A stretch of DNA of 64,000 nucleotides from assembly GCA_007449985.2 (NCBI GenBank), contig VIIQ02000139.1, forward strand, positions 62,001 through 126,000. Direction: 5' to 3'. A model generated the notes under the pieces. It searched no databases. It saw only the letters and a program-made list of their open reading frames with translations, and was not told the DNA's origin. A program made the position numbers and the translations under genes. Positions 1 through 64,000 of the stretch are shown one piece after another. The DNA comes from Desmodesmus armatus. Its lineage: Eukaryota; Chlorophyta; Chlorophyceae; Sphaeropleales; Scenedesmaceae. Within the stretch, counting starts at the first letter, position 1; each line of letters opens with the position of its first letter.

Positions 1-366
1 TCTTTCCACAACTGTGACTGCACCTTGCCTCCCAGCAACATGATGTGTCAGCTCCCATCAGTGCACATTTCAGGGCTGTCTGCCCCCAACCTACATCACT
101 CACAGCTCCTGCCGTCGGCCATCCTTGCTACACAGAGGAAGGAGCCATGGATAAGCCCTCACTCCTGCATCTCCTTGCCGCTGCACTGCTCATGCTCATG
201 TCTCTGCCCCTGCTCCTGTGACTATCCCCATCACCTGCAACACCCTGTACAAATCTTATCACCGCCCAACCGTGTCTTATGACAGCCCAGATGCAGCTGA
301 TCGCTCTGTGACCACTGAACCTATCCCCACACATGCATCTCCCTGTTCCCATTCTCTGCCATCCAG

Positions 367-631
367 GTTGAATCAGCTGCAGCCCGTGATCATCCGTGAG
401 ACGCGGTGGAGTGAGGGCACCATGCAGGAGCTGGCAGCAGCTGGAGCACCAACAGCAGTCAGCAGCTACGAGGACGCAGACGCAGCCACGTCAGTGTTTG
501 GAGCCATTGCGCCCGCCTGCCTGAAGAAGTTTGAGCTGCACGAGCTGCACTTGCCAGCTGATGTTGCGGGAGCGGGAGCTGCTGGTTGTGCTGCTGGTGG
601 TGGTGCTGGGGCGGGTGGGGTCTCCAGCTGA
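367..631 (+). CDS. Terminal exon of an unrecognised gene
   Basis: A polypyrimidine stretch ending in CCATCCAG precedes position 367. From there an open frame, entered with one nucleotide to complete a split codon, runs to a TGA at 629-631. The peptide begins LNQLQPVIIRETRWSEG, continues through an Ala-rich acidic stretch (SSYEDADAATSVFG) and ends in a Gly/Ala-rich tail. The first half looks like ordinary coding sequence; the tail is low complexity. Upstream exons should lie in 1-366 and beyond the window edge, and I could not place them. I recognise no domain. The gene is partial at the window edge. Confidence 0.4.
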
Positions 632-2724
632 TGCAGGGGTGTTGCTTGGCCCCCGGCTGTGCATGTTGCTGCCCTGTTGGCAGCCGTGACATGACGGCCA
701 GTTGCGCTGAGACGGCTGCGTGAGTTGCTCAGCGCCAGTGTGGCATGGATGGTGGCGTGCTTCAGCTTGCAGCGCAACACCACCACCAAATGGGTTGGGG
801 CTTGTGCATGCAAACCTGTTTGGCTGCAGCTGCTTCGGATCAGTAGCGCTAGCATGCTGGCTGCATGTGACTAGTGCTGGCTAGGTCAGCAGTCGTCTGC
901 TGGCTTGCTTGCAGGTGTGGCAGAAGCCAGTGGCTCTGTTGCTGTCACTAGTGTTGCTGTCATGTTGGCATGGCGTCACCCGTGCTGCATTGTGCTGCAG
1001 CACCTGCCGGCTTGTTGTGGCTTTGTTGAACTGGCAGGTGTGTGCCCCATGAGCCCCTGTTACCTTGCTGGTTGCACGGCTTTGCCATGCTCAATACTGT
1101 AATCATAACTGCCAGTGTAACTGCATTTTGTGTGTATGCCAGCTGTGTTGTGATATATATGTCAGGTGGTCTGTGCGGTAGCGCTGAAGCGGGGTCCCTG
1201 AGTGTTCAAACTCAACAGCCTGGTGGCATACACATCTATCAGGTGAACGGCAGACCATCAACAGGAGACCAGCACTCAACAGTGCAGAGAAACCTTAAGT
1301 ACTCAGAAGTCTGGGACAAACTGGGTCAGTACGGTAACTGGGACGGTACTACAAGTCAGTAGCACTTGACTGTACTTCACACAGCACTCCGAATGCTGCT
1401 GAAAAGCCCACTCTTTAGATGTACCAAAGTAAAGCTATCAAATGACAGTCGAATCACTGCAAACGGTGCAGGTGACTGACATAACAGGAAAGCTGTCCTG
1501 GGACAGGGCTTGTCCCAATAGCATTAGCATGCAGACCACTGGTCACACGGTGTACACTGTAACACCAATATTACTAGCAAACACAAACAACATATTTTGA
1601 GCATTGCATGCCGCAACTGTGTCTTGCTGCAACTCGGTCAAAGCTAGTAAGTCATGTTCATGTCCATGAGTTGTAGTGAGGCGAGCGTAACAGCATGGCA
1701 GCTGTGCATTTCAACAAGCTGTTGCGTGGGCTGTGTCTTCCCATACCAGAAACACCGCTGGTGTGCAGGGGTTCTTGTTGCTCAAGCTGTGAGGTGGGCA
1801 CAGCTGGCAGTGATCCAATGCGCTGGGTTCCCAATGGAACATTTGGCTCCCTGGGTCATGCAGGTGCAGCATTGTGCATGCTGCACAGGCACAAAATCAA
1901 CTGTCAACAACTGTGCTGAAGCCTGAACAAGCTGGGGGCGCTGGGCAGAACGCCATAGCCGGCAACCACCACTGGCTCAACAATGCCACACCCCAGCCAG
2001 ACTTCAGTCACTGCTTGCACCGTTTTTGGGCGCCCTGTCGAAAATGTCAAACAAGCTGTCAAACAAGCAGAAATACAAGATGGTGCACCACCAGCGCACG
2101 TGCCTCTCTGCCCACTCAGCCTGCTGCCTGGTCACACTGGACACACTACACACAGACTCTGGCAACTGCTGCTGTGGTGTCCACCAACACCATTGTTGAC
2201 AGCAGCACCATGCGCAGCTAGCTGCGTTCACAGGCTCCAACCCTACTGTTGCCGCAGTCAGGCAAGCCCCTGCATGGGGCTACGTTCACCATCAACACAC
2301 GGCACAGCAGCACTGTGACCGTCACAGGGAGTCACTCGACCAGTCGCTGCAGCTGCCCCTTGAGGCCACAGTAAGGTCGCTGTGATGGAGGAGGTGCCGC
2401 AGCAGCTGCCGCCACACAGGCTGGTCACCACAGGCCTGCAAAGCCACACATCACAGGACAGCGGCGGGAGGAACGGAGATTGGCCCGATGAAATTCATCG
2501 GATGTGCGAGTTTAGGGTGAGCATGGTCTCAGACTGATTAGGATGCACGGGGCATCAGTGGGTCAGGGTTGAACATCTAGCTAACCACTAGTCTGACCAG
2601 CACAGACCACAACTGCTCGACTGACATGGCAAGCAGACTGCCTGCAGAGACAGCATACCTTTAGCCAAGCTTGGCCCAGGATTGTCAGAGCCATCATGCC
2701 CACTGCTGTTTCTCAAAGTCTCCA
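632..2724. other. Non-coding or unassigned stretch
   Basis: Short overlapping open frames occur on both strands, but none has a recognisable domain or a convincing splice-linked partner. The first few hundred bases are probably 3' UTR of the preceding gene. Nothing else can be supported here. Confidence 0.4.
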
Positions 2725-4245
2725 TCAGGGTACCCAGAGCCATGGCCCCCAAAGGGGTTTGAAACTCACCTTACCTCTCAACCACACATCCGCCTTCCCA
2801 CTGTCACTCTGGAGAGTCCTTGTGAACGCCAGGCATGTCAACTGCCTCAGCTGCGTAAGATGCGGCAGCAGCCCTTCTGCCTCTGCAACTCTGGACCCAG
2901 ACCTGTCCAACAGCCGTGGCAGGTGATGCTCCAGATACCTCGATATCCCGCACCAAGAAGTCAACAGCAGGGTCTGCAAGCTGCTCAGGCCCACCAAGGG
3001 AGCCAGCAGCTCAGCAGTGTGCTGCAAGCCTCGCAGGTCCAGCGACAGTAGGCCAGGGCAGCAACTGACGAGAAGGCTGCCCTCTGGGGCTGCTGCTCGC
3101 TCCCCTAAGGGGGTGAAGACCCCACATGCGGTTAGTAACCGCATGTGCGGCAGCTGCCTGTCGGCAGGAAACATGTGCTGCCAAGCGCCCGCTGGTAGGA
3201 TGCACTGACTGATGTCAACGTGCTGCAGCTGGCGGCTTGCTGTCAGGCTTGCGAACGCTGCTGCAGGCGGGGTGTCCGCGCCAATGGCGAGCAAGCCTTC
3301 CGACAGGTCGAGGTGTGTCAGCTGCTGCAGGTCCTGTAGCTGAGACAGCAGCTGCCCCTCAGCTGCTGCGCCACCAGCATTCCTGCAGCGCGATAGGTTC
3401 AGGTGCTGTAGCCGGGTGCTGCCGGCCAAGGCACCTGCCTGCAGCACGGCTTCTCCTGACAGCTCGAGCCGTGTATGCATGGGCAGCCCTGACAGGATGT
3501 CAGCTGTGATCGTGTAGTCGTGAGGGTGGTGGCCGTAAGGTCGCAGCCGCAAGTCTGCTAGCCGAGTCAGGGCTCGCAGGGGCCGCAGGGCGGGGCCGTC
3601 AGGCTGCGCAGCACTGTGCAGCATTATGTCGGCAAGTTCGAGGTAAGTGAGCTGCTGCAGCTGCTGCAACGCTTCGGCTGCCAAGCAGACGGTCTCCGTC
3701 AAGCCGAGGTATGCGCCATCGCGGAATCGTACACTGTCTGTGGCGAGGTGCTGCAGCCCAGGGAGCAGTGACAGCGCTTCTGCCAGGGTTTCATCCCCGC
3801 CCAGCAGGGCACATTCGCTGAGCTTCAGCTGCTTGAGTGATGGACCGACAGCCGCCAGCATGCCCTGAACGCCATCTGCTGAGCCCACCAGCTGCAGTCG
3901 CATGTTGTCGCAGTGCAGGGTGGTGATCTGCAGGCTGGAGGGTAGTTGACGCAGGCTGACCGCCTGCGCCATGCAAACACTGTGCAGGTGAATGCTGTCG
4001 ATGTACTGGCCATGCTTCGCTAGGTACGGCAGCAGGCTATTGTCCAGCTGATGCTGTGTCTTCACGTTGACTGTGATGCTGCTGAGAGCCAGCACAGCTG
4101 CCTGGTGCAGCTTGCTGTGGGCCCTGGCAGCGCTGCATGCGCTGGCTGGGTCGTCTGCCAAGCATTGCAGCACTGCCAGCAGGCAGGCGTCAGGGAGCTG
4201 CAGCAGCGCTAGCGGACGCGCTTTCGGCAACCTGCGATGAGACAT
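2725..4245 (-). CDS. F-box-like leucine-rich-repeat protein
   Basis: One long frame of about 506 residues from an ATG at 4245 (MSHRRLPKARP). An ATG-like start ten codons further upstream is less likely. Residues about 12-60 (LALLQLPDACLLAVLQCLAD, then an Ala-rich helix) match the short F-box-like start common in green-algal LRR proteins. The rest is irregular leucine-rich repeats, for example LQHLNLSRCRNAGG, LTHLDLSEG, LQHVDISQC and LLSLDLRGL. By family knowledge such proteins are candidate substrate receptors of SCF ubiquitin ligases; the substrate is unknown. A good donor (AAG|GTGAGT, exon end 2770) lies just before the stop at 2725, so a further 3' exon is possible. The F-box is weak and the protein could be an LRR protein without SCF function. 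Confidence 0.7.
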   Translation of the reverse strand: MSHRRLPKARPLALLQLPDACLLAVLQCLADDPASACSAARAHSKLHQAAVLALSSITVNVKTQHQLDNSLLPYLAKHGQYIDSIHLHSVCMAQAVSLRQLPSSLQITTLHCDNMRLQLVGSADGVQGMLAAVGPSLKQLKLSECALLGGDETLAEALSLLPGLQHLATDSVRFRDGAYLGLTETVCLAAEALQQLQQLTYLELADIMLHSAAQPDGPALRPLRALTRLADLRLRPYGHHPHDYTITADILSGLPMHTRLELSGEAVLQAGALAGSTRLQHLNLSRCRNAGGAAAEGQLLSQLQDLQQLTHLDLSEGLLAIGADTPPAAAFASLTASRQLQHVDISQCILPAGAWQHMFPADRQLPHMRLLTACGVFTPLGERAAAPEGSLLVSCCPGLLSLDLRGLQHTAELLAPLVGLSSLQTLLLTSWCGISRYLEHHLPRLLDRSGSRVAEAEGLLPHLTQLRQLTCLAFTRTLQSDSGKADVWLRGKVSFKPLWGPWLWVP

Positions 4246-5332
4246 GCAACAGCAGTGTCGTTCACGCGCCAGCAATAGCCAGATGTCAACGGCACTATTT
4301 GATGAGACTGACTTGTGACTGACAGTATAATGTGCACAAAGTCACAGCGAGCACGAGGCTGGTCTAAGGCAGCTGCTGAGTGACATGCTAGCGATAAAGA
4401 AAACTGTGTGCATTCACATGAATCACCAAACCGCATGACAGGAGATGGCATGCAGTACCAACCGCTATCAACAACAGCTGGCCCACCTGCATTTCGAAGG
4501 GCGTTGGAGATGCCGTGTCATACCTCAACATGTACACTGAATATGACATGCGTGCCTAGCGCGTCGGGGAGTACTTGACGAGTGATTGAAACCGGCGACC
4601 ATCAATGTAGGGTGGGAATGTGGATTACTGGCACCATAAACACATCTGGCATCTGGCATACGACAGGTCCACTGATCCTGTGCTGATCTTGTCTATGCTT
4701 ACCCCCTGTGCAACCGTTGTTACCAACCTCTGTGTTATGCCACGTTGGATGACCTTCTACAATGTGCACGTGGCCTGTGACGGGCATTGAGCCTTCAAAT
4801 TGATGTTCGTTGAACAAAAAGCGCTGTGTGTGAAAAACAAAGGCTTTCGTCTCTGCGGCTGGCCTACTCGGATCGCCATCGCAACCCGGTTGCCTTCTTG
4901 AGTACTTGTGCCGACGCCTCAATATGCATTTACAAACTCCTGTCCACACTAGGTGGTCTGCGGGGCGGTGTGCTCCCACCTTGACTCACAATTGCAGACC
5001 ATCAGTGGCCACCCGTGCCTTGAAGCGTCCGTCCCAGCTGCTGCCACCCACCGAAGACAAAGCAGTGCAATGCCTCGTGGAGACTGGTATCAGGTAATTG
5101 CGATTGGACCGAGGCTCCCTCGCGCACCCACCACAAATCACCATCCTCATCAGTGCTGCTGCTGGCTGCTACTGCTGCTTCCTGTCAGGGGCTCCCTGGC
5201 AATGCTTGCTGTCTCAGCACTGCAGCTAGACCTCTTCTCACACCTTCACTGGGTCGCGAGTGACGTAGCAACCGGTCTGCAGCTGGCAGTCCCCTGCGCA
5301 GCAGTAGATATCGCACTCTTGACTCTCTACAG
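4246..5332. other. Intergenic stretch with possible upstream exons of the next gene
   Basis: This contains the promoter side of the LRR gene (-) and probable 5' exons of the gene at 5333-7148 (+). One candidate exon ends at a GGTATCAG|GTAATT donor near 5093. Another begins after CCTGTCAG near 5189 and encodes GSLAMLAVSALQLDLFSHL. The second is open but does not join the 5333 exon in phase by any strong donor I could find, so neither is asserted. Confidence 0.35.
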
Positions 5333-7148
5333 CACCCTGTTAGCCCCTCAAGCCCAGCCAACTCAGCAAACAGCACCAGCAGTACCATACCCACTCCCAG
5401 CCAGCAGCAGACAGACAAAGCAGCAGCAAAAGCCGCACTGCAGGCTGCAGTTGACTCAGTATACCTACATAACATCCGCTACAGCTTGATCGGGGCAGCA
5501 ACACCGGGGGCCAGGGCAGCATTGGAGGCAGCATCACAGATGAGTGAGGAGTTGCTGGCGAGAGGGGCACTGCTGGGCTGTGCCAGTGCCTGGCTGGCCA
5601 ACAGGTGGGTACATGACTGATGCAGTAAATTGGGCTCTGATAATTGCACAGATTGGGGGTATGGATGGTGGTACCTGGGCTGTGCCAGTGCCTGGCTGGC
5701 AAACAGGTGGGTGGGCTGTGGTGGTAGGTGGGTGAGTGGTGGGCTGTAGGTGGGTAGGTGGGCTGTGCCAGTGCCTGGCTAGCAAACAGGTGGGTGGGCT
5801 GTGCCAGTGCCACTGCTGGGTTGTGCTAGTGCTGGGCTGTGTTGGTGCCTGGCTGGCAATCAGGTGGGTGGGTGGAGTGTTCCAGTGCCACTGCTGGCAA
5901 GGGGTGCACTGCTGGGCCGTGCCAGTGCCTGGCTAGCGAACAGGTGGGTGGGCTGTGGTGTTGGGTGAGGTGGGTGGATGGGCTGTTGGTGCCTGGCTGG
6001 CAATTAGGTGGGTGGGTGGCCTGTGCTAGTGCCACTGCTGGCGAGAGGTGCACTCGTGGGCTGTGCCAGTGCCGGACTGGCAAATAGGTGGGTGGGCTGT
6101 GGTGGTAGGTGGGGTGGGTGGATGGGCTGTAGGTGGTTAGGTGGGCTGTGCCAGTGCTGCTGCTGGCCCAGTGGGCTGTGTCACTCCTGGGCTGTGCTAG
6201 TGCCTGGCTGGCTAACAGGTGGGTGTGCTGCTCCCCAGCAGAAAGTGTAAGTGATAAGCTGCTGCCGCCAGTGCATCTACTTTGAGTGCCTGGCTGGCAG
6301 ATAGGTGGGTGGGCTGCCCCCCCCCCCCCCCCCCCCGGGCTATCGTAGACTTGCTGCTGCTTTTGAAGCAACTTGCGGGAGACTTGGCTTGCTAGACATG
6401 AAGCACAACAGCAGCAGCAGCAGCAGCTGCTTGAAGGTTCTGAGACATGTACTAACATGACTAACGTCGTATATTGGGCTCCCAAACCTGCACAAATCGG
6501 GTGCAGCCTATTCGAAACCATAAGCAACCTGTCCTCCATTTCACAAACACCTCATACTCATGTCCCTCAAGCGTGCATTCTTCCACCGTTTACTGCTGCA
6601 GGTTCTTGGAGGCCTCCATCTGTGGAGACACCCCCCTCCTAGCTGTCGAACCCCTCGCCAGCTTCACTACCAGCACAGCAGCAGCCACAACAGCCCAACT
6701 CCTCCCCTGCGGTACCGCCCCAGCCTGGCTTGCAGCTGCAGGCCTCTGTGCTATCATGGCCAGCCGCTTTGTAGTCCACAGCAGGGGCAAAGCAGCAGCC
6801 ACGAGGTCAGCACGGGAGGCCGACGCAGCAGACGCTGCCGCACGCCGTGCTGTGCTGCGCTATGAGCCTCTCGCCGTACAGCAGGCAGCAGCGGAAGCAG
6901 CTGGGGGTGTGGTACAAAGTGAGATAGACGCAGAGGCTGCTGCGCTTCTGGCAGCTGCTGAGGCAGAGACAGTAGAGAGGGTGGCTCAGGGGTGGTTGGG
7001 TGCCCGGTTCGTGCTGGGGCAGGCGTGTCTGTTTGGGGCGTTTATCGCGACGGATAACCTGTTGGCGTCGTTTGCGGCTGGGATGGCGATGCAGGTCGTG
7101 TCGGGTATGTGCTGCGAGAGGTATCTGCAGCGTGCGACTGCAACGTGA
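5333..7148 (+). CDS. Unrecognised Ala-rich protein with membrane segments, two 3' exons
   Basis: Exons 5333-5604 and 6602-7148 join in phase: a split AG|G Arg codon links LLGCASAWLAN to FLEASICGDTP. The first exon opens after CTCTCTACAG with a Ser/Pro-rich linker, then a helical segment (DKAAAKAALQAAVDSVYLHN). The second carries a hydrophobic helix (APAWLAAAGLCAIMASRFVV), an Ala/Glu-rich probable coiled coil, and a C-terminal hydrophobic pair around FVLGQACLFGAFIATDNLL. It ends at TGA 7146-7148, although a donor-like CAAC|GTGAGG overlaps that stop. This looks like a membrane protein, possibly organellar; I recognise no family. The intron is almost entirely a minisatellite built from the end of the first exon. 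The true start lies upstream and was not found. Confidence 0.5.
5577..6316 (+). repeat. Intronic minisatellite made of copies of an exon end and its 5' splice site
   Basis: About nine imperfect copies of GTGCCTGGCTGGCAAACAG followed by GTGGGTGGG. They start near 5577 (the genuine exon end), 5679, 5762, 5836, 5913, 5981, 6061, 6191 and 6283. Several copies extend further left and include TGCTGGCGAGAGG..GCACTGCTGGG, also exon sequence. Each copy therefore carries a potential donor. Spacing is roughly 70-130 bp. Confidence 0.85.
6317..6336. repeat. Poly-C tract, 20 bases
   Basis: An uninterrupted run of C directly after the last minisatellite copy. Similar C or G runs of 15-20 occur at 24858-24872, 26593-26612, 26823-26838 and 29926-29940, all inside introns. 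Their lengths may be unreliable in the assembly. Confidence 0.9.
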
Positions 7149-10100
7149 GGATGCTGCCGCTGTTGTGAGGGATGTTGTGAGGGTGGGAAGAAGGGGCTCG
7201 TGGCTTGTGGATCTTAGCGTGTCTCCATGCTGGGGGACAGATAGACACCCCTGGGACACTGCCATCATGTGCGGGGGGGTGCACGGGTGTGGTGTGTCAC
7301 AGAATGTTATCAGCGCTGTCAAGCAGGAACCTATGCACAGCGCTGCATGTGCAGCGATGGAGAGGGTCTTAGCATGCGCCTGTATGTGTCTTGCAGCAGA
7401 GTGTGCTGATCCCCCTGGCGATGTGTGTATCGGCCTCCCAGGGTTTGTTGCCCGCAGCGCCTGTACAGTGCATCAACTGTGGCTCTCATATGTTGGCACT
7501 CGTATGCTTAGAATGTGCGCGAGCCAGCAGCTGTTGCAGTGCTGTATGTGTGTGGACAGAGAGATGGCGCAGCTGTGCAGGGCAGAGGTTTGGAGCGCAA
7601 CTTGTGCTTGGGATCACCGGTTTCTAAAGGGGTATGCTCTTGGGAGGAGGCGCTTCGACAGTTTGATTGTAGGCGTTGACAGCGTGGTGCGGCTGAAAGC
7701 TGCAGCCACTGCCAGTCTATCACTGTTGCTGTGTACATTGTGAGCAGGTGTACAAAAAGCTGCTTGTTGCGTGTGTTTCTGTGCCTTTCCCTTCTGTTTT
7801 CTGCTTTTCTTCAAGATCTTTGCTGCCGTGCTGCAGTGTATTTGCTTGACTTACTAGATGCTTTGGCAGTGGTGCATACCAAGGGTGCACCATCAGACTG
7901 CCAGAGCTGTTGACCATATTGTACACAGGCAGGCAGTTTGACCTTGACACATTTTAATTTGGTGGCTCCACCTGTGTGCTGACACGCATGTCCAGCACAT
8001 GTACAGCCATCAAGGGCTTCATTCTACCTGTGATTTATCGGCTGCAATCTGTGCAGCCTTGTATGCTTACTACCGCAGTTGTGTTTTGACTCTGGAAGTG
8101 CGCACATCACCAGATCGTGTATGTGGCACATGACATTGTACATTGCCTGTACCTGCAGTTGGATCATGTGCGCATCATGCAGTACAGAGCAAATCCTGGA
8201 CGTCAGTGTGGCTTTGGCATTAGGACAATGTGCTGCTGAAGTTCCTAGGCCGCCAGTTTGTGCATAGGTGTAGTACTGTGTGGTCGTTCAGGGCGCTTGT
8301 GCTGGCAAAGATTGTTCAGGATGTCCAGCAGGCTGCAGCAGGATGATGCAGCATGCATGTATTGCACAATGTATGTGCACATAACGGGCCTGATTGACGC
8401 TGGTGCACAGCTTATTCCACACTGTTGCGCTTGCAGCAGGCCTGACTTTTTGCAACTGCATGAGATGGGCAGGCAGCTGTTGTGGCAGGTGTATCAATGT
8501 GCTCATGTTGCTGCTGCTTCTGCCAGCCTGGAAGTGTCAGGCAAGGCCAGTATGGTATAGTCCACAGGCAGCGTGTGCGCCATGACTTGCCCACATGAAC
8601 ATGTATTGTGTGTGCACCCCTCTCTGTGTCTGGCACGACTTTGTTCATGTCTTACGCGTTTCGGGTTCATGCTGCTAGCGCAGACGAACCCTTCCAAAGT
8701 GCCGTTGCCCTGGCAAATTTTGTAGCAGTGCTGTGACCTGTGTCCAGTTCGCTGGGTGAGCATGTGCTTGTCAACAAGGCGTCTTTGAGGTCCAACATCA
8801 GGCTAAGGGAGCAGCCCACACCTGTGCCAGCAGCGTAGGGAGCGGCACTGACCCTGAAGTATACCGCTTCTTCTGACAGCCGCCCTGCCATGGCATGGGC
8901 AAGACAGATAGCTGTGTGTCACTCGTTGAGTGACACTTGGCAAGTGGCGCTTGAGTGTCTGCAGGGAGAGTGCTAGCAGCACCATCGTGCTGCTGAAGCG
9001 TTGTATCGATACAGTGCAGATATCTGCATGGCTCGGTGCGCATTGAGTGTCACCCTGTTTGAGATCCAGGTCGTGTTGGCAGGGTGCATTTGGCAGGGAG
9101 GCAGCGTGTGGGCAGTGTGTAACACCATGATTGCTTGCTCATGAGCTATACCAGTACAGCAGTACTGCTGTGCTGCTGCGGAAGAGATCTGTCATTCAGA
9201 TGGTTGGGGACCTGGTGTTCCGTATAAGTGTAGTGACTATGTTGTGCATGCAACACCTACCAAACCCCTGAAGCATGATGACAGAAACATCCAAACAGCC
9301 AAGTGGCACTCAGACCGTGAAACATGACGTTTGCAGTCTGAAGCAGAGAGGGGATGTTACCCAGTTGGTTGCATGTTGCAGCAACGCAGCTTCGTACAGA
9401 TTCAGGTCGACACATTCGTAGCAGAAACCAGCCCCTGTCAGGGGAAGCATGCAAGCACCGCCTTCCCAGAGCCCCTACACCCCTATGCAGCTGCCGTGGC
9501 ACAAGGACAAGGCCAACACAAAAAAGCTGCAGGAGCAAATGGCTATGCAAGCAAGGCACTAAGCTTGCCAAGCTTGCATTGATTTGCATCTGTAGGCCCC
9601 TGCAGGCCAGCCGATAGGAGGATCCAGATCAAAGGCTCAACATGTCAACACTGCGACAGGAACACAGTCACTTTGAGAAAGCCACACCAAACAGGGGTCC
9701 TGTGCTGCATGCCGCATAGTTGAACGGCATGCTGCAGGCACCCCTGGCAGCCCAATCAGCCTTCAAACCCCCTCATGCATGAGTCAGGATGCACGGGATG
9801 CTACTACCCCTGCACGAGCAGCGCAAAGGCCTGCGCTCACAAAGACAGGTCTGTCAAAAGGGGCACGCACAGGCGTGTGCACTGTCTGCCGCTTTGCAGC
9901 AGCGCCAGGGTCACTTGCGTGACACAAGGAAGGGTATAAGAGCTTTTGACAAAGCACACAAACACGCTGGTGGCGCTGTGCGCTGCTGCTAGGATGCAAG
10001 CATGATGAATGCTTGAGTTCGTGGGTAGGGGTCTGCGTGCAGAAAGGCGCAGCACAGCTGCTGCAGCAGTGGGTTCCAGGGTGCCCGTCACTGGACAGGG

Positions 10101-10377
10101 CCGGAAACACACTCGAAAGACACAACCCAGCAACACGCTGCGTGCTCGAATGCAGTTGTTCGTGGGGCTCTTTCACCACAGAACGGCATCCAATGCCATC
10201 CCCACAGCAGCAACATATGACACAAAAGCACCAGACACACCACATACACACTTCACAGGCGGATCCAAGCGATCCCTGCCGTTTGATCATACAGACCAGA
10301 AAACAAAATCATGCACTTATCACAAGAGCACAAAGCAACAAACATGGTGTACTGACAAAGAGGCACACACTTGCTCA
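7149..10377. other. Long stretch without a recognisable gene
   Basis: Numerous short frames on both strands, the longest about 240 codons at 7000-7743 overlapping the preceding gene in another frame. None shows a domain, signal peptide or consistent splice chain. Part must be 3' UTR of the gene ending at 7148 and of the protease ending at 10378 (-). Confidence 0.4.
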
Positions 10378-12740
10378 TCACCACTTGCTTATTGTGTTCA
10401 CAAGGAACTGGGTCACTGTCGTTCCCCTATTCTCTGGCCGCCCTGCAATGCCTGCCACGTGTATCATACGGATGCGGTTCTTGTTATCCCACAAGGGAGA
10501 ACCAGACATGCCCATGATCGTATCACACGTGTGTATGTTGGTCAATGCATTGCAGTCCAGATAGGGTATCCGGCAGGTGTTAGCCATGCAGGTCCCCTGA
10601 GACTGGTCCTGGGGGTACCCAGCAAGTGTAAGCTCTGTGTTACTGCTGCAGCCTGCAGCCATTCCCATATACCCCGTCACTGAACCCAGGTTCTTGGAAA
10701 GTGTGACCACTGCGACGTCCCACGTGGAGGGATCCTTCTTAAAAGCGTCAAAGACGGTCACACTCTTCCAGGGAACCACGCCCCACGGGTTGACCATCTT
10801 GCCGTCGTGACGGTACCGCCCGGGCGCGAAGTTCAAATTGTAGTAGAACGCGTTGCGCTTGGTGTTCCAGACGCAGTGCGCTGCTGTCAGCACCTTGTTC
10901 GGCCGGATCAGCACGCCAGTGCAGATGTACAGCCCGGTGTTATCCACGACCTGGATCTGGCCGATCGCAGTGTAGGGATAGCCCTTTTCGCAGATGAAGC
11001 GGTCATCACCATTGATGATCTCCAGCAAGCGACGGTGACCTGGTGACGTGCTGTTGCCGCCGGCTGTGTAAGCCGCGGTTACGACACCGTCCTCTGTAAC
11101 ATCGCCCATCACTTCTGACAGCAGCTCCGCATCTGCCTCAGCTTCTGCGTCCGTGCCTTCCGCACTGGCGGCAACATCTGCGATGGGGCCATCCGCGAAA
11201 GCAGCTGCTGCTGCTACGCTGGCAGACTGCGCCTGCGCTGGCTCGAAGCTGATGGTGTGAGCACCGCCTGCAGCAGCAGACTCCTCTGCAGCAGTTGGAG
11301 GCGCAAACAGCGCGGCATTGTCGCCCTCCATATCCACAGCCTCCTGCCCAACACTGCTGCTGCCAGGTGTACTGCTGCTACCAGACTCCAAGCCATCTGC
11401 GCTAGCGCTGGTGCTGCTGACCGTTGTGTTGCTGGCGTCCGCTGAAGCCGGCCGTACCAAACTGCTCAGCCCGTCTGCTGCTTCCCGCATCTTGCCCCAT
11501 AGGAAGCCTAGCGGGTTCTGCCACTGCTTCTTCGGCTGCTGCACCACCTGCTCGTTCACCGAGTGCGGCATGTGCCGCGACGGGTCGAAAGACGTCCGGC
11601 CAGGAGCATCTGAGAACTCCGTACTGGTGCTGCTGCTGTCATAGCTGCCAGCCTCTTGCAGCAGCTGCTCTCCAGATGCTGGCTTCTCAGCCGGGCGCCC
11701 CTTGCTGCCCTTGGTGCTTCCCTTGAACCAGTTGCCTAGGAGCCTGTTGGGCTCAAAGGCCTTGAGGTCCGTTGCTGTCATGGGGACAGACATGCTGCAT
11801 AGGCAGACGCAGGGGCGAGCGGAGCAGGGAGCGGCTATGTGAGGAAAGGTACCACAGTGGTTTTGGGTTGAGGGTGCAGTACTGTTCTTGTTGATGTGCT
11901 GGCATTGAAGTGCAGCTGCTACTGGCCAACAGAGAGAGCTAGAAACAGTGCGACCAGCATGCTGCATTGTGTGGTCACTGCACCGTGCAGCTCCCTGTCG
12001 TGGTCTCTGAACTTCCATACATAGCACAACTCCGACAGACTATTGGCACACACGCCCAACGGGGATCTCAGCGGCACGATCCCCCTGAAGCGCAACTGGA
12101 GCTGCTGCATCTCGCACCCTCCTCAAAGTGTTGATGCAGCAGCTACTTGCTTCTGCTCTGGTCTGCCCGCCCACCTATCCCCTTGAGGGAAGTATGGATG
12201 CGTCTGCCAGCCGCTGCTGCTGGTGATGTCGACCCTGCTGTTCACGCCTGCCTTTGGGCACTTGAGGCTTCCACCTCGTACCTGCTGCTGCTGAAGCCGA
12301 CCCGCCCAACATTCAGCCCTTCCCGCCCAAAGCTGCTGCTGACGCCCTTCCCGCCCAAGATTTGTGTTGACTCACATGCCCTTGTAGACATCGCCCTCCG
12401 CCGTGCAGCGCAGCGTCCCCACTCTCCAGTTGCCATCGCCGTCTGTGTCCGGCTCCGCTAACCGCATGTTGCTGCCAATGTTCCTGGGCCGTGGCCCCAT
12501 CTCGCGAGCCAACCTGATGCGGCCAACATAACGCAGGCCCTCGCCCTTGAATGCATTGATCACGGCTTTGTCGATTAGACGCACAAAGCCGGTCGGACGC
12601 CCTGACTCTGCACCATGGGGCCCTGGTTTGCTGTCTGCAAAGGGCATGGGGGCACCTGTGGAGGGCACAGGGGACGCAAGGGATAACTTTAGGGGCTTGT
12701 GATAGAGTGGCTTGGTGTGATGCTGCTGTGGGTGACACAT
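10378..12740 (-). CDS. V8-like (glutamyl-endopeptidase-type) trypsin-fold serine protease
   Basis: Two exons, 12740-12376 and 11794-10378, joined at a GGCAT|GTGAGT donor and a CTATGCAG|C acceptor in phase 2, giving about 593 residues. The C-terminal 220 residues hold the catalytic triad: His in VLTAAHCVW, Asp in STWDVAVVTL and Ser in MGMSGSPLWD. The order and the GSPLWD form match the S1B/V8-like group rather than classical trypsins. A long Ser/Ala/Glu-rich low-complexity region precedes the catalytic domain and could be a propeptide or linker. The N-terminal exon (FVRLIDKAVINAFKGEG..) is Lys/Arg-rich and of unknown role. Cleavage after Glu is the family expectation; specificity here is inferred. 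The ATG at 12740 is the first in frame, but a CACCCACAG acceptor-like site just inside the frame means the start could be further upstream. The secreted Kazal inhibitor gene follows upstream on the same strand. Confidence 0.8.
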
Positions 12741-13377
12741 GCGGCTAGCAGGGCGGTTGCTTGATTGCGCTGTGTGTTCTGCAAAGCAGTACTACTGCTA
12801 CTAGCACTAGTACTGACTGCATGATGTGCTGGCGAGCCTACTTTGACACTGAGCTGGCAGTATGGCAGGCTGCACAAGCACCCAGCTGCTGCAACTGCCA
12901 CAGCAAGGTGGGAGTCTGTTGTTGCTGCAACTGTTGCTGCTGCAACCTGCAGCACCCTTTGATGGGGCGGGTTCTGCTACAAGCCTGATGCTGCTGATGC
13001 TGATGCTGCAGCAGCAGACGCTGGTGCTGCAGATGCTGCTGCTGCTGCTGCTGCAGACGCTGCTGCTCTTGGTGCTGTGGTCAGTCCCCATCAGAGAGCT
13101 GTGCAGCTGCCACCAGCATCAACTGCCATACGAGTCCCAAAACTCTGCTGCTACACAGCATATCACATGCTTTGGACTTGATGTTGCTGCTTACCCTGCC
13201 TCAACTGCCCTGCTGCTCTGTGTCACTACTGGTCCCGCACCCCAACTTATGTTGACAGCAGCCATTTGCATGTTCAGACTGAAAATAACACCGTTTCAAG
13301 CCCGAAAACGGTAACACAACTGCAGTATCAGTTTCAAGCTGTAGGTGCTGTCACATACCTACAGCTGCCTGCTGCTG
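12741..13377. other. Intergenic stretch rich in CTG repeats
   Basis: Lies between the protease and the Kazal gene, both on -. It contains several CTG/CAG runs, the longest around 13004-13080. It is probably the promoter of the protease plus the 3' UTR of the Kazal gene; no further gene is supported. Confidence 0.4.
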
Positions 13378-13788
13378 TCAGTTGCAGTTGCTCCTGCACC
13401 TACCTCCACAGGCATCAGCACTGCTGTCCACGGTCGCATGCGCGCAGAAAGCCATGCAGGCATTCTGATACCACTCCCCATCAGTGCTGCAGACGGGGTA
13501 TGTGGTCAGGGGGCACCCCTTGTCACAGTCATACTTTCGGTCTGCTTGTTGACTGCTGCCGCTCCCTGCAAGGGCGCCCTCAAGCAGACCTAAAAGCAAA
13601 AAAAGAGACGCAATGAAATGGTAAAACACCTATTAGACGGCCAGGAGCGTGCGAGCAGCAAGCTGGGCGTCTCGCGGCTAGAGTCCAAGTTTGGACCTTA
13701 TGAAGAGCCATGCAGTCACACCAACTCCAACTGTTTTCTCACCTGTGATCAGTAGAAGTGAAATCCATACGGCAGCCCGTTGTGGCAT
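13378..13788 (-). CDS. Secreted Kazal-type serine protease inhibitor
   Basis: Two exons, 13788-13743 and 13589-13378, join in phase 1 (ATCACAG|GTGAGA donor, GCTTTTAG acceptor) to give 85 residues. The joined N-terminus, MPQRAAVWISLLLIT followed by GLLEGALAG, is a clear signal peptide. The second exon on its own lacks an ATG start. Residues about 33-70 form one Kazal domain: C-x3-CP..YPVCSTDG.WYQNACMAFC..C with six cysteines, including the diagnostic PVC-x-DG-x-x-Y-x-N-x-C core. Kazal domains are canonical inhibitors that present the P1 residue between Cys2 and Cys3; here that segment is GCPLTTYPVC. A GTAGGT donor-like site lies eight codons before the stop, so more domains downstream are possible. 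An extracellular role is inferred from the signal peptide. Confidence 0.8.
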
Positions 13789-14938
13789 TTTGCGAGCCAG
13801 CCTGACACGCCCTCAGTTCTGCAACGGAGGGCCGTGGTGACTTATACGCTCAGCATGCAGACGAAGCCTTGTGAGTATTATGTTCGATAATATTGAAATT
13901 ACAAGTGAGACACAGATGTGCAGGATGGATAAAGGCGTGGGAGCCGGAATATGTCAATCGGTAGGGGTGATTAGCCTATAACGTATGTGTTTCAAAGCTT
14001 TACAGGCTGGTTTCTGGCGATCAAGCTGTCTACCACGTGCAGAGGTGCCGATGGGATTGGCCTGTTGATAACTGAGCCTAAACCCCGAGTCCCGTCGGCT
14101 GGAAATGCCTCCTGGAGCATCCTAGACCACTTTGGTCTGGATTTGAAGCTGTCCGCTGCTGTTGAGGGCCTGTCGCGCTCGCTATCATGGAGCGAACAGC
14201 AAGGTTTCGTGGTGACATACGTCAACTGTGTGGCGAAACTGTCAGGCTGCATACACAACCAACCATGCATGAACTTTACCGTCTGTAATGTGCCGAAAAC
14301 GCCAGGATGTCCATGGACCCACAACCAGAACCTTTGACAGTATCCAGATTCCTGGCAGCAACCCTCAAGGTCCCAACCTTGTGGTCCCGCTGGCTGTAGC
14401 TGGCATGTTCCCACACCCCAACAGACCCAGGTAGCATGCTGCGGCTGGATATCACTGTTATATTTCGAAGCATACATCCTACCAAAGACTAGGGAGGCCG
14501 ACTGTCGCGCGATCATCTTTTGCAGCTCACAATTGCTGTCACTGCAGTCATGACTGGTCAGTGAGTGAGGGTGGGGACAACAGACACTTGGCAGCATACA
14601 AGGCACCCGTTGAGCTGCCCGTGTCTCAACTCAACAAACAGCACATACCTTTTAACTTTGCCAATGCCCTCACATCATGACACGTTGCAATGCACGCGTT
14701 TGCCGAGTGGTGGCCATGCATACAGCGTTCATCATATCTGTTGATCACACAACAACATGGCGCTGCAGGCAGTGTTTGTGTACACAAACAAGCCAGTTCT
14801 CCAGACAAAAAAACGTGTGTTGCGTTTGTACATGCTGCATGCACTCTCAGCTCGCTGCCCCAAACCCCAGCACAGCGACTCTGTGGAACTGCCATGCCAG
14901 CTAGCTGCAGCTGCACATGCGTAGACACAGGGACTCCC

Positions 14939-14971
14939 TTGGCTGGATGCACTCGGAGTGCATCCAGCCAA
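14939..14971. repeat. Near-perfect 33-bp palindrome
   Basis: Two 16-nt arms (TTGGCTGGATGCACTC and its exact reverse complement) are separated by a single G. This could extrude as a cruciform or form a very stable RNA hairpin. No gene overlaps it convincingly. Confidence 0.9.
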
Positions 14972-15530
14972 TGCATGAACCATCCAAGGATGTGACATTG
15001 TGTGTGATGCATGCCCACCGTATATGGCTCCACACATGTGCGACGCCCCCAGCCCAGCAACACACCGTGCAAAGACATAGCAGCTCAGGCAAGGCGCACA
15101 ACAGCAGACCACAAACAGACACGACAGCAACGCCACCGCAAAGGGCTGTGGAAACCATTCGACTCCCCAGCGTTTTCAGGCGCGTCTTCAAAACCATGTA
15201 AATGTAAGAGCAACAGTCACAGAAGTACAGCAGAGACATCATTGCCTCAATGTGAAACAATCTGTACCAGCCAAAGGCAGGTACCAGGATGAGGACCATG
15301 GCCGCTCTTACAAAGGTGCAAGAGCAGCTGTGTTTTGCCTGGGTGCTGATGCATATGATGCTGTGACAAAGTTTGCATCTATCACAGGTTGAGTGCAAAT
15401 TTTGAACATGGACGGTCACATTCACAACCTGTGACCGTGAAGTGCATGGCATTCGCATAACCCCTTTCTCTTTCCCCCCCTGCACCCTGTCAAAGCGTAC
15501 ACACCGACCCTTGCCTTCGAGGGCAAGGCC

Positions 15531-15577
15531 TAGGGTTTAGGGTTCAAGGGTTAGGGGCTAACCCCTAACCCTAAACC
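15531..15577. repeat. Head-to-head interstitial telomere-like repeat
   Basis: TAGGGTTTAGGG-type units on the + strand run directly into CCCCTAACCCTAAACC units, i.e. the two strands of a plant/algal-type telomere repeat meet head to head. A short hairpin (CCTTGCC..GGCAAGG, 15510-15529) abuts the left side. TTTAGGG is the usual chlorophycean telomere unit or close to it. Confidence 0.8.
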
Positions 15578-16280
15578 TCATGGCTCACTGACAGTGCAGC
15601 AACACAGTCTGAGCTGCACAAGGATGCTAGCCACTTGCCTCCTGCTGCTGGAATCATTCCAGCCTGGCCAGGCTGGCCTATGGCCTATGGCATAGGATGC
15701 CACCAGCAGAACTTATGCTGGCAACCTTTGGCTCGCCCTAGCCATGCTGCTGCAGCGGGAGCGCCCTACCAAGCACGCCAGCAAGTCACACTGTATGCCA
15801 CCGGGCATACAACACGACGACCGGTGACCGGCCATACAATACCAGGGCGGCTGCAACAGTTTGTTTGGTTGGCAGAAGAGGGAACCCCCACCGGCTGGCA
15901 CACCCACACAGCCGAGTACTACTCGAGTCCCAACTGCCAGGGCCCCAAGACAGAGCCTGCTGCAAATTAGTTGAGCAGGCCAAGCTGTGTTGTGACTTTG
16001 TGACCTATGTGTGATGCTAGCCAACAGCACTCGCCCCTAGCAAATCTTGACAGGCAAGCCTCAAGAACAGCGCAGCAGGACAGCTCAGGCGCCAGCTGCT
16101 GCTGCTGCTGCTGCTGCTGCTGTTCACTTGTCCGCCTGGCGCAGGCTTTCAAGCACTTGCCCACGGTCAAACCTTGCAAAAGCCCGCGCGCAAGACAGCT
16201 CAGCAGCCCGCCGCCGCCGTCGCTGCCACTGCTGCTGCCGCTGCTGCTGCTGTTGCTGTTGCTGCGGCTCCCGCTGCTCT

Positions 16281-17189
16281 TCATTTGTTTGCCTGCTCTG
16301 CCTTCCAGCGCTTGACAGCAGGCCCCTGGTGGGTCTGTATCTTAACGTCAGATGCGGGTGTGGCACAGCACAGAGCCACGTAGCCCTGCTTCAAGAGCTG
16401 CGGGGGAATGCACTTCTGCTTTGGCTGCGACACACGACCTGATAAGACCTTGGCACAGCAGGCTGTGCAGGTGCCTTGCCTGCAGCGCACAGCACGGCAC
16501 AGCAGCACAGAGCAGGGAAGGGTAGAGGCAGACTACAACATTCATGTAGCCGAGCAGTAGGAGCAGCAGCAGCAGCCGGTGCTGCAAATGCAGACAGCGG
16601 CACAAGCGGTTGCTGGCAGTCGGCTGCAGACAGCGCCCAGCTGAGTGCTTTGAAGGGGGCGCAGCACCTGAGGACACATAAGACTCAAATATGCTGCTTT
16701 CCTCGCTTGTGTGGGCCCTGCACGTGATGACCATGCAGAAGCAGTGCATCCTCTGGTCACCCCCAATTTGCAAACCAAGTCTGGGAAAGCTCAAGTCTAT
16801 CAGTCTGCTGCAACATAATCATGTTGAGCATGCTATCAGGCACTTTGATAGACCAAACATTATTGATAGGCATTTGCCATCCCGCAACAGCCGGCCAGCC
16901 AGCCCAGCAGCAGTTGTGGAGGTCCTGCTACTCACTTGCAGGACGCAGGGAGGTGCACTCCTGCATAGGATGCAATGTCATAGATGCTCTTGGATGTTCC
17001 AGCCCTGAAAACGGCCTCTTTGCCGTTTGGTAGCACCATCGTGACCGTGTATACATTGTTGGGGCCTGCAGCTGCAATGATCACGCGCTTTGCAGGCCTG
17101 CTGCTGTTTTGGAGAACAGTAGAGGGGCACAAGAAGGGATGCGTCCGGACTGTGCTCCCAACTCTGCCAGCCGATAAGTTCATTGGCAT
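16281..17189 (-). CDS. Divergent plant-type [2Fe-2S] ferredoxin, probably plastid-targeted
   Basis: Exons 17189-16936 and 16479-16281 join at TGCAA|GTGAGT and GCTGCAG|G to give 150 residues. The start is the ATG of MPMNLSAGRVG; an earlier in-frame start is TTG. Residues about 1-36 resemble a transit peptide (Ser/Arg/Ala, ending near VIIAAAG). The ferredoxin domain begins YTVTMVLPNGKEAVF. The splice rebuilds the cluster loop LPASCKQGTCTACCAK (C-x4-C-x2-C), and the fourth ligand is in QGYVALCCATP. It departs from photosynthetic ferredoxin in lacking the acidic QSFLDD segment, replaced by KQKCIPPQ, and carries a basic C-terminal tail (GPAVKRWKAEQANK). By family it carries single electrons; the altered acidic patch suggests a partner other than FNR or PSI, as in minor FDX or FdC forms. 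Confidence 0.85.
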
Positions 17190-18410
17190 GAAGCAAATGC
17201 GACTTCGATTGCGACAATCGAGCTGGACAATCAAGTGTTGGGGTGATCTTGGTGATCTCCGAAACTGCCTGCTGGATCAACGAAAGAGTTGCGCGCTGTG
17301 GTCTGGTATGACTATAGTAGCTGCGGTTCTGTGTGCTTTCAGGGCCTGGCAAAACGACGGGTTGAGACATGCACGTGTACAGTACTGCAGTACATATAAG
17401 ATGTCTCAGGGCACCTGAACACCCAAGGGCTAACTGACTGCTTGGGTTCCTACAGTGCTCACAAATAGTTCAGTGCCTGTGGCACAGGAACTGTAGGAAC
17501 TCACCCGAGTGGAGTCCTCCATCAGACCGTGGAGCTCCAAGCTCCATAGCTCCATAGAGGAGGGCCCCGGGCGTGGAGATGTAGGCAGTGGAGGGGTTTG
17601 GGGCAGGTGTGGAGCTCTGTAGCCCTGAGTGGTGTTGTGTTGAAAACACCACCGGGCAGCAGCTGTACTTGCCATCGACTCAGTGACCAAAGTACCTTAC
17701 GTGCTGAGTGATCCAGCCTTGCACAGTCACTGCGTATCACCCCAGCTGTACATGCATGTTGGGCCCTGCGTCTGTTCACTGCAGTTCAGCATGCTGCGCA
17801 GTGACTGCTGCAGCTGCTAGGTAGCAGTTAGCTCGCTCACTCCTCATGCAGCCAGGTATTTGTCAGCTATGACATGTACAGCAGGTTTGTTAGGGCTTGC
17901 TTACTGCCTGCACCGACATGCACAGGACTGTACAGCGTGTACGCCCCCAAGCCCCCAGGCCCCCAAGCCCCCAAGCCCCCAAGCCCCCAAGCCCCCAAGC
18001 CCCCAAGCCCCCAAGCCCCCAAGCCCCCAAGCCCCCAAGCCCCCAAGCCCCCAAGCCCCCAAGCCCCCAAGCCCCCAAGCCCCCAGGCCAGGCTGGCTCA
18101 AAGGGTTTGGTGCCAAAACCACAACAGCAATCGATGAACCAGTGTGCCTGACCCCAGATCCATTTTGAGGCTACCTTCCGTTATTGTTGCATTCCTCAAA
18201 ACTTTCCGACATCAAGCTTAGGTATCGCCCACATACGGTACTGTACACCATTATTCGTGTTGCCTGCTGCGATAGCGCGTTTCAACAGCGGCCTATAACA
18301 GAAAACGACAAGGTATGCGACTTGCTGGCGCCCCGATTTAACTGTTCACCAGGGTTGCACACAACCTTGGACACTGCAGCTGCTTCTGGTCTGGACTGGT
18401 TCGGACCTTG
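17190..18410. other. Intergenic stretch with a C-rich minisatellite
   Basis: Lies between the ferredoxin gene (-) and the MYND gene (+), so it should hold both promoters. Apart from the 8-bp repeat array, no gene or clear promoter box could be identified. Confidence 0.4.
17943..18087. repeat. 8-bp minisatellite, unit CCCCCAAG
   Basis: About 18 nearly perfect tandem copies. All three + strand frames stay open across it (reading PPSPQAPK) and so do frames on the other strand, which explains the overlapping frames here; none need be translated. The - strand carries runs of five G every 8 bases, a strong G-quadruplex-forming pattern. Confidence 0.9.
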
Positions 18411-21400
18411 ATGCATGTTCGTTTGGCCAGCACACTGTTCATTAGTTGCATGCAGTCCCTCTTGAGAAGATGCTGTGCTGATTCCGCTCTGTCAAGGCTG
18501 CTGTTGGCTCAACCTGACTGGGGTCTGCCTGTGCTGCTGCTGCTGTTTGCCGTCGCATGGCCTGCTGTGCAGGGAACAATGGCCAAAGCAACAGTACAAT
18601 TTTGGAGAGCTTGCACTAAGGAGCTGCAGCAGTGGGTTTCTGATACAAGCGCAACCCCTGACCCAACAAAACTAGTGACCCTTGGGCTGGTTCCTGACTC
18701 AGTGGCTCTGGTTGGGCGCCTGAAGTTGCACGGACTGACCCATGAACCTGACAATCAAAAGCTCGTGACGCACATGCTGAAGGTCAAACAGCATCTGGGG
18801 CAGCCGGCAGCAGACGCACCACTGTCACATGCGGCTTGGAAGCAGCTTGTGCGCGATGTTCAGGTACGCAACCTCGCGACGTGCACAAACTGTCATGAGG
18901 GGTGGCACTCCTGTACATGTCTAGCCACTGCGTTGCAACATGTTCATTGTTGCCTCCAGCAATGGTTCAAGGGTCTGCCTCTGCCTTGCATAGCCACCGA
19001 CTGCAGTGGAGCATGATACCGTGTGTCCTTCGCACTTCTGGGAGGCTTTGCGCCTTCACGCTCACACTACATCACTGTCGCTTCTGTGTGCACATGTGCA
19101 GGTCACACGCCAGCTGGCAGCGCTGTGCATCCAGGCCCACCAGCAAAACACAGCCAGCAACGTCAAAGCTGTTGCAGTCGCTGTCTTGACTGCATGGCTA
19201 CAAAGGATGCAGCTCCACATAGCTGCCTCACCAGCATCTCCCCTTGCTGCCAGTGTGCGGCAGCAGCTGCAGAAGTCAGGGCTGCTGCAGCACCTGCCAG
19301 CAATGTTGACAGATGCAGCAGATGGCCTGACAGCAGCAGCTGCAGCTATGGGGGAGCCAGCATGCACCAATGACAGCAGCAGCAGCGACAAACTTCGGAC
19401 CGTCTGGCTCGCCACAGAAAGGCTAGCAGCATCCCTCAACCGTGCTACAGGCCTGGTGGACTTGTTCCACCTCACTTGCATGACAGTGTCCCCACCAGAT
19501 GGCCCCCACAGCATGGAAGCAACCCTGCCTGCAGCACCCGCAGCTGTGCGCCTGATCCTCACCACCTTCCAGACCCACAGCTCCCTGCAGCAGCTGGCAG
19601 GCAGGGAGGACAGCCCAGTGCCGATATGTCTACTGGCTCATGACGCTGCGGCTGCCGATTTCATGACACCACTCACTATGCCGCAATGTGCTATCGTGGA
19701 TCTTGCACTACTCATCGGCATCAACGAGGGTCGCTCCCTGCAGTCGCTGCCGGGTGGACGTGAGCTGCTGCTGTGCCCTGAGCTGGTACCCTGCCTGGCT
19801 ATCGCAGTGCTGGTGACAGTGTTTGGGCTTGATACAGGGACGCAAAACACTATATGCAACAGCGGCGACGGCGGGGGCGGGGACCCAGTGGGGTCAACCA
19901 CCAGCAAGACGACAAACAGTCGCAGGCACAGGGAGGTTTCACCCATCCAGGGCCCCTCACAGCAGCAGCAGGGATCCTTACAGCAGCAACATATGGTTGC
20001 TGCTCATAGCAGTGCGGGGCGCCATCAAGCTGGCAGCAGCAGCAGTACTAGCAGCCCCAGCAGCAGCAGTGGGAGGCTGGCCAACGGCATCAGCTTGGAC
20101 AGCCTGACGCCCCTGTCGCGCGGCTTGTTTGGCCTGCTGGGGGTGGACCAGGGCGTGCTGCTGCAGGCTTCAACTGTCAGAGGGGGAACTGGCATGTCCT
20201 GCATCGAGCTACTAGTACCACGGAGTGGACCCGGCCTACCACCACACCAGTTGTCCAACCTTATAAGCATGTACCAGCATGTGCTGGAGTAACAGTATCA
20301 AGTGAGTTGGGAATAGTGCAACGCACATTGCAGCTTAAAAAGGAACTAGTGACTCTAAGCTCAGCTCAAGGCTGGTGTGTGTTGTTATGGCAGCGTGCGA
20401 GTGTGCAAACAGTGGGCAGCCTTGCAGTGCCGTGCTGCTAGCGGCTAGCAGCTATGCAGCAGCAGCTAGGTGCAGCAGAGAGCTACTAAGGGTTTAGGGT
20501 GTAAGCCCTAGGGTTTGGTTTTATGACAACCCCAATCCCAAGGTAATTATGTGGTTCAGTAGGTAGCTTTCCTTACTGTGTGTCAGGACGATCCCTTGGG
20601 GGCTGCAGGGCAGCCTTGAGGCATACACCAAAACAAGGATGCATCAATGATATATATCAGGCTAAGACAGCTGGCTGCCCCATGTGACAGTTGCAGTGAA
20701 CGCTGCACAATTGATTCTTGTCCTGCAGGTCAAACAGCTCTACTCGCCATCTGGGGCTTTTCACAACCGGCTGTTGCTGCAGCTGGAGACAGATATGCTG
20801 CTGAACCTGGCAGTGCAGCAGCTGACAGCCAGCATTCCTGACAGCTACCCAGGGGCACACGAAGCAAGGGACGTGGGGTGCCATCACAGTAGCGCAGGCG
20901 TCCAGAGCCTGTTGGACAAAACCAACCTCCATCTGCCAGCAGCCTACACAGGCCCCCAGCTGGCACTACAAGTCACGCGGTCACCGCTAGACCAGCCGCC
21001 GTCACAGTCGTCACAGGCAGGGCAGCAGCCACAGCGCTACACTGTCGCAGCAGCCCCCCAGCTGCTAACAGAGCTGCTGCCGCTGCTGACCAGCTACTGC
21101 CTCGCAAGGCTGCAGCAGCGGCTGCAGCATCGGCAACGGCCGCCACAGGAAGCTTTGCAGGAGCCGCAGCAGCAGGCAGCTGTGGTGAAGGGGCCCAGTG
21201 CGCATGCTCCTTCTGACATCCTCAGCATGGAACAGTCACAGGACATCCTCAGCGCATGCCCAAGCAGTGTGCGTGACTGCATGCAGCACATCTGCACGCT
21301 GCTGAGCTGTACAACGGTACCTGCACCTGACCTCACAGCAGAAGAGCTGCAGGCTGCAGCTGGTGCTGTCAGCAGAGTGCAGTACCGGGAGGGGTGGGTT

Positions 21401-22603
21401 CCCTTCAGGTGTGCCCTGCGCGCCCAGGATGTTGTTGTGCAGAACGCAGGGGAGGTTGTACGCCTGTTTGAGGTACTGCTGCGGGACGCAGCAGCACTCT
21501 GTGAAGCAGCAGCCCAGCTGTACACCGCAAGGAATGCGGTCGTAGCAACAGCCGCCGCAAAGCTGTCTGCAGCAGCAGTACTGCTCTCCACGGAAGAGAA
21601 CTTGGTTTGGTGTTTGGGTGTCATTGCCCCAGCAGTCCTTCATGATGTGGCTGGCAGTTGCGCTCATCAACCGTCTGCCCTGGCACTTGCAGCTCTCTCA
21701 GCAGGCCCAGGGGCGAAACTGCAGCAGCGGCTGGCCAACTTGCTGTGCAGCATGGTCAAGCTCGGCAGCACACCTGTTGCGGCTTTCGTCCCCAAGACTA
21801 CTGCTGCCAAGTCCGCTGCATTACGGAATAGCTTGATCGATGCTGCTGCAATCACTGCAGCAGCAATGCTCAGGGGTGCTGTGAAGGTGCAGCAGCTTTG
21901 CTGTCCTGATGGAAAGGCTGATGGTGCTGGTGACAGCCAGTCAGTTGCCACTTCCATGCTGCCCAACGTATTTATACTGGGGCGCTGCTGCAGCGGGTGG
22001 GCTCAGCAGCTGCATGCTATTGCTGCCACAGCACCCCCAGGGTATGGGCACTTGGCCATGAAACATAGCGTCTTTTCAGAATCCTATGTACTACAGACCA
22101 TGCAGCAGTGGCTAGAGTGCAGCAGCACTCAGCAGCAGCTGGGGGCTGCAGGGTACCCACCTCAGATGCTGCAGCAGGTGGCGGCAGTGCTTGAGGTTGT
22201 TGATGCCAGCACAGACAGCGTGCAGTTTCGAAATGTGTTTCATCTTGTGCCACCCTCCCACGTTTTGGATGTAGTCCAGCAGCTGCAGGCAGCGGGCCGC
22301 GCCCTGTGCTCCTTCTGCGTGCCCTGCCTGTGCAACAACCCTGCCTGTGCCAACTTGTCTGGGCTCACAGAGGTGGGCCTGGTGTCGGGGCGCAGCTGCG
22401 TGTGTGGGGGCTGCCGTGTGGCGCGCTACTGCGGGCGTGCCTGTCAGGGGTCCACCTGGAAGCAGCACAAGCCACAGTGTGCAGCGCTAGCGGCAGCAGC
22501 AGGTGCAGCAGTGCTGGCGGCACTTCCCCAAACGTCAGCAAGCACCCGTGTGGCAGTTCACGCTTTGGGGGTTGGTACACCAGCTGTGTGTTCCCCATGC
22601 TAG
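18411..22603 (+). CDS. Large MYND zinc-finger protein with an in-frame TAA before an exon end
   Basis: Three phase-0 exons: 18411(?)-18863, 19102-20301 and 20729-22603, about 1,170 codons. The first exon has a hydrophobic N-terminal stretch (LPVLLLLFAVAWPAVQG), and the start codon is uncertain (ATG 18411 or 18450). Most of the protein is helical, Ala/Gln/Leu-rich, with a Ser/Gln-rich linker around 19860-20080. The C-terminus, coded at 22300-22480, is a MYND zinc finger: CSFC, then CNNPAC, CVCGGCRVARYCGRACQ and WKQHKPQC, the extended form common in chlorophycean algae. MYND fingers bind Pro-rich peptides. Exon 2 contains TAA at 20290-20292, three codons before a perfect donor (CAGTATCAA|GTGAGT), yet the frame is in phase on both sides of the intron. 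It may be one gene carrying a nonsense allele, a weak donor at CAT|GTGCTG (exon end about 20280) may skip the stop, or there may be two genes. Confidence 0.65.
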
Positions 22604-24047
22604 AGACTTGCTAGCAGCTGTGCTGGTTGTAAGAAAAAGGTTGGTGCTCAGCAGGCTGCTGCTGCTGTACGGAGCTGTACACTGCAGGCAGTGGCTGCCT
22701 GCAAAGAGCGCACGGCTGCTCATTGTTCCGCCCGAGTCTTTTGTAAGGGAGGAAGGGAGCAAGGCTTGCCCGGGAATAGCCAGCTGTGTCGTTGTCTAAA
22801 CTTGTGACAAGTTCAAGATGATGGAAGTGACACACGCGCATGCGATGCGCCTGCACGCGCTCAGCCACCCACACCTCAGGCAGCTCTTCAACCACAAGCA
22901 AAGCCCTGAGAGCCTCACAATAAGTTGGATTGCACTTCATGGCCCAGATGCAACATGTTGTGTCCACCATGCTGCCAGATGTTGGCCCTTGCAATTGGAA
23001 CGCCCAGACCCCTGGTTTTGTAGCTGACCACAACTGCAAGAAGAGGAGGAAGCAGCAGCAGTTATGGTGGCGGCATTGGCAGCGGCATGCCACCACAGTG
23101 CCCTGTTGCTGCCCTGTATACAGGATTTGCTTGCTGTGAGGAGCTGAAGTGCCGCCCATGTAGGCTCTCTATGTCAGAGAGAGAAGAAGGTGACAGGGGC
23201 AAAAAGGACACATCAGATTGCTGATGGTGGTGCTGGTGTCTGGAATGGGACACCAACGCGGTCATCATGCTGCCAGGGGCTGTGGGCAGCGCCCCAGCCC
23301 TCCAGCAGCGAACCTCACAAGGCCCACCTCAGCTGCAAATCCACATCTGTGTTGAGAAACCTGTCTGTATTGAGAAATACAGATAGGGTGTACGAACTAT
23401 ACAGACAGATCCTGTACAAGTATAGTCGTAAAGAAGACGGCTTGGCTTACCATACATGTACCCCTGCAAAAGTCTGCTTGCCAGGCCAGGCAGATGCCAC
23501 GTGGGACTGTGAGGCCCGACCAGCACACACCTTAAAACATGAGCAGAATACTACATAAGCGGGCATCACACACTGCAGTATGCGACGACTACGGTGCTGG
23601 CAAAGGCAACTTCAGCCAGGATCCATGACAGCATGACAGCCATGTGCACGAAGAACCGGCGCAGACAGCCTCGTGCACGCAGGCGACCCAACATTTGCAC
23701 ACAACAGGTGTTTGAGCGCATGCTCTGCACACCCGCCGCAACCAGTCAAAGTGACAGAGTTGCCGAAACAAACTCCCGTTATTCAGAATACAGACCTGAT
23801 CTACTGCTCACACTCATGAAAGAGACTGAGGGGTGCAGGGACAGCTGTTGCATGCAACTGTGCTTGCTGTTGCCACACATATTCACCACTGCACCCACAC
23901 ATTGCCTGATCAACAGCAGACACCACTGTGAGAACACTGAAACATGTACCTCACACTGGTCCAGCATATCATCAGCCTGCTGGAGGGCACTAGCTGTGGT
24001 GGCCACCACCACAGGCCGCAGCAGCTAGCTTGCTGAGCCAGCCTGGC
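22604..24047. other. 3' UTR and intergenic stretch between convergent genes
   Basis: The MYND gene (+) and the K+/H+-exchange-related gene (-) end facing each other here. A TGTAA motif, the usual chlorophyte polyadenylation signal, occurs at about 22629 and 22741. No further gene is supported. Confidence 0.45.
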
Positions 24048-27000
24048 TTAGTACGGTGCTTGGCTGTCCGGGCCCCCACACGTCTTGCAGGCAGCCTTAT
24101 AGTGATCCAGAAAGTGGGGTTGGTGGTACAGCTGCGCCACTTTTTCAGCATCCGATTTCGGCAGGAACTGCGTCAGCCTGCCAGCAGCAGGGCAGGGCAG
24201 CAACACAGCAACTGTCAACAGCTCCACTGAAAGGCAGGCTGCCGCTGCTGTGCCAATAGGACACAACATTTTGCGCTGCTGTGCTGCCAACGGGGTGTAC
24301 AACTGGAGGGCGTACAACCTGCTGTAAGGACGGCGTCAACCAGCAGCAGCCAAGCTTCAGCTTCAGCTAGACCTGACTGTCTCCTGCCTGGGACAGCAGC
24401 ACTGGCTTGAACAGGTATTTTGAGCACTCAACGTGAGCACGTGTCATGGCCCAGCAAGCAAACCCCACCTGGCAAGTGGATCTACCAACTGATCCAGTTG
24501 TGCATCCGGTAAGAACACAGGCAAAGGGAGCCCCTTGTGCCGCCGCCGCCGCTGCTGCTGGTTCTGCTGCTGCTCCCCTTGCAGTACTGTCGCTGTGGAC
24601 ATTGCCCGCTGCTGCTTGCGCTCAGCACCAGCCGGCTGCTGGTGCTACTGCTGCTGCTACTGCTATTGCTACTGCTGGTGCTGCATGCTTCCTGCTGTGC
24701 TCCCAGCTCCAGCTGCAGCTTCTGCTGCAAACTGCAAAGCAGCAGCAACATGCAACGTAGACAACCACATTTCATTGGCAGCAAACTTTGTAAAAGCGCA
24801 TGTGAGTTGCGTGGAGAGTACGGCCCAGCGCTGTGAAATATCCACTTGTAACAACCTCCCCCCCCCCCCCCCTTACGCAGCCCCTGCAAACCAGCCAAGC
24901 TGCCCAGCTTGGGGCGACGCCTGTGGACCCGGCACTGCTGACTGCGGTGGAGAACCAGAATTGCATGACGGCATGCCCTCCTCCCCCCCCCCCCCATTTC
25001 AGCCAACTCGTCAGGCAGTGTGTGGTCACACACCCTTGAAGTGTTGTCGTCGTCAGTCAAAGCTACTGCTGCACCGTTCTCTCCTAAAGCTTCAGAGCAA
25101 CATGCATGCATCCGATGTGCTTGGCCTGCAGCGCTTTCTGCCGCTCTGCTGACCAGCACTGATCTTATAAAACTGACTGCAACTGCCAAGCGCACACAGT
25201 ATGCGTCTTATGACGCCTTACTAGCCAGCACCACTGGTGTGGCAGCACACACGCCTACAAACGACTGCGCCTCCACTCACCGTCACCTCAAAGCCCATTC
25301 GCAAGCGTGCTTTCGAGCAACCACCCTCACCTGTCCGCCTCTGATGCCAGCTGTGCTGCCCATGTGTTGGGCCGCAGCTGCAGCCCCTGCTGCTGCTGCA
25401 GCTCCACAAGTTGCTGCGCCAGCGTCAGCCGCTGCACATCACTCAGCCGATCCAGCACCTCGCACAGCGCAGCAGCACCTGCAGCAGCACCAACACAACA
25501 TAGCACGGCATGACACAGCGCAGCGCAGAGCAGTGGACATGTGCAGCAGCGCAGGGAGGCGCAACAGCTCACACCACGGGGGGGGGTCATGTGTCGGTAC
25601 ATGGCTTGGCATGACAGTGCAGGCTGCACATGCCTGGTAGGTGCCATGAGCATTGAAGGGGCACCTGTTCAGCGTGTTCATCGTACATTCCACGCAATGT
25701 GCAGCGCACTGTTCAGCGTATTTGATGCGGACAGGCCTGCAGTGTGCTGTAGGTAAGCGGCGCTGGTGCACTGCGCTGTTGGTTGCTGCCTGCTGTGCTT
25801 GCTGACTGTTTGCTGCTCTTTGCTGGCTGCTGTGCTTCGCTGCCTGCTATGCATTGGTTTCCTACACGCCGTTCAGGCATGGCATGAACCATGTAACAGT
25901 AATAGTGACAGTGCCAGTGCTATGCTGTGCTCACCTTGACCTGCGCTGCGATTTGAGATGATGCGCCATATGGTGAAGTATATCGTCACGTTGGGCAGCG
26001 GCAGGGGTATGAGGGGTATCTGCACGACACAGCACAGCACAGCACAGCATAGCGTGACCAAGACATAGCACAGCTACGACAGCATGCAGACCAGCACACA
26101 GCGGTGCAACTCCACGTGTGGATCCCACCGTGTCTGGCTGGTGTGCGCAAGGGCTGCTCTTGCTGACGATGGCAGTAGCGTTGTGCTGTCAGCGCCTTGG
26201 GATGGTGTGCACACAGATACAGTATCCAGTGCTGCCATCCTCATGCAGGTGCCATGCAGGGAGAAGGTTCACTTGCTGATGATGACATACCGGGATGTCA
26301 TCATCATTAAGAGCATCTCCCCCCCGCATGGCGCCTGCATGAGATTTGCAGCGCTGGATGCCGTATGCTATGTGCGCCTTGGGATGTTGTACAAACACTT
26401 GCAGTATCCAGCAGCGCTGCAGCTGTCATGCGGGCGCCATGCAGGCGCCTTGTGGGGATGGGATACACTTGCCGTTGAAGGCAGAACAGTAAACAATTGG
26501 CGCGCTGGGATGGAGTGCAGACACATACACTATCCAGCGCTGCAGCTGTCATGCAGCCGCCATGCAGAAGGGCGGTACCACGCAGTGCGCAGCCCCCCCC
26601 CCCCCCCCCCCCGCCCCGCAGGGAACAGGTATTACCCTGAGGGCAAGGGATCAACTGTCGCGCGCAGCTCACCTGGGGGAGGATGGCAAGGGACCAGACA
26701 CGCAGCCGGCTGGCATGGAAGGGTTGAGCCTTGGCCGCCAGCAGCCTCAGGCGGCGCCGCACCAGGCGCTCAGGCAGGGAGCTGGGGTAGCTGAACTGCA
26801 GCAGGTCTGCCTGCAGTGAAGCGGGGGGGGGGGGGGGGTAGGAGGACGTCTTGGACACAAACACGTGTGTGCGTAAGGGGCAGTTGCGTTGCTGAAGTTC
26901 CGGAGGTCTGCCTGCAGCAGGGGCGGGGGTAGGGGGGGAGGGAGGATGTTGCACTTGTACACCTGTGCATGTACTACATGTTGCAACGGTTGCAGGTCCG

Positions 27001-28822
27001 CCAGCAAGGGCGGCTGGGGGCAGGGCAAGGGTGGGTGTTGACGGCGTGGATGAACTGCAGGAGATCTGCCTGCAGCCAGGCGAGGGGCGGGGGGAGCGAG
27101 AGGGTGTTGTGGAAGAGATGAAGAGGAGGAAGTCTCGCACATATAGTTGTGCATATAGATGACAGATGGGCTGCTGAACTTCCTACAGTCTGCCTGCGGC
27201 GCGGGTGCTGGGGAGAGAGGGTGTTGGTGGGGCGCAGGAGGTAATGCGCAGGAGCCCAGGAAAGCTTAGTGTGGTGGAGGTCTCAATGCAGTAACTTTCA
27301 TACACTGCACATGCGTACTTCGCAACACTGGCAAATTCAGGTGACACTAAGGTAGGCTGGGTAGGCTACCAAAGCGTCACCTGCAGTTGCCACTGTTGCG
27401 AAGTCCTCTTGTGAAGTGTATGCTAAGTACCGCATTGACTCTTCCTGGCAGGCCTGCTGGCAGCAAGGGGTGGGGGTGGGTGGGGGGAATCAACATGCAG
27501 GCATGGCTGGGCGCAGATTCAGGCCAGAGGCACGCACACACGCAGCAAGGTGTGCATGAGGCGCAGGGATTGGGACAGGTTAAGAGCAGTGCAGGGGGCG
27601 TTCACAGGACGCAGCAAAGCTTACACTCTGCGCAGGGCGCAGCAGGGCGCGTACGTCGCACAGGACACAGCAAGGCGTGCAGGAGGGAGGGTATGCGCTG
27701 GAGACCCAGGAGCAGTTGCCGTATGCGCGCACATTACACTGCACACTCTGGCGCACTACACTGCACAGCACACACAAGGTGCTGGCAGAATTGCCGGGCG
27801 GAGCAGGGGGGCGGGGGAGTATACAGCACACAGCAAGGCGCGCACACGCATATGCAGGCACGCAGGGGGCTTTAGCCGTGCTTGTGATACAGCCAAGCGT
27901 GCACGAGGCGCAGGCAGGCGGAACGCATAGGAAGGTGGGGCCGCAGGTCAAGGGGCGCGCACTGCAAACAGCTCTTGCTGCGCTACAACTGTCAGGTGAC
28001 CACTCCAACTGCAGGCAGGCATGCAGGAAAGGAGGCCATGCGCATGGGTGAATAGCTATCAAGAATCACTCATGACTCAGTGTGAGTCAGTGTGAGACAT
28101 TTGATAAGGTGTTGCTCACCTGCTGGGGCAGCACCTTGAGGAATGACTCATTAGGGTCCACCCTAGACAGCACTTCCTGAGCCAGCCTGCGCACAGCAGC
28201 CAGCACAGCCAGCAAATGTGACGAGCCGCAGCAGCAACAGTGTAGAAAGTGGCAGACGGTGGTTCCCTTCGTATGAAAGCGCATGCTTTGTCACATAAAC
28301 CAGGCGCGCGCAGGGCATGGGATCCTTCGTGGCACCTTGTGACAGGCAGCTAGCAAGGCCCCAGCCAGCGCTGCTGTCCCCAGGCCCTTCACCCAATAGC
28401 ACAAGCCTTGATGGAAGTCTCCAGGGCCTCTGCTGCGGTTCAGGTGGGGAGGTACCTATTGGTGCGATCACAATACTAACTGCAGGCGCAGGTGATGTTG
28501 TGATCACAGGTGAACCCCTCCATGTGCCAGCCCCCGCCCAAACCTTCCCGCCTTTTTGCGCTTCCAGTGCACACCTGAACAGGCGGTGATTGAAGGTCCC
28601 CTCAGGTGCTGTTGCTACCTTGTGCCACTGCTGATCCGCCTGCGTGCTGCCCCAGCGCTGTATGCTGCCCAGCAGCAGCTGCAGCTTCTCATGCAGGCTG
28701 CTGCCCTCCTGCCAGGGCTTTGGGGCTGTGCTGGCTTTAGGCGCCGACTTCCATGCGTGCCACAGCCAGTAGCGCTTGATGACTGGAACTACGGTCACCC
28801 GGACTTGGGTTCCAGGGGCCAT
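24048..28822 (-). CDS. Mitochondrial K+-H+ exchange-related protein (Mit_KHE1-type)
   Basis: Six exons chain in phase: 28822-28575, 28186-28120, 26810-26673, 26019-25935, 25478-25331 and 24177-24048, giving 271 residues. Landmarks match the family recalled as Pfam Mit_KHE1: an N-terminal strand then KRYWLWHAW; DPNESFLKVLPQ; FSYPSSLPERLVRRRLRLL with a following FHASRLRVW; and the signature PLIPLPLPNVTIYFTIWRII..SAGQG, where Pro-Leu-Pro-Asn leads into an aromatic-rich helix. By family knowledge these are inner-mitochondrial-membrane-associated proteins linked to K+/H+ exchange; the exact biochemistry is unsettled. Exons 1-5 are firm. Exon 6 (LTQFLPKSDAEKVAQ.., stop TAA at 24050-24048) fits the splice phase but is less certain because the intron before it is 1.15 kb. 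Several introns contain C or G runs and repeats. Confidence 0.7.
26195..26575. repeat. Imperfect direct repeats in an intron
   Basis: Three diverged copies, near 26195-26265, 26378-26450 and 26500-26575, share GGGATGG.GTGCA..ACA.ATACA.TATCCAG.GCTGC followed by TCATGC..GCGCCATGCAG. They lie in the intron between exons 3 and 4 of the K+/H+-exchange-related gene. Confidence 0.65.
26793..27199 (-). repeat. Tandem copies of a 3' splice site and exon start
   Basis: Read on -, the genuine exon 3 start is CTGCAG|GCAGACCTGCTGCAGTT at 26816-26793. Related copies lie upstream in the intron at about 26917-26895 (GCAGACCTCCGGAACTTC), 27075-27051 (GCAGATCTCCTGCAGTTC) and 27199-27175 (GCAGACTGTAGGAAGTTC), each followed by C-rich sequence. 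In the exon's reading frame they give ADLLQF, ADLRNF, ADLLQF and ADCRKF. The copies are 110-150 bp apart. Confidence 0.75.
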
Positions 28823-29260
28823 GGCAGCCTATGCGCTGCTGGGGTGTGGGACGCAAGGCTTTGACCAGACGATGCCAGGGAGCAGAGCCAAGTGTTGAGT
28901 TCCTTGAGGCTGTTGTGAAACAGACGGCAAAATGAGTGAACGCTTTGGTTGTGGCAATTGGAAAGGGATCACAAGAATGCACAGGGTGAGTCTGCACAGA
29001 AGTGAATGCAAGAGATCTGAGTCACAGATGCCCAGCAGAATCTGAGTCACTGCAGCCTCGAAGTGTTTGACTTCAGAGCTTACCGTTGTCTTGCAGACCA
29101 TGTTCATCAAAGTCAAAGGCGCGTGGTTTTGCGGTTCCCAACGTATGATCTGGTTAGGTCATCTGGTCTCACGTCGGACACAGCGCCAGCTAATGCACCA
29201 ACTTTGCACACGGAATATTTTCTGTTATACTCAAACGTACAAAAAGCAGTCAAGTGCAAA
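28823..29260. promoter_or_regulatory. Shared upstream region of two divergent genes
   Basis: Only 438 bp separate the ATG of the K+/H+-exchange-related gene (28822, -) and the ATG of the dehydratase gene (29261, +). Both promoters and 5' UTRs must lie here. No clear TATA box is visible in the middle. A bidirectional promoter is an inference from spacing alone. Confidence 0.5.
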
Positions 29261-32200
29261 ATGAAGCCGTCTGAGGCATACTTGACACTCTACAATGTTG
29301 TGCAAGGGATTGGTTGGATTGGTGTGCTTCTGGGGATGTCAACGGCCCTATTCCAGGGCGCTCCACCTGTAGCAGCTTTTCATTTTGGTGCTGGTCCTGC
29401 TGGTGAGCCAGCCTGTGCTTGCTGGTGACATCGGCACCTACAATCTGTTGTAGCTGCTGTGCCTGTTGTAGTACCTGCTGCGTCTGACCGCCTGTTGCCT
29501 CTCCTGCTCAATTGCCGTGCAGCCGTTCTGCAGCTTGCAGCATGCTTGGAGATACTGCACGCAGCATTAGGTATGGGCTTGCGCTTGCTGAATGCAGGGA
29601 CCCCTCAGTCACAGTCCAGCCTGTCATGGCTACAGTCTGCACAATTGTGCAGGGGCCAACCAACAGGAACATCAGCACCCTGCAGCAGGAGCAGCACCAT
29701 CCTGCAGCAGTTGTGCATGTCTGGCTTGTAGCTTCCAGCCATCAAGCAGCTGCCAGCCCAAGCAGTCAACAACATGTCCACGTGCTGCTTTGGGAAGGCA
29801 GCTGCTGTTGCACAGCACTTTGGGACGGTCAGTGTGATGATACACCTACAACATCACAATCGACAGCAGTGCGCTCCTTTACCACTACTTGCACCAAGCA
29901 GCAGCCAGCACTCGGCCATGCTCTGCCCCCCCCCCCCCCCTGCCTGCCCTGACCCATCTGCTGCCCCTTGCCCTGCAGGCCTTGTCAAAAGCAGCCCAGT
30001 CAGCAACTTCTGGCAATGGCTGGGGCGATCCAACGCACTCCTTGTCTTTGCGCTGAGGATACCTGAGGTAAGGCCTATGTTGCAGCGTATCCTGTGCCAG
30101 CAGCACAAACATGGGACCCCTCAAGGGCACATGAACGGGAGCAGAGTGTGTGGAGAGTGGTGGGCAGGGTTGGCGGCGCGCGCAAGTAGACGTGCTGGTG
30201 CAGTTGCCAGGGCATTGCAGGCAGCAGCAGACGTTTGCACCGCCAACAGCACCAGCAGTAGCAGTGCAAAGTGCAGCCCTGGGCGCAGCTGCAGGCAGAA
30301 CCCTGTCTGTACAAAGGTGACCAGAGTGTTTAAACCTTTGTTTGCGCTGTCAGCACTGCTGTTCAAAAGTATTGTCAACCAGCCTCAAAACCACAGTGGA
30401 TGGTTGAGCTTTAGACTGCTGCTACAGATCAGCCACTATGCAACTGCTGTCCCCTGCTGCCCCTTCTGCATTGTCTATTATTCTGCTCATCCTGCAGTTG
30501 CAAATGCTGTGGGGCGGGTACCCTGCCGCAATCATGCTGCTGGTGTGGGCTATCGGAGAGGTGAGCAACAACGACACGACCGCAGTATTAGCCCAAAAGG
30601 GGACTAGCAACTGCAAAGCACTGCTAGCACACCTCGACAGTCACGCGGCCACAGCATGGGGCGTGCAGGCTCCACGTTCAGCAGATGGTAAGCAGGACAG
30701 CAGTGGGATGCTGATGTGCAAAACAGCGCCCCACAAAGCTGAGACTTGCTGTCGGACAGAAAACGACCAGAACATGGCGTACCTGCAGGTAGTGTCCCAA
30801 TGGTGCAGGGCATGACAGCACAGCTATGTGGGCTTCCACATGTCATTGTTGCCAGCTCCAGCGCGCTGACATGGCAGCCAGCATGTGCTGGCAGGAAAAG
30901 AGGTTGCGCATGGGTGTGCGCGCGCGTGTGCGCGTCTGCGGCTGCGCGCGTGCATAATGCTCATGCAGGAATGCGTCCGGGTGCAGAGCGCATGCCATAA
31001 TGCTCTGCTGATTATGCAGTTGCAGGGAGCGGGGGTCCTCATGCAGGGTATTCATTTGGCAGCGCGCCCTTGCTGCATGCATCATGCGCGCAAAGACCTG
31101 CCCTCGCCCAACAGCAGCTGAACCATGATTTCCTCGCATTGCTGTGCTGCGGCAGTAAAAGCGCTCACACTGCACATGCTGCGCCCTGTATCGCTGTGAC
31201 TGTTCTGTTTGTGTGCAGACGATACGGTACCCCTGGTATGCTGCCACCCTCTTGAACGACTGTCCGACCTGGTTGACGTGGTTGCGCTACACAGCCTTCA
31301 TCCCACTATACCCAGCAGGGGTTGTGGCTGAGATGATCCTGTTATACGTGAGTGCGCAGGGGGCTTGCTTGCTAGCAGCGCACCACGTACGCCCTGTGCT
31401 GCGTCTGCATGGGTCTGCGCTAGCACTACTGCAGTACAAAGGCAGCAGCACTATAGCAGTACAGCATGCAGAAGGCATTGTGAAACTGCGCATCGCTGCT
31501 GGCAGACAGATCACAAAGGGCTTGGTGTTCAGCGCAGCGGGTGCATGCTGGCTGTATGGGCCACCAAGTGACTGCTGTGCGGTTGCCTGGTAGGCGCGTA
31601 AACGCTGTGTTGTCATGCATGCAGCGCAAGCCAAACCATCTCTGCACACACCAGTGCAGGCACCGACGTGACAGTGCATCCAGCCGCACTGCCTGCAGCA
31701 TTTCACAAACTGGGGGCCAGCCAGCCCACTGCTTTCTGCTCCCTGCCCCTCCTGTGCTGCTGCTGTACTGTACTGTACTGTACTGTACTGTGCTGTGCTG
31801 TGCTGTGCAGTACGGTGTGCCGTATGTCAAGGAACGCAGCATAATGAGCGTCAGCCTGCCCAACTGGTACAACTTTGCATGGGACCATGCGCTGTTTGTG
31901 CAGGTGGGTGTGCTGATGCTTGCAGCTTCAAGCGACTTGCGTTGAGCGGGCACCCTTGTGCGCTGTTGCTGTTCTACGCAAGCTGTAATGGTGGCCCTGC
32001 CCAGTCGTCCCCATGCTTCGGTGTGGCACTGCTGTCACTTCTGCACTCTCTATGCTGCTGGCAATGCCTGTGTCGATTTGGGAGCACCACGTGTGCACGA
32101 CCGGGGCTTTTGCTGAGTTTGCTTCATCAATTGTTGGTATCGCTGGCCTTACTCAGCAATTCAGCGTGTTGTGGTGTGCTGGCAGTGGCCGCGCCTGCTA

Positions 32201-32758
32201 TGTCAGTTGTCTTGAGATCTTGCATTCTGACTGGGGATGAGCCCTGCTGCCCTGATGTGTGTCTGCCTGCAGGTTATGCTGTTCCTGTACCCCCTAATCT
32301 GGTGGCAGATGTACAGCACTCTGTTGGGCCAGGTGGGTAGCACTGCTGAACAACCGTTCAGCACTGTTTTGAAACTGCATCCTGATAAAGATGGGCGGGG
32401 AGTAATATCAGTATAGCGGGGGAGGTGGGTTTACGTTTCTAGTTGCAGCATTGATTGGGGCCTGCTGCTGCTACGCCCACAATCAGACCAGCAGCTGTGT
32501 CACTGTTTCGGTCTGCCAGTTGCCTCTGCGTTCATAGTCCAGTGCAGCATGCACTGCGCACGTCGCTGCGCCGCGCAACTGCACAGAGTGTCATGCACGC
32601 GCATCCCTTGAAATTTGGGTGAGTCTGATGTCTGCGTTGTTGCCTGCCGTCCATGCGCCTTGTCTCGCTGTCGTGTGGTGTGTCTGCAGCGCAAGCGCAA
32701 GCTGGCAGGCGGACAGAGCCCAGCAACAGAAGCAGCCGCTGTGAAGAAAGAGCAGTGA
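29261..32758 (+). CDS. HACD: Very-long-chain (3R)-3-hydroxyacyl-CoA dehydratase (PTPLA/PAS2/HACD family)
   Basis: Eight exons chain in phase with consensus junctions: 29261-29402, 29523-29570, 29979-30067, 30498-30560, 31219-31347, 31811-31903, 32273-32332 and 32690-32758, giving 230 residues, the usual family size. Landmarks: YLTLYNVVQGIGWIGVLLGM (first membrane helix), LEILHAALGLVKSSPV, LLVWAIGE, and the active-site block LTWLRYTAFIPLYPAGVVAE, which contains the family's catalytic Tyr (RYT) and Glu (VVAE). The last helix MLFLYPLIWWQMYSTLLGQ is followed by a basic tail RKRKLAGG, a plausible ER-retention tail. By family it removes water from 3-hydroxyacyl-CoA, the third step of ER fatty-acid elongation, with KCS, KCR and ECR as partners. 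A TGTAA motif lies at 33571. Exon 2 is only 48 nt. Confidence 0.9.
31761..31810 (+). repeat. TACTG/TGCTG pentamer array abutting a 3' splice site
   Basis: About five TACTG units followed by TGCTG-type units run directly into the TGTGCAG acceptor of dehydratase exon 6 (31811). The tract takes the place of an ordinary polypyrimidine tract. Confidence 0.8.
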
Positions 32759-34061
32759 TCGTATGCAGGAGGCGGCTAAGAGCAAGCCCGCTTGGGCGAG
32801 TGCACTGGCACTCTGTCAAAGTGATAGATGAGCGGGGCAGGGCGCAGCAGCTGCTGCTTGGACAAACAGCAGTAGCTTCGAATGAGGCAGTTGCGCGGGT
32901 AGTGCACTGCGCTATGGCAGTCAGGTTGCCAGCTGCTGTGTCTTTTTGTGGGGTGCTGCAGGCTGCAGTTGCTGTTGTTCTGCTGCAGCAGCAGTCACAC
33001 TGCTGTGGTTTCGCTCTGGCATCTTTGGATGATAGGCAGCACATTTGTTACGCGCTGGGTTGAGGGCTTTTTATAAGCTGCCACGCACCAATATTGTGCT
33101 GAATTGTGCATGTGGCTTGGCTCGATAGGCATGTCCCCTGCAAACACTGCATCACTAGAGTTCAGCTCAGCTGCTGCTTTTCCAGCTGCGCAGCAGGGCT
33201 ACAAAGGGGAAGTTGAACCTGGTTATCAGGTGCACAAGTTGCCAGGGGCAGTGCTGGCCCCTCCTTTTTGCACAGGAGGGGTTTCTGCTAGCTGCTATGT
33301 GCTGCATGGCACAGGCGTTGCGTCTGCTGCCAGGCGCTGCCTTACTGGTGCTCATTTGATGCGATTTTGTGGGCAGTCACCTGCACGCATGTTGCTTCTG
33401 GCATGTCTCGTATGCTTTTGCAATCCTGCTACTTTTGCTTGCACTGCTCCCTGCCAGAACCTTGCCGTCCAGGCAAGATGCTGCAGCTGCAGTATCCTGC
33501 TGCTGTGCATGCTGCTGGTGCTGCTGCCCCAGTCCACTTATGGCGGTTCCAGTTGGTGCAGGATACACTGTAACGTCGTCTTACTGCCCAATATCTCGTT
33601 CAGCTGGACCACACTCCAGCAGGACTGCTCTAGGCTGCAATCACTTTATTGAAGGGGGTGGGGAGAAGCAAGGGGGGCATGCTTCATTTCGTCAGCCAAG
33701 GGGCTGCCTTTCCGTACAGACCCCTTGATTGTTTTTTTACTCATCAGATTGATTGATGGTGGCTTTTTGCGGGCCAAACCTGGGATATCGGCCCGGAAGC
33801 AGGGCCGTTCGCTGCATGGCAAGCGCGAGGCAGCGTCTCATGCCCCGTAGACCGTTTTTTGTATGACAATACAAACATTCAGCATACTCAGAATGCTCGA
33901 AAGGCACTCTTTCACCGTGACACCCGGTTACCGTACTCTCCCACGGCGCTCGGCTGCTTTCGTCTTATAGGGTTGCATCATGTCCATTCCGCCATGCTGA
34001 GTCCAGCTGAGTGAATTCAGCCAATCAAATACTCACAGCGCACTTTACAAAGTCGGTCACC
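32759..34061. other. 3' UTR and intergenic stretch before gene A
   Basis: Downstream of the dehydratase, a frame at 33104-33652 (+) is open but shows no domain. CCAATCAAA at 34020-34028 and TCTTATAG near 33963 lie upstream of gene A and could be promoter elements; this is weak. Confidence 0.35.
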
Positions 34062-36849
34062 ATGGCCAAGCAGCTTGTGATTGCCCTGCTGTGCGCAGCA
34101 GTGGCCGTTGCCGCAGCCAGGGAGCTTACCCAGGCTAAGATTAGCGTTTCTGAGCTTCCCAAGCAGCTGCAGGAGCTGAACTCACGGTGCGCTGCTGCAG
34201 CATTCCCAGTACTGGACCTTCTGCTTTGCGGTGTAGCCTTGCAGCCCTGGCATTGAATACTATTATTTTAGGTGTCAATTGTGATTGAGGTTTGCGTGCT
34301 CTCTTCAAAGCTATCCGGCAGGGCCAGCCCACGTACTGCTTTTACTGCCTGCACACACACGCAGCGCTCAGCTTCCCGATTACATACATCAGTGAATATC
34401 AGCGTGTTTGATAATCAGCTTGGGCAAAAACGTGACGCCCTTCATGCAGCGTCGGCTTCGACAGTCGGCTTCCCTCCTATTACTGCCCACCCCACCCACC
34501 CTGGCAAGCCAGCAGCAGCCTGTCTTCATCACCACTTTGTGCCACAGCCTCACCCACCCACACTATCTTACACCTTCCTCTGCTGCTGTATCCTCATTGC
34601 TGCGTCCTCACTGCAGCCTTGCTGCCCTGGCCGGCAAGAAGACCGACAACAAGGTCTCCGCTGCTTCCATCCTCGAGGCTGAGGAGTACGAGCCCAAGTA
34701 CGAGTCAAAGTACGAGCCTAAGTACGAGGCCCCCAAGAAGTCCTACAAGGGCGAGTCCAAGTACGAGGAGTCTGAGTACTACCCCGAGCCCAAGAAGGCC
34801 TATGGTGGCCCCAAGTACGGCTATGCCAAGGAGAAGGTGTCCGTCAAGCTGTACGAGAAGTTCCGCAGCCACCTGCGCCCCCAGCCCGGAAACGTGAACA
34901 CCTTCCAGTTCACGTGAGTGATGAGAACTTCTTTTGGGGTCCCCCTGGGAGCAGCTGCGGCTTTTTGACACCTGTCAGTGACTGCTATGGCAGCTGTACA
35001 GCCCAGTGCCTGTTGCAAGCCGGGTGGTGGCTGGCAACATGTCCGTGGTGAATATATAGCATGACACACAGACACTAGTCATGCAGTCAGCTGATGTCGA
35101 TAGCAAGCAGCCAATCTATGCATAGGCATGCCGCTGCCGTCCCTGAATGCATGCAATCAAGGTCTGCTGACCATCATTATGGGCAGCTTGACAGCTGGAG
35201 CCTGCCTATAACTTGCAGTGCCCGCGATCATCCACACACAGATCACCAAGCTGACAAGCTCACACACCCACACCTCCCCCTCCTCTGTTTTCTTCCCTAA
35301 ACCCCACAGCTCCGAGCTGACCTGCCAGAACCCCAAGGCCGAGCACGGCCCCGAGCACGAGGACGGCTTCATCGGCTTCCCCATTGTGTCTGACCGCATG
35401 AAGCTGGTGACCGTGGGTGTGTGCGAGTGGACCGTGACCCAGGTGAAGGAGCAGCGCATCAGCGAGCACGCCAAGCTCAAGGGTAACACCAACGTGGTGT
35501 GCACATTCACAGAGGAGGCTGAGCGCCACTGCAAGGGCGGCCAAGTGAGTTGGGAGGATATGGTTTCTGGGCTGGGGTTTGGGGTTAAGGGTTGCGCACT
35601 GCTGCACACTGCTGCTTCTGGGGTACAGCTAGCTACAGCTGACTCCCTACTGCTCAGCTGTACTGCTTGATCGGAAATGAGGCAGTAGCTAGCAGCAGCT
35701 GCTGGCTGGCTCCTATTGCACAGCTGTCTGAGCCTGGCTGTAGCACAGTCGGTTACAAGGCATGTCTGCATGTTCTGCTGCCTTGGCTTCCACACAGTCA
35801 CTCCAGGCTTACACACTGCAGCGCTGCGCACTGATGCCTGGTTGGTGCAGCTGCAAACACATACAGCTTGACACACTCTTATCGACCCTCCCTGACTATC
35901 ACCTTCCATTGCTGCCTGTCAACAACAGGAAATCCTGGAGGAGGGTCTGACCGTGTCCGGCCAGGGTCTGGTGTACAACTTCGAGTCTGCCCAGTACGGC
36001 TCCTACAAGGTAAGCCTGGGCCACTCCTAGCCAGCAGCGGGCCAGCACACACCCAATGCAGTTCTTTTCTGCTGCGCGCGCACAACATTGCTTCTGCACT
36101 TGCATTGTGCTGCTGGTAGTGCATCATGCCGCTGATAGGATCAATGTGACTGCTCGTGCTGCTGTCAAGATCAGTGCACCTCATCATGATCCATGAGCTG
36201 CTGGTAGTACTACCATCTATTCAAGTCACTAGCAGCACTTACTGACTCCGCATCTGCCCGTACTTCACCAACCCCCTTACGAACTGCAGGGTGAGCTGGC
36301 TGCTGATGCCAAGGATGGTGAGGAGCCCGAGGGTGTGGATGTGTACCTCAACCTGATCAACGGTGTCATCAACCGCGAGAAGGAGATGAAGTACGACAAC
36401 GGTGCCCTGCAGTACTTCTTCGGTGTGCCACCCACCAGCTTCGACAAGGGACGGTGAGTATTGACTCAACCACTGCTGCGGGGGTGCGGTGCGGTGCGCA
36501 CATACCACGTGGCCTGATAGCTTGGTGCAGGTTGCATGTTGCAGGGACAGCGCTGCATTTTGCCAAGCAGGTCAGCAGTGCACCTAGTGGTGTTGATGGC
36601 AACATGCACACTGCTGCCAGCAGCATGGGTTGGCAAGTGGGACTGCTTTCCATTTCAGCCTTTCTTAGCGCATCCCATGCACCCTGTAAGACATCCTGCA
36701 GCCCCGGCACAAGCTCACCCCGCCTATGCACTGCCCTCCCGCCCCTGTGACTCCGCCCTCCTCCCCCGCCCTGCAGTGATGCCACCTTCATGTCCGCCGA
36801 GAAGAAGGGAGACCCCACCGGCGAGTACACCTTCGTGTTCAAGAACTAA
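34062..36849 (+). CDS. Gene A: secreted Lys-Tyr-Glu repeat protein with four-Cys C-terminal domain
   Basis: Six exons in phase: 34062-34186, 34617-34913, 35310-35544, 35929-36009, 36290-36453 and 36777-36849, giving 324 residues. It starts with a signal peptide (MAKQLVIALLCAAVAVAAA, cleavage probably before RELTQ). A short helical segment (ELPKQLQEL) is followed, at about residues 60-110, by a repeat array of the kind YEPKYESKYEPKYE and YYPEPKKAY. The conserved C-terminal domain begins VSVKLYEKFRSHLRPQPGN and carries the four family cysteines: SELTC, GVCEWTV, VCTFTEEAER and HCK. It ends GDPTGEYTFVFKN. Codon use is very biased (Lys nearly always AAG, Tyr nearly always TAC), which suggests high expression. 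I do not recognise the domain. The Lys/Tyr/acidic array and the secretion signal suggest a cell-wall or matrix component, as inference only. First of four paralogues. Confidence 0.8.
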
Positions 36850-39466
36850 GCGTGCCGCTACGCCGTCCGGAGTGCCGGCGCCGGTGCGCTGCGCACCTAC
36901 GTGGCACACGTGCGCCTTGCTCGCCTTGTTCAATTCTACTGAACAATGCACCAAAATGATGTTGCTGCTTTTGTGAGCTGCCTTTCTGCGGCGCGCGCGC
37001 CGTGGTAGGCAGATAAGGGTCGGGGTGAAAGCCCCAACCCTGACACTCCAAGGCTGCTTGTATTGTTGCTTGTGATGATGCGGCCTTGCAATACAGGCTC
37101 GTCGTCCGACTGCTCTACCCTTTGTGGAGCAGGCAGCTGCAGGTGTATGTCTCGGGGGTGTGCCATTTGGCACGCACATTGTATTGGCAGGAGTGGTCTG
37201 TCTAAAGTGTCACGTTCTCTGACACTGCTGTCTCCTTTTTCTTTGCATCACTCGCATACAGGCACACAGGCTGTCGTAGTCTGGTGTCTTATCTACGCTC
37301 GCAGGATGCGCATGCATGCAGGCAGTGATGGTTTGCTGCTTCCCACATATGGAGTGTGAACATGCTGTGCTGGCGACGTGAATTGTTGCTATGATCGCAA
37401 CTGGGTTTTGCTGGGACTGTTCTGGGGCCGGTCATCAATGAATTTTAAAAAGTGTGACTGTGGCAGGCTGGGTAAAGTATCTGGGCAGTCCTATACATCC
37501 AAGTCTGCATGGTGTTCACATATCATGCTGTCAGGCTAGGGGCCAGCCAGTGCTGAGATGCATTGTGTTTGCAAACATGCCTGTCAACTTGTTTGTAAAA
37601 ATGATTATCATGTACAAAGGCTGACTGCAGCAAGAGGAAGTTGGCAGTAAACTTCAAACTAAAGCACAAAAAGCCAGCACATACAATCCAGTCCAAACAA
37701 ATCGCCTTCACAGAACGACGGCCTTGCAGCACAATCATATATATCCAGTCCGGCTTGGTGTACAAAATCATTACCAGCAACAGGGTATTGCTGCCGCAGC
37801 AGTGACTGCAACATGCATGCCACAGTGTGGTGCTTCGGTGCCCAGCCTTCAAGAAGTTGTTCAGCACATCATACACACAATCAGCCGCACATTGTCCAGT
37901 TGTTGTGGTATGCTTGGAAGGCTCACAAACACCTGCTGGCACACCTCTGCAGCCAACAGCAGCACACACATTCAGGCTTAGGCAAACTTAGGGGTTTGAT
38001 TGGGTTCTGAGACCTTTCTTGCATTCTGCGCATCTCGCACATGATATGATACTGTGTTTGCAGTGAGGGGCTGGCAGCTCTTGAGTTTCATAGCTACAGG
38101 TGACACATTCGCTAACCCTGCGCCCCTACATGCTGCCAGTCTAACTTGCTGCGGCATCTTTGGCGCCATCACTCCAGCACCAAAATGCTCAATTGTGTAG
38201 CCATGTGTGCGTGTGCGTGCACGTGCGTGTGTGAAAAACTGCCGGCAGTCACTTATCATGATGCATCATTCTGAGGCTAGCCTGTCAATTGCTGTCAAAA
38301 CTCACTGTTGGCTGGTAATGTCAGGTCACAGATTGCATATAACATGTGACATCTATGTGTCACATGCTGCAGCTGCAAGTCATGCTGTGCATGTTTGGCA
38401 GCTAGCTGCAAGCAGCACTAGTGTACTTTTGTAGCGCAGATGGGCATAGGGTTTTGTCAAGGGCGCGAGCAGCAGCCAGTGGCCTTGCTGACTGGCCATG
38501 CATCTGGGCTCCCTGGTTTGACACCTATAAGTTGTGGTTCCCTCTGGTTTGCTGTCCCATCTCCATAAATCAGTGATTGGCTGGCATGAGCTCTCGAGCT
38601 TCTTGGCTTCATGTGTATCATTGAGTATACAGTTGGGTGTCGAGAGTCCCATGCAGTACGCTGATAAGTGGGCTCCTAAAGCTGCACACGGATGATAAAG
38701 TAACAGCCACGTGCCCCCTGCTTCCTCACATGCTCTGACCGAGCTTTTGTCACAGTTTGTAAATTGAATTACAGTCAATAAAGCAGAGAGCTGAGTTGGA
38801 GGAGCTGCTGCTGAAGCAAACCAGCATGGTGCAGCTGTGGCCCACAGCCTGTGGGTGTATATGCGGGAAAGGCGAAGTCGGTCTGGCGCAAGCAGAAACC
38901 ACCTGCCCATTGCTGCTAAGCTCCGACAGGCTGATACTGCAATTAAAACCGCCCAGCAGTCTGCACCTCGAGGGCATGATGCCCCAGCTTATCCCGGTGA
39001 TAGTTCATATTGGCTGTCATATTTGGCCAGAATATATCTCATAATCTGGGTTCATATTCTGCTGGAAGTTTTATATTCTGGTGAAAGCGTCATATCCGCC
39101 TAAAAATTACATATCTGCTTACTACACAGTGGCTCTCTCAAGCTGCAGGCCACACAACAACCTGAACAAGGCATAACAACATGCATAGCCACTTGAACCA
39201 AGGCAAATAGCAGCCAAAAAAGACACAATGCACTTGCATCCTATAGAACCCTGAACAAGCCATAATCGTTATGGCATACGCAGAGCACCCAGCAGTGCAG
39301 CAGCCAAAAGCAGGCTCTGAACACCAAGCATCTTCATCAAAGAGCTCCTACAGAACCCTGGAATAGCCTCAACCACAAGCATAGCACACATGTAGCTGCC
39401 GAATCAGAACACAGACACTGCAAGAACTATGCAGATACCACCAAGAGCTGCCTACTCAGCTACAAT
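36850..39466. other. Intergenic stretch between gene A and the recombinase remnant
   Basis: No gene is recognisable. It contains an AT-richer block (38998-39115) with repeated CATATT/ATATTC words, and one copy of a dispersed repeat. The first few hundred bases are probably the gene A 3' UTR. Confidence 0.4.
38888..38988. repeat. Dispersed repeat, copy 1
   Basis: About 100 bp running from CAAGCAGAAACCACCTGCCC to GCATGATGCCCCAGC. It is nearly identical to 41813-41917 apart from a small indel and a few substitutions. There are no obvious terminal repeats. Confidence 0.85.
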
Positions 39467-41647
39467 CTAATCGTCGTCATCATCAATCAGTGCTGAGCGG
39501 CGCACCCTCAGCCCCGCATTGTTGCCTGGCTGCTGCACAAACCCTGCTGCTGCTGGGTGACAATAGGGGTTGTTGCCTGGCTGCTGCACAAACCCTGCTG
39601 CCGCTGGGTAGCCGTAGGGGTTCCAGGCGGCCTGCACAGGAGGCCAAGCCTGGGGTCCAGGCAGGCCTGGTGCTGCTGCTGGGGCCCATTGAGAGGAATG
39701 GCCGTACCAAGGAGGGAAGCTGGGCTGGGCCTGGGGGACATTTATGTTGATGGTGATGCCGCCCCCGGCTGCTGGCAGGTGGTGCTGCTGTAGCTGCTGC
39801 TGGTAGCCCTGCTGTTGGTAGGTAATGTCAGCTGGCTGCTGCTGTGGTGCCTGAGCGGGCTTGGGTTTCTTGACAGGTGGCGGTGATGTCACATCCTCAT
39901 ACTCCTCAAGGTTGATGATCTCATCCTCCCAGCGGGGAACACTGCCAGTGGTGGCAGGGGCTTGCGGGCGGGGGCATGTTGAACTGCTTGGGCCGAGCTG
40001 CTTGCTGTCGCCTTCAGTGGGTGGGGCAGACAGGGGCTTGCTGTTGGCAGGGGCTGGCAGGGGGGTAGCCTCGGTCAGGAAGCCGAGGGCGCTGACCTTC
40101 TGTGCAGCCTCGTGCTGATGCTGCTGCCGCATGCGGGCAACCTCTGCCATCTGTGCGTCATCAATCCTATGTAGCAGCAGGTGGCAAGCAGCAAACAAAC
40201 AACGGCAGGGGGTGTCAGGGGGGGTGGGTATGTGGTGCCCAGAGAAAGCTTGATGTCCAGCATGCCCTGACACCTGCTCCCTGCCTATCACCTGTTTGCA
40301 TGCAAAAGGCGGCACAGATCACAGCATGAAGACATCTCACACATGCAAAAGGCTGCATAGACCACAGCAGGAACACACCTCACGCAAGAACGCAGCCCCA
40401 AAGGGTTGATGTGCCTGCTCAGGCGCATGATGGCGACCTCGGGCATACCCGCCCTGTAGCAAGCCTCGATGAACGTTCTGCGCATGCCGTGGTTGGCGCG
40501 GGGCTGCAGGCCGGCCAGGTGGCAGGCAGCTTAGAGTAGGTAGGTAGCCTGAGCCTCACCCATTGGGCCGTTGGTGAACTCGTCCTTGAACTTGGTGATG
40601 TCAAACTCAGCCTGCAGGTGTAGAAACACAACTGATGACTCATCAAGGGCCTCAGCATCAAAGACCTGCACACCACCACAATGCTGCAAAGGGCCAGTGC
40701 AGTTGATCTACAAGAGCAGCCATGGAGGTGTCAACGTGATGGACCCACCGCCAACACCAACAAACAGTACGCATCCTGCACCACGGCACTCAGCTACACA
40801 CCTTCTGCTCCCCAGCCTTGGCATTGTAGTGCTTCATCTGCAGGAACAGCCTGTCACAGCACGTGTCCCTGTTGCTGTTGGCAAAGGCGATCTGACGGTA
40901 TTTGGCATCCTCCTACAGGATATGAAAGCCGTCCAGGTAGGGCGTGGAACCTCTGTAGTTCTTGATGATGGGGTCCAGGTCAAGCATCTGGGCGCCGCGG
41001 CTTTGCTTCAGCTCGCCCTGGTTTTGCTTGATTGATGACGAGGGCTCAAAGAAGATGACGTCGATGCCGTTGTCGTCCTTGCCGGGCTTGAAGTCACTGC
41101 AAACAGCAGTCAGCGCAGGGTAGCGGCAGGTTCGTGTGGCTGGCAAGAACATGCAGCCGTGGTGTGGTTGCAAACCGACCGAAATGAATGCTGTCAGCAA
41201 TACAAACAGAAGAGTGCCAGCCACATGCATACCACACAGCCACAGCCACAGGCAACTGATGTGAGTCTGAAATTCTCACCTGACCCGCAGCTGCACCAGC
41301 TCCCCTGCCCGTCCACCCCACTCAAGCTCCACCCACAGATACTTGCGCAGGTTGTGGGAGAAGGAGGAGTTGGCCAGCTGGCGTGCGATGTCCAGCATGT
41401 GTGCCAGCTCGTGCGGCTTGAACGCGGGCTGCTGCTTGATCTTGCCCAGGCCAGCAGCAGTCAGCTGGCGGCAGGTGGAGTCGGCCGCGGTGCTCAGCTT
41501 GACGTCCTTGCTCAGGCTGATGGGCAGGGGTGCAGGCTTGCCCTCGAGCTCCAGGTGCTTGTAACTTGTGTTGATGACTCGAATCACACCGCGCACCATG
41601 TCCAGCAGGGCACCACGCTTGTAGTCCTGGCCGTTTTGCTGCTTGGC
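39467..41647 (-). pseudogene. Decayed tyrosine recombinase (Crypton- or DIRS-like), catalytic Tyr replaced by Cys
   Basis: Four segments on - join in phase: 41647-41280, 41096-40802, 40665-40379 and 40166-39467. The Arg motif is WGGRAGELVQLRVSDF (box I), rebuilt by the first splice. Box II is HGMRRTFIEACYRAGMPE (H-x-x-R) and box III is IMRLSRH. Nine residues after the box III His, where XerC/D-type enzymes have the nucleophilic Tyr, the sequence is INPLGLRSC: Cys (TGC, one change from TAC). Two in-frame stops interrupt the frame: TAG at 40915-40913 and TAA at 40533-40531, both one C-to-T change from Gln codons. The C-terminal segment is a Pro/Gln-rich tail ending in an acidic run. The 5' end is missing or unplaced. 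By family such enzymes integrate or excise DNA; this copy should be unable to. A Crypton, a DIRS remnant or a domesticated recombinase cannot be told apart here. Confidence 0.75.
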
Positions 41648-41812
41648 CTGCAGGACAACATGCACAAAACCCAGCATTGATGTGGTGAGCGTTTGAGCAC
41701 CATTCAAACTTGAGCATGCAAAGCTTCGGCACATCCCCAGCACAGACAGTGGTGCCTGCGCATAAGGCCAGCACACGTAGCCTGCGTGCACCAGCAGCAT
41801 GCAGGACGTGCT

Positions 41813-41917
41813 GGCAAGCAGAAACCAACTGCCCATTGCTGCTAAGCTCCGACACTGAGCGGATACTGCAATCAAAACCGCCCAGCAGTCTGCACCTCGA
41901 GGGCATGATGCCCCAGC
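41813..41917. repeat. Dispersed repeat, copy 2
   Basis: Near-identical partner of 38888-38988, differing mainly by ACACTGAGCGG versus ACAGGCTG in the middle. The two copies lie on either side of the recombinase remnant, in the same orientation. Confidence 0.85.
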
Positions 41918-42203
41918 ATACACAGGCACCCAGATAAACTGGATAAGAAGAGCCCAGCAGCTGAACATTCGGTTACGTCTGTCAGGAGTATGCAGACGCA
42001 GAATGACCTGCACAAACGTCTTCGTTGAACAAGTTTTGTTCATGTTATCTGGCTGCATCAGCTGTTGGAGTGCTGGATGCAAGGTGGGCACTCATATGTT
42101 TGTGTGCCTTCTGTTAGGCAACCATTCTGTCGAAAGTTACACAGAAGCGCAAAAGAAAGATATCATAATGATTAATGCAAATAGAAAGGCGCCAATGCCA
42201 TGC

Positions 42204-42265
42204 AGGACAGCCGGCAACCTCAGAATGGGTAACGTGCTGTGTACAAGCCACCGGCCGGCTGTCCT
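42204..42265. repeat. Inverted repeat (12-bp stem) upstream of gene B
   Basis: AGGACAGCCGGC at 42204-42215 pairs perfectly with GCCGGCTGTCCT at 42254-42265, across a 38-nt loop. It sits just before the TATA-like element and could be a regulatory site or simply chance. Confidence 0.6.
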
Positions 42266-42486
42266 CTTGTCGTACAAGTCCGAGTGCATAAATAGAGACG
42301 AAAATTAGTTGATCCTGCAGTGTAGAGCCGTCTCAGTTGCTCAATCAGGGGTTCAGTCCGCACACGTAAAACTGCACGGTACTGAAGGCAGCCATCCTCA
42401 TAGCATCTCCGCCCCCATCCCGGTCTACGAGTGCAGTCTAAGCACTACCTGTCGAGTTCGTCTTGAATTTATTGCAGCCAGCAACG

Positions 42487-45330
42487 ATGGCAAAGATTGT
42501 GCTCGCCCTTCTGTGCGCTGCTGTGGCTATGGCCGCAGCCAGGGAGCTCCTTGCTCCTCTGCCATCCCTGAGCGTGGCATCTCTGCCCAAGAAGCTGCAG
42601 GAGCTCAATGAGCGGTGAGCTTGGCTGCTTGCAGTAGACCGCTGGAGTCTGCTTTCTCCAGGCTGGCAGCATGAGGCAGCAAGCGCCTGAAATAGTATAA
42701 AGATAGTGCTTCGCATTGATTCAGCCCACGTGCGGGCTCCTTGGAGCCAAGCATCGGAAGCGCAGCAGAAACGTACTTGCAGGGGCAGTATCTTCGGCGA
42801 CATGCACAAAGCATTCGCCTCGTCTACATCAAGCAGCAATTATGTTTACGTCTCCAGCACAGAGCGGCAACCACACCTCCGGAATATTGAAACACCCAAA
42901 CGCGGTCCCTTACATGCAGTGTGGTCCACATGATACCACATCTCTTTCAAAAGCAATACACTGACATCCGCATATCCCCTGTGTCCTCTGCCTCGCTGCC
43001 CCACCCCACCTCACCCCCTACAGCATGGCAACAGCAGAGGAGCCCAGCAAGGTTGCAGCAGCCAGTGTGGAGACAGAGGAGGCATACTATGGTGGCGAGT
43101 ATGAGCCTAAGTACGAGCCCAACTACGACCCCAAGTATGAGCCCAAGTATGGCAAGGACGAGTACTACCCCGAGCCCAAGTATGGCAAGGACGAGTACTA
43201 CCCCGAGCCCAAGAAGGCCTACGGCAGCAGCAAGGTGTCCGTCAAGCTGTACGAGAAGTTCCGCAGCCACCTGCGCCCCCAGCCCGGAAACGAGCACACC
43301 TTCCAGTTCACGTGAGTCTACAGCTACACACCATTCCCTGCCTGCATGGCTGGGCAGGCATGGGGTGGTCAACAGCACGTGCCTGCTATTTGGATGACAG
43401 CCTGGCAGGCCTAAGCCAGGTTCTACCCCTCCCAGGATGTCTACTGTGTTGTCACAGCTATTTGCAACTGATATGACACAATCATCACATGCAACCTCCT
43501 GTTTCAGGCTGCATGTAGCAACCATGCTGCTGCTGCAGTGGCTGTTGCTGCTTGAATCTCCGCACCCATCATGCTGCTCTCCTCACCACAGCATCCTCAC
43601 ACCTTGCCGTCCTCACCCACTCACCCTGCTGTCCTCACCCTGCTGTTCCTCCTGTTGAACCCTGCTGCTGCTTTCCCTAAACCCCACAGCTCCGAGCTGA
43701 CCTGCCAGAACCCTAAGAAGATTGAGACTGAGCACGAGGACGGCATCATCGGCTTCCCTCTGGTGACCGACCGCATGAAGCTGGTGACCGTGGGTGTGTG
43801 CGAGTGGACTGTGACCCTGGTCAAGGAGCAGCAGATCAGCGAGCACGCCGCCCTCAAGGGTAACACCAACGTGGTGTGGTGAGTAGCATGCAAGGGTTTA
43901 GGGTCTATGTAGAGGCTAGGAGTGCCGCTGTTCAACTGCATACACATGCTTGCTTGCTAACCTTCCTGCCACCTGTGATCAGCTTTTGCTGCAGCCATAA
44001 CTCCCAGTGCACAGTACACCGACGGTGGACCGAGCTCAGCACCCCTGAGCGCAGCTGCGCATGCTGTGCGCCTCAGTCTCCCTACTGCCCACATGCCCTG
44101 CGCAGCTCCCCAATCCATGCAGGCAGTAAGCCAAAGCATCACACCTTGCCGTAGCTCCCTGAGTTGCCCTGCCAGGCCAGGCCAGCGGCTGCGCATGTAT
44201 GTTGACTTAGTGATGTGTGTTATGTGTTGTGTGCAGCACATTCACCGAGGAGGCTGAGCGCCACTGCAAGCACGCTGCTGAGGTGCTGGAGGAGGGCCTG
44301 ACCGTGTCCGGCCAGGGTCTGGTGTACAACTTCGACAACGCCCAGTACGGCTCCTACAAGGTAAGCCACCTCTGGTCGCACATGGCACGAGCTTGCCCCC
44401 ACATGAAATGTTGGTAGATTTGATCAGTGCATCATCCTTGCAGCACACCAGACAGCTAGACCAAAGCAGTTCCCATCAATCCAACGTCAGCGTGCACAGC
44501 GCACATAGGCCACGCCGCTGCATGACCGCGTAGCTGCAGCTTGGGGCAACTGTCACTCCTTTAAGCAGCCCAGTAAACATGCATCTTGACGCAGCTGCCG
44601 GCGGAACCATCACACACCCACCTGAATCTCATTCTCAGTCATTCAACCACCGCCCTCACCACCCCCTGTCGTGCCTCATACCTCACAGGCCACCCCAAGG
44701 CTGAGAAGAAGGACGAAGAGGCAGAGGAGCCCGTTGCCGACGGCCTGGACGTGTACCTCGCCCTGATCAACGGCGTGGTTGGCCGCAACAAGGAGCTCAA
44801 GTACGACAACGGTGCCCTGCAGTACTTCTTCGGTGTGCCACCCAAGGTGCCGATGCCAAGGCCCGCGATGTCATGAGCATCCAGAGCCAGCAGTCCGGTA
44901 AGCAGGGTTTAGGGTACTGCTGGGGTTTAGAGGGATGGATTTGGAGGGTGTGGGAACTGGCTTTGGGAGGGGTCCCAGGGGGGCGTGATTCAGCGCACGT
45001 GTGTTGCCTGCGCTTGTTGGCTACACTGGGTAGCCTAGATTCTGCCTGCTCAGAGGGTTTTAGCTACTGCTGGGGTTTTGGGGGATGGGGTTTTGAGGGC
45101 GTGCTTGGTGGGTTTGGGAGGGGTCCCAGGGGCGTTACCAGCGCCCATCTCAGCGCTCAGCGCATATGTGTCACCTGTGCTTGTTGGCTACTCTGAGTGA
45201 CCAGACATCTGTATTGCAACCTTGCTCACACTGTTGCGCATCCAGAAGGCTCATCATGCTGCTGCTTGCTGTTGCTGCTGTTTGCGCAGGCGACCCCACC
45301 GGAGAGTACACCCTGGTGTTCAAGCACTAA
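42487..45330 (+). CDS. Gene B: secreted Lys-Tyr-Glu repeat protein, frame broken by one missing base
   Basis: Exons 42487-42614, 43024-43311, 43690-43878, 44237-44360, 44700-44897 and 45290-45330. Signal peptide MAKIVLALLCAAVAMAAA; the array contains YEPKYEPNYDPKYEPKY and two YGKDEYYPEPK units; then the same four-Cys domain (VSVKLYEKFRSHLRPQPGN, SELTC, GVCEWTV, CTFTEEAER, HC). The exons sum to 968 nt, one short of a multiple of three. At about 44844-44848 the sequence reads CCCAAGGTGCC. One more G would give FFGVPPKGADAKARDV, matching gene D's YARDV and leading in frame through the last exon to TGEYTLVFKH. As written, the frame ends early at TGA 44874-44876 (301 residues instead of 322). The acceptor of exon 5 (CCCCAAG|GCT) is atypical; CACAG six bases earlier would be out of frame. 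Confidence 0.7.
44903..45200. repeat. Tandem duplication inside the last intron of gene B
   Basis: Two diverged copies with a period of about 150 bp, both containing TACTGCTGGGGTTT, then GGGAGGGGTCCCAGG, and ending in TGTGCTTGTTGGCTAC-type sequence. Each copy opens with a telomere-like AGGGTTT(T)AG motif. Confidence 0.75.
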
Positions 45331-48300
45331 GCGTATGCTCAACAGTTCAGCTAGCACCCCCAGCTGCCTTGCAAACTGGCTCGCTGCTGTTGCCAGCTTT
45401 GCTGCAGCTTTAGCCATTTGTGCATGGGACCGAATGGGCCCTTTGCCCATTGGTACTATACATAGTGGCTTGCAAGAACTCAAGTGAACTAGCTGTTGGT
45501 TGGTTGGCAGCAGTTCTTGCAACCTTGGTGCCGCGTTGATTGAATATTCCCAGCAACTGGGAACGCTGCCCTGAAGCCACAGAGTGAATCACAGACGCTA
45601 AAACAATGTGCAACTACTGTCCTTGGTTCCCGGTCGCTGCGGTGGCTCACCGGCTATTTGCATCTGTCTTTTGTCTGTGCATCGTCATTCTGTAGTACCA
45701 GCCTACGTGCAGTGTTGTGCCGGGTGTTGTGTGGGCTGCAGCACATGCTGTGGTGGGCACTGTGCATGGGCTTGAAGGGCTAATCCGCGCTGCAAGATGC
45801 GCCTGGGGTTTCCTCAAGAGGTTGTTGCTTTGATCGCAGCAAATGGGTGTATCTTCTGTGCACAGTGCTTTCCTTCCCCGCCTGGTAACAGTTCTCTGTG
45901 CACAAAGCTCAAATGCCGAGGCTGCGTGAAGTGTTGGCAGGCTAGCGGCAATGCTACTGTACCATTTGAATGAAAGGGCACTTGACAGAACGCAGCTGCA
46001 GGACACAGTCGCATCAGGACAGTGAAGTCACCACACCGCAACACAGTATGTGTGCACCACCTTCAGACCTGCTTGCTCATTGCTCATTCACTCTGCCAGC
46101 ACTCACAACCGTCAAAGCAGTGGATATCACACTCTGGCACATTCACAGCAGCCTGCACTTTTCTTTGTCTGACGGCCGCCAACTACCGCGGTCAGGGCTT
46201 CAGCTACACATGCATATGCATCACTAAAACTTTTTTTGGTTGACAGACACGGCAGCTTCAGCCTCTGCGATATTACTACAACAATACCGCGGTCAGGGCC
46301 TTCCAGTACATGTGTCAGCACAGGGTCACTGCAGGTGGCAGCATTACTGTCAGCTGCAGCTGTTGCCTGCCAGTGAGCAAATGAAGCACACAACAACACC
46401 GTTGGTTGCAGTACACAGTTGATCATGCTGCTGGGTGGCAGCTGCAATTCCTGATGGTGACAGTGCATGAGCCACGCTTGTCTGTGCCGACTGCCTGACC
46501 TAGAAACTAGATCATAGACACGAAGCTGCTGACTGTGCTCCCAGAGCAGTAATGCATCAGGTGCCAGTCTGGTACCTCAGAGGGGTGCATACAGCTACTA
46601 GCTAGTAGGTTGGCAGTATCTTCTGGAGAGACTTGACCCCCTCCAAGGCTGGAGCAGGCGGCAGGCCGGCCCGGACAACTCTGTGGCCTTGTTGTATGGC
46701 ACGCCAAAGCCATATATTCAATATATGCCAAAGTTTGGCTAATGCACTTGGGACCACTTGATTGTGGGCATGCTGACCTGGACTGTTGCATGCACGGGTC
46801 AAGCCGCTGTGCGTTTGTGCAGCGCATGCCTGTGCACCAAATGTAGTGCTCAGCTCATGACCGGGTCATATAAAGCACCTAGTCATGAAATGCAACGCAT
46901 CTTGTGTGCACAATTTGTCGAACGGTGGCACTGCATCGCTTGTATGTACTGCAGTTCACATGCCTCTATTGCCTGTGTCAGCACGCGATGATGATCGGGT
47001 GCACAAGAGCATGTGGCCAGAAGGGCGGCTCCCTGTAGTACTACTACAGGGCTATTAGGTTCACCATGGAGCCCGAGCCGGAGCATTGCCACTTACACCA
47101 ACCCACCCCACACATCGAAAACTGCCCCCCCCCCTGACCAAGACCACCCACACCTACCTGCAGGTACTCTATGCACTGTCAGGTTGCCGCCTACATCAAC
47201 CTAACAAACACCAAAAACCGACAGGCTGTCCAGCCGTAGTATGGGCAGCTGACGCGTTGAGTGACTGGGGCTTTGAGTGGCAGGAGCCAGGAGTCCCATG
47301 CTGAACAATTCAAGTGCTTCCGCACTCGGCAGCATGATGCTGTGGCCGGTAGGCCAGCCCCCAGGCTGGATTGCATGCACTCTGTTGAGCCGCCCAGCAT
47401 GGCGGTTCAACGGCAATGATGTTTTGGGTGCCACTGTTAGACACTGCTGCCAACACATGCATGTGCATGCATACTAGCATGCAAGCCAGTGACAAGGTGC
47501 CCAGGCAGCCCATAACGTGGACCTACAGGCAATCCAGGAGGCCCAAGACACTATAAAAACACGTACAGGGCGGCCAGACTGTACTTGGAGCATCTGTAGC
47601 TTGCCTTTCCAGACCTACAGGCGAGCTGTCACACCCCTACTGCGTGTAGTACACCCACAGAGAAGCTTTGAGGCCAGCGGGCCCACCCCAGGTAATGTCC
47701 TGTCATAGGGGTTCTTTACACCCAAGGTCCCTTCCAGTTGCTGCAGCTTGCTGCAGGCGTAGCTAGAGCCAGAAGAGCGATTTTGGCGTGCAGCTAATCT
47801 ACTTTCGGTGGGCAGCAACTGGCATGGGGGCGCAGACTCTCACAACGAGCCTTGAAAGGGTATCGTATCATCCAATGATAGATGATCATGATCATGATGA
47901 TTATAGCGGGAGACACAGTCTGCGGGCGATCAAGCGGCAGTGGCAGTGGCTGCTGCAGCGGGAAGAATCTCACATCACCTCTGCTGTACTGATACAGCCC
48001 ACTGGGCATGCGGCACATGACACCAACGAGCCAGTGTTTGATTGCTGCTGTAGTGCGACAGCTGCTGCAGGAAGCCAGGGGCATGTATACAGTTGTGCGT
48101 ACGTAGTTGTACGTACAACATGGAGTGAGTTGATTCGGTCAAGGTTGCAGGGGGAAAGCTGCGCCGGCATAGTAGGACATGCCGCTAGCAGTACCCTCAG
48201 AGCTGTGCTGTAACAGCGCTGATGCTTGCGCTCATGCACGTGCACAGCATTACTATCATGGTGAGTAGCTGCCTTACACCTGCTGCCGTTGTTCAAGGGT

Positions 48301-49568
48301 TCTGCACTATTACATGCCAAACGGATGCGCATCGTGCATTGTGCCCCGTGTCTCAAGTGTTTGTGAGCAGGGTGCCCGCATGCCAGCATATGCATACATC
48401 AAACCTTGCACAGGAGGTCCCATAAGCTTTTGGAGCTTCTTTCTGGTCCCTGGGCTTCAGTGTAGTGTTAGCTGGCAGCTGCCATCCTATCTTGAATCTA
48501 TGAGAGTGTCGTTTGAGGCAGTTTGAGCGCTACTGGTGCATTTTGGCAATGATGAGTAATCATTACTGTCATTACTGACATGATGTCTGTCATCAGTCAA
48601 GCCAGCTCATGCAGGTTATGCTGATAGCTAAATTCAGCAGGCAGTCACGAGATTTTGTTGTGTTGAGCTGCATTGATGAATGACGAGGGCACACAGAGTT
48701 TCTTGTAATCACGTCTGTGTAGGGTGGTGCAGACACATACATGCTGCCTCATTGGGCATGGCCACAGGTACTGTACCCTTGTTGCAAGTGGTCATCTGCC
48801 TGCAGTTGCGCCTGAGTGATGCAGTGAGAAAGCACTTACATCAGTTCAAAGTAAAGATATACAGAACTACAACAAGAATTTGTGCAGCTGCCAGTTGCGG
48901 TAGGCTGCTTTGGGTATACCCAACGCGTTGGGCAAGGCCAGCAGCAGGGAGGTGATTGACTGCTCTCCATTCGGCAAGTTGGAGGCTGCGAAGCAATGAG
49001 CTGCGGGTTGAGCTTGCATGCAGTCGAGCTGCCTGAGCCTGATGTGTTGGTATGTACAGCAAAGCGGCGCTGATGCCGATTCACAGTTGACCTCCAAGTC
49101 GACACCACGCGAACAGTATTTAACAGCCTAAATCATATGTCGGACAAGCGTGTTTGAGTGCAAGCTTGTTTTGCAGGCAATGTGCGCTTGTGTGCTGCAG
49201 CAAGGTGCTTTTCAGGGCAGAAGACTGGTAGGATCACGAGCTGAGGCGCTGCCACATTACGACGGCAGCCAAAATAGTGTCTTGACCCCACCCAAAGGCA
49301 AATTGGCAAGATTCAGACGGCGGGATGTGCACACTCGCGTACTGAGCAGCGTGTAAGAGGACGCACAAATACATCAGCCGATTACGCAGTTACGGAGTGC
49401 AAGTGTGAGGCCTGGGAGCAAAAACCTCAAAGTTTGACTCGGGTAGTACGGCCCAGCCAACATGTGTTTTGCCGAAGCGCTTACGTCCCAGCTGTGTTCT
49501 TGTGGCCGGCGTACGTCATTACCTGTCGATAATTCATTGTTTGCCCCAGTCTTTGTCAGTCTCAGCAC
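45331..49568. other. Long intergenic stretch between genes B and C
   Basis: Only short frames without domains or matching splice sites. A small palindrome (CCCTGTAGTA-C-TACTACAGGG, 47031-47051) and a GATCATGATCATGATGAT tract near 47882 are the only structures I noticed. TATTTAA at about 49117 is too far from the gene C ATG to call a promoter element. Confidence 0.35.
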
Positions 49569-52500
49569 ATGATGAAGGCTTCTTTGGCACTGCTGTGCCT
49601 GGCTCTGGCCTGCACCGCTTATGCAGCAGACATCAATGTGAGCGACTTGCACCAGCAGCTGCAGGCTGTGGACCCCAGGTGCGTGGCCTTACGGGTGTTT
49701 TCCGCTTCGAGGGTAGTTTCAATGACACCAAGCTCGTCAGGCGTTCTCCGCAACCATTAGACACCTCTCAAACTTGATACGCCAATGTACAAACAATGCA
49801 CGCAAGCCAGGCGACGTGCGGATCGGCTGGGGTTGGCAGTTACTGTCTTGACAGCTAGCTGCTGCCTGTGATGTGCTGCAGCCTGGCAGCTATCAGCAGC
49901 AGCAAGGCTTCCACAATGTCCGTGGACAAGGAGGATTACTACAAGGACGATTACTACAAGTACGAGGTGAGAGGCACAGCACAGCAGACAGCAGAAGACA
50001 GCACCTACCCCCAACCGTCACACAGGGTACACGACCACACCTTCAGCTGCAGAAGAAAGCAAAGCATGTGTGTCCCAGACGTCCTGATGGTTTGGTTGGA
50101 GCTCAGAGCAGTAGTACCTGTCAGCTGGGGTACTGCTGTGGCCCGCATGTCTGGTTTCTGCTGTGCGCAGGCAATTTGGCGGTTGGGGTCTATGCAGCCC
50201 TAGATTGCGCACACTATCAGCACCCCAACCCTGTGCACTTTGTTAGGCAGCCTAATCAGCACATGTCAGGCATCCAAGGGCCAAACATCAGTCTTCTGGG
50301 TGCCCAGCACAGCTTGAGAGCCGGATTATGGGGGATTTGGTTGGGGTGTGCTGCAGAGGAGGGATATGCTCCCTCCTGCCTTTGAAAACGTCTCAGTCCG
50401 TTGGTCAGCAGCCTTATCCAAGGGTGTACTGCTCTTTTGTACTGCAGAAGAAGTACGAGGACAAGTATGGCAAGTACGAGAAGAAGTATGAGGACAAGTA
50501 AGTGACCATGCCTGTACTGCACTTCGGTGATATGCATGTGCTGGCACCCCTTTGAAAGGACAGCTTGTCATCCCATGAGCAGACTTACTCAGATGCACTG
50601 CAGGGAATGCTTTCAGTGTTTTCAGTGCTGCGCACACAGATGCTCAGCCAATGCATGGGCATGTACCGCTGTGTGCCCTGCACCCCTGCGGGTCCTGAAG
50701 CACCCACTGTCTGATGAGAGAGACTGTACTGCTGCTGGCTGCAGGTATGAGAAGAAGTACGACGACAAGTACGAGAAGAAGTACGACGACAAGTACGAGG
50801 ACAAGTATGAGAAGAAGTATGATGACAAGTACAGCAAGTACGAGAAGAAGTACGACGACAAGTACGAGGACAAGGTGAGAGAAGTACACACGTGTACTGC
50901 ACACACAGCAGTACAGCACAGGGTGTACTCCACATACCCTGCGCTTGGTGCTGGCGTGGTGCCTTCTGCCTTAGGACCACCACACTAGTGCAGGCGCGCT
51001 GGATGTGACGGCCACCTGCTTAGTGCCACTGGCAAATGTTGCACCAGCAGCCTCAGTATTGTGTACTGCCTGACATGAAATGTATGTATTGTACTGGTGC
51101 TGTGCAGTACGGCAAGTACGAGGACAAGTACGGCAAGTACGAGGACAAGTACGGCAAGTACGAGGACAAGTACGGCAAGGACAAGTATGACGAGAAGTGA
51201 GTCACGCTGACTAAACATAACAATTTCACGCCATCTTGCGCACTGTACACAGGGTCATCCGTTGCCGGCACACCTGCCTGCCACATACATACCTGCCATT
51301 GTACTTCACGGCAGCAGCTCCGAGCGCTGGTGGAAACAAGCTCCCTGCCAAGACATCATCAGCAAAGCTGTGCGGCACTGTACCTCACACCACACCTGAC
51401 CCCTGCCCTGCGCGCATTCAAGCCCCCCTGCACAGACACTAACCCCCGCCCTGCACTGCCTGTGTGTGTGTACCTCGCCCCGCGCCCCTTTTGTCCTGCA
51501 GGTACTACGACTTCACGCAATCGCCCTGCCCTGCATGCATACCTCACCCCTTGCCCCTGCACAGACACTAACCCCCGCCCTGCACTGCCTGTGTGTGTGT
51601 ACCTCGCCCCGCGCCCCTTTTGTCCTGCAGGTACTACGACTTCACGCAATCGCCCTGCCCTGCATGCATACCTCACCCCTTGCCCCTGCACAGACACTTA
51701 CCCCCGCCCCGCCCTGCCTGTATGTGTGTACCGCCCCCCTGCAGGTACTACGACTACAAGCACACCGACTACTATGGCAGCTACGGCCCCGAGAAGAAGC
51801 TCACCCTGAAGCTGTGGGAGAAGAGCCGCGGCCCCCTCAGGCCCCAGACCGCCAACGCCAACACCTGGCAGTTCAGCTCCGTGGTGACCTGCGACAACCC
51901 TAAGGCCGTCAAGGACATCCACAGCAACGACGGCATCATTGACATCCCAGTCAACCCTGACCTGAAGGTGACACCCGTGGGTGTGTGCGAGTGGACCGTG
52001 TCCGAGGTTACGCCTCAGCAGATCAGCGAGCACGCTCTGATCAAGGGCTCCACAAGCGTGGTCTGGTGAGTGGCATGGGAAGGGTGGAGGTGGAGGAGGG
52101 GTTTGCAGGATTTCATGGTGTTCTGGAAGGGGAATTGTGGGCCATGTTGTGACAGGGGGTGGGTGGAGGGTGAGGAGGGTTCTGCAGGATGCATGGCGTT
52201 CAGGCAGGGGAAGTATGGGCCATGGCATGTGACAGCCGCGGCCCAAGCTGGGTACAGCAGTGGCTACTTGCAGCTACTGCCAAATGCGCGCTGTTACTGG
52301 CTGCTGTTGTGGTCGTCAGTCGTCTCTCGTCAGTCGTCAGTCGTCTCTCTGACGCCTCTCACGCCTCTCTCGTCATGACGGCGTCTCGTCTCTCGTCATG
52401 AGGGGACATGTCTTTGCGTGCAACTGTACATGCGCCAACCTTCACTATCACCACCCGCAACCTAATATTGACTGTACACGTGCCAAAATGCTGACTCTGT

Positions 52501-53755
52501 ACACGTTCTATTGCTGCTGTTTTTCCACTCAGCACCTTCACCGAGGAGGCTGAGCGCACCTGCAAGGGCGACTTCCTGTGCGACAAGATGTCCATCTCCG
52601 CTGCCGGTCTGCTGTACCACTTCGACAAGGCCCCCGCTGACTACGGCTACGGCAAGGACGAGTACAAGAAGGAGGTGAGCAGGACAAACATGTTTTTTTT
52701 TGTCTTTTTTTGTTGGAACAGGGGGAGGTGAGCAGGACAGGTTGTTTTCTTGAAGGTTCCCAGAGGGGCGCAGGAGGTGAGCAGGACAAACAACTTTCTT
52801 TGTGTCGAATTTGTGCTAGGTAGGGATAGGGGGAGGTGAGCAGGACAAACATGTCCTTTTTGTTGTGGGTATAGGGGGGGTGGCCCACCGGCTGGCCACA
52901 CACACAACAGGCGAGTACACCGGACTGCAAGGAGCCCGAGGTAGAGCCTCACACCAATGAGGGACGCCTAACGCCTCTGTTCAGGCGGTGCCCAGCGCCC
53001 AACATGTTGTCCCATGCACTGACAGTGCCTCATCTCTATCGCTCTTATACGCACCTGCTGGTGCTGTCCTGCCTCCATGACTGCCTGTTATGTGACATGC
53101 GTGATGTGCATGTCTTTGTTAATGCGCATGTGCATGCGCAGCTGTGCGTTGGTTGGCTAGTTTTCTTTACATTGTCTCACCTGCATGATCCTGCTACTGC
53201 CTTGCCTGCTGCCAGGAGCCTGCTGAGCTGGACATGGACGTCATGCTGTCCCTGGTCAACGGTGTCAACGGCCACAAGCACAAGACCGAGTACGACAACG
53301 GTGTCCTGCAGGTGAGGCCTAAACCCTAAACCCTAGGGATGCAGGGTGTTTTGCAGGGTCCCAGGCGGCTGAGCCACTGCTGTGCAAATGATTGCTGGTG
53401 TATGTCTTCGTTTGATATTTGCAAAGCGGTAGCACCAACACACAGGCTTTGTCAACAGCGCGCACCAGTGTTGCTTGCATCCTCGTGAGGATTTGCTGAT
53501 GCCGCTGTCAGTGGCATCCTAGTCAAGGGGCCCTTCCTTCATCAGCCTGTGATTGCGCCCAGAACCAACCTCCACCCTGCAATGCAGTGCACGCGCCCAC
53601 AACCAACCTCGCCCCTTGCCTGCTTGCCCTGTCGTACCGTTGTACCGCAGTTCTACTACGGCGCCGCTGCCGAGACCGACAAGGCTGCCATCAAGTACGC
53701 CACTAAGGATCCCAAGGACGCCACCGGCGAGTACACCATTGTGCTCAAGGCATAA
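49569..53755 (+). CDS. Gene C: secreted protein with a long Lys-Tyr-Asp/Glu array and four-Cys domain
   Basis: Nine exons in phase: 49569-49678, 49882-49966, 50448-50497, 50745-50874, 51108-51196, 51745-52065, 52533-52674, 53216-53311 and 53651-53755, giving 375 residues. Signal peptide MMKASLALLCLALACTAYA. The array spans four exons and is almost wholly Lys, Tyr, Asp, Glu and Gly (units such as KYEKKYDD and KYGKYED). The C-terminal domain begins LTLKLWEKSRGPLRPQ. It keeps all four cysteines (VVTC, GVCEWTV, CTFTEEAER, TCK) and ends TGEYTIVLKA. It lacks the intron that A, B and D have between the FQFT strand and the first Cys. Exon 6 is preceded by decoy acceptors and exon 7 followed by decoy donors, both made by tandem repeats. 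It is the most diverged of the four. Confidence 0.8.
51429..51760 (+). repeat. 129-bp tandem repeat carrying a 3' splice site and exon start
   Basis: Two nearly identical 129-bp units and a third, shortened one. Each ends TGCAG|GTACTACGACT, with exon starts at 51502, 51631 and 51745. Only the third continues into open coding sequence (TACTACGACTACAAGCAC). After the first two, the frame runs through TTCACGCAATCG to a TAA within the repeat. Confidence 0.9.
52671..52852 (+). repeat. Tandem copies of an exon end and 5' splice site
   Basis: The gene C exon 7 boundary, GGAG|GTGAGCAGGACA, recurs three times in the following intron. Donors fall at 52675 (genuine), 52728, 52777 and 52836, spaced 53, 49 and 59 bp. 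The sequence between copies is T-rich and more diverged. Confidence 0.85.
53317..53337. repeat. Telomere-like motif next to a splice donor
   Basis: CCTAAACCCTAAACCCTAGGG begins five bases after the donor of gene C exon 8 (53312). Related GGGTTTAGGG words lie just inside introns of gene B (43884, 44904). Confidence 0.8.
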
Positions 53756-56190
53756 CCAGCTTTGCAGCCGCCAACCCCGGGCCCCTGCGTTTGGCGCCAA
53801 AGTACCCCTGCGCCCCACACACATTCATGTGCAGCACTTGCTGCTGCTACGCTTGCTCAAGAAATGGGGTGCATTGTGGGAGACTGTGGGTGCACAAGCC
53901 TTGCTGGGAAGGAGGGCGTGTCCAACCCTACGTGGGGCGCTCTTTTTCCTGCGCTGACTGGCTGAACGGGGTTTAGCATAGGCAAACTTGACTTTGGGTA
54001 ATGTGTACGGCGCTTGAGGCCGCCAACTGGCGCTGAAAGTGGTTTGGTTCTGCTGTGGGCGCTGCAAAGCATCTGCAGCAGCAATCAGGCATGGCGTCAG
54101 CTGGGCAACATGTGCTGTAATGTAGTTACCTCATCACTGACCATGTAGGGATGAGGGTGCAGGGGGCAGCCAGCAGGTTGCTACATGTGCAGACTGTGTT
54201 GTTTGGTACAGTAGTGGTACTGTAGCTGTGTTACACAGCTGTTATGTGGCTGCTTGGCTTAACCACCAGCTCTGCCAGGTGGCAGGGTGTGACCTGTATC
54301 ATATACAAGTGACCAAAGTGGTGGTGGGGTGTAAGTACAGACGTTGCCTATATGCAAGTTCACTTGATTGGATTCATGTCTGGGTGATATCTGATGCTCC
54401 AAAACGTCCTGCACACATGTTCAAGCCACAGCCTGAGGGTGAAAAAAAAACAAGGCACAATTGTTTGTGAATCTGGCCCAGAGATCATGCTGTCTGCCAT
54501 CACTGGTTCAAAATCAAGTCATCAGTGAAACCAACACTGCTTAAATACATACAAGCAAATTATTTGTACATATGTAAACAAAGCAACGTGACAGCAATGC
54601 GTTTGGGACTAGCTCCATATGCTCACGGCTTGCAAGCTTGTCAATTGTTGATCCAAACAAGTCAACAAGGGCTGATCCATATATGTGTGGGACAGTTACA
54701 ATGGCACAGCACCAATGCTTGGCAGTCTGACAACAACAGCCTCAGCTATGCCACGTGTTCGGCATATTCCAGCTAGCTGCTTTGCAAATGTCACCTCAGG
54801 CAAGGGCAAACGTTGACCAACAGGTCCGTCCTGCCTGCTGCCCTGGTGATCAGGACTTGCCAAGTGCAGTGCAGTGCAGCACACTCAATACTGGAGATAC
54901 TATGAGATAATCGCTTAGCAGAGACAGCATTTGGGACCATGTTTCATTTCCAATTCATCATCACTGCCAAGTAACATGGCTTCCTAGTGTTCAACAGTTC
55001 GCTGCGGCAACGGCCATCCAAGCTTGAAGCAGTCACATGTCGACTGCAGCACCCTCAAGGCTCTCATGGTGACAAGTCTTTGGGGCAATACCAGTTCATT
55101 GCATATACGTCAGTGTCACAAAGACAAGGAGGGGGGTGGGATGAGTGCTATCACAATGACAAAGACCCTGAGAGTACAGACTTGTATGGTGCTTGCCCTG
55201 CCCCAGGCCCTCGGTTGGAAGGGCAGGTGAAGAGTTCGGTAGTCCAGCATCTGGACATGCACACACCCCTAAGGACTAAGTTACACCAGTGGGTCTTCAT
55301 AGGCGTACTACGTAGGTACAAACTACGCAAGGCTTACTATGGTGTTTCATGAAAGAGTGTGACAGCTTCGATGCATCACTGCACAGCTGGTGACCCCAGC
55401 ACAAGGTGACTTTGGCCGGCAGTTATGGGCTGGTATGTGCAGGAGCTGATAGTAGTCAGTCATGTAGCCCCTGTGCGCAATCCTGTGTGCCAAGCCAAGG
55501 CTGGCCTCAGGGCATTGCCAGGATTTGGCGGGAAAGCATTGGGAGCGGATGCATGCATGGCTTTGACGTCGAACACATGCGTCTCTAGAAAATGTTACAA
55601 TTTGAAACTTGATTTCGTTTGTCTCTCAATTGCATGTGATGCACGACACGTACCATGCACACATTTTTGTTGTGATGGCTGGTACGCAAAACCGACAAAG
55701 CGGTAGCTGCAAAGCCTGGTTGAAACAGTAACGTAGTGCATCTCTGCATTTGGTTGCGTTTATTTGTCCAACTTGGCACTGCCAGCAGGTCAAAAGCTAG
55801 CTGCAACTGCGTTGCAGATACGCAGAGTGATCTTGATCATGAAGCAATATTGCATTGACGGTTCAACCAGCATGTCTGTAGTATCTTTCATGTTCGGCTT
55901 GCCGTACGGTGGCCTAGTGGCTGTTGCTTCGGCTTTGCCGTACTCAAACTCGCCCACTTTGCGTGCTACGCTTGCTTGAACTTCAAATATCGCTTACGAC
56001 GTCGCTTTACGTTTGGAACTGGTGCGCATGGGCACTGATCAGAGCACGGCTAACGCCTTGTTCAATGTTACACGGCTGTGGCCGCTCGCTGTTGAAGACT
56101 CAAATAGCGAGGAGCGGTGACACTTACAACCAAACAAGCTTACCTTGTACATCTAATAGTCTCAATCAAACCTAGGTTGATCTCGCTACA
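53756..56190. other. Intergenic stretch between genes C and D
   Basis: The 3' UTR of gene C, then sequence with no recognisable gene. Frames of 60-120 codons on both strands show no domain. CTCAATCAAA shortly before the gene D ATG resembles CCAATCAAA upstream of gene A and CTCAATCAGG upstream of gene B, a possible shared element. Confidence 0.35.
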
Positions 56191-59100
56191 ATGGCTAAGC
56201 TTGCACTCGCCCTGCTGTGCGCAGCGCTTGCTCTGGCAACAGCCAGGCAGCTGCACCAGACTGGCATGATGGATCTGAACCAGCTGCCTCAGACACTGCA
56301 GGACCTGAACGCACGGTGAGTGAATGTTCCTCGCAGTTGCTTGACAGATTACGCGCCAAACGTTTTACACCAAACCCAAATGCTGCGATCACACCGTGCC
56401 AACAGGCGCAAATGATTTGTTAAATAAATATAATTACTTTTCTGCAGCACGCAAGCTGTATCGATGACGCCACCGCGAATCGGTCTGCATCCTCTGCAGC
56501 TGCCCTGCCACTCGACCTCCAATCCCGCCTTGTATGTTTGTTTTACTCACCAAACTGCCCATGCGCTGTTGCTTATGATTCTCGCACTTTGTCCAACCCG
56601 CTGCCGTTCTGCCCACAGCATGTCTGCTGCTGTCAGCAACAAGGTGTCCACCATGTCCCTGCTGGACTCATACGACCTGTACTCCAAGCTGGACAAGAAC
56701 GGCAAGTATGTGCCAAAGTCCAAGTGAGTACACAGCCTGTGGAAACATTGTACGCTTGTCGGGTTTCTGTGAAAGCTGTTCATGTTTGCTCAGCTTCACT
56801 GGCGATGCTGGCATGCAGCTTTGGGACACGGGCTGCAAGTACTGGCCACGCGACAGCAAAAGCTCATGGCACAGCATATCATGTTTGATGTGTCAATTGG
56901 CACCAGTTGCGGCACCATCACTAACCAATCTGTCTGTTGGCTGTGCATGCATGCGTGTAGTGTGTTATACATCAGTTTTGGAGTGATCCAATATATACAT
57001 GCACCAATAGCCTATCACCACCGCGGGCTCCTTGAAGGAGCCCAAGCATCCAGCACAACTAGCCACCTTCACAACCACCCTACAAACCACACCACTCCCA
57101 AGGCACGGCAATGCAGCTTGCTCCTGTGAGAGCTCCACTCAACAGCCTGCCCTCGCTTTCCTTCTCTGCACCCCCCTCTGCGCAATCCTGCTAGGTACGA
57201 CGGCCCCAAGTACGACGGCCCCAAGTACGATGGCCCCAAGTACGATGGCTACAAGGAGGACAAGTATGCCAGCGGCCCTAAATACGAGGAGCACAAGTAT
57301 GATGCTCCCAAGTACGACGGCCCCAAGTACGACGGCCCCAAGTACGACGGCCCCAAGTACGACGGCCCCAAGTACGATGCACCAAAGTACGATGGCTACA
57401 AGGAGGAGAAGTATGATGGCCCCAAGTACGAGCCCAAGTACGATGCCCCCAAGTACGATGGCCCCAAGTACGAGGAGCCCAAGTACGATGCCTATGAGAA
57501 GGAGGAGAGCTACGGCTACGATAGCTACGGCGCCAGCAAGGTGCGACTGCTGACTGCCAGGCGGTTTCCTGCAGGATCAAGGCTTGCTTGATTGGATCAG
57601 TGCACGAGGCTTACATGCACAAACTGCATGCGCACACCAACAGCACGGCACGCCGGCAACAGCATCCCTACAGCAACTAATGGCTGACCTACACTCTGGC
57701 CTCCACATGATTGCTAGTCAGCCGCACAGAAGGTCCTCCTTACCTGTGGTCTTGTGCTGCCAGCTCAGTGTGATAACCTCCGTAGTCATGCATGCTTTTG
57801 TGCTGAGGCGACCCCCGTACTTATGCATGCATGTTCTTGTCCTGCAGGTGTCCGTGAAGCTGTTCGAGAAGTATCGTGGCAAGGCCCGCGTCCAGGAGCA
57901 CAACCCCAACACCTTCCAGTTCACGTGAGTAACGACAGCATCACTGCTTCTGCTTGATGGTACTGTCCCGCGCCCTGCTACCACGTTCTGCCGCCCTCAG
58001 CCCCTGGTCTTGGTTGCAAAAGCCTGCGGCATGTCTATCCTATTCGACCGCATGGTCCTCATTATCGCCAGCATCTGGCCTCTGTTGCTGCCGCATGCAT
58101 TGCCACCAGCACCAGCCTATGCCCCGCCCTCGCGCACACACAACACTCTGACCTCTCCTTCCCCTGCCCTTCCCCTGCCCTGCCCTGCGCTGCCCTGCCA
58201 CCACCTGCCGCTCTCTCTTCCCCTCCCTTTTCCCCTCTCTCGCTCCTCAGCTCCGAGCTGACCTGCACTGACCCCGCAGCTGTCAAGGAGATCGAGAAGG
58301 ATGATGGTGTGATCGGCTTCCCCATCTCCTCTCCCCGCATGAACCTGGTGACCGTTGGCCAGTGCGAGTGGACCGTGACCATGGTGAAGGGACAGCAGAT
58401 CAGCGAGCACGCCAAGCTCAAGGGCAGCACCAACGTGATCTGCCGCTTCAACGAGGAGGCTGAGCGCCACTGCAAGTCTGCATCCGTGAGTGCTGAGTGC
58501 TGACTGCTGCTGTCAAGTGGTGTGCTGAGCTGCTTTGTGTTAGGCTGTAGGCTGCTGTGCGCAGCGTGACAGGGTTGCGTACCTGCCATCTGAGGGCCCT
58601 GCTGCCAATGAGCCAGGCACTTGGCGGTTGTAGCATGCTTTGCTCCTGCTGGCCACTCACGCCTTCTGCACTGTCCGTAGCCCTGTACTCATGTTCCCAT
58701 GCATGCATGTACCCATGTAGCCATGTACCCATGTACCCTTGTACTCATGCATCTGTCTGCATGTTGCGTCCTGCAGGAGATCCTGTGCGACGGCATGACC
58801 GTGAGCGGCCAGGGTCTGGTGTACGAGTTCGAGGCCATGGAGCAGGAGAAGACCTACGAGAAGACCTACGCCAAGGTGAGGGCATGTTGTACAATACAAG
58901 TTGATATGTCCAATCATCATGTAGTACATGTGTCCCAGCCGATGGAACTCATTCTGAGCAGACCGGCCAGGACGCACATTGTGCCGCTGGTTCATCAACC
59001 TCTCTGCACTCAGCTGCTCAGCCTTGCACCCAGCATGAAGCCCAGCACCTCAGCACAGGACTAGCTACTGTCAGCTCCTTTCCTGTCGGGATCCTGTCAA

Positions 59101-59764
59101 GATTGTGTGCTCACCTGTGTGTCCTGCGCCGTTTTCCGCCCTGTGTTCTGCAGGAGGCTGCTGAGGTTGCCAAGAAGGAGGAGGAGGCCGATGTTGAGTC
59201 CATGGATGTGTACCTCTCCCTCATCAACGGTGTGATCAACGCCAAGAAGCACATGAAGTGGGACAACGGTGCCCTGCAGGTATGTTTTATTTATGTGCAG
59301 GCATGCCTCAGTACATGATGTTTTGGCTGATATGGTGTCAGTTGGTTTGCCTCTGCTGCTTACACCAGGCCAGATTCCACCTGCCCTGTATGTTGGATCG
59401 TACAGCACTTTGTTTCTGGAAAAGTCCTATGCTCAGCACATGCATGGCTTGTTGACACACCTCTTCAGGCTGTCAGTTTCACTATCCTCCTGCAGCTGCT
59501 GTCAACTTCTGCTGGGCACTATCCAGCAGTTTCAGCAGCCTGCGCTAGTGCGCAACGCGCCTTGCTGTGCATGATACATGCTGACTGACCTGCTGCGCAT
59601 GCTTTCCCGCCCTTTTTCCTGCACTGCGTCCGTGCCTGCAGTACTTCTATGGCGAGACCAAGGAGGAGGCATATGCCCGCGATGTGACCACCTCCTACAG
59701 CTCCGCCAAGGGCAACCCTACCGGCCAGTACACCCTGGTCTTCAAGGGCGGCAAGGGCTACTAA
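56191..59764 (+). CDS. Gene D: secreted Lys-Tyr-Asp-Gly-Pro repeat protein with four-Cys domain
   Basis: Eight exons in phase: 56191-56315, 56619-56723, 57195-57540, 57848-57924, 58251-58485, 58777-58875, 59154-59279 and 59642-59764, giving 411 residues. Signal peptide MAKLALALLCAALALATA. Exon 3 is an array of about 20 units, mostly the pentapeptide KYDGP with KYEEP, KYDAP and GYKEE variants. The conserved domain follows: VSVKLFEKYRGKARVQ, SELTC, GQCEWTV, CRFNEEAER, HCK. The C-terminus YARDVTT...TGQYTLVFKGGKGY ends in a Gly/Lys tail unlike the others. The Lys/Tyr/acidic/Pro arrays recall cross-linkable or adhesive extracellular proteins (Tyr-Tyr cross-links, coacervation), which is analogy, not homology. 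Intron positions match gene A rather than B or C. Confidence 0.8.
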
Positions 59765-62094
59765 ACCCCATGGCTGCGTCCCCAACAAAACCCCATGCTG
59801 TGGTCGCTGCCGTACCCTTGCTAGTCGCTTACTTATAGACTAGACGATAGACTCGGCCGTGCCATGCCCATTGATTTGGACCGGTCCTGTAGGCTTGGAA
59901 CACAGCCGTTTGTGAGCTGCTCTTTGAAAGCAGAGCAGCACACTGCAAGATGCTGGGCAGTATCACAGCAGGGCTGGGCAGCTGCACAAGCTGCCGGCAC
60001 TGAGAAGTCTGAAGAGCATGAGAACAATTGAGCAACCCAACACATGGACGGGTACTGGGTAGATGGGTTGGGCCCGGAAGGCAAGGAATTTTGCAGGCGC
60101 CATCAAACAGCTCTTCATCCCCCATATGTTGGGTGTTATCATTATTGTTCCAGTGCCTATTCAAGTTGGCCCTGGTAGAGGCATGGTAGCCGGCAGCAGC
60201 CAGGGTGTTATGTTGGTTGTTGTTGATATTACTGCTCATTAGTGGTTTTTGCAGATGGCGTATCCCAACACTTGCGATATAGTGTGACCGTTGCTGTAAA
60301 GCAACGGGGGGGTTGACATGGCTTTGAGCATGGGTGCATGGGGAGAAGACAAGTAGTGTTCAGGATGTGTGTGTGAGCTGGTGTGAAATGATTTTCAGTG
60401 GCGGCTGCTGGCATGGCCGCATCGCATGGGACAAGTCTTGCATTTTGTTGGGGCTGTTTCATTCATCGACCCTCATCTTTTGCCGCTGGCAACTTGCCAA
60501 GAGGCTGAACTTGTGTACCCCTTTTCTCGTTGGCTGCTGCCTTTGGGGGGGTCTGTTAGGTAGGCTTTCACACTTCATGATTATCACTCAGGTATCCATA
60601 TGGTGGGGGACGTTGGTAACGTATCCAACTCTGCACACCTAAGATACACTATGTATACCCCCAGGGGCCCAGCACCAGCCTGACTGGTGGATCAAAGTTG
60701 AACCGGGCAACACTGTTGCTGCGGCAGCACTGGCATAGGGGCTGAGTCAGCTTGTGTCTTGACAAGGAGTGCCCGCTGCCTTGCTTGCCGCTGCTTGGGT
60801 GAATTTTCATTGCAGCATGCGCCATGCTGGCTGTCCGACCATTGGCTTTCACATGTACCAACTGTGCTCTCAGGTTTTCCTTGGCAAGGTTTGCCGCTGT
60901 GTGTGTTTATGTGTTGTGTAACACTACAAGCAGGAAGTAACACCTCACATTGACGTGTCCCGACCTTCACATACTCTGCCAGCAGATGTTTTCTTCCACC
61001 ACCATGTGCGTGGCACACGCCACAGCCTAAACGGAAAGTCACATTACTGCATTGCTCGCCTGAACTGCTGCATCGACCGCCTCGCACAATGTTGGCAGCA
61101 TTGTCTATACATCTGCCCTTGGAACTTGCACTGCCCACCGCTCATGTTTGCACTCATGACAACCTGCAGCTGCGCTGGCTTCATGCTGACCACAGCAGCA
61201 GAGTGATGAATGTGTCCTGTGTCGGTGCTTGGCACACATGCCCCCATCCCCAGCAACAGCCCAGACAGCCGACTCTTACAGCTTCAAAACGTGCTGAGCT
61301 GCTGAGGACAGCTGCAAAGCAACTGGGGATCACTACCCAGGGTAGCTGTGACAACAGCAGCATACGCTGAGGCCAGCCGTGCAACCAGCTAGACAAGATG
61401 CCCCAGAACTTAACCCACTGAGGTGTCAAAAAGAGTCAAGCGCTCCGCACCAAAGGTGCAAGGAGTCAAGCAGACGGGGCCCTGCACTAGGAACAGCCGT
61501 CACCCTTGGAAGCCAGCAGCAGCACCACGTCATTCCACAACAAGCAGATAAGTCAACCAGCGTATCAATTGCGTCATGCAGCCGCAGCAAGCAACGGCCA
61601 TGAGTCCCGTATCCCACCACTTGCTGTATATGGCGGCACCAGCAACACCTTGTGCAAGGCGGCACCAACCCAGGCACACGAAGCTTCCGCTGTTGCAGCG
61701 TCAACACGCACACAAGCACAAGCCCTGAAAACATGCAGACAGTCGTCACCCATCACATCCCCTGCCGCCAGGCACCTGCTACACGTCAACACATGCAAAT
61801 GCGCTGCGCAGCGTGCGCCCACAGCCTGCTGCAGCGCACGGCACATGTCAATGATGAAATCAAAGTCAGGTCAGCTGCAGCAGCCCCCTGCGCTGCTGCT
61901 GGCGCTCCCACAGCCTGCTGCACAGAGCGCACAGTGCGCAAGCCACGCCCTGCCGCTTCCACCTGCAGCTGATTGCGCAGCGCTGATTTGCATGCTGATG
62001 TGCGCTCTTACTGTTGCAGCCAGCGCGCCGGGCAGCTCCCGGCAGCGCTGCTTTGCGGCTGTTCCTGCAACCACTGCTGCACCAGCAGCAGTAC
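59765..62094. other. Intergenic stretch between gene D and CENH3
   Basis: The genes on both sides end facing this stretch, so it holds two 3' UTRs. A long open frame on + at 61506-62303 overlaps the last CENH3 exon and is Ala/Ser/Cys-rich without a domain; I treat it as chance. Confidence 0.4.
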
Positions 62095-63902
62095 TCAGAA
62101 GGACGCGACGCCTGCGATCGGGCCCCGGATGCGGCGTGCCAGCTGCATGTCCTTCGGCACTGCAGCAGTGGCACAACACAGCACAGCACAGCAGCGCAGC
62201 GCAGCAGTGCGCAAGATGCAGTGTGTCAGCATGCAGCAGCGCGCTGGTGCGGAGGAGAAATCCTGTGCACAAAAACGTGCACCCCCATGCGCATGCATCA
62301 TGAGGCCAAAACTGCAACGTGGAAAGCTGCTCGTGCCAAGGGGTGCCTGCCCAACCATCCCTGCACGCCGCACATCCACCCTCAAACCCCTGCTGCAGCA
62401 TGCACTATTGAGGCGCTTTGCCACTGCAGGCCCACTGCCACTGCGCGCGCTGCTGCACAGGCATGTAACCACAAGGTATAAGCATGCAACAAGCCCAAAC
62501 AGGCAAAGCGCATAGCCCAGCACGTGCACTCACTGATGGTCACACGCTTGGCATGGATAGCACACAGGTTGCAGTCCTCAAATAGGTGTACCGCAAAGTC
62601 CTCTGTAGCCTGCGCACACCACACACCACAACACCACAGCCCTGGCGTGAACAGCAGGTGGACGTACGCTCATTGGCTCATTGTGCAAGCATGCTGCAGT
62701 GCTGCGCAGCTGATGTGCAGGTGCATGGGGCTGGGGACAGCAGCGCACCGAGCGGAAAGCTGAGCAGGACGTCCGCGACATGCATCAGCTATCAATACAG
62801 GCAATCCAGCCAACCTGACAAGATAAGGTGCACGTGATATGCGGATGCATGCAGCACCAGTGGCGTTGCCAGCGTAGAAGCACGGGGGCAAAGCATGTTG
62901 GCAGGAGGCTCGCGCTGCCGTGCACTGCAGTCCTATGCTGTCTGCTGCTGGGCGCGCTGCTGTCTAGTCACTGCCAGAGAGCTTGCTGTGCTGGCAGTGT
63001 AGCAGTGCGCACCTCCTGCAGGGCCAGCAGCGCCTCAGCTGTCCAGCGGAAGGGCTCGGGAGTGACCTGGTTGCCAATCTCACGCACCTGCGCAGCGAGA
63101 GCAGCAGGCACGCAGAACAGCAGACGACACGGCTCACCAACACGCCTGTACACAACAATGTGTTGCTGTACGTAGAGACCAAAACGGTGCCAGGCATGTG
63201 CTGCTGCAGGTCATGCCGTGGCACAGCATGCCATCGAGATGTCAGCTCCACTGCAGGACGCGCCCCTTGGGGTACTGTAAGCGCCCTTGGCTGTCTATGT
63301 ACGCTGTTTGTGTGTGCGCAGTAGGGCGGCAGCGTGCTGCAAGTGGGCTGTGTCCTGTCCTACCCTGCTCACCAGGCGCGCAAAGGGCAGCTTGCGTATC
63401 AGAAGGTCTGTGCTTTTCTGATACTTGCGAATCTCCAGCAGCGCGCGCGTGCCCGGCCGGTAGCGCTTCTTTTCTGCAAGACAGCCAGCAAGGTTGAAAT
63501 CTCAGGCACCCCAGCTTGTGCTGACACATGCACCTTCTGCGCTGCCATCGCGCCTTTGCTGCTGATGGTGGTGGCCACCAAATATGGGTGTGCTTTGCAG
63601 GCGCAGCCCCACAATGCAGCAGGCCAGCCTGCTTCATGCTGCTGTTGGTGACTGTGTGGGACGGTGCTGTGATCTGACACGTGCCAACTTACTCCGTTCT
63701 GTTTGAGGGGGTGCTGGCTGCCTCCTGGCAGGGGTGGGGGCCTGCTGCCTGCGTGCTGCAACAGGCGTGCTGGGTGCCTTCCCTTTACGTGCTGGCTGCA
63801 GGAGACAATCCAGGAAAGGGTCAGACCATGTCAGTGTTGAAGCATGACCCCCTCAGGCCCTGGAGGAGTACGCACAGTTGGTTTGGCCTTGGTCCTGCCC
63901 AT
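62095..63902 (-). CDS. CENH3: Centromeric histone H3 variant (CENH3/CENP-A)
   Basis: Six exons chain in phase: 63902-63876, 63795-63693, 63473-63373, 63087-63013, 62609-62534 and 62159-62095, giving 148 residues. The N-tail starts MGRTKAKPT and is rich in Pro/Arg/Ala ([14 protein letters not shown]), unlike canonical H3. The histone fold follows: [20 protein letters not shown] (alpha-N), [15 protein letters not shown] (alpha-1), then loop 1 and alpha-2. There, GNQVTPEPF leads into [12 protein letters not shown], the hallmark of plant-type CENH3 in place of canonical LRFQSSAVMALQE. Then [20 protein letters not shown] (end of alpha-2 and loop 2), [11 protein letters not shown] (alpha-3) and a short tail PIAGVASF. 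It replaces H3 in centromeric nucleosomes and specifies the kinetochore site. The five introns set it apart from replication-dependent H3 genes. Confidence 0.93.
62170..62212 (-). repeat. CTGTG/CTGCG pentamer tract before the last CENH3 exon
   Basis: On -, alternating CTGCG and CTGTG units lead into GCTGCAG at the acceptor of CENH3 exon 6 (62159). Similar tracts precede exons 4 (26026-26053) and 5 (25500-25535) of the K+/H+-exchange-related gene. Confidence 0.7.
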
Positions 63903-64000
63903 CCTACTGTTGCTGTTCTACAGGTTGTTGTTGAGTCGACGCAAGGCCACGTGACATGAGGGTCGTGACCCAGAGCTCAGAAACAATTATCAACACCAGA

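Follow-up and report, generated by a model that had tools for sequence, protein, structure and literature searches.

Tandem genes for apparently secreted Lys-Tyr array proteins with a predicted dirigent-type barrel domain in the green alga Desmodesmus armatus

The green alga Desmodesmus armatus encodes, in a tandem cluster, four apparently secreted proteins, A to D, each of which joins a Lys-Tyr-acidic repeat array to a four-Cys domain that is predicted to form an eight-stranded beta-barrel of the allene oxide cyclase (AOC)/dirigent type. They make up a real protein family that lacks a Pfam match and is seen here in this genome and in the relatives that we retrieved; a literature search recognised no published description of it. 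We put at roughly one in two the probability that A-D belong to the wall or extracellular matrix, with the barrel as head and with disordered Tyr/Lys tails that would be cross-linked oxidatively. New here are the prediction of the barrel fold, two further members of the family (E and F), and Lys-Tyr arrays on five further contigs.

The window, that is, the whole stretch of 64,000 nucleotides that was analysed, comprises bases 62001-126000 of contig C135, and the genome searched amounts to 115.8 Mb in 831 contigs. An earlier note, made from the letters of the window, had placed four genes on its plus strand, and hand-built models bear out this placement (Table 1): the genes are intron-rich, with GT-AG introns, and A, C and D give clean spliced frames. 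When the window was scanned for coding sequence after training on E and F, with A-D kept out of the training, the four top ranks went to the array exons of D, A, B and C, in that order. The four genes do not follow one another quite without interruption, since the same scan picked up four coding-like segments without a Pfam match between A and B, on the minus strand at 39566-41659. No 9-mer common to at least three of the four 500-base upstream regions of A-D was found. Among 10 pieces of neighbouring open reading frames compared with Pfam, the sole row above the cut-off was a MYND finger, and a leucine-rich repeat (LRR) row fell below it. The MYND zinc finger lies at the end of a long open reading frame at window positions 20684-22603 (E 4e-8), and at 17943-18089 an 8-bp unit, GCCCCCAA, is present in about 18 copies, with a Pro-rich reading in two frames.

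Table 1. Coordinates of genes A-D, their arrays and domains (window positions) and of Lys-Tyr-acidic array loci elsewhere in the genome (contig:positions)
Feature	Location	Strand	Description
Gene A	34062-36849	+	6 exons, 324 aa; spliced open frame
Gene A exons	34062-34186, 34617-34913, 35310-35544, 35929-36009, 36290-36453, 36777-36849	+	
Gene A array	34675-34833	+	KYEP type; 53 aa, 11 Tyr, 11 Lys, 0 Arg, net charge -2
Gene A four-Cys domain	34834-36849	+	spans 5 exons; predicted barrel
Gene B	42487-45330	+	6 exons, layout as in A, C, D
Gene B exons	42487-42614, 43024-43311, 43690-43878, 44237-44360, about 44689-44897, 45290-45330	+	
Gene B array	43076-43231	+	KYEP plus two KYGKDEYYPEP units; 52 aa, 13 Tyr, 8 Lys, 0 Arg
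Gene C	49569-53755	+	9 exons, 375 aa
Gene C exons 1-5	49569-49678, 49882-49966, 50448-50497, 50745-50874, 51108-51196	+	
Gene C exons 6-9	51745-52065, 52533-52674, 53216-53311, 53651-53755	+	
Gene C array	49925-51793	+	KYEKKYDDKYED / KYEKKYDD type; 120 aa, 34 Tyr, 35 Lys, 0 Arg
129-bp tandem repeat	51425-51739	+	ahead of gene C exon 6
Gene D	56191-59764	+	8 exons, 411 aa
Gene D exons 1-4	56191-56315, 56619-56723, 57195-57540, 57848-57924	+	
Gene D exons 5-8	58251-58485, 58777-58875, 59154-59279, 59642-59764	+	
Gene D array	56719-57537	+	KYDGP type; 116 aa, 25 Tyr, 22 Lys, 0 Arg
Gene D domain	57538-59764	+	fifth Cys included; end of exon 3 plus exons 4-8
Lys-Tyr-acidic array loci	C127:41631-46703, 62820, 107868-107950; C374:22866-22919		
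Lys-Tyr-acidic array loci	C552:527179; C657:274379-275169; C692:342666		

Gene B has no single readable frame in the assembly at its exon 5: the obvious acceptor leads to immediate loss of frame, and an alternative acceptor at 44700 keeps the frame open up to a TGA ahead of the last exon. The break may reflect an assembly error, alternative splicing or a pseudogene. Ahead of exon 6 of gene C, the 129-bp tandem repeat duplicates the splice acceptor and the start of that exon, with copies at 51502 and 51631 that are possibly decoy acceptors; we took 51745 as the real start of the exon.

All four proteins begin with a hydrophobic stretch (mean Kyte-Doolittle value 2.5-3.2 over the best 12 residues), which supports, by hydropathy, the claim of a signal-peptide-like start in each and suggests that A-D are secreted. 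The gene-specific Lys-Tyr-acidic arrays were found as claimed in A, B, C and D. They are predicted to be disordered and are near-neutral, Arg-free polyampholytes with net charges of -2 to -6. That of gene C (net charge -4) involves five exons, and that of gene D (-6) lies nearly entirely within exon 57195-57540. KY dipeptides exceed the expectation from composition in every array (observed against expected: 5 against 2.3 in A, 4 against 2.0 in B, 25 against 9.9 in C and 19 against 4.7 in D), and the commonest spacing between Tyr residues is 4 or 5. The common domain, put at about 215 residues in the earlier note, indeed measures 204-221 residues in A, C and D. Its four constant Cys are present in all four genes in the motifs described, ELTC/VVTC, G(V/Q)CEWTV, (V/I)C(T/R)F(T/N)EEAER and (H/T)CK, but four is not the full count in C and D, which carry a fifth Cys in ILCDG and FLCDK, respectively.

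The domain had been called unrecognised, and it does stand outside the named sequence families; its predicted fold, however, is a known one, the AOC/dirigent-type barrel. Pfam at E <= 10 gave no family match for A, C, eight relatives or the 10 members of our alignment and profile (domains of A, C, D, E and F among them), with gene B left out; NCBIfam gave none with D, P0001 and P0008, and a PDB sequence search with the domain of A alone returned nothing up to E 10. A significant match to a characterised intracellular family, which would speak against an extracellular protein, was thus absent from these Pfam, NCBIfam and PDB scans. Several Pfam rows, namely Imm11 (0.18, 0.12), DUF3292 (0.08, 0.14), Vta1_C and IRX15 (0.092 each), PBP_sp32 (0.59), PRTRC_E (0.91) and tRNA_anti-like (6.5), were rejected as chance-level, with scores far under the curated cut-off wherever a cut-off was given.

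The structure model of the domain, built on a nine-sequence alignment, reached a pTM of 0.56, with weak last strands. In Foldseek searches of two libraries the AOC-type superfamily stood at or near the top in both, and the folds closest to the model were AOC, AbyU-type cyclases and pyocyanin demethylase, all ligand-binding or catalytic barrels; no match in either library reached E 0.001 or better, and a haemophore and porins were also among the first rows against the PDB. The barrel could be a modelling artefact of the nine-sequence alignment and the domain another beta-rich fold, a minority possibility that we take seriously in view of the modest pTM, the weak last strands, the Foldseek E-values above 0.001 and a pLDDT of 36 for the independent structure model of P0023, a relative of member F. 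Agreement between the two libraries on one superfamily argues against such an artefact, as does the order of strands (long 1, short 1', 2, a long loop, 3), which fits the description of dirigents in the part of PMC7450108 available to us. According to the same text, dirigents (PF03018) are eight-stranded barrels in which strand 1' is short and the 2-3 loop long, features that the A-D domain would share if its model is right (PMC7450108).

The link of the A-D domain to the dirigent and AOC barrels would be a distant one, made through the predicted fold, from which any function is inferred. Dirigents are trimers that steer phenoxy radical coupling; they are secreted into a wall setting, which may be that of A-D as well. 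The Dirigent profile of Pfam gave no row at E <= 10, and the Allene oxide cyclase profile (PF06351) gave none either, for A, C, the 10 members of the alignment and eight relatives. Neither profile found a match in the alga's own genome, but a control search was equally silent, so that such genes may be present all the same. Nearly all dirigents are said, in the portion of PMC7450108 seen, to conserve a Phe-His-Asp triplet (48-50 of GePTS1). By a plain string test, FHD is absent from A, C, D, exons 1-4 of B and all of the 29 relatives retrieved, of which several are fragments. A-D further differ from dirigents in the fusion to a Lys-Tyr array, the four constant Cys and the green algal host; dirigents, in the account given in that portion of the paper, seem to have first arisen as life moved from water to land (PMC7450108). 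AOC and AbyU-type cyclases have the barrel fold that is predicted for the A-D domain but not the signal-peptide-like start and repeat tails of A-D.

A first protein search gave 11 matches among 2051 scored candidates. P0001, P0003-P0006 and P0008-P0010 are single open reading frames that run from a hydrophobic start through to the C-terminus, and P0002 lacks its N-terminus; these nine all come from contigs of 1.2-2.4 kb, and P0007 and P0011 look genomic. At the sites of the gene A introns the sequence of all nine is uninterrupted, and the nine support the gene models, those of gene C (P0010) and gene D (P0004-P0006) included. The gene C domain is 94% identical to that of P0010, a continuous open reading frame on a short contig, and gene D is 89% identical to each of P0004-P0006. 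In a tree of 14 rows, C groups with P0010 with good support (100/99) and D with P0004-P0006 with fair support (89/100); six of the 10 inner branches are weak, and the A/B split is not settled by this tree. Array type is kept in the relatives with varying length, KYDGP/KYDAP in the D group and KYEKKYDD in the C group, which, together with the groupings, makes the C and D lines older than the split from those relatives.

Nor is the family confined to four genes, as the earlier note had it: the genome holds at least two more members. Of 18 matches listed in the search of the alga's own genome, 16 fall on C135 and the other two are E and F. Paralogue E (C7, E 3.7e-12; L024 2674-5902) is encoded in three exons and has 955 residues, with a hydrophobic start, a long coiled-coil-like array of Ala, Glu, Gln and Lys, and then the four-Cys domain; an intron at FT|SELTC occupies the same place and phase in E, A, B and D. 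F (C2:1529296, minus strand; L023) is more distant (E 0.5 in the same search) and has a Pro-rich array inserted within the domain as well as additional Cys. It is nevertheless credible, because a profile search retrieved the F-type sequences P0023 and P0026-P0029 at E 1e-22 to 2e-10, although the profile contained F's own sequence and is hence no independent test of F. The layout of the F-type sequences agrees (GxCWWT, TCE(L/M)E), with the Pro-rich array inside the domain in F and P0027. That search yielded 18 matches at E <= 1 among the 7997 candidates sharing most words, which alone were scored; the other 13 (P0012-P0022, P0024 and P0025) are E-type. Sequences were inspected for 16 of the 18, and P0020 and P0021 were assigned by 85-89% identity to E.

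A-D are part of a broader set of Lys-Tyr arrays in this alga. The DNA patterns KY(D/E)(D/E/K/N)KY(D/E), KY(D/E)xPKY(D/E) and KYxKDxKY occur at 18, 17 and 31 places, respectively, with control counts of 0 for each; places outside C135 lie on five contigs, C127, C374, C552, C657 and C692 (Table 1). A further pattern, AAGTAYN6AAGTAYN6AAGTAY, occurred at 34 places with 15 in the control and is not relied on. The five stretches that were read, two on C127 and one each on C552, C657 and C692 (C374 and C127:62820 being outside this set), contain large multi-exon arrays, for example SKDSKYEDK, KYDDKYGYDKY and KYEDKYDSKYED; Cys-containing or Pro-rich pieces adjoin them on C127, C552 and C657, and the C692 stretch has arrays alone. 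Neighbouring exons at these loci presumably form one gene; they come from a codon-scoring scan that was partly trained on A-D and favours Lys-Tyr-rich frames, and the DNA pattern counts are independent of that scan. At the 107 kb place on C127, arrays of KPYYPKEDA and KPAQPVQ also lie in the same open frame. Ten pieces from these other loci had no match in Pfam, and an exon-by-exon search, which may miss weak members, did not find the barrel domain next to their arrays, so that Lys-Tyr arrays are not specific to the four-Cys domain.

Another possible role is that of a ligand carrier: in the periplasm or the medium the barrel would bind a small hydrophobic molecule, such as a carotenoid, a phenolic or a fatty-acid derivative, and the tail would do no more than keep the protein soluble or tether it by charge. 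We regard such a role as rather unlikely: the folds nearest to the model, being barrels that bind ligands or catalyse reactions, and nearly neutral polyampholytes without Arg would suit it, but solubility does not need Tyr at a spacing of 4 or 5 residues, the array type is preserved among C-group and D-group relatives, and similar arrays occur at loci that gave no match to the barrel.

Codon use in A-D is strongly biased, as had been claimed. In A, C, D and exons 1-4 of B the effective number of codons lies between 28.1 and 30.6, compared with 44.7 in paralogue E (39.8 in its domain alone), 50.3 in the main exon of F, and 46.4-48.5 in four other long open reading frames of the window, which are mechanical ORFs unproven as genes. 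Such bias is consistent with high expression, and A-D are, judging from codon use, probably highly expressed; the earlier expectation of high expression is to this extent supported.

Under the wall or matrix reading, extracellular heme peroxidases would, after secretion, oxidatively couple the regularly spaced Tyr (and Lys) of the arrays, linking A-D to one another and to the alga's other Lys-Tyr proteins. A secreted, disordered chain with Tyr every 4-5 residues beside Lys would be the type of substrate that wall peroxidases use. The disulphide-bonded barrel would be the folded head; by attaching to a wall component, to an aromatic ligand or to its own kind it would determine where the tails become fixed; that the barrel might also steer tyrosyl coupling is a speculative step, argued from the fold. 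Candidate peroxidases are encoded in the genome, with An_peroxidase exons on C132 and C783 (15 matches) and exons of PF00141, a family that also includes intracellular enzymes, on five contigs (8 matches). Matches at C132:40467-53746 look like a tandem pair of animal-type heme peroxidase genes, and those at C783:102387-106546 like a third. As a separate observation on the genome, all six cox1 matches contain in-frame TAG, eight in the best and 11 plus one TAA in the second; in the stretch read, these codons stand where Leu fits the cox1 consensus. TAG as Leu is the mitochondrial code 22 of Scenedesmus, and its use here points to a probable sphaeroplealean alga of or near the Scenedesmaceae.

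Known wall proteins resemble A-D in part. The Tyr/Lys-rich TLRPs are far smaller proteins in which the Cys domain amounts to a short motif, unlike the 210-residue predicted barrel of A-D. By composition they resemble A-D, being described in the part of PMC2843620 available as having a signal peptide, high Tyr and Lys, and a Cys domain. Extensins, which are peroxidase-cross-linked, have regular Tyr spacing and Tyr/Lys motifs in common with the A-D arrays, and a tomato extensin peroxidase has Val-Tyr-Lys specificity, both according to the accessible part of PMC8160292. A-D differ from extensins in their acidic/Lys repeats and barrel domain, and the Ser-Pro(3-5) trait of extensins and HRGPs is missing from them, as no Ser in A, C, D or exons 1-4 of B stands before a run of at least three Pro. 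Pherophorins (PF12499, DUF3707) are algal extracellular proteins that, like A-D, pair low-complexity stretches with a Cys-containing domain. Membership in that family was rejected, as Pfam gave no PF12499 row for A, C or the 10 members of the alignment; the genome contains one pherophorin-type match.

The Chlamydomonas zygote wall is cited, in the portion of PMC6912462 seen, as containing isodityrosine and Lys-Gln bonds. The latter suggest a variant in which transglutaminase joins array Lys, rather than Tyr, to Gln of other wall proteins; each A-D array offers 8 to 35 Lys, but Tyr is about equal to Lys or above it (Tyr/Lys 11/11, 13/8, 34/35 and 25/22 in A to D) and is regularly spaced, and we think this variant very improbable.

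In Dopa-type adhesive proteins, Tyr is hydroxylated to Dopa. No folded domain is known to be common to A-D and either mussel foot proteins or the diatom protein AC3362, and the repeats of these proteins also differ from those of A-D. AC3362 is a Tyr- and Lys-rich cell-surface protein with Lys instead of Arg, a composition like that of A-D, as far as the available part of PMC4220933 describes it. The arrays might act as a non-covalent glue of charge and Tyr in coenobium cohesion or flocculation, not as a cross-linked wall. The near-neutral polyampholyte character of the arrays would fit such an adhesive or coacervate, and their high Tyr and Lys resembles the composition used, after mussel proteins, to screen for diatom adhesion candidates (PMC4220933, in part); the flocculation candidates of S. 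obliquus AS-6-11, however, are GPI-anchored and fasciclin proteins in the portion of PMC7590803 seen, and we hold the adhesive role unlikely. The accessible text of the S. subspicatus flocculation proteomics (PMC7220994) gives no link to A-D.

The cross-linked wall or matrix role thus remains our preferred reading. The wall of S. obliquus has a cellulose layer beneath an algaenan-containing trilaminar sheath, and the wall proteome, in the part of PMC11839794 available, includes no protein identifiable with the A-D family; its list contains KAF6264724.1, a secreted hypothetical protein of 252 residues (PMC11839794). A bolder proposal is that Scenedesmus-like walls are built on a proteome of Lys-Tyr-acidic array proteins, whose small and abundant members with a barrel head would guide the coupling of tyrosyl radicals much as dirigents do. 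This would be the chlorophyte answer to the land-plant dirigent/phenolic-polymer logic, with the phenol within the protein. We consider it a long shot, and a dirigent-like mechanism for A-D is speculative, as it is drawn from the modelled fold.

The A-D cluster provides concrete candidate proteins for Scenedesmus-type walls. If Tyr/Lys arrays are truly fused to a dirigent-type barrel, the family would offer a direct test of independent phenol-coupling wall chemistry in green algae and would be a source of new sequence-defined polyampholyte materials. A-D may represent an undescribed way to build and harden an algal cell wall.
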